64,000 nt of DNA from Aphrocallistes beatrix (taxonomy: Eukaryota > Porifera > Hexactinellida > Sceptrulophora > Aphrocallistidae). Of the stretch, positions 1 through 64,000 are shown in pieces. A program made the translations under genes and the position numbers. Where the stretch lies: contig OY725492.1 in assembly GCA_963281255.1 (NCBI GenBank), positions 5,407,132 to 5,471,131 on the forward strand, read 5' to 3'. The notes beneath the pieces are model-generated. The model did not search any database and was not told the DNA's origin. It was given only the letters and a program-made list of their open reading frames with translations. Numbering within the stretch: the stretch's first letter is position 1; each line of letters opens with the position of its first letter.

Positions 1-1471
1 AACCAAATTGCATGAGGTAGTTTTCAAGAAAGGTGTTATTTAAAGATCTTTATAAACTTAAATTATTTTTTAATGGAGTTTTAATCAAATAATAATCTGG
101 CATATAATCCGGGTTTCTCTCAACTGGAACAGCTCATAATAATTTCAAATAATAGAAACAATACTAAATAAATGAAAAATGTCAAAGCAAATCTAGATCT
201 CTCCTAACAGACTCATTTAGCAGGAATATTACGGATTGCGACATAGATATTTCAAAATGTTAAATCTAATCAGGCAGGGTGCAGTCTAGTAGCTGCAACA
301 TTTGATTGATGAAGATGTTATAAGGGGTTTAGATGGACTGTTTGATTGCCCAAAGAAATAGTATATGTATCATCCTAGGCACATTTAAAGCAAGGATAGA
401 TGGGTGTTAGAGTAGTCATGGATGCACATGTGATCAACCTGGAGTTTATGATAAACTTCTAAACCAGCTCACTTCACTTACTCGCGCAGCTCGGCTAGAG
501 AACACTTCGACGGGCGCCTATGCTAATTCAATGTCAATAGCAGCCTATTTCAGGTAATTACAAACAAAGCGAATGTGCAATGGTGGCACAGACTACAATC
601 GTAACAGGATTTTAGTGTTTGTTTCTTACTATTTCTTTACAGGTTCAAACAGAAAAAAACGATGCTAAGAAAAAACAGATGGAAATTAATATAGATTTGG
701 AATTTTTTGCCAATAAATAGTCTGAAATAGTAAGAAAAAAACGATAATAAGAAAAAACCGGTTTAAGGAAACCCGGTTTCGACTGTACATCATTTTATTA
801 ACAACAAGTGAACTTTGCTTGCTTTGTTGCTAACTAATCCTGAATAAAAGGCCAATTTGAATCCACAAACTTCACATTACCAAGGATTAATATGTTCAAA
901 TAATTCAACCAATATCAATCCAGAACAATTAAAGTGTTTATATGTATAATCAATTAATTGGATCATAAAACAACTTTTAACAATCAAATAATAGACTCAA
1001 ATTAACTATTTTCACTCTCATTTATATGAAATAGAATCGTGTGAATCGCATTATAAAGATACCAGTATCATACAGGTGTGAAAATACTGGTCGAAATGAC
1101 TCAATACCAGAACTGGAACCTGAATTCCTATCTGGAGTCACGTCGCTAGGAAGTACCTGAAGAAATGTGGCAGCGAAAGAGAGTCCATTGTGTCTGGAAG
1201 TGTTAGTACTAGGCGCCATTATGGGAGATGGGGTACTTAAGAGAGGGAAACACCTTTTCTACAATCCGTTGCCAGTTTTTTCATTCCTTCCTCGCAACCG
1301 CGTTGCGAGGAAGGAATGAAAAAACTGGTGACAAGACACTAATAATAGAACGTAAATACACAAAGTGTCGCATACGCACGTCTAAGTAGAGATTGAATTC
1401 CTCAATTGTGTCCTGTGACTATTGTCCCAGTGGTAATTAGTTATGACATAATACAATAATAGAACAAACAC
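1..1471. repeat. Flank of an NHL repeat unit plus dispersed repeat; no gene supported
   Basis: Bases 1-270 match the flanking sequence that follows the promoter of other NHL copies in the array (for example near 13910-14080 and 19430-19630), so another NHL copy probably lies just left of the window. Bases about 820-1060 resemble 50520-50760, a dispersed repeat. The segment 1272-1329 is a hairpin described separately. I see no convincing gene here; the longest frame (1022-1219, minus) is 65 aa without recognisable features. Confidence 0.6.
1272..1329. repeat. Near-perfect hairpin with 27-28 bp arms
   Basis: The left arm starts CCAGTTTTTTCATTCC and the right arm ends GGAATGAAAAAAACTGG. The arms pair along their whole length except for one extra A, with a 3-base loop (CGC). 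This could be a minimal inverted-repeat transposon remnant or a structured RNA element. Confidence 0.8.
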
Positions 1472-2389
1472 TTAGTCACTAGAATATATTTGCAGACTGT
1501 AGTAAATATTCCTAGACACAATAACTAATTTTAGATTGTTAGTGATAGCTATTCCTTGTGGAAGAAGAGATATTCCCACTTTATGACCAAATTGCCCAAA
1601 AGTGTAGAGGAGTGTTCCTTCTTTTGAGAATATTCTAGTTTGAAGATTCAAACGATCACTGAGAAGTAAATTACAGTTAGCATCCAGACAGAAGAATGAA
1701 GGATTACAATCTTGCATTCCAATATCACTATGGAGAATTAGGGATCGTGTTAAGTCTCCGGTTAAAGAAAAAACTATAATACAGGGCGAGGTTTCGCAGA
1801 GAACAAACACTTCTTCTGGTGTCAGCTTAACGTCAAGGGGTTTTCTCAAGGAGTGGTGTGAGATATGTCGCTGGTAGTGGAGGTTGCTATCGAAGATTTG
1901 GATTCGATTGTTGCAGAAATCAGCGACGAAGATATCTCCGTTGGTAGAGACAGTGAGTTGTCTAGGTTCATCGAACTGTCCAATAACAGACCCTCTGTCC
2001 CCTATCCTAGCAGCGAGAAGGAAGTCTGCTTCCGCTTTGAAATGGAATATGGAGTGTCGTTCTATGTCCGTTACATATACACTGTCTCTATGGATCGCTA
2101 TACCCCATGGCCATTTCATATCTGGATGTGAGAAGATGTTCAAAAACTCTCCCGTCTCTGAGAATATGGACACACGTGCGATGTTGTATGGATTTCCTTC
2201 CCACAAAAATAATCCTTCTGCGACATAAATTTGGTTGTTATTGGAATCTATTGCAACAGCACGAGGATACCAGAGTTCTCCTGGGGCTCGTCCTTGGTTG
2301 ATACAAGCGATCAGATGATCGAAGGAATAGTTAACTTGTGTCTCTGCTGGGTCTACGGTTTGTGGAATGTCGGGAAAATGAACTGCCAT
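1472..2389 (-). CDS. Free-standing NHL-repeat beta-propeller protein, copy 1
   Basis: Predicted 305 aa, one exon. I chose the ATG at 2389 (protein start MAVHFPDIPQTVDPAE) because all copies share it; the upstream in-frame extension begins at a TTG and would run through a conserved non-coding block. After about 30 N-terminal residues come six NHL blades: about 36-75 (AVAIDSNNNQIYVAEG), 78-120 (GIAIHRDSVYVTD), 125-165 (QLTVSTNGDIFVADFCNNR), 170-210, 220-255 (FFCLDANCNLLLSD) and 262-300 (GIAITNNLKLVIVS). No signal peptide, membrane helix, RING, B-box or filamin domain is visible, unlike TRIM-NHL proteins. NHL propellers generally bind protein, peptide or RNA; the ligand here is unknown. With copy 2 it forms the more divergent pair of the array. 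Confidence 0.9.
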   Translation of the reverse strand: MAVHFPDIPQTVDPAETQVNYSFDHLIACINQGRAPGELWYPRAVAIDSNNNQIYVAEGLFLWEGNPYNIARVSIFSETGEFLNIFSHPDMKWPWGIAIHRDSVYVTDIERHSIFHFKAEADFLLAARIGDRGSVIGQFDEPRQLTVSTNGDIFVADFCNNRIQIFDSNLHYQRHISHHSLRKPLDVKLTPEEVFVLCETSPCIIVFSLTGDLTRSLILHSDIGMQDCNPSFFCLDANCNLLLSDRLNLQTRIFSKEGTLLYTFGQFGHKVGISLLPQGIAITNNLKLVIVSRNIYYSLQIYSSD

Positions 2390-2476
2390 TCTGATACTAT
2401 AGATATAGTTCAATATATTGCTAGTAAGAAAGGAGAGTGGGTTAGTTGGATAAATGCTAGAGATTGTGTCTCGAGT

Positions 2477-2486
2477 CTATTTATAG
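2477..2486 (-). promoter_or_regulatory. TATA box of NHL copy 1
   Basis: Reads CTATAAATAG on the minus strand, 88 bp upstream of the ATG. The same motif at 86-92 bp recurs upstream of copies 4, 5, 9, 10, 11 and 13. Confidence 0.65.
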
Positions 2487-3392
2487 GAGAGCATAGCCAT
2501 GTCCTAATATCATTAATCAATAGATTGATACTCTAATTGGGTGTAGTAATTACTAATAATGTATTGAATTTAAAACAACTTGAATGGGTAATTGCACTTA
2601 GTCCACCTGACTTAATTTAGTGTAAAGTGAATCAGTTCTTTTCAACAAATCAAATGATATCTTCACGAAGAATTAACACACATTTTCAATTTAATTCCAA
2701 AAATTTATCTTCTCTAATAGCACAATTCTAACTTCGATCGCAAACCTTTAATTGTATAAAATGGTATTTTTGTTATATTTTTGAAATCAGTAGGCGCGAA
2801 AGGGGCATTTCATGGGACGAAAATTCCAGGGATGAAAGTTCCGCCATTCCTGAATTGCATACTCTGATACGGAAAAACTTTTTTTTGAGGTAGGAGTTTG
2901 CTCTAGTTGCTTCCCGTTTAGTTCGAAATTTTTCAACGTTATATCGCACCTGGAAATGATGATTCATCAGTTTTGTATTCTATATTAAGGATATTGGGAC
3001 TGAAAGGCTCTCCTGTCCTAGAATCAAGTATTTGATACAGAACTTATTCTACTTGATGATACACTGCTATTATACCACAAAAGAAATTTCGCACCATTCT
3101 TAGTCATTTTCTGAAATTATGAAATATTCCTCTATGATGTTCTTATTGGGACATTGCATATCCCATATTTCAAAAAATATGACTCAGAATAATATGAAAT
3201 TTCGCTACGCGGTCGTTAAGTAGGCTCTGGTTGAAGGATCAAATATTATTTCCAATAGGAAGACTTTATAACAATTTAATAAACAAACTCTGCCAAATAT
3301 GAATCATAGATAAACTATAAAACAGAAGCTAACTTCACAATAGAGGTATAACACTTCACAATAGAGGTATAACACACGAATAGAACTAACAC
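2487..3392. repeat. Intergenic repeat between NHL copies 1 and 2, with an inverted-repeat element
   Basis: No gene is supported. Bases about 2580-2770 resemble 5780-5960, showing that they belong to the duplicated unit. Bases about 3080-3215 form a degenerate inverted repeat ending in GAAATTTCGC, related to the better preserved element at 7568-7682. Near 3340-3375 a short stretch ending ACACTTCACAATAGAGGTAT is tandemly repeated. Confidence 0.5.
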
Positions 3393-4310
3393 CTAGTCAA
3401 AAGAGAATATTTGCAGACGGCAGTTCTTATTCTCAGACACAATAACTAATTTTTGGTGATCAATGAGAGCTATTCCTTGTGGGGAATTAAACATTCCCAC
3501 TTCATGACCGTGATTCCCTAAAGTGTGGAGGAGAGTTCCTTTTTTAGAAAATATTTTGATTTGATGACTTGTCCAACCACAGAGAATTAAATTACTATCA
3601 GCATCCAGACAAAAGAAAGAAGGGTGGATAACCTGCATCCTAACATCGCCACGTGGAATGAGGGATCGTAATAGGCCTCCGGGATAAGAGAAAACTTTAA
3701 CGCAGGGAGAAGTCTGGCAGAGAATGTACACTTCGTGTTCTGTCAGCTTAACGTCACGGGGTCCTATTAAGGAGTGGTGGGATAAGTAGCGTTGGTAGTG
3801 GAGGTCGCTGTCCAGGATTTGGATTCGATCATTACAGAAATCAGCGACAAAAACATCTCCGTTGGTAGAGACAGCGAGTTGTCTAGGCTCATCGAACTGT
3901 CCAATACCAGATCCTCTACTTCCTAGCTTAGCCACTTGAAGGAAGTCTGCTCCGACTTTAAAATGGAATAATATGTGTTCAAATTTGTCAGTCACATAAA
4001 TATTGTCTCCATGGACCGCTACACCGTATGGCCACTTCATATCTGGATGTGAGAACGTATTTAGGAACTCTCCCGTCTCTGAGAATATCGACACACGTGA
4101 AATGTTGTTTGGAAATCCTTCATAACTATAAAATCCTTCAGTGACATAAATTTGGTTCTTTTTGGCGTCAATTGCGACACCATTAGGATAGCAGAGTTCT
4201 CCTGGAGCTCGTCCATGGTTGACACAAGCGATCAGGTGACTGAAGTTATGCTTAATGTGTGTCTCTGCTGGGTCCATTATTTGTGGAATGTCGGGAAATA
4301 GATCCGCCAT
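3393..4310 (-). CDS. Free-standing NHL-repeat beta-propeller protein, copy 2
   Basis: Predicted 305 aa, one exon, starting MADLFPDIPQIMDPAE. All six blades are present; typical strands are GVAIDAKKNQIYVTEG (blade 1), GVAVHGDNIYVTDKFEH (blade 2), QLAVSTNGDVFVADFCNDR (blade 3) and GIALIDHQKLVIVS (blade 6). It shares features with copy 1 that the later copies lack, such as DFCN in blade 3 and a KLVIVS ending in blade 6, so the two probably form a separate lineage. Its TATA position carries CTATTAATAG on the plus strand, a variant of the usual motif, so expression may differ. No additional domain is visible; the function is unknown. Confidence 0.9.
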   Translation of the reverse strand: MADLFPDIPQIMDPAETHIKHNFSHLIACVNHGRAPGELCYPNGVAIDAKKNQIYVTEGFYSYEGFPNNISRVSIFSETGEFLNTFSHPDMKWPYGVAVHGDNIYVTDKFEHILFHFKVGADFLQVAKLGSRGSGIGQFDEPRQLAVSTNGDVFVADFCNDRIQILDSDLHYQRYLSHHSLIGPRDVKLTEHEVYILCQTSPCVKVFSYPGGLLRSLIPRGDVRMQVIHPSFFCLDADSNLILCGWTSHQIKIFSKKGTLLHTLGNHGHEVGMFNSPQGIALIDHQKLVIVSENKNCRLQIFSFD

Positions 4311-4572
4311 TATGATACTATAAATATAGTTCAATCTATTTCTGATAAGAAAAGAGAGTGGTTGGTTGGATAAATGCTAAAGATGTCTCGTGTCTATTAA
4401 TAGGAGAGCAAACTAATTACCACTCAATTGATACTACGATTGGATTATTAAAAGTGAAGTGCAGTATTTAGTTTAGAGTCATAGCATAGTATATAATGCC
4501 ATGGCTTATCCCATGCTTGAATAACCCAAAATAAATGCTTAATTAGCGATGGTATACTAAAAATAGAACTAG

Positions 4573-5496
4573 CTATGCAAAAGAAAATATTTGCAGACTA
4601 TACATCCTATTCTGAGATACAACAATTAATTTACGATTTTCAGTGAGAGCAATTCCTCCAAAATTTTGAAACATTCCAACTCCATGTCCATCCTCCCCTA
4701 AAGTGTGGAGGAGTGTTCCTTCCTTTGAGAATATTTTTATTTGAGATTCATCACTAATAAGAAAGTTACTGTTAGCATCCAGACAAAAGAAGGAAGGAAA
4801 CCTAGCATCACAATCAGGCCCACACATAATTAGTGATCGTTTAAGGACTCCGGAATAGGAAAAAACATTAATGCAGGGATAGGAGGGTCTGTAGCGAGAA
4901 TGATATTCAGAACAGAGAATATACATTTCGTCTTGTGTCAGCTTAATGTCACGAGGTTGTGTCATGGAGTGGAATGATAAGTGGCGCTGGTAATGGAGAT
5001 TTCCATCTAGGATTTGGACGCGATGGTTGTTGGAATCAGCGACGAAGACATCTCCGTTGGTAGAGACAGCGAGTTGCATAGGATAATTGAAACGCCCAAT
5101 ACCAGACCCAAAGTACCCTACCCTAGCAACGAGCCGGAAATGTGCTTCTACTTTGAAATTGAATACGTAGTGTTCTCGTACGTCTGTCACATACACATTG
5201 TCTCTATGGATCGCAATGCCGTGTGGATACTTCATGTCTGGATGTGAGAACGAGTTTAGGAACTCTCCCGTCTCGGAGAATATTGACATACGTGCGAAGC
5301 TGTCTCTAAATCCATTATATCCTTCTGCGACATAAATTTGGTTGTTATTGTGATCTATGGCTACGCCATTGGGATTCCAGAGCGCTCCTGGGGCTTGTCC
5401 TTCCTTAACACAAGCGACCAGGTGATCGAAGCAATAATTAATGTGTGTTTCTGCTGGGTCTACAGCTTGTGGAATGTCGGGAAATCGATCTGCCAT
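4573..5496 (-). CDS. Free-standing NHL-repeat beta-propeller protein, copy 3
   Basis: Predicted 307 aa, one exon, starting MADRFPDIPQAVDPAE. Six NHL blades; the region between blades 4 and 5 carries the longer loop CSEYHSRYRPSYPC, also present in copy 5. The C-terminal third is nearly identical to copies 4 and 5 (for example LIMCGPDCDARFPSFF), whereas the N-terminal halves differ more, which suggests recent gene conversion of the 3' half. The usual TATA motif is not seen about 90 bp upstream, because sequence after the conserved TTAGTTGGAT block diverges. It may use another promoter or be silent. Confidence 0.9.
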   Translation of the reverse strand: MADRFPDIPQAVDPAETHINYCFDHLVACVKEGQAPGALWNPNGVAIDHNNNQIYVAEGYNGFRDSFARMSIFSETGEFLNSFSHPDMKYPHGIAIHRDNVYVTDVREHYVFNFKVEAHFRLVARVGYFGSGIGRFNYPMQLAVSTNGDVFVADSNNHRVQILDGNLHYQRHLSFHSMTQPRDIKLTQDEMYILCSEYHSRYRPSYPCINVFSYSGVLKRSLIMCGPDCDARFPSFFCLDANSNFLISDESQIKIFSKEGTLLHTLGEDGHGVGMFQNFGGIALTENRKLIVVSQNRMYSLQIFSFA

Positions 5497-5520
5497 TCTG
5501 ATACTATAAATATAGCTCAA

Positions 5521-6425
5521 TATATTGCTAGTAAGAAAGGAGAGTGGTTAGTTGGATTATTAATGCTATTAGAAGTGTTCGAATAAATCGGCCAATCTGC
5601 TTAGTAATTTAGGGATTCTATTCAATCTCTATCTCGTATTCCAACTTCTTTGTTATTAGATTAGTAAATTGACTTTTAAGATTATCCGAAGACATCTTTT
5701 ACTGGATGTTTTCTCTTTATTTTAAAAATAGAATATTCTATTCTAATTTTAGATCATTTGACACGGACTATTTCCCAATAATGTTTTGGATTCAAACCAA
5801 CTTAAAGGGGTAATTACACTTAGCTCACCAGACTAAATTTAGCTGGAAAGTGAATCATTTGTTTTCAACAACGCAAATGATATCCATGAATCCATCTTCT
5901 CTAACACAATTCTAAACTCACACAAACTTTTGAATGGATAAAATGGTATTTTTGTTATATCTTTACAAACAGAATACTGGAGACAAGAGTTCTGCAGACC
6001 ATAAACAATACAAATTGATCCCGATTGTATGAAATTTGGTATTCTCATTATATGCAACACACGAGAAATCTCAAATAGCATCGATTAGTATATTTCTGTG
6101 CAACAGAAGTAATCAACAAGAATTTGCTGAGTCAATAAGATACATTCGTTTTGGCGATATTCTGACTACGAACTACACACAAGTGCAATGCTATCTCAAA
6201 TATAAACTATTTGCTGAACTCCTGCCACTTACTAGACTCAAATAAATTCATACAAGACATCCACAACAGCACCAGCTTCTAAAGAGTCAAATATTCTTTC
6301 AATATATTCATACTAATATTATAAATTTCCATATTGACAATATCCAATAGTGTCCCAAGGGTAGATAAAGTAATTTATAATAAAGATATGCTTAATTAGC
6401 GATGGTATACTAAAAATAGAACTAG
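5521..6425. repeat. Intergenic repeat between NHL copies 3 and 4
   Basis: No gene is supported. The central part (about 5780-5960) repeats sequence seen at 2580-2770. The last 100 bases before the stop of copy 4 match those downstream of most other copies (GATATGCTTAATTAGCGATG), marking the 3' end of the duplicated unit. A short minus-strand frame at 5839-6081 has no recognisable features. Confidence 0.5.
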
Positions 6426-7331
6426 CTATGCAAAATAAAATATTTGCAGACTATACATTCTATTCTGAGATACAACAATTAATTTACGATTTTCAGTGAG
6501 AGCAATTCCTCCAAAATTTTGAAACATTCCAACTCCATGTCCATCCTCCCCTAAAGTGTGGAGGAGTGTTCCTTCCTTTGAGAATATTTTTATTTGAGAA
6601 CAATCACTAATAAGAAAGTTACTGTTAGCATCCAGACAAAAGAAGGAAGGAAACCTAGCATCACAATCAGGCCCACACATAATCAGGGATCGTATAAGGA
6701 CTCCGGAATAGGAAAAAACCTTAATGCAGGGTGAGGAGGGTAGAAATTGAAATCTTCTACAGAGAATATACACTTCGTCTTGTGTCAGCTTAATGTCACG
6801 AGGTTGCGTCAAAGAGTGGAGTGATAAGTGGCGCTGATAGTGGAGATTGCAATCTAAGATTTGGACGCGATTGTTGTGGTAATCAGCAACGAAGACATCT
6901 CCGTTGGTAGAGACAGCGAGTTGTATAGGCCAATTGAACTGTCCAATACCAGACCCTCTGCACCCTATCCTAGCAACGAGCCGGAAATGTGCTTCTACAT
7001 TGAAATGGAACACGGAGTGTTCTTTTCTGTCTGTTACATACACATTGTCAGTATGGATCGCTATACCGTATGGCTCCTTCATGTCTGGATGTGAGAATGT
7101 GTTTAGGAACTCTCCTGTCTCTGAGAAAATTGATACCCGTGCGATGTTATTTTCTCCTAAATTTCCTTCTGCGACATAGATTTGGTTGCTATTGGAATCT
7201 ATTGCGAAACCATGAGGATACCAGAGTTCTCCTGGGGCTCGGCCTTTTTTGATACAGGCAATTAGATGATCGAAGAAATAATTTTGTGTCTCTGCTGGGT
7301 CTACGGTTTGTGGAATGTTGGCAACTGCCAT
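6426..7331 (-). CDS. Free-standing NHL-repeat beta-propeller protein, copy 4
   Basis: Predicted 301 aa, one exon, starting MAVANIPQTVDPAE, which lacks the RFPD residues found in other copies. Blade 1 also has a shorter outer loop (AEGNLGENNIARVS), accounting for the short length. Blades 2-6 are complete. The blade 4-5 connector is CRRFQFLPSSPC, shared with copy 8. The C-terminal third is almost identical to copies 3 and 5. A TATA box lies 87 bp upstream of the ATG. Same unknown ligand-binding role as the other copies. Confidence 0.9.
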   Translation of the reverse strand: MAVANIPQTVDPAETQNYFFDHLIACIKKGRAPGELWYPHGFAIDSNSNQIYVAEGNLGENNIARVSIFSETGEFLNTFSHPDMKEPYGIAIHTDNVYVTDRKEHSVFHFNVEAHFRLVARIGCRGSGIGQFNWPIQLAVSTNGDVFVADYHNNRVQILDCNLHYQRHLSLHSLTQPRDIKLTQDEVYILCRRFQFLPSSPCIKVFSYSGVLIRSLIMCGPDCDARFPSFFCLDANSNFLISDCSQIKIFSKEGTLLHTLGEDGHGVGMFQNFGGIALTENRKLIVVSQNRMYSLQIFYFA

Positions 7332-7417
7332 TCTGATACTATAAATATATCTCAATCTATTGCTAGTAAGAAAGGAGAGTGGTTAGTTGAAAAAATGCTA
7401 GAGATTGTGTCTCGTGT

Positions 7418-7427
7418 CTATTTATAG
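7418..7427 (-). promoter_or_regulatory. TATA box of NHL copy 4
   Basis: CTATAAATAG on the minus strand, 87 bp from the ATG at 7331. Between it and the ATG lies the conserved 5' leader that ends ATATTTATAG TATCAGA before the ATG. Confidence 0.65.
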
Positions 7428-7567
7428 GAGAGCATATCGATTCATGCTCCAATATCATTAATCAATTGACTGATACTCTAATTAGATTCTAATAAGATAA
7501 AGTTGATGCAGATCTCGCTTCTAACAATTGAGAGTCGATGAGTGTCAATTGTTGGGCTACCCTAACA

Positions 7568-7682
7568 GTTCAAATACAACGAAATTTCACATCATTTGGA
7601 GTGATTTTTCGAAATATAAGATATTTTATATCACATATTTCGAAAAATATTACTCAGAATGATATGGAATTTCGTTGTAACA
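7568..7682. mobile_element. Small inverted-repeat element (MITE-like)
   Basis: The ends are imperfect inverted repeats of about 45 bp: ACAACGAAATTTCACATCAT on the left and its diverged reverse complement ending GAATTTCGTTGT on the right. A TTTTTCGAAATAT stem lies near the centre. There is no coding capacity. A related, more decayed copy lies at about 3080-3215. Confidence 0.6.
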
Positions 7683-9505
7683 TAGGAGCAGCGTCATATT
7701 TAACAAAATAAGTTCTATACCAAATATTTGAGACTAGACAGGATAGCTTTTAGGTCCTAAAATCATTAATATTAAATGCAATAAAGAAATGGCTATATGC
7801 ATACTCTTGAACATCTTGAACTTACTTCCAGTAGTGCATTTTTGAGCACTGCAACATAGTCAAAGGAAATCAGAAAGGGACGAAAGAGAAATCCTACTGC
7901 TAAAAATGGTTTTTGAATATATATATATATAAGCGCGCATCACTTAAGATGCGGCAGGACCTTGTGTCCGCTGGTTGTACCCTTCGGGTGCCTGGGGTCA
8001 CTTTGATTAATTATAAGGGAGATAACATCTCTAAATATGTCTGTCCTACTATTATAATCGGTATCCGCACGAAAAATCACCAAATTTGTCAATTTTTGAA
8101 ATTTTGATGCGTAATGATGACGTAATAATCATTTTTGATGATTGTTGCATCACATGTGAATAATATTAACAAACACGCTTCGCTTGCTTGCAAATGGTCG
8201 AAAATATGTATATAAAGGTGTGAAAATATGCAGATGATCTTTTTTATTACCATACATTATAATACATTTAAGATATCAAACTTAAGTTGTGGCTTTGAAG
8301 TATTAATAACAATGACGATCTATTGTAGTGTCGTACAATGGTTTCTATTGTGATAGTGTAGTCATTTATTTTGTATAGAAAAGGTGCGAAAAATTGTTTT
8401 CCATTTTTTTTGCAGAGATGTGAAAATTTCGCTTAGATCTTAGAACTTAATCGTAGGCATATCATTTGACACCTACATGCCAATTTTCACATCTCTATGA
8501 CTTCCCAATTCTTCAATCAATTCGGACAAACAAACAAAAAATCCTAGCATTTTAATATATAAGATGTACACATTCCATTAAAATTTCAGCCTTCTATCAT
8601 CTAAAATGACTGAGTTATAGTCGAAAGACTGAAATTTCTAATTATAAAAAAGTGACAATGACGTCATAATTCCATGATGAGTCGACATTTTGGTCTGAGC
8701 TCAGAACTTAGTGGAGCCATAGCCAAAAGACTCTCACATGCCAAAAATCAGCTTTCTGCGCTTAAATAAATAAATATTAATGATTTTTAATAGTAAGGAT
8801 GATGGTAACTAGAAATATAGCAAGGATCAAAATATGAAGTATTTTAACTTTATATCGAAGTTTCGAATACATTTAGTCTCACTTCACTTCGACTTATAAA
8901 TTCCTTCAATTATTTCTTCATATTAAGGAGATCAAGTTTTTTATATGTCAGCGAATTTATCCTTGCTTGAGTCAGTGCTACGAAAAAAGTCTTTAGATGT
9001 CGAAGATGACTAGATAATCGTTCTGCATTAGCAGTTGAAGCAGGACAAACTACATAATATTTTATCATAGTTAATTAACACCGTAGAAAGCATATTTTTC
9101 ATTTCACTCTGTCCCACATCCTTAATTATTTCATGCACACTGGTTATGTCAGTGTTTTCTTTCAAATTTTCTAAACTGATGTGTTCAGCTTCAAGGCTCC
9201 TAACACCAATAATATTATAATAATGAGCATTACTTTACATTACTTCACTTTTCCTAAGTAGTTGGTAGATAATAATATTGGGGGGAAAAATACTCGCCTC
9301 CTTTAGATATTATTGGGGGGGCAAAAAGACACCTTCGCCCCCTCTAGAAATTATTGGGGGGCAGTTATCCCCCTGCCCCCAGGATCGCAGCCTATGCCAC
9401 TAATACCGCATCCACTTCAGTAGATAGGATACAATGCTATTCTATCTTAAAGTGACACCATCACCTGGGATTAGAGAAAATAAATATCTACCTTATTGTG
9501 TAATC
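7683..9505. repeat. Repeat-rich spacer between NHL copies 4 and 5
   Basis: No gene is supported. About 8190-8490 is an inverted copy of 37870-38170, a dispersed element with GGTGTGAAAAT-type ends. About 8575-8765 is a second dispersed repeat, with inverted copies at 46440-46640 and 47735-47890. About 9275-9385 has three runs of an ATTATTGGGGGG motif. From about 9395 the common NHL-unit flank resumes. Confidence 0.6.
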
Positions 9506-10438
9506 TTAGAATTCATGAACAGAAGAAAATATTTGCAGACTATACATCCTATTCTGAGATACAACAATTAATTTACGATTTTCAGTGAGAGCAATTCCAC
9601 CAAAATTTTCAAACATTCCAACTCCATGTCCATCCTCCCCTAAAGTGTGGAGGAGTGTTCCTTCCTTTGAGAATATTTTTATTTGAGATTCATCACTAAT
9701 AAGAAAGTTACTGTTAGCATCCAGACAAAAGAAGGAAGGAAACCTAGCATCACAATCAGGCCCACACATAATTAGTGATCGTTTAAGGACTCCGGAATAG
9801 GAAAAAACATTAATGCAGGGATAGGAGGGTCGGTAGCGAGAATGATATTCAGAACAGAGAATATACATTTCGTCTTGTGTCAGCTTAATGTCACGAGGTT
9901 GTGTCATGGAGTGGAATAATAATTGGCGCAGGTAGTGGAGATTGCCATCTAGGATTGGGACGCGATGGTTGTTGGAATCAGCGACGAAGACATCTCCACT
10001 GATAGAGACAGCCAGTTGTACAGGCCAATCGAACTGTCCAATTCCAGACCCTCTGCTCCCTACCCTAGCAACAAGCAGGAAATGTGCTTCTACTTTGAAA
10101 TGGAATATGCAGTGCTCTCGTACGTCTGTCACATACACATTGTCTCTATGGATGGCAATGCCGTGTGGATACTTCATGTCTGGATGTGAGAACGAGTTTA
10201 GGAACTCTCCCGTCTCTGAGAATATTGACACACGTGCGATGCTGTCTCTAAATCCATTACATTCCGCTGTGACATAAATTTGGTTGTTATTGTGATCTAT
10301 GGCTACGCTATTAGGATTCCAGAGTTTGCCTGGTGCTTGTCCTTCCTCAACACAAGCGATCAGGTGATCGAAATAATAATTAATGTGTGCTTCTGCTGGG
10401 TCTACGGCTTGTGGAATGACGGGAAATCGAACTGCCAT
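9506..10438 (-). CDS. Free-standing NHL-repeat beta-propeller protein, copy 5
   Basis: Predicted 310 aa, one exon, starting MAVRFPVIPQAVDPAE. Six blades. The long blade 4-5 loop and C-terminal part are nearly identical to copy 3, but the end differs: after LQIFS it reads SVHEF before the stop, where most copies end in SFA or SFV. In blade 3, VPILD replaces VQILD and SISGD replaces STNGD, so the copy is diverging. A TATA box lies 92 bp upstream. Confidence 0.9.
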   Translation of the reverse strand: MAVRFPVIPQAVDPAEAHINYYFDHLIACVEEGQAPGKLWNPNSVAIDHNNNQIYVTAECNGFRDSIARVSIFSETGEFLNSFSHPDMKYPHGIAIHRDNVYVTDVREHCIFHFKVEAHFLLVARVGSRGSGIGQFDWPVQLAVSISGDVFVADSNNHRVPILDGNLHYLRQLLFHSMTQPRDIKLTQDEMYILCSEYHSRYRPSYPCINVFSYSGVLKRSLIMCGPDCDARFPSFFCLDANSNFLISDESQIKIFSKEGTLLHTLGEDGHGVGMFENFGGIALTENRKLIVVSQNRMYSLQIFSSVHEF

Positions 10439-10529
10439 CCTGATACTATAAATAGAGTTCAATCTATTGCTAGTAAGAAAAGAGAGTGGTTAGTCGGATA
10501 AATGCTAGGGTAGAGATTGTATCTCGTGT

Positions 10530-10539
10530 CTATTTATAG
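10530..10539 (-). promoter_or_regulatory. TATA box of NHL copy 5
   Basis: CTATAAATAG on the minus strand, 92 bp from the ATG at 10438; the spacing is a few bases longer than in other copies because of a small insertion in the leader. Confidence 0.65.
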
Positions 10540-10572
10540 GAGAGCATATAAATTCTGTCCTAATCATATTAA

Positions 10573-10665
10573 CCACACAATTGATACTCGATTGGATTAT
10601 TATAAGTGAAGTGCAGTATTTAGTCTAGAGTCAAAGCATAGTATATAATGCTATGGCCTATCCCT
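10573..10665 (-). promoter_or_regulatory. Conserved upstream block with near-palindrome, NHL copy 5
   Basis: A block of about 90 bp (GAAGTGCAGTATTTAGTCTA, then AGCATAGTATATAATGCTAT) recurs upstream of at least eight NHL copies, near 4430, 10573, 12312, 13745, 16560, 19245, 22750 and 25893. In its best form the core is CCATAGCA, 10 bases, TGCTATGG. It could be an operator-like or enhancer element, or simply hitch-hiking duplicated sequence. Confidence 0.35.
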
Positions 10666-10695
10666 GGCTTCTCCAACCAATGACACACCACATGC

Positions 10696-11062
10696 TAGGG
10701 TTACCGACTCAACTCAGTTATATTCCAGGAGGATGTTTCGGGGGAAAGGAATTCATTAGAGCTACATATTTGAGAAGTGAACAAATTAGGTAAGCTTAAG
10801 ACTAATAGTATATCTATATATAACAACTTAAGATAATAAAAAAGATAGGCATACTGCTCTTCCCCTAACTCCTTCCACTTGAATTTGTACCTACACGATT
10901 GAATTTGTATTCCACACACAATTGTTAAGACTAAGAGTCAAGCTCAGTTATCCCATTGATTTAATGTTAACATATTAATTTTTCGATTATCAAAAAACTC
11001 CAGGATTTGATTTGCTGATTCCTGGGAGACAGAACCTGATTCCTGGAGGATTGGCAACCTTA
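10696..11062. mobile_element. hAT-like non-autonomous element in an NHL upstream region
   Basis: The ends are TAGGGTTACC and its approximate complement GGCAACCTTA. The flanks are CCACATGC and CCACATGA, a diverged 8-bp target duplication as expected for hAT transposons. Uninterrupted versions of the site (CACACCACATGATCGTG) are seen near 13810, 19345 and 25995. No transposase is encoded. Confidence 0.65.
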
Positions 11063-11279
11063 CCACATGACGGGAAAATATATTTGAGAGAATCCGAATC
11101 TGCAGAACCAAATTGAATGAAACCGTTTTCTAGAAAGTTGTGATTTGAAGAATTACTTTCTCTCAACTGGAACAGCGCATATAATAAATTAAATTATAAA
11201 AGAAAAATCTAATAGTTCACTAAGACTAGTTCCTGAGGGTAGAAAAAGTATTGTATAAAAGAGATAAGCGTAATACTAG

Positions 11280-12197
11280 CTATACAAAAGAAAATATTTG
11301 TAGACTATGCCTACTATTCTGAGATACAACAATTAATTTACGATTTTCAGTGAGAGCAATTCCTCTAATATTTTCAAACATTCCAACTCCATGACCATCT
11401 TCTCCTAAAGTGTGGAGGAGTGTTCCTTCCTTCGAGAATATCTTTATTTGAAAATCATCTCTAAGAAGTAAGTTACTGTTAGCATCCAGACAAAAGAAGG
11501 AAGGACGGTTAATATCATGCCCACACGTAATTAGTGATCGTATAAGGACTCCGGAATAAGAAAAAACCTTAATGCAGGGAGAGAAGGGTCGGTAGCTAGA
11601 ATGATTTTTATTACAGAGAATGTACACTTCGTCTTGCGTCAGCTTAATGTCACGAGGTTGTGTCGAGTAGTGGAGTAATAAGTGGCGCTGGTAGTGGAGA
11701 TTGAAATCTAAGATTTGGACGCGATTGTTGTAGAAATCAGCGACGAAGACATCTCCGTTGGTAGAGACAGCGAGTTGTACAGGATAATTGAAATGCCCAA
11801 TACCAGACCCTCTGCCTCCTACCCTAGCAACGAGCAGGAAATGTGTCGCCACCTTGAAACGGAATACGGAGTCCTCTACTACGTCTGTCACATACACATT
11901 GTCTCTATGGATCGCAATGCCGTATGGATACTTCATGTCTCGATGTGAGAACGAGTTTAGGAACTCTCCCGTCTCTGAGAATATTGACACACGTGCGAAG
12001 CTGTCTCTAAATCCATAATATCCCTCTGTGACATAGATTTGGTTGTTGTTGGAGTCAATGGCTACGCCATTAGGATTCCAGAGTTCTCCTGGTGCTTGTC
12101 CTTTCTCAACACAAGCGATCAAGTGATCGAAGCAATAATTAATGTGTGTTTCTGCTGGGTCTACGGTTTGTGGAAAATCGGGAAATCGATTTGCCAT
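11280..12197 (-). CDS. Free-standing NHL-repeat beta-propeller protein, copy 6
   Basis: Predicted 305 aa, one exon, starting MANRFPDFPQTVDPAE. Six blades are intact; the blade 4-5 loop is CNKNHSSYRPFSPC, close to copy 10 (CDKNHSSYRPFSPC), and both share VVEDSVFRFKV in blade 2, so they are close relatives. The region that carries the TATA box in other copies is deleted here: AGAGAT is followed directly by AGGAGTGC on the plus strand near 12271. The reading frame is open, but promoter loss may make it poorly expressed. Confidence 0.9.
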   Translation of the reverse strand: MANRFPDFPQTVDPAETHINYCFDHLIACVEKGQAPGELWNPNGVAIDSNNNQIYVTEGYYGFRDSFARVSIFSETGEFLNSFSHRDMKYPYGIAIHRDNVYVTDVVEDSVFRFKVATHFLLVARVGGRGSGIGHFNYPVQLAVSTNGDVFVADFYNNRVQILDFNLHYQRHLLLHYSTQPRDIKLTQDEVYILCNKNHSSYRPFSPCIKVFSYSGVLIRSLITCGHDINRPSFFCLDANSNLLLRDDFQIKIFSKEGTLLHTLGEDGHGVGMFENIRGIALTENRKLIVVSQNSRHSLQIFSFV

Positions 12198-12221
12198 TCT
12201 GATACTATAAATATAGTGCAA

Positions 12222-12697
12222 TGTATTGTTAGTAAGAAAGGAGAGTGGTTGGTTGGATAAATGCTAGAGATAGGAGTGCAGATGAATTATTGTCCAAATA
12301 CTATTAATCAAATATTGATACTACGATTGGATTATTAAAATTGAAGTGTAGTATTTAGTCTAGAGCCATAGCATAGTATATAATGCCATGGCTTATTCCA
12401 TGCTTGTCCAACCTAAAAGATATGCTTAAAATGTAAATATTTTTTGAGTTAGGGTGATCGAATGGATGTGCAACAATTGATAATTTTAATAATTTAAACT
12501 AATAGATTTTGATTGAGAAAGGCCAGATTTTACCTGCTATAAGTACATAAATAACCATTGGATTAACAAAATATCTCATTATCGGATGATTTAGACATCC
12601 TAGAATGATATAAAACTAAATTATAATATATTTGGATTTGTCATTTTTTTCGCCAAGATATGCTTAATTAGCAATGATATACTAAAAATAGAACTAG
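12222..12697. repeat. Spacer between NHL copies 6 and 7
   Basis: Contains the conserved upstream block (about 12312-12405), then about 250 bp of AT-rich sequence without recognisable content, then the common downstream flank beginning GATATGCTTAATTAGCAATG. Confidence 0.5.
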
Positions 12698-13599
12698 CTA
12701 TGCAAAAGAAAATATTTGCAGACTATACATCCTATTCTGAGATACAACAATTAATTTACGATTTTCAGTGAGAGCAATTCCTCCAAATGTTCTAAACATT
12801 CCAACTCCATGACCATTTTCCCCTAAAGCGTGGAGGAGTGTTCCTTCCTTTGAGAATATCTTTATTTGAGATTCATCTCTAAGAATTAAGTTTCTGTTAG
12901 CATCCAGACAAAAGAAGGAAGGATTATTAATATCACAATCAGGCCCACAAATAATTATGGACCGTATAAGGACTCCGGAATAAGAAAAAACCTTAATGCA
13001 GGGATACGAGGAGTCAGAATGATATTTATTACAGAGAATATACACTTCGTCTTGTGTCAGCTTAATGTCACGAGGTGGTGTCGAGTAGTGGAGTGATAAG
13101 TGCCGCTGGTAGTCGAGATTCCAATCAAAGATTTGGACGCGATGGTTGTGGTAATCAGCGACGAAAAGATCTCCATTGGTAGGACAGTGAGTTGTACAGG
13201 CCAATTGAACTGTCCAATAGCAGACCCTCTGCTCCCTACCCTAGCAACGAGCCGGAAATGTGCTTCTACTTTGAAATGGAATATGCAGTGCTCTTTTATG
13301 TCTGTTACATACACATTGTCTCTATGGATCGCTATACCGTATGGCCACTTCATGTCTGGATGTGAGAACGTGTTTAGGAACTCTCCTGTCTCTGAGAAGA
13401 TTGAAACCCGTGCGATGTTGTCTCCTTCTACGACATATATTTGGATGTTATTGGAGTCTATGGCTACGCCACTAGGTTCCCAGAGTTCTCCTGGGGCTTG
13501 TCCATTCTTAACACAAGCGATCAGGTGATCGAAATAACAATCGTTGTGTGTCTCTGCTGGGTCTACGGTTCGTGGGATGTCGGGAAATCGAACTGCCAT
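12698..13599 (-). pseudogene. NHL propeller copy 7, broken by one frameshift
   Basis: The protein reads normally from the ATG at 13599 (MAVRFPDIPRTVDPAE) through blades 1 and 2 into blade 3, then shifts frame near 13182. There the plus strand has TTGGTAGGACAG where intact copies have TTGGTAGAGACAG, a one-base loss. Downstream the second frame carries blades 3 (rest) to 6 through to the normal ending LQIFSFA. Everything else is intact, so this is either a young pseudogene or a sequencing/assembly error. The TATA position has the variant CTATTTATGG (plus strand, 13686-13695). Confidence 0.85.
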
Positions 13600-14225
13600 T
13601 CTGATACTATAACTATACCTCAATCTATTGCCAGTAAGAAAGGAGAGTGTTTAGTTGGATAAATGCTAGAGATAGTGTCTCATTTCTATTTATGGGAGAG
13701 CATATAAATTCTTGTCCTAATACTACTAATCACTTGATTTATACTACGGCATATTTAGTCTAGAGCCATAGCATAGTAGCATATAATGCTATGGCCTATC
13801 CCAGGCTTATCCAACTTATGACACACCACATGATCGTGAACTGCTACCAACAAGTGCGTGGGATATTTGATTGAGTGAAACATATTTGAGCGAATCCAAT
13901 TCTGTATAACCAAATTGGACGAAATCGTATTCTAGAAAGGTGTGATTTAAAGAATTTACTTTCTCTCAACTGGAACGACTCATATAAATTCCAAAAAACA
14001 AAGACAAATGTCAAAAGCAAATCTAGATCTCTCCTAAAGACTTTGTAGCAGGTATAGTAAGGATTGCGACATTTTCAAATTTCTAAAGTATATCCAAACT
14101 GTCCACAGCAATAAGTGCCGTATGTTCACCATACCATAAAACAGCTTATAAAATTGAAAAATCGTGCTTAAATGACCTGTTGCGCAATGATATGATGACT
14201 AATCGAAATTTTGACAATGGATATA
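13600..14225. repeat. NHL-unit flank joined to an arm of a longer inverted-repeat element
   Basis: The promoter and the upstream block of copy 7 (about 13740-13805) are followed by the common flank (to about 14125). From about 14135 (AATCGTGCTTAAATGACCTG) the sequence matches the arms of the large element at 43739-45775. That match resumes at 15008 after an inserted Tc1-like element. Confidence 0.6.
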
Positions 14226-15007
14226 CACTGCCTGAACAAAAGTATTCGTACACCCCATAATTCCCCATACAAATAGTTATAATACTGATTTGTTTAGCGT
14301 TTCAAGAATATTCAATTTATGAGAGATGCACTTAATTTAACTTCAAATTCGAATTCTCCACTTTCAAATTACCCACTTTATAAGTTTTCAACTTAATTAC
14401 TCTTCTTCAAGATTAAGTATTTTCAGCATTTGCTTTCCTATGCCACATGTTGCAAGTGATCACCATTGTACACTGCCTGAACAAAAGTATTCGAACACCC
14501 CATAATTCCCCATACAAATAGTTATAATAGTGATTTATTTAGCGAGTCAAGGTATTTAATTGGTAAGAGATACGCTTTACAAATAGTTATAATACTGATT
14601 TGTTTAGCGTTTCAAGAATATTCAATTTATGAGAGATGCACTTAATTTGACTTCAAATTCGAATTCTCCATATTCGAATTGCCCACTTTATAAGCTTTTA
14701 ACTTAATTACTCTCCTTCAAAATTAAGTATTTTCGGCATTTGCTACCCTATAGCACATATCACGAGTTATCACCATTGTAGATGATGGCATAAGTGGTAC
14801 GAAGTGGCACAGTCTGAGACTATTTAACCTCGTGGGACATTAATCGAGTGGAAAGATCATAAAATGAGTAATTCGAATGTGGAGAATTTGAAGTTAAATT
14901 AAGCGTATCTCTTACCAATTAAATACCTTGACTCGCTAAATAAATGAGTATTATAACTATTTGTATGGGGAATTATGGGGTGCACGAATACTTTTGTTCA
15001 GGCAGTG
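14226..15007. mobile_element. Tc1/mariner-like non-autonomous element, TA target duplication
   Basis: The left end is CACTGCCTGAACAAAAGTAT and the right end is its reverse complement (ATACTTTTGTTCAGGCAGTG), flanked by TA on both sides. An internal partial duplication of the left end starts near 14468. The paralogous arm near 44718 reads GGATATATGTACTTTG with no insertion, so the empty site is visible inside the window. No transposase frame is present. Confidence 0.85.
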
Positions 15008-15415
15008 TATGTACTTCGATGCCATGTTTATATATGCTGGTAATACATTCTTAATGCCTATCCTACATGGTTAACGATTTAAGGCTAATCGTATATTCAT
15101 CTATTCGGCTATTACCGCATCCTTGGTTATTTTACTGTGAGTCATTATTAGAGTAGGCTATGATCCACCCTATTGTGTATTCTTAGAAACCAGGGAGTTT
15201 TGATGGAATGTGGCACGGAGCAAGTTCAGTATTGCTTTCCTTTAAACTAATTAAATATAGGACACAATCACGAAACAATGACTCAATAGAATGGCCAAGT
15301 TTAAAATATTTCTAAGAAAAGAGCTAAATTGTAGAAGAAAAATCTAATAGTTTACTAAGACTAGTGTCCCGAGGGTAGATAAAGTAATTTATAAAAGAGA
15401 TATGCGTAATACTAG
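15008..15415. repeat. Rest of the long inverted-repeat arm, then NHL downstream flank
   Basis: Bases 15008-15165 continue the arm related to 44718-44826 and end in the same AGAGTAGGCTATG terminus. The remainder is the usual downstream flank of an NHL copy. No gene. Confidence 0.6.
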
Positions 15416-16418
15416 CTATGCAAAAGAAAATATTTGCAGACTATGCTACTATTCTGAGATACAACAATTAACTTCAGATTTTCAGTGAGAGCAATTCCTC
15501 TAATATTTTGAAACATTCCAACTCCATGACCATCTTCCCCTATAGTGTGAAGGAGTGTTCCTTCCTTTGAGAATATTTTTATTTGAGAATCATCTCTAAG
15601 AAGTAAGTTACTGTTAGCATCCAGACAAAAGAAGGAAGGACGGTTAATATCACAATCACGTCCACACGTAATTAGGGATCGTATAAGGACTAAGAAAAAA
15701 CCTTAATGCAGGGTGAGGAGGGTATAAATTGAAATCTTCTACAGAGAATGTACACTTCGTCTTGGGTCAGCTTAATGTCACGAGATAGTGTCGAGGAGTC
15801 GAGTGATAAGTGGCGCTGGTAGTGGAGATTGCCATCTAAGATTTGGACGCGATTGTTGTAGAAATCAGCGACGAATACATCTCCGTTGAGAGAGACAGCA
15901 AGTTGTACAGGCCAATTGAACTGTCCAATACCAGACCCTCTGTTCCCTATTATAGACTCGAGGCGGATGGCTGCTTCAGTTTTGAAAGGGAATATGGAGT
16001 CTTTGATCACACCAGAAATACTAGACCCTCTAATTTCTACCCTTGCAACGACCCGGAAACGTGATTCTTTGAAATGAAATATAGAATGTTCTTGTAAGTC
16101 TGTCACATACATATTGTCTCTATGGACCGCAATGCTGTATGGATACTTCATGTCTGGATGTGAGAACATGTTTACGAACTCTCCCATCTCTGAGAAGATT
16201 GACACACGTGCGATGTTTCCTTCTCCGAAGGAAATATAGTTTCCTTCTGAGACATAAATTTGGTTGCTATTGGAGTCTAATGCGACACCTCTAGGACACC
16301 AGAGTTCTCCTGGGGCTTGTCCTTTTTTGACACAAGCGAATAGGTGATCGAAAAAATAATCGTCGTGTGTCTCTGCTGGGTCTACGGTTCGTAGAATGTC
16401 AGGAACTCGAACTGCCAT
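15416..16418 (-). pseudogene. NHL propeller copy 8, frameshifted, with partial blade duplication
   Basis: Reads from the ATG at 16418 (MAVRVPDILRTVDPAE) to KVFS in blade 4-5. There an 8-base deletion near 15691 (ACTAAGAAAA in place of ACTCCGGAATAAGAAAA on the plus strand) shifts the frame. Blades 5 and 6 continue in another frame to the expected stop at 15416. Between blades 2 and 3 the strand segment FHFK-x-FR-VARV is followed by a second version (FPFKTEAAIRLESIIGNRG), a partial tandem duplication absent from all other copies. The TATA site is the variant CTATTTATGG (16504-16513). Confidence 0.85.
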
Positions 16419-16654
16419 TCTGATACTATAAATATAGTTCAATATATTACTAGTAAGAAAGGAGAGTGGTTAGTTGGATAATGCTAGAGATTTTGTCTCA
16501 TGTCTATTTATGGGAGAGCATATAAATTCTTGTCCTAACATCATCAACCACTTGATTGATACTACAGAATATTTAGTCTGGAGCCATAGCATAGTATATA
16601 ATACTACGAGTATGAACTATCATTGACTTCTGCAAACAATGAAATACCATATGC

Positions 16655-16880
16655 TAGGGTTGCCTACTCGACTTAGTTATATTCCAGGAGGATGTTTTGG
16701 AGGAAGGGAATTCGTTACAGCTACATATTTGTTTTGTTGAAAGTGGGGTCATTTCTATTTATACCTTTGACCCCACGTCAAATTAGGGATAATTATTAAT
16801 AATTAACATGTGAAAATTTTCGATTATCAAAAAATCTCCCTGATTTGATTTGCTGATATCCGGGATGGTTGGCAACCCTA
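16655..16880. mobile_element. hAT-like non-autonomous element
   Basis: Starts TAGGGTTGCC and ends GGCAACCCTA, the same terminal repeats as the element at 10696-11062. It contains a smaller palindrome, GGGGTC with a TCTATTTATA core and GACCCC. Similar GGGGTC/GACCCC palindromes occur near 21075 and 44391. Confidence 0.6.
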
Positions 16881-18159
16881 CCACTGACCGGGAAATATTA
16901 CCATGTGCGCGCGATCCTTGATTGAGTGAAATATATTTGAGAGAATCCAATTCTGCAGAACCAAATTGAAAGAAACCGTTTTCTAGAAAGGTGGGATTTG
17001 AAGAATTTACCTTTTCTCAACTAGAATAGCTCATATAAATTCTAAATAATAAAACAATACTAAAACTTAAATGAAAAATGTCAAAGGCAAATCTAAATCT
17101 CTCCTAAAGACTCTTTTAGCACGTATATTACGGCATTCAATAAGTTCCAGGAATGACTCTGTATAGTATCTAAATGTATTAGAGATAGTCTATATCAATT
17201 TATCCATTGAACTCATTGAAGTCTTGCCTCCCGATTCGTATATAGATTTGTTCAGCTCTTGAAAATTTTGCGGTTACCCAACTCTATACATAGACCTCAG
17301 TTTTGATCACTTAAGAAAAATAGATTTTGCTGTTTTGTTCATCAATTCTACAGCAAAATAAATCATCGCAATGAATTCTACATAGAAAATAACATAAACA
17401 AAGATATTTTCAGCGACCTATCTTTTTTACCTAGTGAAGCAATATCAATTTCTTTAAGACCACGGCCTCTGTTTGCCACATTTTGAGTGGCGAAAAGTGG
17501 TTAAAATCCCATAAGAAGTGACACTATTCGAATATGTCTCAATGGATTCAAATGACTTGTTCCTTTTCGATTAATCCTATCGGTTCTTACATTTCTGACT
17601 CAACTTTTACTCTTATATAATTCCTAGAACTATATATATATGAAAACATAAATACATTGATTTTCAATGGTAAAACGGGAATTAGCATCAAGTGCGGAAA
17701 ACTGAGGTCTATAAATAGAGTTGAGTACTTGTACTTAAGTACTTACAGAAGTAATTGAACCCAACCCTGATCAATAAGTGCCATATTTTCAGCTTATCAC
17801 TAAAACCGCATCCATTTGACTAGATAGGACATAATGCTATTCAATCTTAGAGTGGCACCACCACCTGAGATTAGAGAAAATAAACATCTACCTCGATTGC
17901 GTAATCTTAGAAACCATGAGTTTTCAAGGAATGTGACACGGAGCAAGTCTAGTATTGCTATACTTTAAACTAATTAAAGATATGACACAATCACGACACA
18001 ATGACTCAATAGAATGACCAAGTTTAAAATGTTTCTCAGAAAAGAGCGACATTGTAAAGGAAAAATCCAATAGCGTACCAAGGTAAGTGCCCCAAGAGTA
18101 GAAAAAGAAATTTATTAAGAAAGATATGCATAACTAGCGATGATATACTCAAAATATAA
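16881..18159. repeat. NHL-unit flank with an inserted inverted-repeat element
   Basis: After common flank sequence, about 17278-17724 forms an element whose ends are inverted copies of CTCTATACATAGACCTCAGT. From about 17780 the flank resumes (CCATATTTTCAGCTTATCAC and onward) up to the stop of copy 9. No gene is supported. Confidence 0.55.
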
Positions 18160-19102
18160 TTATTTATACATAGAAAATATTTGCAGCCTATAGTTATCTT
18201 TAAGAGATACAACAATTAATTTACGATTTTCAGTGAGAGCAATTCCTCCAAAATCTTGAAACATTCCAACTCCATGACCACTTTCCCCTAAAGTGTGGAG
18301 GAGTGTTCCTTCCTTTGAGAATATTCTTATTTGAGAATCATCACTAAAAAGTAAGTTACTGTTAGCATCCAGACAAAAGAAGAAAGGACGGTTAATATCA
18401 CAATAATTACGCTTACACGTATTTAGTGACCGTATAAGGACTCCACAATAAGAAAAGACCTTAATGCAGGGACAGGAGTCTCGGTAGCGAGAAGGATATT
18501 TATTACAGAGAATATACACTTCGTCTTGTGTCAGCTTAATGTCACGAGGTCGTCTTAAGGAATGGTGTGATAAGTGGCGCTGGTAATGGAGATTGCAATT
18601 TAAGATTTGGACGCGATTGTTGAAGAAATCAGCGACGAAGACATCTCCGTTGGTCGAGACAGTGAGTTGCATTGGCCAATTGAACTTTCTAATACCAGAT
18701 CCTCTGCTCCCTACCCTAGCAACGAGCCGGAAATGTACTTCTACTTTGAAATGGAACATGCAGTGTTCTCGTACGTCTGTTACATACACATTGTCTCTAT
18801 GGATCGAATGCCGCATGGATACTTCATGTCTGGATGTGAGAACGAGTTTAGGAACTCTCCAGTCTCTGAGAATATTGACACACGTGCGATGTTATCAATA
18901 CCAACATATCCTTCTTTAAGATAAAATCCATCTGCGATATAAATTTGGTTGTTATGGTGATCTATGGCTACGCCATTAGGAATCCAGAGTTCTCCTGGTG
19001 CTTGTCCTTGTCCACACAAGCGATCAGGTGATCGAAGCAATAATCGTTGTGTGTTTCTGCTGGGTCTACGGCTTGTGGAATGTCGGGAAATCGATTTGCC
19101 AT
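18160..19102 (-). pseudogene. NHL propeller copy 9, two single-base frameshifts
   Basis: The ATG at 19102 (MANRFPDIPQAVDPAE) opens a frame broken near 19010, where one base is lost in the codons before GQAPGELW. It breaks again near 18812, where GATCGAATGCC replaces GATCGCAATGCC on the plus strand. All six blades can be followed across the three frames, ending in LQIFSMYK rather than LQIFSFA. Two independent one-base losses make a sequencing error less likely than in copy 7; I read it as a pseudogene. Confidence 0.85.
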
Positions 19103-19188
19103 TCTGATACTATAAATAGAGTTCAATCGTTTGCTAGTAAGAAAGGAGAGTGGTTAGTTGGATAAATGCTAGAGATTGTGTCTCGTGT

Positions 19189-19198
19189 CTATTTATAG
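19189..19198 (-). promoter_or_regulatory. TATA box of NHL copy 9
   Basis: CTATAAATAG on the minus strand, 87 bp upstream of the ATG; the promoter is intact although the gene is broken. Confidence 0.55.
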
Positions 19199-20057
19199 AA
19201 GAGCATATTAATTCTTGTTCGAATATCATTAATCACGTGATTGATACTACGATTGGATAATATAAGTGAAGTGCAGTATTTATCTAGCGCCATAGCATAG
19301 TATATAATGCTATGGCCAATCTCAGGCTTATCCAACCTATGACACACCACATGATCGTGGACGCTACTAAGTGCGGGAGATACTCGATTGAGTGAAAACT
19401 ATTTGAGCGAATCCAATTCTGCGTAACCAAATTGAATGAAACCGTTTTCTAGAAAGATGTGATTTAAAGAATTTACTTTCTCTCACCTGGAACAGCTCAT
19501 ATAAATTCCAAATAATAAAAACATTACTAAAATTATATGAAAACTGTCAAAAGGGAATCTAGATTTCTCCTAAAGACTATTTAGCAGGAATATTAAGGAT
19601 TGCAACATAGACATCTCAAAATATTAAAAGTATATCAAATTGTCCACAGCAATAAGTGCCATATGTTCAGCTTACCTCTAAAACCGCATCCACTTCACTA
19701 GATAGGACACAATGCTATTCTAACTTAGAGTGATACTATCAACCTAGGATTAGAGAAAAGAAATATCTACCATATTGCGGAATCTTAGAAACCAGGGAGC
19801 TTTTATAGAAGGTTGATATGGAACAAGTCCAGTATTCCTTTCCCTTAAAATAATGAAAAATATGACACAATCACGGCACAACGACTCAAATGAATGGTCA
19901 ATTTTAAAATATTTCCCAGAAAAGAGCTACATTGTGAAGGAAAAATTCAATAGTGTATGTACTAGTGTCTTAAGGGTAGATAAAGTAATTTATAAAAGAT
20001 ATATGCTTAATTATCGATTAAATACTAAAAATAGAAGGAGCTATACAGAAGAAAATA
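19199..20057. repeat. NHL-unit spacer, least interrupted version
   Basis: Contains the upstream palindromic block (about 19245-19330), the CACACCACATGATCGTG site without a hAT insertion, and the AAAGTATATCAAATTGTCC site (about 19626) without the pogo-like insertion seen at 23266. It therefore serves as the reference unit for reading transposon insertions elsewhere in the array. No gene. Confidence 0.65.
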
Positions 20058-20930
20058 TTAAGAAAACATTCTATTCTGAGATACAACAATTAATTTACGA
20101 TTTTCAGTGAGAGCAATTCCTCCAAATTTTTGAAACATTTGGAGTAGAGTTCCTTCCTTTGAGAATATTTTTATTTGAGAATCATCTCTAAGAATTAAGT
20201 TTCTGCTAGCATCCAGACAAAAGAAGGAAGGACGCTTAACATCAGGTCCACACGTAATTAGGGATCGTATAAGGACTCCGGAATAAGAAAAAACCTTAAT
20301 GCAGGGAGAGAAGGGTCGGTAGCTAGAATGATTTTTATCACAGAGGATGTACACTTCGTCTTGTGTCAGCTTAATGTCACGAGGTTGTGTCGAGGAGTGG
20401 AGTGATAAGTGGCGCTGGTAGTGGAGATTGAAATCTAAGATTTGGACGCGATTGTTGAAGAAATCAGCGACGAAGACATCTCCGTTGGTAGAGACAGTGA
20501 GTTGTACAGGATAATTGAACTGTCCAATACCAGACCCTCTGCTCCCTACCCTAGCAACGAGCAGGAAACGTGCTTCCACCTTGAAACGGAATACGGAGTC
20601 CTCTACTACGTCTGTCACATACACATTGTCTCTATGGATCGCAATGCCGTGTGGATACTTCATGTCTGGATGTGAGAACGAGTTTAGGAACTCTCCCGTC
20701 TCTGAGAAGATTGACACACGTGCGAAGCTGTCTCTAAATCCATAATATCCTTCTGTGACATAAATTTGGTTGTTGTTGGAGTCTATGGCTACGCCATTAG
20801 GATTCCAGAGTTCTCCTGGAGCTTGTCCATTATCAACACAAGCGACCAGGAGATCGAAATACTTGTAATAATCGTTGTGTATCCCTTCTGGGTCTACGGT
20901 TCGTGGAATGTCGGGAAATCGATTTGCCAT
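20058..20930 (-). CDS. NHL-repeat propeller, copy 10, with altered C-terminus
   Basis: Predicted 290 aa, one exon; the start MANRFPDIPRTVDPEG at 20930 follows the family. Blades 1-5 are intact and close to copy 6. In blade 5-6 about 12 residues are missing in frame: after GTLLQ it continues MFQKFGG, so the connector with HTLGEDGHGVG is lost. The last residues read SQNRMFS before an early stop, losing the strand SLQIFSF that normally closes the ring. The frame is open, but the final blade is probably defective. A TATA box lies 86 bp upstream. Confidence 0.75.
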   Translation of the reverse strand: MANRFPDIPRTVDPEGIHNDYYKYFDLLVACVDNGQAPGELWNPNGVAIDSNNNQIYVTEGYYGFRDSFARVSIFSETGEFLNSFSHPDMKYPHGIAIHRDNVYVTDVVEDSVFRFKVEARFLLVARVGSRGSGIGQFNYPVQLTVSTNGDVFVADFFNNRVQILDFNLHYQRHLSLHSSTQPRDIKLTQDEVYILCDKNHSSYRPFSPCIKVFSYSGVLIRSLITCGPDVKRPSFFCLDASRNLILRDDSQIKIFSKEGTLLQMFQKFGGIALTENRKLIVVSQNRMFS

Positions 20931-21015
20931 TCTGATACTATAAATATTGTTCAATCTTTTGCTAGTAAGAAAGGAGAATGGTTGGTTGGATAATGCTAGA
21001 GAATGTGTCTCACAT

Positions 21016-21025
21016 CTATTTATAG
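21016..21025 (-). promoter_or_regulatory. TATA box of NHL copy 10
   Basis: CTATAAATAG on the minus strand, 86 bp upstream of the ATG at 20930. Confidence 0.65.
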
Positions 21026-21220
21026 CAGAGCATATCAATTCACGTCTTAATATCATGAATAATTAGCCAATGACACGGGGCCCATTCTATTTATAGCTTA
21101 GACCCCGTATTTCTAAGAAATCCAATAGTGTGCTAAGGCTAGTGTCCCAAGGGTAGATAAAGTAATTTGTAAAAAATATATGCTTAATTAGCGATGACAT
21201 ACTAAAAATAGAACTAACAC

Positions 21221-22150
21221 TTATACAAAAGAAAATATTTGCAGACTATGCCTTCTATTCTGAGATACAACAATTAATTTACGATTTTCAGTGAGAGCAA
21301 TTCCTCCAAAATCTTGAAACATTCCAACTCCATGACCATCCTCCCCTAAAGTGTGGAGGAGTGTTCCTTCCTTTGAGAATATTTTTATTTGAGAATCATC
21401 TCTAAGAAGTAAGTTACTGTTAGCATCCAGACAAAAGAAGGAAGGAAACCTAGTATCACAATCACACCTACACGTAATCAGTGATCGTATAAGGACTCCG
21501 GAATAAGAAAAAATATTGATGCAGGGATAGGAGGATCGGTAGCTAGAATGATAATCATCACAGAGGATGTACATTTCGTCTTGTGTCAGCTTAATGTCAC
21601 GAGGTTGTGTCATGGAGTGGAGTGATAAGTGCCGCTGGTAATGGAGATTTCCATCTAGGATTTGGACGCGATGATTGTTGGAATCAGCGACGAAGACATC
21701 TCCGTTGGTAGAGACAGCGAGTTGTACAGGCCAATCGAACTGTCCAATACCAGACCCTCTGCTCCCTACCCTAGCAACGAGTCGGAAATGTGCTTCTACT
21801 TTGAAATGGAATATGCAGTGTTCTCGTAAGTCTGTCACATACACATTGTCTCTACGGATCGCAATGCCGTGTGGATACTTCATGTCTGGATGTGAGAACG
21901 AGGTTAGGAACTCTCCAGTCTCTGAGAAGATTGACACACGTGCGATGCTGCGTATAAATCGAAGTCTTATATATAGTCCTTCTGCGACATAAATTTGGTT
22001 GTTATTGTGATCTATGGCTACGCCATTAGGATTCCAGAGTTCTCCTGGGGCTTGTCCTTCCTTAACACAAGCGACCAGGTGATCGAAATAATAATCGTTG
22101 CGTGTCTCTGGGTCTACGGCTTGTGGAATGTCGTGAAATCGAACTGCCAT
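21221..22150 (-). CDS. Free-standing NHL-repeat beta-propeller protein, copy 11
   Basis: Predicted 309 aa, one exon, starting MAVRFHDIPQAVDPETRN. Six complete blades, with a longer outer loop in blade 1 (AEGLYIRLRFIRSIARVS) than other copies. Blade 3 has ADSNNHRVQILD, as in copy 3, and the blade 4-5 loop is CDDYHSSYRSSYPC. The end is normal (LQIFSFV). A TATA box lies 87 bp upstream, and the leader before the ATG is CAATTAATTG-like rather than ATATTTATAG. The upstream block is split from the gene by the hAT-like element at 22295-22746. Confidence 0.9.
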   Translation of the reverse strand: MAVRFHDIPQAVDPETRNDYYFDHLVACVKEGQAPGELWNPNGVAIDHNNNQIYVAEGLYIRLRFIRSIARVSIFSETGEFLTSFSHPDMKYPHGIAIRRDNVYVTDLREHCIFHFKVEAHFRLVARVGSRGSGIGQFDWPVQLAVSTNGDVFVADSNNHRVQILDGNLHYQRHLSLHSMTQPRDIKLTQDEMYILCDDYHSSYRSSYPCINIFSYSGVLIRSLITCRCDCDTRFPSFFCLDANSNLLLRDDSQIKIFSKEGTLLHTLGEDGHGVGMFQDFGGIALTENRKLIVVSQNRRHSLQIFSFV

Positions 22151-22236
22151 TCTGATACAATTAATATAGTTCAATCTATTGATAGTAAGAAAGGAGAGTG
22201 GGTAGTTGGATAAATACTAGATATAGTATCTCGTGT

Positions 22237-22246
22237 CTATTTATAG
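22237..22246 (-). promoter_or_regulatory. TATA box of NHL copy 11
   Basis: CTATAAATAG on the minus strand, 87 bp upstream of the ATG at 22150. Confidence 0.65.
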
Positions 22247-22294
22247 GAGAGCATATTAATTCCGTCTTAATAATACAAGTATTAACCACACAAT

Positions 22295-22746
22295 TAGTGA
22301 TCGACCGGGATAAGATTTTCTGCCGGGACGGGATTTTGCCGGGATTAGTACATATTGTCAATTGTCAATAAAATGTTTTGGTTTAACACGTAACTATTGA
22401 TTCAACAAGTAGTGAACTATTGATGTTATGAATTGACCGTATTTCTGAGGTTAAAGGTAGCCTTAGGTAGGGTTTCGTCCTAAAAGAATGGTCGGAATTC
22501 GGAATAGCGGGGTGTCCAGAATTTTGAAATAAATTAATGTTATTGTATATAGTGTATAATAAATACGTTTAACCATAAATTACATGAATAGAATATTAAT
22601 TCATTCTGAGTTCCACTACATAAAGGTTTTTAAATTCCCGGCTAGATCCCGGAAATTTAGGCGATCCCGGCAATAACCGGGATTCCGGCAAAATAGCCAA
22701 ATCCCGGAAAAACCGGGAATTAACCGGGATTCACGGTCGATCCCTA
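22295..22746. mobile_element. hAT-like non-autonomous element with CCGGGA-rich ends
   Basis: Terminal inverted repeats TAGTGATCGACCG and, reversed, TAGGGATCGACCG. The flanks CACACAAT and TACACAAT look like an 8-bp target duplication with one mismatch. Subterminal CCCGG motifs are repeated many times, more on the right side. The same site without the insertion is seen upstream of copy 5 near 10577 (CCACACAATTGATACTCG). No transposase is encoded. Confidence 0.75.
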
Positions 22747-22839
22747 TACACAATTGGTACTACGATTGGATAATTATAAGTGAAGTGCAGTATTTAGTCT
22801 AGAGCCATAGCATAGTATATAATGCTATTTCCCACACAA

Positions 22840-22984
22840 TTGATAAGACTAAGAGTTAAGCTCGGTTATCACATTGATTTAATATTAACATATTAAATTT
22901 TTCGATTATCAAAAAATCTCCCGGATTTGATTTGCTCATTTCCGGGAGACAGAGCCTGATTCCAGGAGGGTTGGCAACCCTACC
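22840..22984. mobile_element. Truncated hAT-like element
   Basis: The right end GGTTGGCAACCCTA and the internal text match the elements at 10696 and 16655, but the left terminus is missing. This is a partial copy. Confidence 0.45.
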
Positions 22985-23265
22985 GCATGCCCGGGAAATG
23001 CTACCAAGTGCGCGGGGTACTTGATTGAGTAAAGATATTTGAGAGAATCCAAATCTGTGGAACCAAATTGAATGAAACCGTTTTCTAGAAAGTTGTGATT
23101 TGAAGAATTTACTTTCTCACAACTGGAATAGCTCATATAAATTCCAAATAATAAAACAATACAAAAATTTAAATGAAAAATGTCAAGCAAATCTAGATTT
23201 CTCCTAAAGACTCTTTTAGCAGGAATATTAAGGATTGCAACAGACATTTCAAAATTTCAAAAGTA

Positions 23266-23773
23266 CAGTCGACTCTCGTTAATACGAACACGGATAAGGA
23301 GTACAATCGGATAAGAAGTACAAGTTTTGATTCCCCAACCTAATCTATGGCAAAATATATACAAACGAACTCCGGTTAACACGAACACGGATAAGACGAA
23401 ATATCGGATAATAAGTACGATTTGTGGGTCCCCTTCAGTGCGTTTTCAATACTAAATACATCGGTTATTACGAACACGGATAATACGAACAGGTGTGTGC
23501 CTACGAGCACTTTGAATATGGTACGTAGTATGTACGTAGATAGCTACTAGACAGATATTTCTCAATGAAAATACAGTCGAATCTTGTTAATACAACATGG
23601 ATAATGAGCTCTCTATTTGACAAGTACAATTTCATACTCCACGTAGTTATCACTATGTATATTAAACATTTTGGACAAATGTGGCTATGTACGTACTTCG
23701 GTTAATACGTACTCCGGATAAGGAGTACAAATCTCCACGGTCCCTTGGTGTACGTGTTAACGAGAGTCGACTG
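23266..23773. mobile_element. pogo/Tigger-like non-autonomous element, TA target duplication
   Basis: The ends are CAGTCGACTCTCGTTAATAC and GTTAACGAGAGTCGACTG, flanked by TA. Internal copies of the AATACGAACACGGATAA motif give it a repetitive interior. Homologous spacers near 14089 and 19630 read AAAGTATATC without it, so the insertion post-dates the unit duplication. Confidence 0.85.
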
Positions 23774-24160
23774 TATATCCAATTGTCCACAGCAATAAGT
23801 GTCATATGTTAATCTTACCTCTAATAACCGCATCCACTTTACTAGATAGGGCACAATGTTATTCTATCTTAGAGGACACCATCAACCTGAAGTTAGAGAA
23901 AAAGAATATCTACCTTATCGTGTATTCTTAGAAACCAGGGAGTTTTGATGGAATGTGGCACGGAGCAAGTCCAGTATTGCTTCCCTTTAAACTAATTAAA
24001 TATAGGGCACAATCACGACACAATGACTCAATAGAATGGCCAAGTTTAAAATATTTCACAGAAAAGAGCTAAATTGTAAAAGAAAAATCTAATAGTTTAC
24101 GAAGACTAGTGTCTCGAGGGTAGATAAAGTAATTTATAAAAGAGATAAGCGTAATACTAG

Positions 24161-24605
24161 CTATACAAAAGAAAATATTTGCAGACTATACATCCTATTC
24201 TGAGATACAACAATTAAATTACGATTTTCAGTGACAGCAATTCCTCCAAAATCTTGAAACATTCCAACTCCATGACCACTTTCCCCTAAAGTGTGGAGGA
24301 GTGTTCCTTCCTTCGAGAATATTTTTATTTGAGAATCATCTCTAAGAAGTAAGTTACTGTTAGCATCCAGACAAAAGAAGGAAGGACGGTTAATATCACA
24401 ATCACGTCCACACATAATTAGGGATCGTATAAGGACTCCGGAATAAGAAAAAACATTAATGCAGGGATAGGGGGGTCGGTAGCTAGAATGATGTTTATTA
24501 CAGAGAATGTCACTTCGTCTTGTGTCAGCTTGATGTCACGGGATTGCGTCATGGAGTGGTGCGTTGGTGGTGGAGGTGGCAGTCCAGGATTTGGATTCGA
24601 TTATT
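24161..24605 (-). pseudogene. NHL propeller copy 12, C-terminal half only
   Basis: Blades 5 and 6 are intact and end normally (LQIFSFV). Blade 4 is broken by a one-base loss near 24510 (AATGTCACTTCG for AATGTACACTTCG, plus strand). Part of blade 3-4 has a further deletion near 24560. At about 24606 the sequence jumps to NHL-unit intergenic flank (TAATCTTAGAATCCAGGGAG), so the N-terminal half, ATG and promoter are gone. A deletion between two repeat units is the simplest cause. Confidence 0.85.
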
Positions 24606-24819
24606 GTAATCTTAGAATCCAGGGAGTTTTGATGGAATGTCACACGGAGTAAGTCTAGTATTGCTTTCCATTAAACTAATTAAACATATGGCACAATCAC
24701 GACATAATGACTCAAAGAAAAATTCAACAGTCTACTAAGCCTAGTGTCCCAAGAGTAGAAAAAGGAATTTATAAGAAAGATATGCATAACTAGCGATGAT
24801 ATACTAAAAATAGAACTAG

Positions 24820-25755
24820 CTATGCAAAAGAAAATATTTGCAGACAATGCATACTATTCTGAGATACAACAATTAATTTACGATTTTCAGTGAGAGCAAT
24901 TCCTCCAAATATTCGAAACATTCCAATTTCATGACCGTGTTCACCAAAGGTTTGGAGGAGTGTTCCTTCCTTTGATAATATTTTGATTTGAGATTCATCA
25001 CTAATAAGAAAGTTACTGTTAGCATCCAGACAAAAGAAGGTAGGATATACAATATCACAATCAGGTAGAGACATAATTAGGGATCGTATAATGACTCCGG
25101 AATAAGTAAAAACAAGAATGCATGGAGAGGAGGGTGGGTAGCGAGAAAAATATATTTTATATTTTTTATGACAGAGAATATACACTTCGTCTTGTGTAAG
25201 CTTAATGTCACGAGATAGTGTCGAGTAGTGGAGTGATAAGTGCCGCTGGTAGTGGAGCTTGCAATCAAAGATTTGGACGCGATGGTTGTTGGAATCAGCG
25301 ACGAAGACATCTCCGTTGGTAGAGACAGCGAGTTGTACAGGCCTATCGAACTGTCCAATACCAGACCCTCTGCTCCCTACCCTAGCAACGAGCCGGAAAT
25401 GTGTTTCCACCTTGAAATGGAATACGGAGTCCTCTACTACGTCTGTCACATACACATTGTCTCTATGGATCGCAATGCCGTGTGGCCACTTCATGTCTGG
25501 ATGTGAGAACGTGTTTAGGAACTCTCCTGCATCTGAGAAGATCGACACATGTGCGAAGCTGTTTCTAGATCCATAATATCCGTCTGTGACATAAATTTGG
25601 TTGTTATTGGAGTCTATTGCGACACCTCTAGGACGCCAGAGTTCTTCTGGGGCTTGTCCTTTCTTAACACTAGAGATCAGGTGATCGAAGCAATAATCGT
25701 TGTGTGCATCTGCCGGGTCTACAGCTAGTGGAATGTCGGGAAATCGATCTGCCAT
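24820..25755 (-). CDS. Free-standing NHL-repeat beta-propeller protein, copy 13
   Basis: Predicted 311 aa, one exon, starting MADRFPDIPLAVDPAD. Six blades, with the longest blade 4-5 loop of the family (CHKKYKIYFSRYPPSSPC). Blade 6 has FGEHGHEIGMF where others have LGEDGHGVGMF. The frame is open further upstream, but that extension crosses the TATA box and leader and is not credible as protein. It is the first gene of the array in its own direction of transcription; the kinase further right is read from the same strand. Confidence 0.9.
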   Translation of the reverse strand: MADRFPDIPLAVDPADAHNDYCFDHLISSVKKGQAPEELWRPRGVAIDSNNNQIYVTDGYYGSRNSFAHVSIFSDAGEFLNTFSHPDMKWPHGIAIHRDNVYVTDVVEDSVFHFKVETHFRLVARVGSRGSGIGQFDRPVQLAVSTNGDVFVADSNNHRVQIFDCKLHYQRHLSLHYSTLSRDIKLTQDEVYILCHKKYKIYFSRYPPSSPCILVFTYSGVIIRSLIMSLPDCDIVYPTFFCLDANSNFLISDESQIKILSKEGTLLQTFGEHGHEIGMFRIFGGIALTENRKLIVVSQNSMHCLQIFSFA

Positions 25756-25840
25756 TCTGATACTATAAATATAGCTCAATCTATTGCTAGTAAAATGGAG
25801 AGTGGTTAGTTGGATAAATGCTAGAGATTGTGTCTCATTT

Positions 25841-25850
25841 CTATTTATAG
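25841..25850 (-). promoter_or_regulatory. TATA box of NHL copy 13
   Basis: CTATAAATAG on the minus strand, 86 bp upstream of the ATG at 25755. Confidence 0.65.
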
Positions 25851-27083
25851 GAGAACATATCAATTCACGTCTTAATATCATTAATCACGTGATTGATACT
25901 ACGATTGGATTATTATAAGTGAAGTGCAGTGTTTAGTCTAGAGACATAGTAGTATATAATGCTATGGCCTATCCCAGGCTTATCCAACCTATGACACACC
26001 ACATGATCGTGAACTTAATTGAGTGAAACCTATTTGAGCGAATCCAATTCTGCGTAACCAAATTGGATGAAACCGTTTTCTAGAAAGTTGAGATTTAAAG
26101 AATTTACGGTACAACTATAGTTTTGGACCGGAACCTTTATCATCCGATTTGGGTAAAGGTGTGGTTCTAGCGTTATAGAAACTGTCAAGCAAATCTAGAT
26201 TTCTCCTAGACTTTTTCAGCAGAATATTAAGGATTGCAACATAGACATTTCAAAATTTCAAAAGCACATCCAATTGTCCACAGCAATAAATGCCATATGT
26301 TCACCTTACCTCTAAAACCGCATCCACTTCACTAGATAGGACACAATATTATTCAATCTTAGAGGAACCATCAACCTGAGATTATAGGAAATATCCACCT
26401 TATTGCGTAATCATAGAAACCAGTGTGTTTTGATGGAATGTGGCTCGGGGCAAGTGTAGTATTACTTTCTTTAAAATACAGTGGAATTTGCTTGTTAGCA
26501 ATATTGCTCTATTAGCAGTCAATCTTCAGCTCCCAGGCGAAGATTTTGTGAAAATCCAGTTCCCTTATTAGCAACAATTTTGAGCAAAACTCGAGTTGCT
26601 AATAAGCGAATTCCACTGTATTTAAACATATGGCACAATGACGACACAATTATGAGATCAGACCAGGCGCCACTAGTCCGGTTGATGCGGTTTTAACCGG
26701 ACCACTGGTAGGTCCTGCTGAACAGGACAACTTTTTAAAAGTGGTCCAGTTGGTTGGGGAAAAACGGACCACTTCTGAAATCGTGCGCCGGCGCTGAACA
26801 TTCCTTTGAAACCTTTTCATCACTTATCAAGCCACAACATTTATCTATTTATAGCAGTAAGCAATTGAACAATTGAAGAAGATAGTTTAATGAATCAACT
26901 CAACAGCCAATAAAATAGCAGAATTAGAATAAGCATTTTATTTCAAAACAGAATAAAAACTCAGCTGAACAAATACAGAAATAATTCATTTCAATTAAAG
27001 TTAGTTAGAACAAATCTCATTGGCTACTTTATTAACTGGGTGGAGTTGATCCTGACAGTAGAATTGGAGGATTGGAATGCAGG
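25851..27083. repeat. Right end of the NHL array and kinase 3' flank
   Basis: The NHL-unit flank continues to about 26470 with a foreign 70-bp piece near 26108-26180. The array then ends. A pogo-like MITE lies at 26479-26618. A GGTCC/GGACC-rich palindromic piece at about 26660-26795 follows, then AT-rich sequence to the kinase stop. No gene is seen. Confidence 0.55.
26479..26618. mobile_element. 140-bp pogo-like MITE, TA target duplication
   Basis: The ends are CAGTGGAATTTGCTTGTTAG and its near complement CTAATAAGCGAATTCCACTG, flanked by TA. It lies in NHL-unit flank sequence. Confidence 0.75.
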
Positions 27084-28176
27084 TCATTTCTTCATCAGGC
27101 TAGAGTCACTCTTAGAGATTAGAGACCCTCTGTTTGTCAGCAAACTGGCGCCTAAACACACATCATCCTCAAAAGCCACTTCATCAGATGTGTCGCTTCC
27201 GCCACTGAAAGTGTCATCCCAGTCGACACTCTCCAGCAGGTTGAGCAGCTCAGTGGCAGAGGGACGCATGTCCACTGAGTGGTCCAGACACCTATCCAGG
27301 ATGTACTTCAGCTGGGGAGGGGTGCGGGCCACTAGGCCAGGTGGCAGAGTCAGCTGTTTGGCCTCGACACACAGCAGGTACATGATGTTGAAGTGGTTCA
27401 GCTCCTTGGTGTCGGAGAATGGCAGAGAGTTGGTCAGGATCTCGTAGATGACCACCCCGTACGAGTACACATCTGAGCTCTCACTGTGGCACCGTGTCCG
27501 CATCACCTCCGGAGACATCCACAGGAGCGTCCCTACGTCATTCGTTTGCGGTTTGTCCCTCGCTTGTAGCTTAGCCACTCCGAAGTCACACAGCTTGGCA
27601 CGAATCGGCGTCTTCCCGCCTGTTAGCAGCACGTTCTATATATAGAATGGTTAAACCAGTAGGTGGTGGAGTGGCATGAAGGTGTGAACATACCTTGCTC
27701 TTGAGATCTCTATGCAGCACCTGCTGTGCGTGGAGATAGGAGAGCCCCTTAGCTATGTCACTGAGGAGTGACGTCATCACGTCTGGTTCCAGCTGTTTCT
27801 TCTCGACGTGTAGGAATCTGTACAGACTGCCTCCTTCAATGAATTCCATCAGGATGCAGAACTTCGGCACGCTGCATGCGCCTACAAACTTAACAATATT
27901 CGGATGGTCCAGCTGACTCATCAGCCACACCTCCTCTGTGAATTCCTTAGGGTCAGTGCTGTCGTCAAGTTCTTTAATGGCGATGGACACATCCTGCCAT
28001 ATTCCCTTATAAACAGCCCCGAATTGCCCTTTGTCCAGGAGGTTCTCTATCAGGAGGTCGTGGTAGTATACGAGTTTGCAGTTTGAGTTATGAGAGGTGA
28101 GCATGGATAGCTGGGAGGGGGTTGCGAGAGGGGACACTTCCATTTCTGAACAAGATCGTCTCGAGCCTTGAGCCAT
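27084..28176 (-). CDS. TKL-type protein kinase, two exons
   Basis: Exon 1 is 28176-27694 and exon 2 is 27635-27084; the 58-bp intron has GT...CTATATATAG ends and phase 0. The predicted protein is 344 aa, almost entirely kinase domain. The glycine loop DKGQFGAVYKG is at 48-58 (its first glycine position is Asp). Lys68 is in AIK, an alpha-C Glu is near 82, the catalytic loop HRDLKSKN is at 155-162 split by the intron, DFG is at 178-180, and SPEV comes at the end of the activation segment. All catalytic residues are present, so it should be active. Sequence style (mixed Ser/Thr and Tyr features) fits the TKL group; the exact family and substrate are unknown. The tail is Ser/Asp-rich. Confidence 0.9.
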
Positions 28177-29447
28177 TGGTAATCATACTGTGACAAATTT
28201 AGCTTTTATATCTGGCGCCCTAGTTGCGACAGTAATGGCTTAAATATTACATTCCAAGTATAATATTTCGTTACTAAGGCCTCAACTTGTCTGATGATCA
28301 GTGGAAGCCAGTTTATATTTCGAATTCGTAATTATTATAGCTTAAAAGGCCAACTGATAAATTCGCGTTAGCCAACATCACAAGTTAGAAAAGTTGACCA
28401 GAAATTCTGAAAACTGATTGGTTGAAACCAAGCAAGATAATTGTGAATGATGAAGTGTAGACTCAGGTCAATGGTTTGTGCACGTAGAATGCTAAGAATG
28501 GAAATGTCGGTAAAGAAGTAATGAACAGCTGAGGATGCCAACTCTGTTAATCGGTTGCTAGGAAAGCATGGAATCCGATAGGTTAAGTATCTGGCATTGT
28601 CCTGCATAGTTTTGAACTGAGTTGCCATTAATTTCCTTAGGATGAATTCGATTGGTGGATACAGTGTTAAAATTAACCGAATATGGCCGTCTAACTGTAA
28701 AGCGAATATTTTAAAGATTTAAGAAGTGAATAAAGTGGTTTAAGATGAATTCCGTACCGTAAACTGGGGCGACTTTGGTCCTAAGAGGTGACTTTGTCCC
28801 ACAATAGCAATTTTAATAAAATATACTCAAACTTATGAATCAATGTAATCACATTGCTAATATGTTGAATGAAAATCTCAATATATCCAAATACATTTAA
28901 ACTGCAATATTTCTAATTTGGAGTATATTTTATTAAAATTGCTACTGTGGGTCAAAGGAACCTCTTAGGGCCAAAGTCGCCCCAGTTTACGGTAATAACT
29001 TGGGCTAAAAAAATATGTTGGAAGGGTACCAGGAGGAGCAAATGTGTCCGTTATGTGGTTTTAACGGAATAGTGGTTCCTGGATTCTGAAGGTGAGCGTT
29101 ATTCAAGTGTCGCTGTTATATCTTCTTTTGTTTAAAGTAAGTTGGACCCTAAATTAGAGAGAATACAACAGCGACACAATTAGATAGATTAACACCTATA
29201 ACTACATGGTGTGTCGCGAAGGGCGCATTTGGTGGCATAAAGTGTCCCAAATGGTTCATTGTACAAAGTTCCAGAATAACAGTGAATGATAAAATGAATG
29301 GCTATAAGAGATAACTCCAGTTAAAATCTGTTCCAGCATTAATAATGATACATCAAAATAGAAATGTGAATTTGAAATTGAGCTAACTGATGAGTGGTAG
29401 GGAATAAGTACATTCCTTTCTCGTTGCTATGGTGCGATGTGTCGCTG
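28177..29447. other. Spacer between kinase and SLC41 3' end
   Basis: Contains one clear inverted-repeat transposon (28757-28992) and otherwise AT-rich single-copy-looking sequence. A minus-strand frame at 28368-28628 (86 aa) shows no domain. The upstream part probably contains the kinase promoter, but no convincing core motif was found. Confidence 0.5.
28757..28992. mobile_element. Inverted-repeat MITE, TA target duplication
   Basis: The left end CCGTAAACTGGGGCGACTTT is matched by AAAGTCGCCCCAGTTTACGG on the right, flanked by TA. The inverted homology continues inward (TTTTATTAAAATTGCTA), so most of the element can fold back. Confidence 0.85.
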
Positions 29448-29521
29448 TTACTCTGCCACATCTTGATCTTTGTCGCCTATGTGCCACAAAATCAAGAATG
29501 CCAGGGACAGAATTCCAGTTC
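29448..29521 (-). CDS. SLC41A: SLC41-type Mg2+ transporter, last exon (exon 5)
   Basis: A 74-bp coding exon following a CTATTTTAG acceptor. Joined to the last G of exon 4 it reads GTGILSLAFLILWHIGDKD followed by QDVAE and stop. That is the typical SLC41 C-terminus (final membrane helix, then a short acidic tail, as in GTGLLALSF...GDRDxDVGD). The phase joins exactly. It completes a protein of about 470 aa. Confidence 0.85.
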
Positions 29522-30084
29522 CTAAAATAGAACTTGATTACATAGAGGAAGTGAATGTAATAATTTCTAGAAAATATAAATGTCACATGAAATCCAGAAA
29601 ATATTTGGTAAACCCTCTTGAAAGACAGCAACTAGAGGTGTGAAAATGCATACATTCGGATGAAGTATTCACATGATACTTTTAAGTGTGAAAAATCGGA
29701 ATCTACATCATGGAATTTCCGATTTAATACTGACATTCTAGAATGTTCGATAGTTACAGTGTGTGGGATATCTCTCATTCATTTCTATGTCACTGAAGCC
29801 ATAGAGATGCTCTGTAGTCCACGGTTAAATGTATGAAAATATGGTCATAAATCAACCAATCAAAAGGTTTACTGAGTTACAGCAGTGACAGACTGGCTCA
29901 TAAAATCGGTCAGGGAATATTCTATACAGCTCACTCCCCATATCCACCCCTTCCTACCGAACTACAGGGATTCCCCACTATCCGGTGACCAGTCCGTACT
30001 AAGATACAAGTTGACGGAGTATAAGTATTATGCCTGAGGGTCTTTTAAAAGTGTTTTGAAAAAGAAAGAAACAATTCCACTCAC
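29522..30084 (-). other. SLC41 intron 4
   Basis: 563 bp with a GTGAGT donor and a CTATTTTAG acceptor. It contains GGTGTGAAAAT motifs like the ends of the dispersed element at 8190/37870 and no coding sequence. Confidence 0.7.
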
Positions 30085-30385
30085 CGAGCAGGTCCCCCAG
30101 GGCGGTGAGGTAGGGGATGGCTGCGTTGTCGGGGTCGCTGCCACGCGCCCAGATGAAGTGGACCACCCAGTTAGCCACGAACATCAGCAGTGCCACCTGC
30201 ACGACACTGGACAGGAGGTAGCTAAAAATAAACACAGGGCTGAGAGAGGTGTGTCCCGCGTTCAGCCCGTGAATGATGAGGAGGAAGAGACAGCTGCCGA
30301 GGAGCGACACCAAGATGAGCCACCTGGCTGTCCTCGTGTTGGGGTTCTGTCCACAGAATGTGTGAGCAACACCTTCATAAGCTGC
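30085..30385 (-). CDS. SLC41A: SLC41-type Mg2+ transporter, exon 4
   Basis: A 301-bp exon bounded by a TTTCTATAG acceptor and a GTGAGT donor. It encodes AAYEGVAHTFCGQNPNTRTA and then two membrane segments, including HGLNAGHTSLSPVFIFSYLL, the conserved WVVHFIW region and SDPDNAAIPYLTALGDLLG. The last is the second copy of the SLC41/MgtE signature DPDNxxIPYLTALGDLLG. Exon 3 ends in phase 0 at 59228 and this exon starts in phase 0, so the two join without missing sequence even though they are 28.8 kb apart. Confidence 0.85.
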
Positions 30386-30710
30386 CTATAGAAACAGGAA
30401 TGCCATTAAAGAATGCACTATACTAGATGATTGTACATATTGAAACATATGTGTATTGTATTGTCTTATGGATTTCTAGTACAAGCTGGACTACCTAACA
30501 GTCATTATTGACCAATCATTGTATGCATTTTAGTTTCAACCTTAATCAAAATATATTTTATGTTTCGAGTACATACATGTCAACTTGAGCCATGATAAAG
30601 TGGGACGCGGCGTTGAATTTCACAGGACAAGACGGGGCATAATCGAAAAGTTTAATACATAGACTCAAAAAAAAGGGAACATAAAGGCGAAATTTCATGT
30701 AAGAACGGGA

Positions 30711-31076
30711 TCAGAGTGGACCATGGGTCACTGGGTCATGGGTCATGGGTCACTTGGTCACTGGATTACAGGGTCATGGGTCACATGGGCCACATAAGTC
30801 GATGGGTCATGGGTCACAACCCCTTGACCCAGTGACCTATATATATAATATATAATATATAGCCGCTCATTTTTATAGTTGGCGACTATACTATTGTATA
30901 GTCGCAAACAAACGATTCGAAAACTTCTTTATAATTAAAGTGTTTGTAGGTAACCACAACAAATTTATGTGATTGAGTATTACACTGGGTCACGCACTGG
31001 GTCACTGGGTCATGGGTCACACATGCAATGGGTCATGGGTCGTGGGTCACTGTAAGTGACCCATGGTCCACTCTGA
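30711..31076. mobile_element. Inverted-repeat element built of GGGTCA repeats
   Basis: The ends TCAGAGTGGACCATGGGTCA and TGACCCATGGTCCACTCTGA are exact complements, flanked on both sides by ACGGGA, a likely 6-bp target duplication. Both halves contain irregular tandem GGGTCATGGGTCAC motifs, separated by an AT-rich centre with a TATA repeat. Confidence 0.75.
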
Positions 31077-31461
31077 ACGGGACAATCGAGAAAATTACCC
31101 CATAATAAGAGATAAAAGAAAGGGAGACACTAATTTCAGAATTGGCCGCTATAGCATAGGATAGTCGGACTAAAAATGGGAAGTTGGCATGTATGAAATA
31201 GCTATTAGTCTGCTACCGTATCGTGTGGTCAGAGAAGCCAGTAAGTGGAGAATAGGAATCGAAATTGATTTAGCGCGAACGGAACTCTATCGAATGAAAC
31301 CATTCGTGAGTGTTCATATATCCCAATGAACTGATCTATATAACACGAAATCGTGAGAATTGAGAGGTCTGTTTATCCGTGATTGTACTCGTATTCAGAC
31401 TATAGTGGAGTGGATATATGTAATTAGGCCTTCTATTTTATCAATTAAGGTGTGAAGACAT

Positions 31462-31610
31462 ATAGGCGTAACTCCAGGGGTGGCAGGGGTAGCGTGCCAC
31501 CCAGACCTAAATGTTATGTTGACTTGGGGTGGCATGCCACATTAGTTTGATATGTTTACAAATCTCGCCACCCCAGCTAACCATGAAAAAATCAAAATAG
31601 TTATGCCTAT
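31462..31610. mobile_element. Small MITE with ATAGGCGTAACT ends
   Basis: Left ATAGGCGTAACT and right AGTTATGCCTAT, with inner CAGGGGTGGC and GCCACCCCAG also inverted. No coding capacity. Confidence 0.55.
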
Positions 31611-31616
31611 GTGCAG

Positions 31617-31754
31617 GAGCGCCGAACTTTTCGAAATCTAAGGACGATTTCGGGGTTTCAGGGGGGGCTCAGCCATCAATTTTGTATTGCGTCTATGGGC
31701 CATCTTCGAATCCAGGGGGGCTCGAGCCCCCCCTGCCCCCTGGGTTCGGCGCTA
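31617..31754. mobile_element. Small MITE with GAGCGCCGAAC ends
   Basis: Left GAGCGCCGAAC pairs with GTTCGGCGCTA on the right, and a C/G-rich stretch lies in the middle. Similar composition (GGGGGGC, GCCCCCC) recurs near 9300. Confidence 0.45.
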
Positions 31755-32357
31755 TGCCTATGTGTGACAATATTAAATCTGGAAAACTTCCTAACTATCA
31801 GTGGCTTCCTATCTCAATTTTGACTGGCAATCCCAGTACCACAGCTCTAGGACACAATTCCTCACTATTCTTGTTCATCAGAATAGTGCCTACATTACGA
31901 GATGTGTACTCGTATTGGAACTATGAATGCTAACAAAAGATTTTATTATGCAATACATCCCTTTATATGCATAAATGGTTTCGCTCCACTTTCATAAAAT
32001 GTAAATCTCCCTTGGACCAACTGGAGGTGGTCTTATTTCCTTATATGGTCTGCTAACCCAGTGGGGGTAGGGTGATTGGTTCAGAAGAGACATCTATGAT
32101 AAATGAGGTCTCCTTTTTGATAAACTAGACGACTGAAACTAACATTTAAAACTCTTCAGTCAAAAAATTATGAATATTTCGATTGGGTTTCAAAATTTGA
32201 AAGATATGCTCATATGTTTCATGTTCATACTAAAGTGGGTTTCACTTTCCTACCTCCCAAGGGACACTTTTTGATAATAATACTTCTGTTTACTCACAAA
32301 CTAAACAAACAAATAATATCACACTGATCTATTTATAGCCTCGGAGTAGCCAATCGC

Positions 32358-33875
32358 ATGTCAGTAGGCACAAAGCTCTTCTCCTTCCTGACTAAGGAGC
32401 CGACGGAGTCAGCTGATCCGCGCGGGCTGGAAGGGTCGGGCTCATTCTGGCGCAGGCAGGGACACAAACTCCCTGGACACGCGCAGCCCGACTTGGAATG
32501 TCACTCTCCCCCTCAGTCCCCCACGGGCCCGCGACCCAAGGTCTACGGGGCTCAGCACCCGCCGAAATGCGCGCCAGATCAGCTGGTGGCGTTCCACCGG
32601 AGCGTGGTGGACGGACGGGACATGGAGGAGGAGTTCAGTGTCTCGCTCGTGCGGTCCAAGTCAGATGGCGCCCCGGCACCTTCTGACTCCGCGAGGCGCG
32701 CCTCTCTGCCACTCTCCCCGCCACCTGACACCTCCGGGATAAAAATAGAATTCGACATCAAGAGCCACTTCCTGAACAAGGTGAAGCACATGAACCAATC
32801 AAAAGCTGAGGAGCAGAAGTCTGCGTTCAGGGGGGCAGAGGGGCTGGGGTACGACCCCCATGACAGGGAGACCGCCAAACTTGAGAAGTTCGGAAAGTGT
32901 CTGGCGGGACCGAACACGGACATCAACGCCATTCGGAAGCTGAGTTGGAGTGGCATTCCCAGCCAGCTGCGTAGCGCCACGTGGCAGCTGTTATGTGGCT
33001 ACCTCCCCACCAATATAGACAGGCGGGAGGCGACACTGGCGCGCAAACGGCAGGAGTACAAGCAGTACCTGGACAGCTACTACAAGCGGTCCGTCATAGA
33101 GAACAACCACGAGATCATGAAGCAGATCCAGGTGGACGTTCCTAGGATGAACGCGGACATTTCTATTTTTAGACAGGTGGCAGTGAGGGATGTGTTCGTG
33201 AGGGTGTTGTTCATATGGTCCATTAGACACCCCGCGTCGGGGTACGTCCAAGGGATCAACGACCTCTTGACACCTTTCTTCATCGTGTTCCTGTCCTCCT
33301 ACGTGCCAGCCGACAAGTCCATCGACACAATAGACTTCCACTCCCTGCCACAATGCCACCAGGACACAATTGAGGCGGACTCCTATTGGTGCGTGAACCA
33401 CTTTCTAGAAGGAATCCAGGACAATTACACATTCGAGCAACCAGGGATTCAGCTCAAAGTGGCCAAGCTGAGAGAGATCGTGCAACGCGTGGACAACAGG
33501 CTACACCTACACTTGCTTGACAACGAGATCGAGTACATGGCATTCGCGTTCAGATGGATGAACAACCTCCTAATGCGGGAGTTCCCCCTGAGGTGCATCA
33601 CGAGGATGTGGGACACTTACCTCTCAGAGCGAGAGGGATTCGCTGAATTCCATTTGTACACTTGTGCTGCCTTCCTACTCACATTCTCAAAACAGTTGTT
33701 GTTGCTACCTGACCTCCAATCGCTGATTCTATTTTTACAACGCCTCCCTACGGCCAGCTGGGGGGACAGGGAAATGGAAATGTTGCTGGCAGAGGCGTTC
33801 AGACTCCAGTACACATTCGAAAACGCCCGCGGACACTTACAAGTGGCAGCGACACACAAGAAAGGGTCTGCTTGA
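32358..33875 (+). CDS. TBC1D22: TBC1D22-type Rab GTPase-activating protein, intronless
   Basis: 505 aa in one exon. The first 190 residues are Pro/Ser-rich and probably disordered. The TBC domain starts at WSGIPSQLR (197-205) and runs to about 460. The arginine finger is in IQVDVPR (Arg263) and the glutamine finger in GYVQGIND (Gln298), so both catalytic residues of TBC-type GAPs are present. RHPASGYVQGINDLLTPFF and the NEIEYMAFAFRWMNNLLMRE-like stretch are characteristic of TBC1D22, a Golgi-associated Rab GAP. Base composition is markedly more GC-rich than the surroundings. It lies inside intron 3 of the SLC41 gene on the opposite strand. Absence of introns could mean retroposition or intron loss. 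Confidence 0.95.
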   Translation: MSVGTKLFSFLTKEPTESADPRGLEGSGSFWRRQGHKLPGHAQPDLECHSPPQSPTGPRPKVYGAQHPPKCAPDQLVAFHRSVVDGRDMEEEFSVSLVRSKSDGAPAPSDSARRASLPLSPPPDTSGIKIEFDIKSHFLNKVKHMNQSKAEEQKSAFRGAEGLGYDPHDRETAKLEKFGKCLAGPNTDINAIRKLSWSGIPSQLRSATWQLLCGYLPTNIDRREATLARKRQEYKQYLDSYYKRSVIENNHEIMKQIQVDVPRMNADISIFRQVAVRDVFVRVLFIWSIRHPASGYVQGINDLLTPFFIVFLSSYVPADKSIDTIDFHSLPQCHQDTIEADSYWCVNHFLEGIQDNYTFEQPGIQLKVAKLREIVQRVDNRLHLHLLDNEIEYMAFAFRWMNNLLMREFPLRCITRMWDTYLSEREGFAEFHLYTCAAFLLTFSKQLLLLPDLQSLILFLQRLPTASWGDREMEMLLAEAFRLQYTFENARGHLQVAATHKKGSA

Positions 33876-34884
33876 TTCTAGACAGCTGTTTCGGCTATTT
33901 TTAGCAGCATTGTTACGACTCGTGCTCTCAGGAATGTTGACATACCGTGGATAGGTATACTGTTTAATTGAATCAATTAACACTCATTTGTTGTGTTTGT
34001 TTATATAAAGCGATAAATTCAAATATCACACTTCTTTTTCTTAATTTAGATTTATGTTCTATATTTAGGTTGATACTGTCTGGGGGATTTTTTAGTTAAA
34101 AAGTTCAAAGGTGTTAAATATTCATTTTCACTGAAGAGATATTTCTTGACTGTTTTTTTATGAACTAACTTTTCTCAGACAATTCCTTAGAAACGAGTTG
34201 ATCTAATGAATGTCCTCTTTTCCCTCACCCAGTAGAGAGGGAGGAGTGATACAGGATGGAAGTGGAGTCACGGAGGTCTCAGGGGTTCGTAGCCTGGATT
34301 ATATTATAGTTTTTGGCTGGGTCTGCTCTATGGAATCAGGAGTAAAACAAGATACTCCCTGAACGGCACTGGTGTGTTTGAAGAAATGGCGTTATTATCC
34401 ATGGTCATAATGGATAATAGGACTGAAGCTTGGTTAACTAAGATTATAAGCATACCAGTCTGCATGAATAGAATAGATAGTGATAAGAGCATAAGACGAC
34501 CGTCCATTAGATCTCTAATCCATGGTCCATAGCGTGCTAACTTGTATGTGGAAGAAATGGATATGTTGGAGTATTCAATCTCTAGAATGTACAAAACGAT
34601 ACAAATTATTTACACATATTAGTCACTATTATTATTTATTTGTTATTTATAAGTCATTGCAGATAAATGCGTTGTTAGCTTGTGTTGCAAATCTCAGGCA
34701 CAAGTTTACATTGGTGCAGTAGTTATATTAGAAATGGATAAAATCACATTCGCGATTCTTAGCTCATTGTACAAACGGGGTGTGAGTTGTGTCCAGAAGG
34801 ATGGACCGAGTGCTCAATGACTAATTCACCATCTCAAATATTCCGTATTTCTAAATTATTACTGAGATATAATTAGAACATAGA
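33876..34884. repeat. Spacer with dispersed repeat, between TBC1D22 and APOL-like gene A
   Basis: About 34240-34380 is repeated at 43495-43605 and about 34400-34580 at 45820-45985, both diverged. From about 34745 to the ATG the sequence is repeated at 51363-51480 and belongs to the segmental duplication. No gene is supported. Confidence 0.55.
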
Positions 34885-35415
34885 ATGGAGCTGAATAGAG
34901 ATATCACGAGCAAAGTGAGTCATCTCTTAACTCAGAGAAGAGATTTGAAACGCAACCTCTACGACCTAATCGAGGAAGTGAAGAAGAAGAGAGCGGATGT
35001 GAATATTCTCAAGGCGACAGGTGTGATGGGTTTGGTGGCAGGGACACTACTGAGTCTAACACCTGAGACGCAGAGGACAGGACAGTTCATTCTCGGAGCA
35101 GGAGTACTCTTATCGGTCGCAAGCAGAGCATACGACTACCACAAGTTAGGACAGTTTAACTCCAGGTTATTGAATGCAATGAAAGTTGATAACAACCTAA
35201 GTGGTGAATTGGAATGTAAACTGAGGGAGGGAGGACACCAGGACAAAATCAAGCTAGAGGGGGTACAGGAGATGGGACTAGATGCATATGAGCTATTAAT
35301 AGGACGCTGGTCCAGGGATAGGAATGTGGAGGCTCTGGTAGCATTGACCAATCATATTCAAGAGGGAATAAAACAGCTGACTGAAATACTGCATCGAGTC
35401 AAACCTGATAACTAA
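34885..35415 (+). CDS. APOL-like protein, short type I (gene A)
   Basis: 176 aa, one exon, starting MELNRDITSKVSHLLTQRRD. The N-terminal basic amphipathic helix/coiled coil is about residues 1-45. A hydrophobic glycine-containing hairpin follows (about 47-83: GVMGLVAGTLLSL, then GQFILGAGVLLSVASRA), then a charged helical tail ending HRVKPDN. The arrangement helix, membrane hairpin, amphipathic tail is that of apolipoprotein-L-family proteins, though much shorter and without the usual C-terminal hydrophobic segment. Known APOLs associate with membranes and lipid and some form ion channels; the role here is unknown. The sequence before the ATG (GATATAATTAG AACATAGA) resembles a splice acceptor. 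Paralogues: E, G and the fragment at 56368. Confidence 0.65.
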   Translation: MELNRDITSKVSHLLTQRRDLKRNLYDLIEEVKKKRADVNILKATGVMGLVAGTLLSLTPETQRTGQFILGAGVLLSVASRAYDYHKLGQFNSRLLNAMKVDNNLSGELECKLREGGHQDKIKLEGVQEMGLDAYELLIGRWSRDRNVEALVALTNHIQEGIKQLTEILHRVKPDN

Positions 35416-36095
35416 TCCTACTATAAATAGATTTGTTTTGTATTCATTGGTATTTGTGTTATTGTTTAAACCCAAGACGTATTCCATCTTTCTCCGTGAA
35501 ATGTATTATAAATAGAAATATAATTGTGATATTGATGGCACATGTACACCTCACTTTTGAGACCCTTGACCTGGGGATGCTTACTTTGGACATTTAAGAT
35601 ATACAGAGCACCTCTAATCCGATTTCATCGGAATCTGTTTTGCAAAATTTATAAATTATATTAGTGCTAGTATAGGAGATGCCTTCATGTCATGATCGGC
35701 GTGCGACGTCCGTCCATATATAGCTACTTACGTCCATCTGCTCGCTCCCGGAATTTATATTGGACGAAATTGCGCAAATTTGGGCCATCTATTCCTTTAT
35801 ATGGTAGAGATTTGAACTTGGGTTCAAATTCTGAAGAACTTTCACACCTTTCCACAAAAGGTGTCAAAATTATTAGCCAATCAGAATAGGGATTTAATTA
35901 ACATTACAGTTGACGTAGATTTTATTGATTAATAGTGATTATACCTGACTCAAAGAGCAATACACAAGCTAAAATCACCTCTAGCATAAAGTAAGGATTA
36001 TTCATATTTTCACACCTTACCTAATGTAACAACATGTGGCAAATATCATTACCAATAAAATTGCAGGGATTTATCGAATAGCAGAATTTAATATA

Positions 36096-36283
36096 CAGTC
36101 GACTCCGCTTAATAGGGTCACATCGGTCAGAGGTCATTCTGCCCCGATTAAGCGGAGGACCCTATTAACCGAAAATATTTAGTATTAGCTTCTATGTGTG
36201 AGAGCTATTCCGGTCCTGCCAAAAGTGGCCCGATTAAGCGGCTGACCCGATTAAACAGTGGCCCTATTAAGCGGAGTCGACTG
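36096..36283. mobile_element. 188-bp pogo-like MITE with visible empty site
   Basis: The ends CAGTCGACTCCGCTTAATAG and CTATTAAGCGGAGTCGACTG are exact complements, flanked by TA. The duplicated segment near 53427 reads TTTAATATAATTGG with no insert, so it arrived after the segmental duplication. Confidence 0.9.
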
Positions 36284-36386
36284 TAATTGGTTAATACGAA
36301 ACGCGTTTCGACTGGAAACGCATTCTGACTGCAATACAAGAGAACAAAGAACAAAAATCATTCATTGAAATATAAAACAAAGAAGC

Positions 36387-36668
36387 ATGATCAATACTCA
36401 ACGAGCCTACAAAAGAAATTATGCTAGTAAATCTGCTTTTGCTGCCAGAAAGATAATAAAATGGTTCAGAACCTTGAGCAGCATGGAACTTTTGCAGATA
36501 AGACCAGAATTGGAGCTCCAAAAGACTGCTAGGTCTCTAGAAGCATCAAACATGCAGAAAACCATCAGAAATCGTGGAGGCGGGATAGAATACATATCAA
36601 TGACTAGACCCTTGTTGAGGATGGATTCTATGTCTCCCAAGTGTATAATATTTAATAATCAAAATTAG
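36387..36668 (+). pseudogene. Relic of transposase HTH domain, left copy
   Basis: A 93-residue frame beginning INTQRAYKRNYASKSAFAAR. Together with the better copy at 53535 it resembles the N-terminal helix-turn-helix of mariner-type transposases (pattern Y-x-N-x-x-S-x-x-x-AR-x-I-x-x-M-x-x-F). Here a frame change after the first third destroys the second helix region. No catalytic DDE/D domain follows. Confidence 0.5.
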
Positions 36669-37181
36669 GTCACTACTTATGGACCACCCTGTACAATGAT
36701 TTCACCCTAAATTTTAAATCTGATTGGCTGAGATTGAGGCCTCCAATCTTGACTGATATCTTTGCATTGACCATCCCAGTTAGCAGAAAAAATAGTAACT
36801 AATATTCATTGAATTACAGGTATCCGGGGTTACGTTCCTGAGAATTGCCGCGAATGGCAAAATCGCGAACGGCAAGACGTTAGTTCAATGAGAATAGTGG
36901 GGTTACGTTCCTAGATTCCAAAAACGATGTTAGATACAGTTTGCTAAATACGTTATTGATTCAATAGCTGAGCTGTAATACTGATACAAACACTGGCACA
37001 AGTAAAATGGTAATAATAAATGAAAGATATAGATCCTCTAATAGCAAACCTAAGTACCATACCTAAATAGTAAAGTATATCCTTACAATCACCAACCAAC
37101 TTCCTTTTAGGCATGATGTAATTATTAGATATAAAATTATGAGTACAAGTAGAAACAATATAGTCTAGTATTAGTATAGAA

Positions 37182-37515
37182 CAGTGTTTCTCAAACTAAT
37201 TTAGCACACCGCCCCCTAATCAGGATTTACTGTCGACACCGCCCCCTCCCCTTACTCATGATCCGTAAGCCATCAACAGTGTAATTATTGTATTAATTAG
37301 TCACGGGAAACCATTGACAGTGATTATTGTACTTTCTAGCTCTAACAACTACAGTGAATGTTGAAATTTGTTTCAAAGATTGACCATCAATATTCTGGAA
37401 TTCACATTTTTTGAGGTTCAAATATCGTAGATGTATTGCTAACAAAACACATTAGCGCCCCCTTACATTATAGCGCCCCCCAACAAGCTTTCACGGCCCA
37501 CTTTGAGAATCACTG
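37182..37515. mobile_element. hAT MITE with CAGTGTTTCTCAAA end
   Basis: Begins CAGTGTTTCTCAAACTA and ends AGTGGG-type complement TTTGAGAATCACTG. Flanks GTATAGAA and GTATATAA are an 8-bp target duplication with one mismatch. It contains the repeated CGCCCCC motif near both ends. It is typical of short hAT elements that appear in many animals. Confidence 0.8.
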
Positions 37516-38187
37516 GTATATAACAATAGAAACAATAAATGATATTGCCAAGATAATATGGAGATACGTATAAAGTTATGTCAAAACGTATATTAACATT
37601 CCATCCTACTTAACCAGAATAAAATTCCCTAAATCTCCAGTAGTTTACCTAGCAAGCAATGTATCTAAAGTATTCTCAGGTTACCCATTATAAAGATATT
37701 CCATTTGAAATATAATCTTCTGTGTGCTTGGAAACTACTGTAAAGTTAGGGAATTTTTATCTTTTCAAAATATGTCTGCGCGCACCAATGATCGATTTAC
37801 TCTAGTCTGTAAGAGGTGTAGCCAAGGTGGTAGCAGGTGTGCAGTGTACACACGATCATTTAAACATTAATTGTATGTAGGTGTCAAATGATATGACTAC
37901 GAATAAGCTCTAAGATCTAAGCGAAATTTTCACATCTCTGCAAAAAAATGGAAAACAATTTTTCACACCTTTTCTGTACAAAATAAATGACTACACTATC
38001 ACAATAGAAATTATTATACAAGTACGACACTACAATAAATACATAGATCGTTATTGCTATTAATACTTCAAGCCACAACTTATGTTTGATATAATCTTAA
38101 ATGTATTATAGTGTATGGCAATAAAAAAGATTATGTGCATATTTTCACACCTTTATATACATATTTTCACACCATTTGAAGAATTTA

Positions 38188-38530
38188 AAAAATATGCTAG
38201 AGACTAGCTTCCAACGGTTGACTTGGGGGTTTTCAAGGGCGTAGATTTCGAATATCATATTTTCGAGTAAATTTGATCATCAATTTGTTTACAATAGATA
38301 CATAAAGTAAACAAATTACAAAAATAGGCTAGATACTTGCTTTCAACGGTTGACATGGGGTTTCCAGAGGTGTATATTTCGAATATCATATTTTCGAGTA
38401 TATTTGCAAATTAATTTGTTTACTTTTGTTGACAATAGATACATAAAGTAAACAAATCTCAAAAAATATGTTAGAAACTTGCTTTAAACCGTTGACATGG
38501 GGTTTTCAGAGGTGTAGATTTAGAATATTA
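38188..38530. repeat. Three tandem imperfect repeats of about 130-140 bp
   Basis: Each unit carries GCTTNNAACNGTTGAC followed by TTTCGAATATCATATTTTCG or a variant. Units start near 38188, 38320 and 38461. A partial duplication of CAATAGATACATAAAGTAAA links them. Non-coding. Confidence 0.75.
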
Positions 38531-38742
38531 TATTATTTCGGACCCATATGAGAAATTATTCGTTAACTTTTGTTAAATAAAATGCAAACCTAGGCTTGTA
38601 ATATGTAATGTTAGGCTTAGAGCTGTATTGATTAGACCTGAATTGTATATATATAAATTAGTTCAATATTTATTGAACAACCCTCGTGTTTTATATTATA
38701 TATATTTTCAAGAACTACTAGACATTTAACTAGTCATCAATC

Positions 38743-39507
38743 ATGGATTTCACAATAGAGGATGTTAGATCGGCAGTTGACGAACTGATAGCTATACGTC
38801 AAAATATGATAGCAGCTCTAACTGAGTATCTAAGGAAAATAAAATTACCAAACATTGTAGTAAAAGGATCCAAAACAGTTTGTAGCATGTACTCAATCGT
38901 AGGCACAGTATTATTATTCACCCCTGCAGCGCCAATAGGTGTTGTTATGGTGGGAACAGGAGTAGCTGGATCTATTATATATTCGGTTAGCGACATAGTG
39001 ATCAGCACACGAATACAAAGTCAGTTACAAGAACTGTTAAAAATAGAAAGGCCGTACGCAGACAAGCTAGAGGATATGATGAGACGTCTGAAGGAGTACA
39101 CTGGTGAAGTGGCTGCCTACCACTCCATGGACTATAACACTGCTGCTGGATTAGTGGTAGCGAGGTTTATCATAGGGGGAGTCAAGTGTCGCGTCATACA
39201 AGTGGCTGAAAGAGGGAGTATTCCAACCGCAAAAGCAGCAGGGAAAGTAATTTCCAAGATAGTTACCTCTCCGAGATTAGCTGGCATCACAGCTGTTAAG
39301 ATCCTAGCGAAGCCTGGAGCCCAAACCGCAGGGAAGATATTCAAGAATGCTTTAGGACCAATTTCTATAGGAATAGATGTGGCAGACATTATCCACACTT
39401 GGGGCAGTAATGCACCAGGTATTGAGGATGTGAAGGAAGTGATAAAGAAGCTGGAAACTGGCATTAAAGATGTGGAGAAGGTTAAGGAAATGTTCCAAGC
39501 TGCTTAA
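38743..39507 (+). CDS. APOL-like protein, type II (gene B)
   Basis: 254 aa, one exon, starting MDFTIEDVRSAVDELIAIRQ. The N-terminal helix is 1-40. A hydrophobic hairpin (48-87) is centred on the turn FTPAAPIG, corresponding to the LAPxTxG turn of APOL membrane segments. Next comes an amphipathic helix (RPYADKLEDMMRRL), a central Ala/Gly-rich region and a C-terminal segment (GPISIGIDVADIIHTW, then a charged helix). That last part parallels the APOL C-terminus, where a hydrophobic DVVYLVY-type stretch precedes a coiled coil. No signal peptide. From about residue 100 to the end it is nearly identical to genes D and H, but its first 90 residues differ. Confidence 0.75.
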   Translation: MDFTIEDVRSAVDELIAIRQNMIAALTEYLRKIKLPNIVVKGSKTVCSMYSIVGTVLLFTPAAPIGVVMVGTGVAGSIIYSVSDIVISTRIQSQLQELLKIERPYADKLEDMMRRLKEYTGEVAAYHSMDYNTAAGLVVARFIIGGVKCRVIQVAERGSIPTAKAAGKVISKIVTSPRLAGITAVKILAKPGAQTAGKIFKNALGPISIGIDVADIIHTWGSNAPGIEDVKEVIKKLETGIKDVEKVKEMFQAA

Positions 39508-40068
39508 TACACTATCCTTTCCATGTTACTAATTTTAGACGTTCAGTATTAATGTTGCAGTTTACGGGCGTGTCAGTATTCATTTTTAGGATGTATTCAC
39601 TGTTTGTATCTCTAAGTAATTTTATTAAATTGGTCGTGTTATATAATCACCAATGTTATGATCTGCATTGCAGCATGAAATGAATTACACGCCCCAGGCA
39701 ACTTCAGAAACTGCATCATGGATTCTCCAATAATGTAAAATCTTAGTTATTGTATTTGGGATTGTTTCCTTGACATTATTAGCACAGCATTATAACCTAC
39801 AATGTTTACTAGTAAAAAAGTATTAGAATTTGTCTTAAAGAAAACCGTAGAATGCTTAGTGGGGACACAGTGTCCCCGATATCGTGGATGTCTCCCAGCT
39901 ATTTTCTATGCAAGTGAAAGCCATCTAACTGCTGGTCATTCTACAGTTAAAATGATATGTTTATTATTGTGCTTATTAAATTAGTTTTAGTAAACATTAT
40001 TAGCATATAATCCAACTACATAATGATAATAAATAATGGCACGTCCATAACCTACATGCAGTAGACCC

Positions 40069-40181
40069 TCGTTAATACAAACACCAGGGACGGTCGATAT
40101 TTGTTCATATTAACCGGAGTGATTTACATTCATTTCCTTCGTAGGGATGAAATATCTGTTCGGTTTAACGAGGTTATACTG
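40069..40181. mobile_element. 113-bp pogo-like MITE
   Basis: Left CAGTAGACCCTCGTTAATAC pairs imperfectly with right TTTAACGAGGTTATACTG. TA follows on the right; the left flank is TG, so the target site has decayed. Confidence 0.6.
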
Positions 40182-40231
40182 TACATTGTTTAGTTAGAAG
40201 CTTTGGTTATTTCGTTAGTCTCTCTGGTATG

Positions 40232-40392
40232 CCACAGTCTCACTGGATGTATGTGTGATTCTGATTCAAACCGCTCCTTGCGGATCACGAATTAACACAT
40301 CAAACAAACAAACAAACATTTCGAGAGCTAATACAAGAGTTAAATTTACTGACCTGTGTCCGTGATGTGGTTGCCAGGAGAACCTACTATTT
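40232..40392 (-). pseudogene. Vestigial copy of SLC41 exon 3 end and donor
   Basis: The minus strand reads GSPGNHITDT followed by a GTCAGT donor at 40354, as at the end of true exon 3 (59228-59270). The homology continues into the intron (AACCGCTCCTTGCGGAT and a CAAA repeat, matching 59111-59220). Upstream the exon similarity stops after about 13 codons. It is either a remnant of a duplicated exon or a locally copied segment. Confidence 0.7.
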
Positions 40393-40888
40393 TAGAGACT
40401 TGATATCCATGGTACGCCTTGGTATCAACATCGAATTGATTAAATGAGAAATCACAAAACGTTGGGTAATCATGCGTAAACCTTGGCACAAATCGCTCAG
40501 TGAAATGAGCTTGTATAATATATAGAAGGCATGTCATAAACCTAAATTTTCTGCTGCAGTCTGATTCCATTAATATAACCGTAAACAAATGACAGCAATC
40601 CTAGTAGAGAACCAGAAAGCAACGTATTGTGTTGGACGAGTCTGCAGACTTACTGTGTCTACAAGGCGCGCAAGAAAGCTTTGTTTGATTTTTGAATTAT
40701 TTGGTGAACCTGTGACTTTTATAAAATCAATTGTTAAGTTAAGTTACAAGCTATCAATAGTTTAGTTTTCAATCGTCAGTCATAACAAACAAGCTAAGCT
40801 AGCTTGTTATTACTTAAATTGGTAGGCTCTATACATTGTAGGAATATAAGGAATATATTATTGGTTAACTCGATTATAGCAATAAAGA

Positions 40889-41098
40889 TAACTAATCAAA
40901 TACATTTCAAGTAAAGATAAAATAAAGAAAATTTGAGGAGTAATTATAGGAAATAATACTAACTAACTAAACGTTCAACTTTAACTCATTTATTTCAATA
41001 ATGGTAACTAATCAAATACATTTCAAATAAAGATAAAATAAAGCAAATTTGAGGAGTAATTATAGGAAATAATACTAACTAACTAAACGTTCAACTAA
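40889..41098. repeat. Two-copy tandem repeat, period 116 bp
   Basis: The segment beginning TAACTAATCAAATACATTTC occurs at 40889 and again at 41005, differing by a few bases. It lies immediately downstream of gene C's stop and may include its 3' untranslated region. Confidence 0.8.
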
Positions 41099-41120
41099 CT
41101 TAGGAGGAAGAAGCTCAGTT

Positions 41121-41912
41121 CTAAGATTCATTTTTGCGAAAATCTTCAGAGAGTTCAAATATCAATTTCGAGATTCTATTAATAGAGCCTTGCAATGATT
41201 CAATTAGTTCATCAATCTTGTCTACTTTCTTATCCACACCCCATTCAATTCCTACTGTTACTACATCGACCAGCGCTGAGACAGGTATACAAATCTTAGT
41301 AAAAGTTGATTTGACTCCAGTTACAGCCACGGATTCCATACACTTCTTATGAAATAACGGGCATTTTACAGCCCGCGCCAATGCTCCAACAAACCTTGAT
41401 CCTTCCCTAACTGCGGAAGGGAATAAATCAACACCGAAACCAAATAGATAAGATGTTAATAAGGAGGCTGCAGTCTTGTAATCAAAACTGTAATGCTGAG
41501 TCAATTCATTCGCGCACTTGCTGAATCTAGTCAACTTTTCTTGACAAATATCCACTTCCTTCCAATCTTCCTTAAGAATATTCAGAACCTCCTTTTTATC
41601 TGTGTCTGTGAGATTACAGATTACTTGAGTTCCTGCTACTGTAACTGTACCTAAGAGAGCCATCCCTACGCCAATTGGTGCCAAAGGTGTGAAAATTAGG
41701 AAGGCTCCTCCAACCGCTCCCAATGCACCTAGGGTTTTGGGAACTAACGAAGTTGCTTTACGTTTTTTGGCATTTTCTTTCACATCTCTTACTTTCCAGA
41801 TCATATCCCTCCTCTTCACAACAAGAGCTTCGAATGATTCCACGAATTCTTCAAGGATAGGGTGTTGTTTCAGTTGATCTAGTTGCTTTTTGGTCATTCC
41901 CAAATGAGTCAT
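41121..41912 (-). CDS. APOL-like protein, type III (gene C)
   Basis: 263 aa, one exon, starting MTHLGMTKKQLDQLKQHPIL. An N-terminal charged helical region (1-50) is followed by a long hydrophobic hairpin (59-100) with the turn FTPLAPIGVG. After this come a helical region (DTDKKEVLNIL), a second moderately hydrophobic part around 140-190, the stretch CIPVSALVDVVTVGIEWGVD and a terminal coiled coil. It is closest to gene F. It is divergently arranged with gene D across 300 bp; a GTATATATAT sequence near 41970 (minus strand) is a plausible TATA box. Expected to bind or insert in membranes by family analogy only. Confidence 0.75.
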   Translation of the reverse strand: MTHLGMTKKQLDQLKQHPILEEFVESFEALVVKRRDMIWKVRDVKENAKKRKATSLVPKTLGALGAVGGAFLIFTPLAPIGVGMALLGTVTVAGTQVICNLTDTDKKEVLNILKEDWKEVDICQEKLTRFSKCANELTQHYSFDYKTAASLLTSYLFGFGVDLFPSAVREGSRFVGALARAVKCPLFHKKCMESVAVTGVKSTFTKICIPVSALVDVVTVGIEWGVDKKVDKIDELIESLQGSINRISKLIFELSEDFRKNES

Positions 41913-42212
41913 AGTGAAAAATAGAATGAGATAACAAAGACAAATATCATGTAGAACCAGAAACCGAATATATATACACTACCATAGCACATAGTACGTA
42001 AATTCCATGTTCTTCAAGTAATCTTGTAAACAACAAGAGGAAGTGGGAAGTTTGGAATGGGAGCTATGTATTGCGCATTAGAACTAGTGAGTGTAGTTGT
42101 ACAACACATGAAAACAAGCATGGGAATTTGATAGTATATATAATATGCCAAATGTCAGAAATATATGTATAATAAAGAAATCATCAATGATTCTTCACTC
42201 AACCTAATAACA
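41913..42212. promoter_or_regulatory. Divergent promoter region between APOL-like genes C and D
   Basis: 300 bp between the two start codons. TATA-like sequences point each way: ATATATATAC near 41970 for C, and AGTATATATAATATG near 42133 for D. The same type III / type II head-to-head layout recurs at 57618-57979. Confidence 0.45.
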
Positions 42213-42979
42213 ATGGAGGATTTCACAAGAGAACAGGTCATTACTGCAGCTGACCAACTGATACAAGTACGACAGCATATAACATCACTTTTGAAAGAGT
42301 ATCTGTCGGAGTTAGAAGAAAAGAGTGACAAAAAAAGAAAATCAAAACAGCCTATCTAGCAACCTCTATTATAGCCACAACATCTTTGTTGACGCCGCTA
42401 GCGCCGATCGGAGCACCAATTATAGTGTTAGGAGCAATTGGGTCTTGTAAAGCATCGTATGATGAGCTGAATTTTGATAGAGAAGTACACAGTCAACTGG
42501 AAATACTGCTGAGGATAGAGAGACCGTACGCAGACAAACTAGGGAATATGCTGACACGTCTGGAGGAGTACACTGGTGAAGTGGCTGCCTACCACTCCAT
42601 GGACTATAACACTGCTACTGCATTAGTGGTAGCGAGGTTTGCCATGGGGGGATTCAAGTGTGGCGTCGTACAAATGGCTGAAAGAGGAAGTATTCCAACC
42701 GCTAAAGCAGCAGGGAAAGTAATTTCTAAGATAGTTACCTCTCCGAGATTAGCTGGCATCACAGCTGTTAGGATTCTAGCGAAGCCTGGAGCCCAAACCG
42801 CAGGGAAGATATTCAAGAATGCTTTAGGACCAATTTCTATAGGAATAGATGTGGCAGACATTATCTACACTTGGGGCAGTAATGCACCAGGTATTGAGGA
42901 TGTGAAGGAAGTGATAAAGAAGCTGGAAACTGGCATTAAAGATGTGGAGAAGGTTAAGGAAATGTTCCAAGCTGCTTAG
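42213..42979 (+). pseudogene. APOL-like type II gene D, frameshift in an A-run
   Basis: The first frame starts MEDFTREQVITAADQLIQVR and reads to about codon 43. A frame change in or near the run ACAAAAAAAGAAAA (about 42328-42341) is needed to enter the second frame (TSLLTPLAPIGAPI), which then runs open to the stop at 42979. The C-terminal part is almost identical to B and H, including RGSIPTAKAAGKVISKIV. A single base slip in a homopolymer is the only visible lesion, so an assembly error, a recent mutation or slippage during expression are all possible. An ATG at 42165 would add 16 residues, but paralogues start at M-x-DFT. Confidence 0.75.
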
Positions 42980-43738
42980 CACACTCTCCTTTCTATGTTA
43001 CTAATTTTACAAGTTCAGCATTAATGTTGCAGTTAAAATGAGTGCCAGTATTCATTTTTAGGATGTCATGACCCGCGCCATGTTTTATCGGCAGTGGGTG
43101 TCGTAAGAGGGATTTCTCTGAAAGTGGGTGTCCATTTATGGAGGGATACATATTGCACAATATGATAAAATAGGGGGTAGTGGGTGTCTGGACACCCAGA
43201 ACACCCCCGGTGGCGCCGGCCCTGGATGTGGTTAGATAATATATTAATTATTTGTCTAATTAGCTTTTTTCAAATTGGTGAAATGAACAGTTGTCGAGAT
43301 AGATCGACAACAAATGAGTTCGATCAGCTGCAGGCGTCCTCTTTTCATTCTGATCTCTGCAAAATTTTAGCAGGACATTAGTCCTACACACTGAAAAGCG
43401 GACAATTCCACTTTTTAGAAATTTCTCGCGGGACGTCTCAGTCAAAAATGGGAGAGTTGGCAAGTATGTCTTTTCACTTATTCAGTACAGAGAGAGTCAC
43501 GGAGGTCTCAGGGTTTGATAGACTAGGCGATGTTGAAGTTTTCGGGCTCGGTCTGCTCCATGGAATCAGGAGTAGGATAAGATACTCCCATGAGACCGCA
43601 CTGGTGTTTTTTTGGGGGGGTGGGGGGGCACGCTCCATTCAATTACAATTCTCCCTTATCAACTACTTAGGGATTATTTACTCAATTTTATAAAACTTGT
43701 ATCGATATCCTTACTATTAAAACTCGATTAATATATAT

Positions 43739-45775
43739 CATAGCCTACTCTAATAATGCCTCACAGTAAAATAACCAAGGATGAAGTAGTAGCCGAATGG
43801 ATTAATACACGATTAGCCTAAAATCGTTAACCATGTAGAATAGGCATTAAGAATGTATTACCAGCATATATAAACATGGCATCAAAGTACATATATCCGC
43901 TGTCAAAATTTCGATTAGTCATCATATCATTGCGCAACAGGCCATTTTATGCACGATTTTGGCAATTTTCTAAGCTGTTTTAAGCCTACTTCCAAAAGTT
44001 ATTAAGGTAGAGTTTTTGTGTAGAACTAAGATTAGTACGAGTTGATTTGAAAAATTTATAATTTTTCAATGGAATGCTGCTACATTCCTACGTTGCTATG
44101 GTAAAGCATTTTGATCAGTTTGAGCCATATCCTGCAAACTGTAAGAATTAGGTCTTCAAATTTGATCGTATTTGATAGGCAATTGGCTACTTCCTATTAG
44201 GTAATAAAATCACAGACTACAGAGTTATGCGACAATTTAGTGTTTTGGTCACATTCTTAAAATCAACCCATAACTCAAAACTCGTTGAATTTAGAAGTTC
44301 AAGTTGTATTATTACCTAATAGGAAGTAGTCCATTACTTATCAAACACAATCAAATTTGAAGCTCTAATCATTAATCCTTAAATTACCTGGGGTCATTTC
44401 TATTTATAGCAAAGGCCCCACACTTCTAAGGTTTCCCCGCCCAAAATGACTTAACCGGAAATGAGTTAGCAAAAAAGTTTGCATGAAATGGCCCAAACTG
44501 ACCAAAATGCTTTACCATAGCAACGCAGGAATGTAACAACATTCCATTGAAAAGTTCTAAATTTTTCAAATCAACTCGTACTAATCTTGGTTCTACACAA
44601 AAATCACACCTTAATATCATTTAGAAATAGGGTTAAAACAGCTTAGAAAATTGCCAAAATCGTGCTTAAAATGACCTGTTGCGCAATGATATGATGACGA
44701 GTCGAAATTTTGACAACGGATATATGTACTTTGATACCATGTTTATATATGCTGGTTATACATTCTTAATGACTATTCTGCATGGTTAACGATTTTAGGC
44801 TAATCGTGTATTAATCCATTCGGCTACGGGTTGACTGAATAAGGCCGAATTTTCAAACTGGAATAAGGCCGAATGATATTCATGACTGGAAAAAGGCCGA
44901 ATTGTCAATCCGGAATAAGGCCGAATGATATTCAAGACTGGAATAAGGCCGAATTGTCAATCCAGAATAAGGCCGAATGATATTCAAGACTGGAATAAGG
45001 CCGAATTGTCAATCCAGAATAAGGCCGAATGATATTCAAGATTGGAATAAGGCCGAATTGTCAATCCGGAATTAGGCCGAATTATATTCATGACTGGAAT
45101 AAGGCCGCATTTTCACAACTGTTTGAGTCGAGTGATATATGCGTAATACTAAAATAAATAAGTGACAAACAAGTTGTGTATACATTTTGCTTAAAAACAC
45201 CTCACCAGGCGAATTTTCAAAATATTCCATGCCAAAACCCCTTAAAATCTCCCTGTTTCCCAACAAACCAAGTGATGCTCCCAATCGACCCTCCATTCTT
45301 TAGTTCACAAATTAAAAACCATTCTTCCTCTAGATCCAAAATGAAAATTCGACCTTATTCCAGTGTTGAATATTGGGCCTTATTCCAGTCATGAATTTAA
45401 TTCGGCCTTATTCCGGATTGACAATTCGGCCTTATTCCAGTTTTGAAAAATATTCGGCCTTATTCCAATTTTGCAGTTCGGCCTTATTCCAGTTTTGAAA
45501 ATTATTCGGCCTTATTCCAATTTTGCAGTTCGGCCTTATTCTAGTCATGAATTTAATTCGGCCTTATTCCGGATTGACAATTCGGCCTTATTCCAGTTTT
45601 GAAAATTATTCGGCCTTATTCCAATTTTGCAGTTCGGCCTTATTCCAGTTTTGAAAATCATTCGGCCTTATTCCAATTTTTGCAATTCGGCCTTATTCAG
45701 CTTTCCCTCGGCTACTACTTCATCCCTAGTCTATGATTTTCAGTCTACTGTGAGGCATTATTAGAGTAGGCTATG
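43739..45775. mobile_element. Long-terminal-inverted-repeat element with nested foldback insertion
   Basis: Begins CATAGCCTACTCTAATAATG and ends CATTATTAGAGTAGGCTATG, flanked by TATATAT-type sequence. The arms stay complementary for about 370 bp (left about 43739-44110; right about 44500-44820 and 45716-45775). The right arm is interrupted by the foldback element 44828-45707. A one-arm relative lies at 14135-15165. There is no transposase. Confidence 0.75.
44828..45707. mobile_element. Foldback element, copy 1
   Basis: Starts GGGTTGACTGAATAAGGCC and ends complementary to GGGAAAGCTGAATAAGGCC, with an exact 8-bp target duplication TCGGCTAC. The left arm has about 11 units of GGAATAAGGCCGAAT and the right arm about 14 units in inverse orientation. 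They flank a unique centre of about 230 bp. The uninterrupted target (CCATTCGGCTACTACTTCAT) is present reversed near 43784. The 8-bp duplication suggests hAT-type mobilisation, but the source transposase is not in the window. Confidence 0.9.
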
Positions 45776-46322
45776 TATATATATAGAGAGAGCGCCCCCC
45801 TTTTCTTTTAGCAAAACACTACTGACAATAGGACTAAATATTGGTTAACTATGAATAAGCACACCAGTCTGCAGTGAATAGAATAGTGATAGCAAGAGTG
45901 TAACATTAGATTTCTTATTCATGGCCCATAGCGTACTGTTTTGTATATGGAGAATATGGACATACTGGAGAGGAGCATAGTATATATATATATGTATTGT
46001 TTAAACAACAAATCAGTTATTATGTAGATACCTGAAGATTCAACCATTATGTATATAATAACCAAGGTTGCAACCAATGCTCTGATTGTGATCATAGGTA
46101 TCATGCCCCTATAAATGGAATCTGAAAAGTGTAGAATCCATTTGATACTCTAGATGATCTGCGATCCTAGCCTATAACGGCATGGAAAATCCTTTACATA
46201 AGATTACGCAACATATATTTCATTATATGAATGCAAGATTCATTTGGTACTATGGTTATTGATTGAATATTCTTACTTTTAAAACTCTATTATTGCGCAT
46301 CCATATATATATATATATATAC

Positions 46323-46358
46323 AGTAGAACTCGGTTAGTACGTACTAACCGAGTTCTA

Positions 46359-46360
<2 letters not shown>
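46323..46360. repeat. 38-bp perfect palindrome within TA microsatellites
   Basis: AGTAGAACTCGGTTAGTAC followed by its exact reverse complement, with (TA)n on both sides (about 46305-46322 and 46361-46396). It looks like two pogo-type MITE ends joined without an interior, and would form a cruciform. Confidence 0.9.
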
Positions 46361-46401
<41 letters not shown>

Positions 46402-47056
46402 ATATGTATATACCTGTAACGAATTGATTGAAGAAACTGCCAGGCACAGAAGGCTGATTTTGGCATGTGGGAGTTTTTTGGCTATGGTTCCAAGTTCTGA
46501 GCTCAGACCAAAATGTCGACTCATCATGGAATTATTACGTCATTGCCACCTTTTTATAATTAGAAATTTAAATAGAATTTTTTCGACTAACTCGGCCATT
46601 TTAGGTAATAGAAGGCTGAAATTTTAATAGAATGTGTATATTAATATTTCGTACGATATGCATTATAACAGTAGGACAGCGTATTTAGAGATGTTAGTTC
46701 CTTATAATTAATCAATGTGACCCCAGGCGCAATTCACTTGGAGTGTCTTCATGTGGCCGCTTTTGTGAAATGAATCGCCTGATATCCATATATACAATAC
46801 TTGTAGGTTTACTCAGATCTAAATCTAGAGATCTTAAAAATCTAAAGATATGTAGGTTAAATGACAAGATGGTTGTAAATCGATATTTAATCGTCAATGA
46901 TTTTTAAAAAAATCCTCCCCCCCAGAAAAAAATCCTGTATGAAACCCTGCATAAAAATGCACCTGGTGCTCTGTGACTAGTTCACCATCTCAAATATTCT
47001 GTATTTTAAGAGTTCTCTTATTGATTGATCACTGAGATTTATAATTAGAACATAGA

Positions 47057-47578
47057 ATGGAGCTGAACAGAGATATCACGAGCAAAGTGACTCAGCTCAT
47101 ATCTCAGAGGAGAGATTTGAAACGCAACCTCTACGACCTAATCGAGGAAGTGAAGAAGAAGAGAGCGGATGTGAATATTCTCAAGGCGACAGGTACCATG
47201 GGTTTGGTGGCAGGGACACTACTGTATCTAATATCTGAGACAGGACAGTTCATTTTCGGAGCAGGACTACTCTTATCGGTTGCAAGCAGAGCATACGACT
47301 ACCACAAGTTGGTACAGTTTAACTCCAGGTTATTCAATGCAATGAAAGTTGATAACAACCTAAGTGGCGAATTGGAATGTAAACTGAGGGAGGGGGGACA
47401 CCAGAACATAATCAAGCTAGAAGAGGTACAGGAGATTGGACTAGATGCATACGAGCTATTAATAGGACGCTGGTCCAGGGATAAGAATGTGGAGGCTCTG
47501 GTAGCATTGACCAATCAGATTCAAGAGGGAATAAAACAGCTGACTGAGATACTGCATCGAGTCAAACCTGATAACTAA
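47057..47578 (+). CDS. APOL-like protein, short type I (gene E)
   Basis: 173 aa, one exon, starting MELNRDITSKVTQLISQRRD. About 90 percent similar to gene A by eye, with three residues fewer in the hairpin region (LLYLISETGQFIFGAG). The membrane hairpin and charged tail (HRVKPDN end) are intact. The sequence before the ATG (TTTATAATTAG AACATAGA) is conserved with genes A and G. No partner gene of the C/D type follows directly; the next gene is F, type III. Confidence 0.65.
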   Translation: MELNRDITSKVTQLISQRRDLKRNLYDLIEEVKKKRADVNILKATGTMGLVAGTLLYLISETGQFIFGAGLLLSVASRAYDYHKLVQFNSRLFNAMKVDNNLSGELECKLREGGHQNIIKLEEVQEIGLDAYELLIGRWSRDKNVEALVALTNQIQEGIKQLTEILHRVKPDN

Positions 47579-49351
47579 TCCTACTATAAATAGATTTATT
47601 GTTATGTTCATTAGTATTTGTGTTATTGTTAAACCGAAAAGAATTGTAATCAATTTTCAAGAGGGACCCTGGGCCTGGAAAGGCTTTATTTGACTCGATT
47701 TCATTTAATACCTATATTAATCCTTACTATTATCAGTCACAGAAAGCTGATTTTTGGCATGTGGGAGTCTTTTGTCTATGGCTCCACTAAGTTCTGATCT
47801 CAGACGAAAATGTCGACTCATCGTTGAATTATGACGTCATTATCATTAAATTCCCAGTTTTTCGACTAAAACCCAGCCATTTTAGGTGATCAATTAAGGA
47901 TGCCTAAGAGTCACTTAATCGAGCTGCACTATCAGTCTGCAGACTGATATTTTTTTGATGAAATCAACAAATATTTTGGGGACATTCGAAAGTGTCGATT
48001 AAGTTTTGTTAGTAACGTTAGGTATAAATTTGAAATATACTTAAACTTAGTTATTATGGTTTTACAGGTCGTAATTCGAATTTTTCAATAATGTTGAAAA
48101 AAAGTTGAGTTTAATATATAAGATATCAACATTTCACTTAATTAATCAGAATAAAACTCAATATTTTTCCAGTGGGTTACATAGCAGCCACTACAATCTA
48201 TGGTGTTCTCGGAGTAACTACCCATTATAAAGATATTCTATTAGAAATCTAAACATTCTTTCGCTTTGGAAACTACTGGAAAGTTAGGGAGTCTTCTTTT
48301 TTCAAAGAATGTCTGGTAAGATATATCTTATAACATATTCTATTTGAAATATAATCTTTCCTTTGCTTTGGAAACTACTGGAAAGTTAGGGAGTTTTCTT
48401 TTTTCAAAGAATGTCTGCGTGCACCAATCATAATCAAGCCGTTTGAAATCTTCAAATCTCTTCCCTCGGAGAGGTCTTTCCAAATAGCCAGGATTCTCTG
48501 CGAGCCAGCTGTAGACTATAAGCAGGATGGGAAGGCATTCGAAACCTAAGTCATTAATTGGCAACCATTGTCTTGGAGCTTACATGAGCCCTTGCATTGT
48601 CATGTTGAAGTAACACGCCATGTGTCAATTTGCCTCGCCTCTCAAGTCTAATCGTTGTTGCAGAACTTCTGGGACACCCTGTAGTGTGGGTTTTGAAATA
48701 CCCACTCTTCTAACGCTAGCAGGAAATGAGTGAGATATCGTATAAAATAGAACATACTATTGGAAAGAGGAATCAATCGGAGACTGATTAAAACGGGGGA
48801 AGCGAGTTAGTATAACTTGATTCCATTACGTTATAACGTTTATGGTCACCATACTGAACTTGAATGGCGTATTTCCTGATTCGAATATCAGTTCTATTCT
48901 GATTACATTTAGTATATAAGGCGAAATCAAATATTTCAAAATACACGTATATCCCAGTGTACCTCCATCTTTCTCATCTAGTAACCATCCAAACATTCCG
49001 CAAATGCGCCACAACACTCAGTAAACATAGTCTAGCACAGTAAAACATATCGCAATGAGCGATAAGTGTGCCAGAATATACTCACTTGGCATTGTGATGT
49101 GTTTGGGATCATTATTGGCGGTTTAACTGATGTTTATATATAGACAGATTCTATTATTACATTTGATGTAATGCAATATGATAGAACATACTAAGTGGAA
49201 CGGAGCAGAAGCATGAGAATTGATAAAGCTCACTAAGTTCTGTATACATACCTAATACTATATATAGGCTATACATACCTAATACTATATATAGGAGTAG
49301 TAGCGATATATTATTAATAACTTGTTTTCAAAAACCCTATTATTTTTCACA
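47579..49351. repeat. Spacer between APOL-like genes E and F
   Basis: About 47735-47890 is an inverted copy of the dispersed repeat at 8575-8765. About 48160-48430 contains two copies of an inverted-repeat piece (GGAAACTACTGGAAAGTTAG) related to 37580-37760 and 54130-54320. A 27-bp direct repeat occurs at 49243-49295, shortly upstream of gene F. No gene. Confidence 0.55.
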
Positions 49352-50167
49352 ATGACTCATTTGGGAATGACCAGAGAGCATTTCAATGAATTAAAAAATA
49401 GCCCAGCGCTTGAGGAATTCGTGAAATCATTCGAAGTTCTTGTTGGGAAGAGGAGAGATATGATCTGGAAAATAAGAGATATAAAAGAAAATGCCAAAAA
49501 ACATAAAGCAGACTCGTTAATTGTCACTTCACTAGGCGCATTGGGAGCAGTTGGAGGAGCCATTCTAACTTTCACACCTTTGGCACCAATTGGCATAGGA
49601 ATGGCTGCCTTAGGTACAGGTACAATAGCGGTTACTCAAGGCATCTGTTATCTCACAGACACAGATAAAAAAAAGGTTCTGAATATTCTTAAGGAAGATT
49701 GGCAGGAAGAGAAAATTTGTGCAAATATGCTGGATACATTCAATGGGGATGCGAAAGAATTGGCTTTAATGTATGGTTTTGATTATAACACTGCAGCCGC
49801 CTTATTAACAGGTTATCTAGTTAGTTTTGGTATTGATGCATTACCTTCTGGAGTTAGGGAGGGAGGAAAGTTCTTTGCAGCAGGATTGAGGATGGCTAAC
49901 AAATGCCCGATATTTCAGAAGAAGTGTATCGAATACGTGGCTCTAACTGGAGTCAGATCAATTACTACAAAGGTCTGTATACCTGTCTCAGCGCTGATCG
50001 ATGTAGTAACAGTAGGAATTGATTGGTGTGTGGATAAGAAAGTAGACAAGATCGATGAAAAGCTTGAATCATTGCAGAGCTCAATTGATAAAATCTCGAA
50101 GTTGATATATGCACTTTCTGAAGATTTTCGCAAAAATGGATCTTGGAAAAAAGCTCCTTCTTCTTAA
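49352..50167 (+). CDS. APOL-like protein, type III (gene F)
   Basis: 271 aa, one exon; I chose the ATG at 49352 (MTHLGMTREHFNELKNSPAL) to match gene C. The 10-residue upstream extension would start at TTG. The charged N-terminal helix is followed by a hydrophobic hairpin around 59-100 with FTPLAPIGIGMA, the DTDKKKVLNIL helix, CIPVSALIDVVTVGIDW and a terminal coiled coil ending in a basic tail (NGSWKKAPSS). It is a full-length paralogue of C on the opposite strand, showing that members of the cluster have been inverted as well as duplicated. Confidence 0.75.
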   Translation: MTHLGMTREHFNELKNSPALEEFVKSFEVLVGKRRDMIWKIRDIKENAKKHKADSLIVTSLGALGAVGGAILTFTPLAPIGIGMAALGTGTIAVTQGICYLTDTDKKKVLNILKEDWQEEKICANMLDTFNGDAKELALMYGFDYNTAAALLTGYLVSFGIDALPSGVREGGKFFAAGLRMANKCPIFQKKCIEYVALTGVRSITTKVCIPVSALIDVVTVGIDWCVDKKVDKIDEKLESLQSSIDKISKLIYALSEDFRKNGSWKKAPSS

Positions 50168-51479
50168 GTTACTTGAACGTTTAGTCAGTAGGATTCTCCC
50201 AAGCTTTTCTTTGTTGTTATTTGAAATGTATGTTTGATTAGTTATCTTTATTGAAATAAATGAGTTAAATAAACCCATAGTCCTTGTTACCAATTTATTA
50301 TAGAACAAGCGCGCTTCGCTTGCTTGCGCTGCGCGGCTTGCAGACACTGCGTGTCTGCAGATTTACCCAGCAGGCGCTTGCGGATATTAGAGAAACAATA
50401 CGTCGCTTTCTTGTTTTATACTAAGTACGCTGGATTGTCATTTGTCTACAGTTACATTGATGAAATCAGAACTGTAACAGAAATTTTGTTTCGTGATAAA
50501 TATAATTTACTTCGTATTAAGTCAACTAATCCTGAATGTAAGCTCAATTTGAATACACAAAGTTCACATTGCTAAAGATTATTATACTTAAATAATCAAT
50601 TCCAGTCCATGTCGTTAAAAGTTATTTTATGATCGAATTGGTTGATCGTAGCATATAACACACTTTAATTGTTGTTAACAATCAAGTTATAGACTCAAAA
50701 TAGCAGTATTCAATCATTTATATGAAATAGAATCGTGAGAATGGCATTATAAAAGGCTGATAATTGATTGGTTCTCACATAAACCAATGAATTTCAATCA
50801 CAAATAGTCCTTTGGATTGTATGCATAAGTCACTACTATTTTATTCCAATGTATTTGCATTATAAAATAATCGAATTTGATTGGTCAGCTCATTTTGTCA
50901 CCTATCTCGTCGAGGTGTGAACATTTCGCTTAGATCTTCGAAATTAATCCTAGATTCATCTTTTGACACCTACATGCCAATTTTCGTATCTCTACGATTT
51001 GCCAATTCTTCAATCAATTCGGACAAACAAACAAACAAACAAAAAATCCTAGAGTTTTAATATATAAGATAGTCATGTGACATGATAAATGTCTGATACT
51101 TGATTGGTTCACATGAACAAATGAATTTCAATCACAAATAGTTCTTTTAATTATATGCATAAGTCACTACTATTTGATCCCAATGTATTTGCATTATAAA
51201 ATAAACGAATTTGATTGGTTAGCATAATTTGTTACCTATCTCGGCGAGGTGTAAAGATTTCGTTTAGATCTTCGAACTTAATAATATACTTATTATTATT
51301 TACCGCTGTGCCAAATTTCATATTTCTAGTTCTTCAATCAATTCTGCACAATCTGATCTAGATCGCATTCGTGATTCCTAGTTCATTGTGAAACGGGGTG
51401 CGAGAGTTGGGCCCATAAGGATGCATGACTAATTCACCATCTCACTATTGGCTGATCACTGAGATATAATTAGAACATA
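50168..51479. repeat. Spacer between gene F and foldback copy 2
   Basis: Includes a cluster of short palindromes at 50305-50380 (for example GCAGACACTGCGTGTCTGC) and a region similar to 820-1060 (about 50520-50760). Two tandem versions of a 300-bp dispersed repeat (about 50760-51060 and 51070-51340) are related to 8430-8560. Next comes the 5' flank of gene G. No gene. Confidence 0.55.
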
Positions 51480-51487
51480 GAATGGAG

Positions 51488-52259
51488 GGAAAAGCTGAAT
51501 AAGGCCGAATGGAATAAGGCCGAATTGCAAAAAAGGCCGAATTATTTTCAAAACTGGAATAAGGCCGAACTGCAAAATTGGAATAAGGCCGAATAATTTT
51601 CAAAACTGGAATAAGGCCGAACTGCAAAATTGGAATAAGGCCGAATAATTTTCAAAACTGGAATAAGGCCGAACTGCAAAATTGGAATAAGGCCGAATAA
51701 TTCTCAAAACTGGAATAAGGCCGAATTGTCAATCCGGAATAAGGCCGAATTAAATTCATGACTGGAATAAGGCCGAATTTTCAACACTGGAATAAGGCCG
51801 AATATTCACTTTGGATCTAGAGGAAGAATGGTTTTAATTTGTGAAGAATGGAGGGTCGATTGGGAGCATCACTTGGTTTGTTGGGAAACAGGGAGATTTT
51901 AAGGGGTTTTGGCATGGAATATTTTGAAAATTCGCCTGGTGAGGTGTTTTTAAGCAAAATGTATACACAACTTGTTTGTCACTTATTTATTTTAGTATTA
52001 CGCATATATCACTCGACTCAAACAGTTGTGAAAATGCGGCCTTATTCCAGTCATGAATATAATTCGGCCTAATTCCGGATTGACAATTCGGCCTTATTCC
52101 AATCTTGAATATCATTCGGCCTTATTCCGGATTGACAATTCGGCCTTATTCCAGTCATGAATATCATTCGGCCTTATTCCTGATTGACAATTCGGCCTTA
52201 TTCCAATCTCATTTTCGACCTTATTCCAGTTTGAAAATTCGGCCTTATTCAGTCAACCC
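51488..52259. mobile_element. Foldback element, copy 2, inserted at the ATG of gene G
   Basis: Same family as 44828-45707 but in opposite orientation and 772 bp long. The 8-bp target duplication GAATGGAG is exact (51480-51487 and 52260-52267). The central region is so similar to copy 1 that a 74-codon frame in it is unchanged between copies. The target contains the start codon of an APOL-like type I gene, so the ATG is duplicated on both sides. Confidence 0.9.
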
Positions 52260-52261
52260 GA

Positions 52262-52576
52262 ATGGAGCTGAATAGAGATATCAGCAGAGCATTCGACTAC
52301 CACAAGTTGGGACAGTTTAACTCCAGGGTATTCAATGCCATGAGAGTTGATAACAACCTAAGTGGTGAATTGGAATGTAAACTGAGGGAGGGAGGACACC
52401 AGGACAGAATCAAGCTAAAAGGGGTACAGGAGATTGGACTAGATGCATATGAGCTATTAATAGGACGCTGGTCCAGGGATAGGAATGTGGAAGCTCTGGT
52501 AGCATTGACCAATCAGATTCAAGAGGGAATAAAACAGCTGACTGAAATACTGCATCGAGTCAAACCTGATAACTAA
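52262..52576 (+). pseudogene. APOL-like type I gene G, hairpin deleted and promoter displaced
   Basis: Open frame of 104 aa: MELNRDI is joined directly to SRAFDYHKLGQ, an in-frame loss of 72 residues compared with gene A. This removes most of the N-terminal helix and the entire membrane hairpin. The tail is intact to HRVKPDN. Its normal leader (ATAATTAG AACATAG) now lies 772 bp upstream on the far side of the foldback element, where a second, orphan ATG remains. It is probably non-functional; a soluble remnant protein cannot be ruled out. Confidence 0.75.
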
Positions 52577-55023
52577 TCCTACTATAAATAGATTTATTTT
52601 TATATCCATTAGTATTTGTGTTATTGTTAAACCCAAGACGTATTCCATATTTTTTCCGTAAAATGTATTATAAATAGAAATATAATTGTGGTGTTGATGG
52701 CACATGTACACCTCACTTTTGGACCCTTGACCTGGGGATGCTTACTTTGGACATTTAAGATATACAGAGCACCTCTAATTCGATTTCATCTTTTATCACC
52801 TATATTAATAATAAATAAATAAATTTCTACTTTCCATGATTAGGGGAGCGAAATGGTTAACTTATTTTTTGAATCTCTAAATAAGTTGATATCAAAAATC
52901 CCAGAAAGCCACTCCTAGGGATTTATTTCAACTAAATGCCCGATTGGTTAAATACTTGGAGGAATCTGTTTTGCAAAATTTATAAATTATATTAGTGCTA
53001 GTATAGGAGATGCCTTCATGTCATGATCGGCGTGCGACGTCCGTCCATATATAGCTACTTACGTCCATCTGCTCGCTCCCGGAATTTATATTGGACGAAA
53101 TTGCGCAAATTTGGGCCATCTATTCCTTTATATGGTAGAGATTTGAACTTGGGTCCAAATTCTGAAGAACTTTCACACCTTTCCACAAAAGGTGTCAAAA
53201 TTATTAGTCAATCAGAATCCAGGGATTTAATTAACATTACAGTTGACGTAGATTTTATTGATTAATAGTGATTATACCTGACTCAAAGAACAATACACAA
53301 GCTAAAATCACTCTCTAGCGTAAAGTAAGGATTAGTCATATTTTCACACCTACCTAATTGTAACAACATGTGGCAAATATGATTACCAATAAAATTGCAG
53401 GGATTTAATCGAATAGCAGAATTTAATATAATTGGTTAATACGAAACGCGTTTCGACTGGAAACGCATTCTGACTGCAACACAAGAGAACAAAGAACAAA
53501 AAATCATTCATTGATACTATGAAAACAAAGAAGCATGATCAATACTCAACGAGCCTACAAAAGAAATTATGCTAGTAAATCTACTTTTGCTGCAAGAACG
53601 ATAAAGAAAATGGTTCAGAACTTTGAGCAGCATGGAACTGTTGCAGATAAGACCAGAATTGGAGCTCCAAAGACTGCTAGATCTAGAAAGCATCAAACAT
53701 GCAGAAAACCATCAGAAATCGTGGAGGCAGGATATAGCACATCAGCAATGACTAGACCCATATTGAGGATGGACTCTATGTCTCCCAAGTGCATAATATT
53801 TAATAATCAAAATTAGGTCACTACTAATGGACCACCCTGTAAAATGATTTCACTCTAAATTTGAAATCTGATTGGCTGAGATGGAAGCCTCCAATCTTGA
53901 CTGATATCTAAGAATATAAATTGAGTTACTTTTGGTTTGTTTCAGTATCTGGTGATAATCGTTACAGTTTGCTTGACCATCCCAGTTAGCAGAAAAAATA
54001 GTAACTAATATTCATTGAATTACAGGTATCCGGGGTTACGTTCCTGAGAATTGCCGCGAATGGCAAACTCGCGAACGGCGAGGGCTGTATACTCACTCAG
54101 CTTCTCTTAATTAACTTGTTGGATTGTCAAAACGTATATTAACATTCCATCCTACTTAACCAGAATAAAATTCCCTAAATCTCCAGTAGTTTACCTAGCA
54201 AGCAATGTATCTAAAGTATTCTCAGGTTACCCATTATAAAGATATTCCATTTGAAATATAATCTTCTGTGTGCTTGGAAACTACTGTAAAGTTAGGGAAT
54301 TTTTATCTTTTCAAAATATGTCTGCGCGCACCAATGATCGATTTACTCTAGTCTGTAAGAGGTGTAGCCAAGGTGGTAGCAGGTGTGCAGTGTACACATG
54401 AGCATTTAAACATTAATTGCGATACAAATCGTTAGAATTGAAGGGTCATGAAACTCTATGTCTTACTGTGTGACACGACGAGATAAGAGAGAGTGTGTGT
54501 GACAGCACACTACTACCGCTAGTTAAATCTTATAATATATATTATGGTTAATATAGTCTAGTGGCCTACTGGAGTTTTGTCCCATTCAAAGGAAAGATAA
54601 TAGGATACTACCAAAAATCAAATTTGTACACTTCAATCATAATATAAGTTGACCAACTGCCTAGATATTAAAATTTAGGAAGTTATCGCACACATAATGC
54701 GTTTCCAATTACCGTAAACGTATGTAAGATACAGATTATGGGAATCAAAAATGTTATACATTATTCCAAGATTAATTCGTCTGTCTACACAGACAGACGA
54801 ATTAATTGACGCAGTTTACCGTCAATGCTAAAGAGGGATATCATCACAATAGCGGTATGACAGAGACGGGATTTATCAGATATAGCATTTCATAATAAAC
54901 GGGCTTACACACATACATGGTTCCATAATAGAAGAGAAATGCTATAAAGTCAAGAGAAGAAACAACTAATTATTATATATATTTCCAAGAACTATTACCA
55001 AGTTCTTTGGGACACCATCAATC
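52577..55023. repeat. Spacer between genes G and H
   Basis: Mostly duplicated sequence: the block-1 partner to 54080, then 54124-54420 (partner of 37567-37873), then about 600 bp of AT-rich sequence. Near 54777-54805 a short palindrome ATTAATTCGTCTGTCT with its complement is present. The transposase relic is listed separately. Confidence 0.55.
53535..53816 (+). pseudogene. Relic of transposase HTH domain, right copy
   Basis: 93 codons with INTQRAYKRNYASKSTFAAR, then IKKMVQNFEQHGTVADKTR, then GAPKTARSRK. This is the N-terminal helix-turn-helix pattern seen in mariner-type transposases and their relatives (F-E-x-x-G-x-V-x-D-K-x-R-x-G-x-P-x-T-x-R). The frame after residue 70 lacks any catalytic domain. 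It is better preserved than the duplicate at 36387. Confidence 0.6.
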
Positions 55024-55791
55024 ATGGGGCATTTCACACGAGGAGATTTGATAACCGCAGCTGATGAACTAATAGATATACGTCAAAGGATGATATCAGC
55101 TCTAACTGAGTATCAGGAAGACATCGAACGATCGAACGTTCCAATAAAAAGATACAAAACATGTAATAGCTTGTACTCAATCGTAGGCACAGTATTACTA
55201 TTCACCCCTGCAGCGCCAATAGGTGTTGGCATGGTGGTAGGAGGAGCAGCTAACTCTATTATATATTCGGTTGGAGACATAGTGATGAGCAGACGAATAC
55301 AAAGTCAGTTGCAAGAACTGTTGAAAGAAGAGAGGCCGTACGCAGACAAGCTGGAGGATATGATGAGACGTCTGGAGGAGTACACTGGTGAAGTGGCTGC
55401 CTACCACTCCATGGACTATAACACTGCTGCTGGATTAGTGGTAGCGAGGTTTATCATAGGGGGAGTCAAGTGTCGCGTCATACAAGTGGCTGAAAGAGGG
55501 AGTATTCCAACCGCTAAAGCAGCAGGGAAAGTAATTTCCAAGATAGTTACCTCTCCGAGATTAGCTGGCACCACAGCTGTTAAGATCCTAGCTAAGCCTG
55601 GAGCCCAAACCGCAGGGAAGATATTCAAGAATGCTTTAGGACCAATTTCTATAGGAATAGATGTGGCAGACATTATCTACACTTGGAGCAGTGATGCACC
55701 AGGTATTGAGGATGTGAAGGAGGTGATAAAGAAGCTGGAATCTGGCATTAAAGATGTGGAGAAGGTTAAGGAAATGTTCCCAGCTGCTTAA
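55024..55791 (+). CDS. APOL-like protein, type II (gene H)
   Basis: 255 aa, one exon, starting MGHFTRGDLITAADELIDIR. The hairpin is at about 49-88 (VGTVLLFTPAAPIGVGMVVG), then RPYADKLEDMMRRLEEYTGE and the conserved C-terminal half ending VEKVKEMFPAA. From about residue 95 it differs from gene B at only a handful of positions, and about 330 bp of 3' flank is also shared. The first 45 residues and the hairpin are clearly different. The region just upstream lacks the acceptor-like ATAATTAG; a TATTATATATATTTCC stretch lies about 50 bp before the ATG. Confidence 0.75.
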   Translation: MGHFTRGDLITAADELIDIRQRMISALTEYQEDIERSNVPIKRYKTCNSLYSIVGTVLLFTPAAPIGVGMVVGGAANSIIYSVGDIVMSRRIQSQLQELLKEERPYADKLEDMMRRLEEYTGEVAAYHSMDYNTAAGLVVARFIIGGVKCRVIQVAERGSIPTAKAAGKVISKIVTSPRLAGTTAVKILAKPGAQTAGKIFKNALGPISIGIDVADIIYTWSSDAPGIEDVKEVIKKLESGIKDVEKVKEMFPAA

Positions 55792-56367
55792 TACACTCTC
55801 CTTTCCATGTTACTAATTTTAGACGTTCAGTATTAATGTTGCAGTTTACGGGCGTGTCAGTATTCATTTTTAGGATGTATTAACTGTTTGTATCTCTAAG
55901 TAATTTTATTAAATTGGTCGTGTTATATAATCACCAATGTTATTATCTGCATTGCAGCATGAAATGAATTACACGCCCCAGGCAACTTCAGAAACTGCAT
56001 CATGGATTCTCCAATAATGTAAAATCTTAGTTATTGTATTTGGGATTGTTTGCTTGACATTATCAGCACAGCATTATAACCTACAATGTTTACTAGTAAA
56101 AAAGTATTAGAATTTGTCCGAAAGAAAAACAAAGCTTGAATTATGCCCTAAATCACATGAAAATTGACTTTATTCCAAACTGAAAATGCTCCCTTTCACT
56201 TTGCTCTTATAACGGCAGTTATGAGCTGTCACGTTTATGAACTATATAAACCTTAGTTGATCAATTCATAAGTTATTTTATTAGAATAATTCCAAGCTTG
56301 ATTATAAATAGTAAGGACAAATTCCAGTACTTTTTTTAGGACAAACTTAATAACTGATTTAGGACAA
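55792..56367. repeat. 3' flank of gene H, duplicate of that of gene B
   Basis: 55792-56120 repeats 39508-39840 closely; beyond that the two copies diverge. About 56130-56360 is unique AT-rich sequence leading into the type I fragment. Confidence 0.65.
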
Positions 56368-56505
56368 CTAGATGCATACGAGCTATTAATAGGACGCTGG
56401 TCCAAGGATAGGAATGTGGAGGCTCTGTTGGCATTGACCAATCAGATTCAAGAGGGAATAAAAAAGCTGACTGAAATACTACATCGAGTCAAACCTGATA
56501 ATTAA
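56368..56505 (+). pseudogene. C-terminal fragment of an APOL-like type I gene
   Basis: Encodes LDAYELLIGRWSKDRNVEAL through to HRVKPDN and a stop, matching the last 45 residues of genes A, E and G, followed by the same 3' flank for about 30 bp. There is no N-terminal part. The upstream junction (TTAGGACAACTAGATG) shows where the truncated copy was joined. Confidence 0.85.
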
Positions 56506-56791
56506 TCCTACTATAAATAGATTTTCATTAGCATTTGTGTTATTTTTAGTGCAGCTCCAGTATTGGAGACGCCTTATGTCATGATCAGTGTCGAACGTCC
56601 TTCTGCTCGCTCCTGGAAATTCTATTGGACCAAATTGCAATTTTGGTCATATACTCCTTATATGGTGGAGAGTAGCAGACTTGTTAACACCTTTAAAAGT
56701 CCCTGGATTTCAACAGAAAGTTTATTCATAACCCAGCCTTATTACACACCAAAAACTAACTTTACTATTCACTAAGATGGCAAATGCCATA

Positions 56792-57617
56792 CTATCTAAA
56801 ACCAACAACTAAATAAGCTAAACAAGCTAAACAAAAAAATAGTAAGACATAAACATATGGACTACAGGGTAGAGGGAAAGTTCGAGTTTGTTTGTAAAGT
56901 ACGCCATTCCGGAAAGATTCGGAGAGTTCATAGATGAAATTGGAGATTTCGCGGATGGATTTTTGCACATCTACAATTGTTTTATCGATGTCTTCAACGT
57001 TTGGTTCAACGTTCCATGTCCTGTATGAATGACAAGCGTCTCGTATCAACACACCGGCATTCAGAAGTGGTAGACAGCGTAGACAGCAGCCGAATGTACC
57101 AACCCTCGCCATGATGTTAGTATAGTGGCGAGCGAAATCTAGTCCGGCAATGGCTATTTCTCCAGAGGGAAGTGCCATGGATTTAGCTAATAACGAAGCT
57201 GCTTCATTCCTATCGAGTTCGCAGTTCTCAGCTAACATGCTGAAGCTATCCAAAAGATTTCGGCACTTCGTTAGTTCTTCTGTCTCCGTTAACAATCTGA
57301 CGGATCTTCTCATGTGTACTGTATCTAGCGTAGTGAAGAAGCTGTCCCCAGCATTTACTGCAGAGCCTGCGAGAACCAGAGGAGCACCCAAAGGAGTGAA
57401 ACTCGAGATTACCCCCCCCACTATGGATCCGAAAAAACCTAGTGATCTGACTATATTAGAATTACCATTGCTTCTCCATGTTCCATCCTTCAAATATTTC
57501 CCTCAGAATACTCCGTCTCTTATTCACAAGTGCTTTGAATGCACTTACGAAGTCCTCAACTTCAGGATGCATCTTCATTACTTGGATCTCTTTATTTCTC
57601 ATTCCGAAATTAGTCAT
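56792..57617 (-). pseudogene. APOL-like type III gene J, one frameshift
   Basis: Starts at the ATG at 57617 (MTNFGMRNKEIQVMKMHPEV), aligning with the start of genes C and F. It runs about 45 codons to REIFEG, where a one-base shift near 57490 is needed to join the long second frame. That frame carries the hairpin (LGFFGSIVGGVISSFTPLGA), a central helical region, TVEDID-like coiled coil (NVEDIDKTIVDVQKSIREIS) and then an unusual C-terminal hydrophobic segment (VYVLLFFCLACLAYLVVGFR), a probable extra membrane helix not seen in C or F. It is strongly diverged, and may be a pseudogene or carry a sequence error. Confidence 0.65.
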
Positions 57618-57979
57618 CGTAGAAGATACGGGCGAGGTTAATGATAGCAGGCGACCAGTTAGTGAATATGGAAGATTATTATCAGTTTATTTATTCTATT
57701 CTTCCAAGGACCATGGGATCACGCGCATACTTACGTACTAAGATGTATGTTTATTCATTGCATTCTGAGATGCGAAATATGAAATTTGTCATAGACAATT
57801 CATCTCAATTATTTTTTAACACCTAGAGAAACCTCAGGCATACTGTAAACAAATTTATTCTACGGAAAATAAAGATTCGGAATTTGACGCAAACATGAAT
57901 TTTGCACCATCAGTGACATCACCGTATATATCACCACAACCTATAAAGACTGCCAGTCTGTTCAAGAGATAAACTACGC
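57618..57979. promoter_or_regulatory. Divergent promoter region between APOL-like genes J and K
   Basis: 362 bp separating the start codons of a type III gene (minus) and a type II gene (plus), the same layout as C/D. Before gene K there are CCGTATATATCACC (57921) and CCTATAAAGACTG (57940), plausible TATA boxes. Confidence 0.4.
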
Positions 57980-58702
57980 ATGAAGGATTTCACACTTGAA
58001 GATGTTATTTCTGCAGCTGATGAATTGATAGTTATACGCATCAAGTTAATAGCAATCTTAAAAGATGGACTAGATAAGATAGGAAGTCAGAGAACTAAAA
58101 TTAACGCTTGCAAAACAGTGTTTTCATCCTACTCTATCCTAGGCACGGTGGCATTGTTCACACCCGCGGCACCTTTAGCACCTGCCTTGATAGGGGGAGG
58201 CATAGCCGGATCTCTTGTAGGCTCAATCGGAGATTGTTTGATGGAGAGAAAAGTACAGAATGAGGTACATGAATTGTTGGAGAAAGAGAGGCCATACGCA
58301 GAAAGGTTAGAGGATATGTTGATGCGGCTGAAGGAACACACGAGTGAAGTAGCTACCTACCACTCAATGGATTATGACACTGCAGCTCAACTAGTAGTGC
58401 GAAGGTTTGCCCTCGGGGGATTCAAAGGCGTCGTTTGTATGACAAAAAGAGGAAGTATTCCAACTGCAAACGCATCCGGAAAAGTTGTTTCCAAGATTGG
58501 TACCTCCTCCAATATAGTTGGCCTCACAGCTGCTAAGATCCTAGCTAAGCCTGGAGCCCAAACCGCAGGAAAGATATTCAAGAATGCTCTAGGACCAATT
58601 TCTATTGGATTAGACGTGGCAGACATTATCCACACTTGGAATAGTGATGCCCCAGGAGTTAAGGATGTGAAGGAAGTGATAGAGAAGCTAGAAGGACATT
58701 AA
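57980..58702 (+). CDS. APOL-like protein, type II (gene K)
   Basis: 240 aa, one exon, starting MKDFTLEDVISAADELIVIR. The hairpin has the turn FTPAAPLAPALIGGGIAG; then come RPYAERLEDMLMRLKEHTSE, RGSIPTANASGKVVSKI and ALGPISIGLDVADIIHTW. It is the most divergent intact type II member, with differences spread over its whole length, and it ends early (IEKLEGH), lacking the last 15-20 residues of B and H. It probably represents the older lineage that escaped recent homogenisation. Confidence 0.75.
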   Translation: MKDFTLEDVISAADELIVIRIKLIAILKDGLDKIGSQRTKINACKTVFSSYSILGTVALFTPAAPLAPALIGGGIAGSLVGSIGDCLMERKVQNEVHELLEKERPYAERLEDMLMRLKEHTSEVATYHSMDYDTAAQLVVRRFALGGFKGVVCMTKRGSIPTANASGKVVSKIGTSSNIVGLTAAKILAKPGAQTAGKIFKNALGPISIGLDVADIIHTWNSDAPGVKDVKEVIEKLEGH

Positions 58703-59227
58703 GAACACTCTCCTAGTTGCTCAGCAGGATTTCACTAAACCATGTGTAATCGTTATGATGCTTGTCTTACTAATGTTAACTGTCTTGTTTAGAATGTTGT
58801 TCCTGTAGCTCTCTTTAGATCATACTATGTTTAGAATCTTATTTCCGATTTGCCTATTTATTTATTAAATAACGAATTAATGGGGTTAAAGCAAAGTGGA
58901 ATTCGAGTTCGATTCAAATCTACTCGAGCTATCAAAGCGCTGGAATTGAATTACTTTCCAGCAATGCAAAAACAGAATTATTTAACATTCTCGAGCTATA
59001 ACTTTCAATCAAGGATTTGAGTTGACATATACAATACAATTATTTGTCTGGGCTCAAATACAGTTTCGAGTTCGGATTCGTATTGCGGGGTACGTATGGT
59101 ACCTCTGCTCACTGGATGTATGTCATTCTGATTCAAACCGCTCCTTGCGGATGATTAATTAACACATTCGGACAAACAAACAAACGAACAAACGAATGGA
59201 GCTAATACAAAAGTTAATTTCACTGAC
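58703..59227. other. Right end of SLC41 intron 3
   Basis: AT-rich sequence following gene K, then about 59100-59227, which is the intronic part of the segment copied to 40232-40350 (AACCGCTCCTTGCGGAT and CAAA repeats). The splice donor GTCAGTG is at 59227-59221 on the minus strand. Confidence 0.65.
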
Positions 59228-61174
59228 CTCAGTGTCCGTGATGTGGTTGCCAGGAGAGCCTCTGGTATGCAGTGAGGTGCTGATACGACATGCCTGAACC
59301 GCCGCCAGGTTGCCACCCGTACCGTTAATGACAGGAGCGTAGACTGCGATCCCTTCCAGGCCCGCCACCACTTTATCCAGGACCGTGCCACCTAGCGAGC
59401 TGATGCACATGGCTATCAGGATTGGAGTCCACCCGTACCGCACCACCTCCCTCGTACTGTCGCTCTTGGTGGACAGCCACAGCCACATGGCAGCAAGTGG
59501 CAGCATGAGCGACACAATGAGAGGTCCCAGCCACAGCGTGATCTGTCTGTCCTCGTAGAGGCCTGACGCCACCAGGGATAAGGCGCCTAAGTGAGGCTAA
59601 AAATAGATTAGTAGCTAACAGGAGGGAATGAATGGCCAATCAAGTCGCAGGGCTACCTAAGGTGACGAGATCTCCCATCGCAGCTGCTACAGGTGTCGCG
59701 AAGTTGTCGGGGTTCAGTTTGAAAGTGGCGCACAGGTAGACCACCAATGCCATCGCCACCCCCAGCACCAGGCCAGACATACAGGCGGCCAGAGTGGCGG
59801 AGAGGAAGATGAGTGGCACGAGCGACCAATCAATCTGTCCCCAGGACACCAGCAGTCCCAGGAGCACGGCGAGGAGGCTGGCTAGCACCGACACAATTAT
59901 GGCCTGTCCCTGCACCAGGACCAGGTTGTAGGCGACAACTCTGAGGTAGCCGCGCCACGTGTCCACCTGTCCCAGGTTGGCGGCGGTGGAGAGTCTGGCG
60001 GCCAATGTCATCTCCAGGTTCCCCTTCAGACCCAGGAGAGGAGGCACGAGGATGAACAGCTCATCCACCTTCAGGAACACCTGAGGAAGTGACGCAATGA
60101 ACCATGGATAACCCAGTACAATTTGTCTTATGTGCAGCTCCATATAAGGAGATGTTCAGGAATCGAACAGTATAATTTCTTACAAATTCAGTATTCAGTA
60201 TTCGTTAGTATTGTAGATGTCATACTGCCAACTGTCCTGTTTTTGGCGGGACGTCCCGCCTTTTTCACTCTTCCAATGAGCTAATTTTCACCAGTGTCCC
60301 GTTTTTACATGAAACTTATCAATTAATCTCCTTTTCTGCATTTCAAGTATAATACTTTTCTATTGCGTCCTGCTTTTACCATGGCTTAAGCTGGCATGTA
60401 TGAGATGTGCAACTGAGAGTCATTCTCAAGCAACCACATATCTTTCAAGGATTGGAATTGGTAAGCATTTCAACTACGTAGTTTCTGAAAATGGAATAAT
60501 ATTTGATTTTTATTCGTTAATCACTTATGCTGTCATACAAAGTTTGAATCAATCGTTTACAGGATTTAAAATTTTATTTTAATCTTTTACTATGGGATTT
60601 CTCTACTGATACTATCCTGTAAAACTATCGCATAATGAAAGTTTTTTGTGTACGAGCCCGATATTGTAATCATTTGTTTCGTATGTACACTGAAAATTAC
60701 GTAATTATATTGCTCAAACACGTATGAACTGCTATAAAACAGAAATAATGACTGTTATAATTACACAAACAATGAATCAATATGTACGGTAACTCAGCAT
60801 CCATGGTTCAGTAATACAAGTGAATTAATCTGGCACGACACTACAGTGTCCATGGTCCATTAATACAAGTGAATCAATCTGGCACGTGAATCAACCTGGC
60901 ACGAAACAGGTCCACCTACCTCCCAATGCTGCACCACATCCAGTAACAGTCCTGCCATCACCAGCCCGACACCTGCCACTGTGTAGGAGGCGAATATCTG
61001 AAGCACGGAGTATGCCAGCTCATAAGAGGTGTGAAGTGGTGCAGGTGGTTTCTCAGGGGGACAGTCCACTGATAGGCCGCTGTCACTCTCTGGGTGGTGG
61101 TGTGTGGCAGGGGAGAGTAGAGAGGTGTTAGTGTCCCCTGAATCAGAGTCAAACTCCATCTGAACAGCTGTCAT
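59228..61174 (-). CDS. SLC41A: SLC41-type Mg2+ transporter, exons 1-3
   Basis: Exons 61174-60920, 60080-59657 and 59586-59228; introns of 839 and 70 bp. Phases (0, then 1, then 0) join cleanly to exon 4 at 30385. The N-terminus is Ser/Asp-rich and cytosolic by analogy. It is followed by a membrane segment ending LLLDVVQHWE, then VFLKVDELFILVPPLLGLKG, NLEMTLAARLSTAAN and LNPDNFATPVAAAMGDLVTL, the hallmark sequences of the first MgtE-like half. Exon 3 carries membrane helices and GWTPILIAMCISSLGGTVLD, then NGTGGNLAAVQACRISTSLH of the second half. The full protein is about 470 aa, close to human SLC41A1 (about 510). SLC41 proteins move Mg2+ across the plasma membrane. The acceptor of exon 3 is CACTTAG, not the nearby CTATTTTTAG, because only the former keeps the frame. 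Confidence 0.9.
60081..60919 (-). other. SLC41 intron 1
   Basis: 839 bp, donor GTAGGT and acceptor CTTCCTCAG. It contains a 16-bp perfect palindrome GGCGGGACGTCCCGCC (60245-60260) and a short tandem repeat (ATACAAGTGAATNAATCTGG) near 60815-60890. A plus-strand frame at 60400-60582 is not supported. Confidence 0.7.
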
Positions 61175-61246
61175 GAGCTAATTATAGAATCAGGAGTGTT
61201 AAACGTAAATAAATCAATCTAGAACTTAGCTATTCTATTAATATCT
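61175..61246 (-). promoter_or_regulatory. 72-bp gap between FTSJ3 stop and SLC41 ATG, with acceptor-like site
   Basis: On the minus strand the gap ends GATTCTATAATTAG CTC ATG. The CTATAATTAG resembles the 3' splice sites of neighbouring introns. There is no AATAAA and little room for a promoter. Compatible with trans-splicing of a downstream cistron, or with an internal promoter. Confidence 0.4.
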
Positions 61247-64000
61247 CTATCGTCTGGATTTATTTCTGCCCTTTTTCCCTTTCCGCTTGTCAGCCAGGGA
61301 CACATTCCTCCTGTCCTTCTTCATACGAGCGTCCACGCGCTTGTAGCGCCCCTTCACACCTTTCGGCCTGCCACTCTGCCCCCCGCCACTCTTCTTGCTC
61401 ACCACATACGTCACCTTCCCTCTGTCCCGAATCTGACCGGCACGGCGGTAGAGTTTCTTGATTTTATCGATCTTCTCTCTCTCCGCGGTGACGTCACTCG
61501 AGTCCGGCAGGTTGTCCAGGAGTTTGCGCGCGGTTTCTACCTTTTTGGCGGCTTTGAATCTGCGCTTCGCTTTGGCTTCTACGATCTTTTTGATTGGTCG
61601 CTTGTCTATCTCTTTCTGTCTGTCCCTGTAGAACTCCACCTGGGAATGGAGGCGTGAAACTACATACACATGCATTCCTAGGTAGCTTACTTGTTGCTTG
61701 GTAACGGGAAGGATACGGTAGGAATGTTTCTCCTCGTCGTCTAGGAACCAGTCCGGTAGGTCCAGGTTATCATCCCGGTTGGCGTACCGGTTGTAAGCGT
61801 CGTCTGTGATGTCCTGCAGAGACTTCTTGGACCGGAACATCTCCTCCGCCAGCGCCAGCCCCAGCGCGTCCAGCTGCTTAGTTTCAGTTCCAGTTCCAGT
61901 TCCTTCTGCGTCAGATTCCGCACTGGAATCTAAAAATAGACGAGATCATCAAGTGGACATATCAAGATTTAGATAGCAAGCCTTGTTATGTTGGTAGTTC
62001 ACATACCAGATTCCATTTTCTGTTGCTGAGGAGACGTGTCCCCGTTGGTGGTGTGGTTGGAGGGAGTTTTGGCGGGCTTTGACATCTGTGCCACTGCATT
62101 CCTGAGGTCGATGTCCTCGTCTCTCTCCGTTCTGAGATTTGATTGGCTGAACTCTCCTCTCTCGAACCAGATCTCACTCCGAGACGGGAGCCCGCGCTCT
62201 CCTAGCGACTGAAATAGAGATTGGAATGTAAAACATCCCAACAGCTGCTAGGATAGATGTGCATACCTCAGTGAGGAGTGGGTTGTCATCTTCGCTGCTG
62301 AGTAATGTGTCGGAGTGGTAGTCAGGTGGCACGATGTCGACCTCTTTGATCCTATCTTTAGTTCTATTTTTAGTTTTAGCTCCAGTCTCCTCATCCCTCA
62401 TGTCCCAATCATGGCGCAGCAGAGGTGGCTTAAAAGTGGCAGGAGTGGCCTCAGGTGTCGGTTCGACACTTCCCTCCATCATGTCATCCAGCTAGAGTGT
62501 CAGAGTGTAACCTGAGATCTGATTGGTCCAGCTGACATAGGAACACACCTGCTGCTGGCTCTTGATGGCGGAGAGGTGGAAAAGTGGCACAGAGGTGTCG
62601 CCCATGCCCTCCGTGCCACCTGGGAACATCTTGAGTGACTCGGCTAGTTTGAGTCTTCGCTTCAACTCTTCTCTCCGCTCCCTCTTCTTCTTCCGCCGCT
62701 TCTCCTTGCTCAGTTCCAGATTCAGGAGTTTCAGTTCCGATTCTCCTTCCGACACATCTGCCACTTCTGAGTCTGAGGCGGGATGTGTCCTCTCTTCTGA
62801 TTGGTCGATAAACGCGCGCATCTGCTCCCGCCACTTCAGCAGACTGCGCAGCTCACTCCTCCCCAACACCTGGATGTCCTAAAAATAGCACACGCGTATG
62901 AGTGCTATTTATAGAATAGTGGCACACTTGATTTAATATATTCACGCCACAATTTCATGTTTTCACACCTTGAAGTAGGCTAACACCTCATCAGAAGTGT
63001 CGGGGTGTTTCCTAAACATCTCCACATCCACTTCCAAACAACTAGCGCCCTTTAACACTTCCAAGTGTCGCTGTGTCGTCACGAACTCAGAGAGTGGCAC
63101 AGGTCTGTAGAGGAGGGGGTGTGAGGTGTCGCTGTACCCCTCCGCGCGCCTCTTTTTCTTAGAGGAGAGCAGCTGTGACACTTGGATCTTATCTGGCGCC
63201 TTTTCTAGTTTCAGTGGCTGTGTCGTTTGTATTTCAGCCTCCTAAGCGACACCATTAACCACAATGTAATTACAATATAATCAGAATGTAATCACAATGT
63301 AATCACATTGTAATCAGAATGTAATCAGCTGATATTAGTCATTGTCACCTGGAAGACGTGTCGCGGGTCTAGGATCTTGGGGTCGATCTTGTCGGGCGCC
63401 AGATACCCTCTGCAGACTATAAATATCTCGGCGCTCTCCAGACGCGACGCCTCTGGTTTGGTGGCATTCACGTGGTGGAACAGCTGCTGACACACCCATA
63501 GCAACGCCGAGTAGTCTTTGGAACGGAACACCTTGGTCAGGAACCACCCGCCCTCTCTCAGGAAGTGGCACGCCAGCGACAGTGCCTTCAGACACAGCGA
63601 TACCTGCAAAACAAAATAAACACGGCTATTTATAGTATACACCTGTCTATTTATAGTAACCTGATCGAACGCGTCTTGTTCCCAGGCAGAGCCCATATTT
63701 GGAGCGCCATCGTTGAGCACTACGTCCGCTTTGGCGCCCTTTCCCAGCTCCTTCGTCAACATTCCACGGCACTGATCCGTTGTTATGTCGCACTGGAATG
63801 TCTTCACACCTGGAATGGGCGCAATAGGCACCAGGTCCACCCCGACAACGCGGCTGGAGACTGGCATGTGCTGCTGTGCCACCTGCAGCCAGCTGCCCGG
63901 GGCTGCGCAGAGGTCGACGAGACAGCTGGAACTGTCCAGGAATTGGAAGCGCCGGTTCAGCTGTAGCAGCTTGAAGGCCGCCCTGCTCCGGTACCCGGTC
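61247..64000 (-). CDS. FTSJ3: FTSJ3/SPB1 pre-rRNA 2'-O-methyltransferase (5' end beyond window)
   Basis: Exons on the minus strand: 64000-63661 (partial), 63603-63349, 63241-62969, 62878-62549, 62491-62267, 62208-62007, 61929-61691, 61639-61247. All are joined in frame by GT-AG introns of 51-107 bp. The N-terminal FtsJ domain shows [20 protein letters not shown], the SAM-binding [42 protein letters not shown] and KVFRSKDY, giving the K-D-K type catalytic set of RrmJ-like methyltransferases. The middle has the SPB1-type [17 protein letters not shown] and a Lys/Glu-rich coil. The C-terminal domain contains [44 protein letters not shown] and a basic nucleolar-type tail ending KGRNKSRR. It works in large-subunit rRNA maturation in the nucleolus. 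Roughly 25 N-terminal residues are missing. Confidence 0.95.
61640..61690 (-). other. 51-bp FTSJ3 intron that is stop-free and a multiple of three
   Basis: Donor GTAAGC, acceptor CATTCCCAG. Removing it gives PVTKQQ-VEFYRD, the expected family sequence (PVTKEQVEFYK). Retaining it would insert 17 codons ([17 protein letters not shown]) without a stop. Confidence 0.85.
63262..63330. repeat. Short tandem repeat in an FTSJ3 intron
   Basis: Five to six imperfect units of about 11 bp (AATGTAATCAC) in the 107-bp intron 63242-63348. Confidence 0.75.

Follow-up and report, generated by a model that had tools for sequence, protein, structure and literature searches.

A three-subfamily cluster of candidate apolipoprotein L-like proteins in the sponge Aphrocallistes beatrix

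The window, the whole stretch of 64,000 nucleotides analysed here, contains eleven related loci belonging to three subfamilies (types I, II and III), which extend from position 34885, where locus A starts, to position 58702, where locus K ends. All of the eleven loci proposed in the sequence-only reading were recovered, and the start and end that it gave for the cluster are correct. Seven are open single-exon reading frames, two are frameshifted (D and J), one lacks the hairpin (G), and one is a fragment:

A, 34885..35415, plus strand: type I, intact open reading frame of 176 amino acids, matched in the whole-genome search
B, 38743..39507, plus strand: type II, intact open reading frame of 254 amino acids, hairpin turn FTPAAPIG
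C, 41121..41912, minus strand: type III, intact open reading frame of 263 amino acids, turn FTPLAPIG
D, 42213..42979, plus strand: type II, frameshifted once close to an A7 run, with conversion of the 3′ half with B and H
E, 47057..47578, plus strand: type I, intact open reading frame of 173 amino acids
F, 49352..50167, plus strand: type III, intact open reading frame of 271 amino acids, turn FTPLAPIG
G, 52262..52576, plus strand: type I, 104 amino acids, without the hairpin region
H, 55024..55791, plus strand: type II, intact open reading frame of 255 amino acids, turn FTPAAPIG
Fragment, 56368..56505, plus strand: type I C-terminal fragment of 45 codons
J, 56792..57617, minus strand: type III, frameshifted once ahead of the hairpin, with a transmembrane segment at the C-terminus
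K, 57980..58702, plus strand: type II, intact open reading frame of 240 amino acids, turn FTPAAPLA

The C-terminal end of K is 14–15 residues shorter than those of B and H, and a palindromic repeat element is located at the start of G. According to hydropathy, the hydrophobic hairpin is present in every member tested. The turn FTPxAPxG, formerly attributed to the cluster in general, is exact in only 4 of the 11 loci (B, C, F, and H), whereas D, J, and K carry variants of it and type I lacks it.

The division into three subfamilies was borne out by profile alignments and by the tree, which separates type I, type II with C9, and type III with C8, C8 and C9 being diverged relatives on contigs 8 and 9 that form long branches. 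The profiles of type II plus C9 and of type III plus C8 aligned over 229 columns with an hhalign probability of 98.5%, and type I aligned with the remaining family over 58 columns, corresponding to the helix and the first hairpin arm, with a probability of 93.3%. Searches of the genome (100.5 Mb assembly) found only these two relatives outside the cluster, with E values of 3.7e-24 for contig 9 and 3.6e-21 for contig 8, and since both have retained an open frame despite their divergence, the family is more than the product of chance. The contig-8 protein, like J, has a C-terminal transmembrane tail. Moreover, five TGF-beta domains were found in the genome, which is thus that of an animal and fits the invertebrate origin proposed from the letters alone.

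Genes B, D, and H, all of type II, have stayed divergent in their 5′ parts but have been homogenised in their 3′ halves by gene conversion, which constitutes a new finding. The description of the cluster as fast-changing holds only in part, since whole-gene dN/dS in the ten pairs computed ranged from 0.33 to 0.78 and never exceeded 1 (A/E 0.58, B/H 0.78, and C/F 0.78). Positive selection on the hairpin was considered for B/H, where dN/dS in this region is 2.14 (16.2 nonsynonymous and 2.8 synonymous differences), but is not demonstrated, with a Fisher p of 0.56 obtained from rounded site counts.

The proposed relationship with apolipoprotein L (APOL) stands with regard to collinear profile–profile similarity, but not with regard to a Pfam match or to type III taken alone. 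The Pfam ApoL profile (PF05461; gathering cut-off of 25.9 bits) was absent from the matches of 12 proteins, namely both relatives elsewhere and all but one of the 11 loci of the window, with D and J represented by their longest open stretch, and from those of three family consensuses, in a scan with E up to 10 in which HMMER filters drop most matches above about 0.1. As positive controls, human APOL2 and APOL6 reached 430.9 and 278.2 bits, respectively; the sequences used are taken here to be those of the human proteins, and Pfam identified both as ApoL. In contrast, when compared by hhalign with a human APOL profile made of these two sequences only, the family profile A2 (nine members) scored 49.5 in local mode (88.5% probability) and 43.8 in global mode (93.5%), and in neither mode did any of 300 column-shuffled decoys reach the score (the top decoys had 33.2 and 21.6). 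Profiles A1 and A3 were likewise reached by 0 of 300 decoys in both modes, and A4 (type III plus C8), the one of the four profiles tried that failed, gave no signal, with 23 of 300 decoys reaching its score locally and 4 of 300 globally. The alignment is collinear along the chain and covers both the hairpin and the C-terminal region. Shuffling of the columns within windows of 8 or 15, by which local composition is preserved, abolishes the similarity. When 178 targets were ranked with A2, the APOL pair came first, APOL6 second, and APOL2 third in both modes, 175 of the targets being from E. coli and few of them having a similar layout; of the 163 open reading frames found for this ranking, 160 of at most 900 residues were used. 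Single-sequence HMMER scores were mixed: A1 scored 15.0 bits with APOL6, reached by 0 of 600 shuffles, and 3.0 bits with APOL2, reached by 39 of 600, while reversed APOL2 scored above real APOL2 for A1, A2, and A3. In addition, A1 against APOL2 alone gave a probability of 1.1%, and BLASTP against APOL returned nothing useful. The similarity is too distant to be caught by the Pfam ApoL model, and the balance tilts slightly towards membrane-inserting APOL-like proteins beyond Pfam's definition.

Structure adds no support to the APOL reading because the models are too poor, with a mean pLDDT of 53.7 for B and 42.4 for F. The model of B places helices at residues 5–58 and 64–126 on either side of the turn, the hairpin itself being of low confidence, and structure searches with this poor model returned generic matches and no APOL match. 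Hydropathy and the model of B, in which the hairpin is of low confidence, indicate a hydrophobic hairpin with a long helix on each side, and PMC13177371 describes vertebrate APOLs as having a hairpin between long helices, being tied to infection control, and forming multigene clusters, a habit common to both. The family resembles vertebrate APOL1–6 (PF05461) in collinear profile similarity, in the hydrophobic hairpin between helices, and in the C-terminal helix; moreover, the APOL6 sequence used here has a hydrophobic stretch at its end, a feature shared by J and the contig-8 protein. However, the cluster differs from vertebrate APOLs in falling below detection by the Pfam model, in having a type I without most of the middle, in a turn FTPxAPxG that belongs to the cluster family, and in a shorter pre-hairpin region. 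Residues D61–T172 of APOL1 form an N-terminal domain of four amphipathic helices ahead of the hairpin, as given in PMC8316464, whereas the cluster members have about 45–65 residues there, predicted in the model of B as one long helix, so that a large part of this APOL domain is probably lacking.

Tandem duplicates that include several damaged copies and exchange sequence by conversion are commoner in immune families, and this pattern in the cluster, together with the vertebrate APOLs and a mussel hemocyte transcript, suggests that the cluster may have an immune or defence function. In the mussel, an 'Apolipoprotein L' transcript heads the list of non-shared hemocyte transcripts, which also includes defensin and mytilin (PMC4581086). 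The duplication pattern and the mussel list argue against the strongest alternative, a credible one rated somewhat below even, namely that the proteins are APOL homologues of a lipid-handling or housekeeping membrane-remodelling family without a defence role. This alternative would agree with whole-gene dN/dS values below 1 in 10 of 10 pairs and with a sponge gene annotated as apol3, which was overexpressed in females and had a link to lipid transport (PMC9012834), and a coral APOL-domain protein linked to lipid use (PMC11196755). The sponge, coral, and mussel proteins bear the apolipoprotein L family name, as does gene TsV_04 of the algal virus TsV-N1 (PMC4517135), and may be relatives of the cluster. 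The terms 'APOL-like' and 'invertebrate' were not found together in the open-access literature searched.

Convergence of unrelated helical hairpin proteins is unlikely, although a helix, a Gly-rich hairpin, and a second helix are a common solution for membrane insertion. The missing PF05461 match in all scanned sequences, the lack of an APOL signal from type III alone, the mixed HMMER scores, and the few E. coli controls with such a layout could all be accommodated by it, but not a similarity that runs collinearly through the C-terminal region and the hairpin and is lost on shuffling in 8- or 15-column windows.

Comparisons with other families gave only weak or scattered matches. Residues 5–88 of the A1 consensus matched DUF677 (PF05055; E 0.0068, 15.8 bits), below the cut-off of 29.1 bits, and this model was listed for 0 of 12 real sequences. 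Among the five proteins scanned with PADLOC, residues 108–270 of the contig-9 protein matched LeoA weakly (E 0.00054, 17.1 bits), whereas the other four matched other or weaker models, including Cas1e for B and PDC-M09A for F (0.0012); these models are unrelated and scattered, as are those from PHROGs (best E 0.018) and NCBIfam (best E 0.041), with five proteins each, and all were discarded. PDB sequence profiles gave best E values of 0.0078 (A1) and 0.043 (A2), with no APOL-named chain among the 15 and 17 matches listed. A phage or bacterial origin was also rejected, the A3 pattern having matched 285 viral-contig and 74 prokaryote-genome stretches of which tblastn confirmed none. An acquired or convergent helical pore-forming toxin of the NheB/MakA type is highly improbable, since the weak NCBIfam hairpin matches that would favour it (F 54–99 to NheB, E 0.052; B 13–99 to MakA, E 0.13) reach only 12.6 and 11.2 bits where the cut-offs are 500 and 320, no signal peptide is evident on inspection, and no relatives were confirmed in the prokaryote and viral scans.

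The cluster would therefore seem, with a little more than even confidence, to represent a small lineage-restricted family of membrane-inserting, probably intracellular, proteins with remote homology to apolipoprotein L. From its N-terminus, a full-length member consists of a helix, a hydrophobic, Gly-rich hairpin that turns at proline, a long helix running back, a second region of moderate hydrophobicity, and a helix at the C-terminus. In the most likely mode of action, the arm formed by helix, hairpin, and helix would insert into a membrane, while the C-terminal half may mediate self-association or partner binding, and the resulting oligomers could remodel or permeabilise membranes of the host cell or of microbes, in line with proposals for vertebrate APOLs. 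Proteins of type I, without most of the middle, could act as modulators, and J and the contig-8 relative may be anchored to the membrane by their transmembrane tail.

A more specific scenario, which is speculative and quite improbable as it stands, is that the locus encodes APOL-like membrane effectors whose C-terminal assembly half is kept almost identical among the type II paralogues by gene conversion, and that their divergent 5′ hairpins are presented on this shared module in mixed membrane-attack complexes; if true, APOL-type defence would exist far outside vertebrates. The APOL literature encountered deals mostly with mammals. A divergent invertebrate branch unseen by Pfam, in which tandem copies and gene conversion occur, would supply the hairpin and the C-terminal half with outgroup sequences, and the cluster would make it testable whether APOL-type membrane attack predates vertebrates.

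Eleven related loci were confirmed at 34885-58702, as the sequence-only reading had claimed, and they lie between a TBC-domain gene and an MgtE-type transporter exon in an assembly of 100.5 Mb and 28 contigs.

Features in and beside the cluster
32358-33875, TBC-domain gene, neighbour on the A side
36387-36668, 93-aa ORF inside the A-B duplicated block
43789-45709 and 51498-52249, palindromic elements
53535-53816, 93-aa ORF inside the G-H duplicated block, with a helix-turn-helix domain, DUF4817 (E 7.8e-6)
59640-60143, MgtE-type transporter exon, neighbour on the K side

The genome contains five TGF-beta domain matches and is thus that of an animal; a search for Wnt, which reads exon by exon and whose controls were silent too, gave no match in it. 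Seven of the loci are open single-exon ORFs (A and E of type I, B, H and K of type II, and C and F of type III), one frameshift each is present in D (type II) and J (type III), G retains 104 codons and has lost its hairpin, and 56368-56505 is a type I fragment of 45 codons. The frameshift sites of D (42337-42345) and J (about 57480) are both just 5' of the hairpin, and that of D is possibly an assembly error, since an A7 run is close by. The start of G coincides with a palindromic element containing many AATAAGGCCGAAT units; the window holds 32 exact copies of this unit (0 expected), and two palindrome arms of 352 nt each (43789-44140 and 44476-44827) are 92% complementary. A second tandem array, of NHL-type sequence, is found beside the APOL-like cluster on the minus strand (1472-25881), with twelve single-exon ORFs of at least 180 aa on the same strand, one of the twelve having been tested with Pfam NHL.

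The proteins begin with a helix of about 45-65 residues that leads into a Gly-rich, hydrophobic hairpin, whose Kyte-Doolittle peak reaches 2.13 at most and is about 1.55 in type I. After the hairpin come a long helix, another region of moderate hydrophobicity (about residues 202-228 in C and F, 134-155 in B), and a C-terminal helix. The FTPxAPxG turn, previously attributed to the whole cluster, occurs in exact form at just four loci (B, C, F, and H), and no signal peptide is evident by eye in the cluster proteins. Genome searches with B, F, A, and the two relatives themselves as queries placed at least two relatives outside the cluster, among the matches listed: one contig-9 ORF (325 aa, type II-like) and one contig-8 ORF (286 aa, type III-like). 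J (56792-57313, minus strand) and the contig-8 protein (L010:1480-2340) carry a strong C-terminal transmembrane segment, with hydropathies of 2.62 and 2.54, respectively, which the other members lack. Type II with the contig-9 protein matches type III with the contig-8 protein at an hhalign probability of 98.5% over 229 columns, and type I matches the rest at 93.3% over 58 columns, corresponding to the helix and first hairpin arm. In the tree, the contig-9 protein groups with type II (96/93) and the contig-8 protein with type III (97/93), with type I apart, although both relatives are long branches and the tree tool warns of long-branch joining when type I is omitted; thus, types II and III would probably have separated prior to the cluster expansion.

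The proposed likeness to apolipoprotein L (APOL) held in part. The Pfam ApoL profile matched none of the 12 proteins scanned, which represent ten of the eleven loci and the two relatives, and none of three consensuses, and the cluster proteins are outside ApoL by Pfam's own definition. PDB sequence-profile searches returned no APOL chain among the matches listed. The model of B has a mean pLDDT of 53.7, falling below 50 across residues 36-84, with helices 5-58 and 64-126 flanking the FTPAA turn, plus shorter helices; that of F is weaker (mean pLDDT 42.4). At this low confidence, the B model retrieved generic bundles from the PDB and no significant match from a viral structure library.

As references, we used sequences taken to be human APOL2 and APOL6; Pfam recognises them as ApoL with 430.9 and 278.2 bits, respectively. 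Their pair alignment, a two-sequence profile with 102 of 297 aligned positions identical, was compared with four family profiles: A2 (nine members), A1 (type I omitted), A3 (B, H, and the contig-9 protein), and A4 (F, C, and the contig-8 protein), each against 300 decoys with columns shuffled within windows of 8 or 15. A2 scored 49.5 in local mode (88.5%) and 43.8 in global mode (93.5%) in hhalign, in collinear alignments of 223 and 260 columns, and none of the 300 decoys scored as high (best 33.2 and 21.6); neither did any of 300 for A1 (36.8 local, 32.8 global) or A3 (34.3 and 30.9). However, A4 scored 25.1 and 12.1, values matched by 23 and 4 of 300 decoys and, therefore, has no APOL signal. 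Among 178 real targets (three APOL, the others from E. coli, as 160 single ORFs and 15 pairs of paralogues), A2 ranked the APOL pair first, APOL6 second, and APOL2 third in both modes, with top E. coli scores of 22.3 and 13.5. For A1, the pair also came top in both modes, followed by APOL6, and APOL2 was sixth and thirteenth. A smaller control of 45 targets, leaving out the pair, agrees with this: APOL6 came first for A2 and A1, and APOL2 second and fourth, respectively.

With single sequences, direct comparison of the family with APOL2 alone gave no similarity. In HMMER, APOL6 scored 15.0 bits with A1 (0/600 shuffles as high), 11.8 with A2 (3/600), and 2.5 with both A3 (101/600) and A4 (129/600); the APOL2 scores were 3.0 (39/600), 4.7 (30/600), 6.7 (4/600), and 3.2 (33/600) for A1 to A4, respectively. 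Reversed APOL2 beats APOL2 for A1, A2, and A3, and reversed APOL6 beats APOL6 for A3. Taken together, profile comparison suggests that the cluster family is likely a remote homologue of ApoL.

Cluster proteins would most likely act by inserting into membranes and remodelling or permeabilising them. According to a review, APOLs interact with lipids, are linked to infection, and evolve fast, and APOL3 has a hairpin with long helices on either side (PMC13177371). In mussel, 'Apolipoprotein L' is reported at the top of a hemocyte non-shared list (PMC4581086), whereas in a sponge an apol3-annotated gene has been linked to reproduction and lipid transport (PMC9012834). The defence role suggested by the sequence-only reading and a lipid or housekeeping role in its place seem about evenly balanced.

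The B segment with its flanks (38735-39844) recurs at H (55016-56128) with 93% identity, and blocks of the A-B interval (35630-37873) recur in the G-H interval (52961-54419) at 93-99%; the two 93-aa ORFs in these blocks are perhaps transposon remnants, the DUF4817 scan covering the second only. Identity between B and D is 48-57% in the windows from 38797 to 39036 and 87-100% over 39097-39516, and their synonymous divergence, 1.04 for the hairpin, drops to 0.04 for the C-terminal part (Fisher p = 2e-11, from rounded counts). Between B and H the N-terminal helix has a synonymous divergence of 0.43, the hairpin 0.09, the 30 codons after it 0.29, and the C-terminal part 0.03, so that the hairpins of B and H are less diverged than those of D. 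K is 90-93% identical to B over 39277-39396 and 60-78% in the windows immediately ahead. Gene conversion of the 3' halves accounts best for this pattern; the data do not establish diversifying selection on the 5' parts. This 3'-half conversion is the main new feature of the cluster, and the family would otherwise be a divergent form of a known kind.
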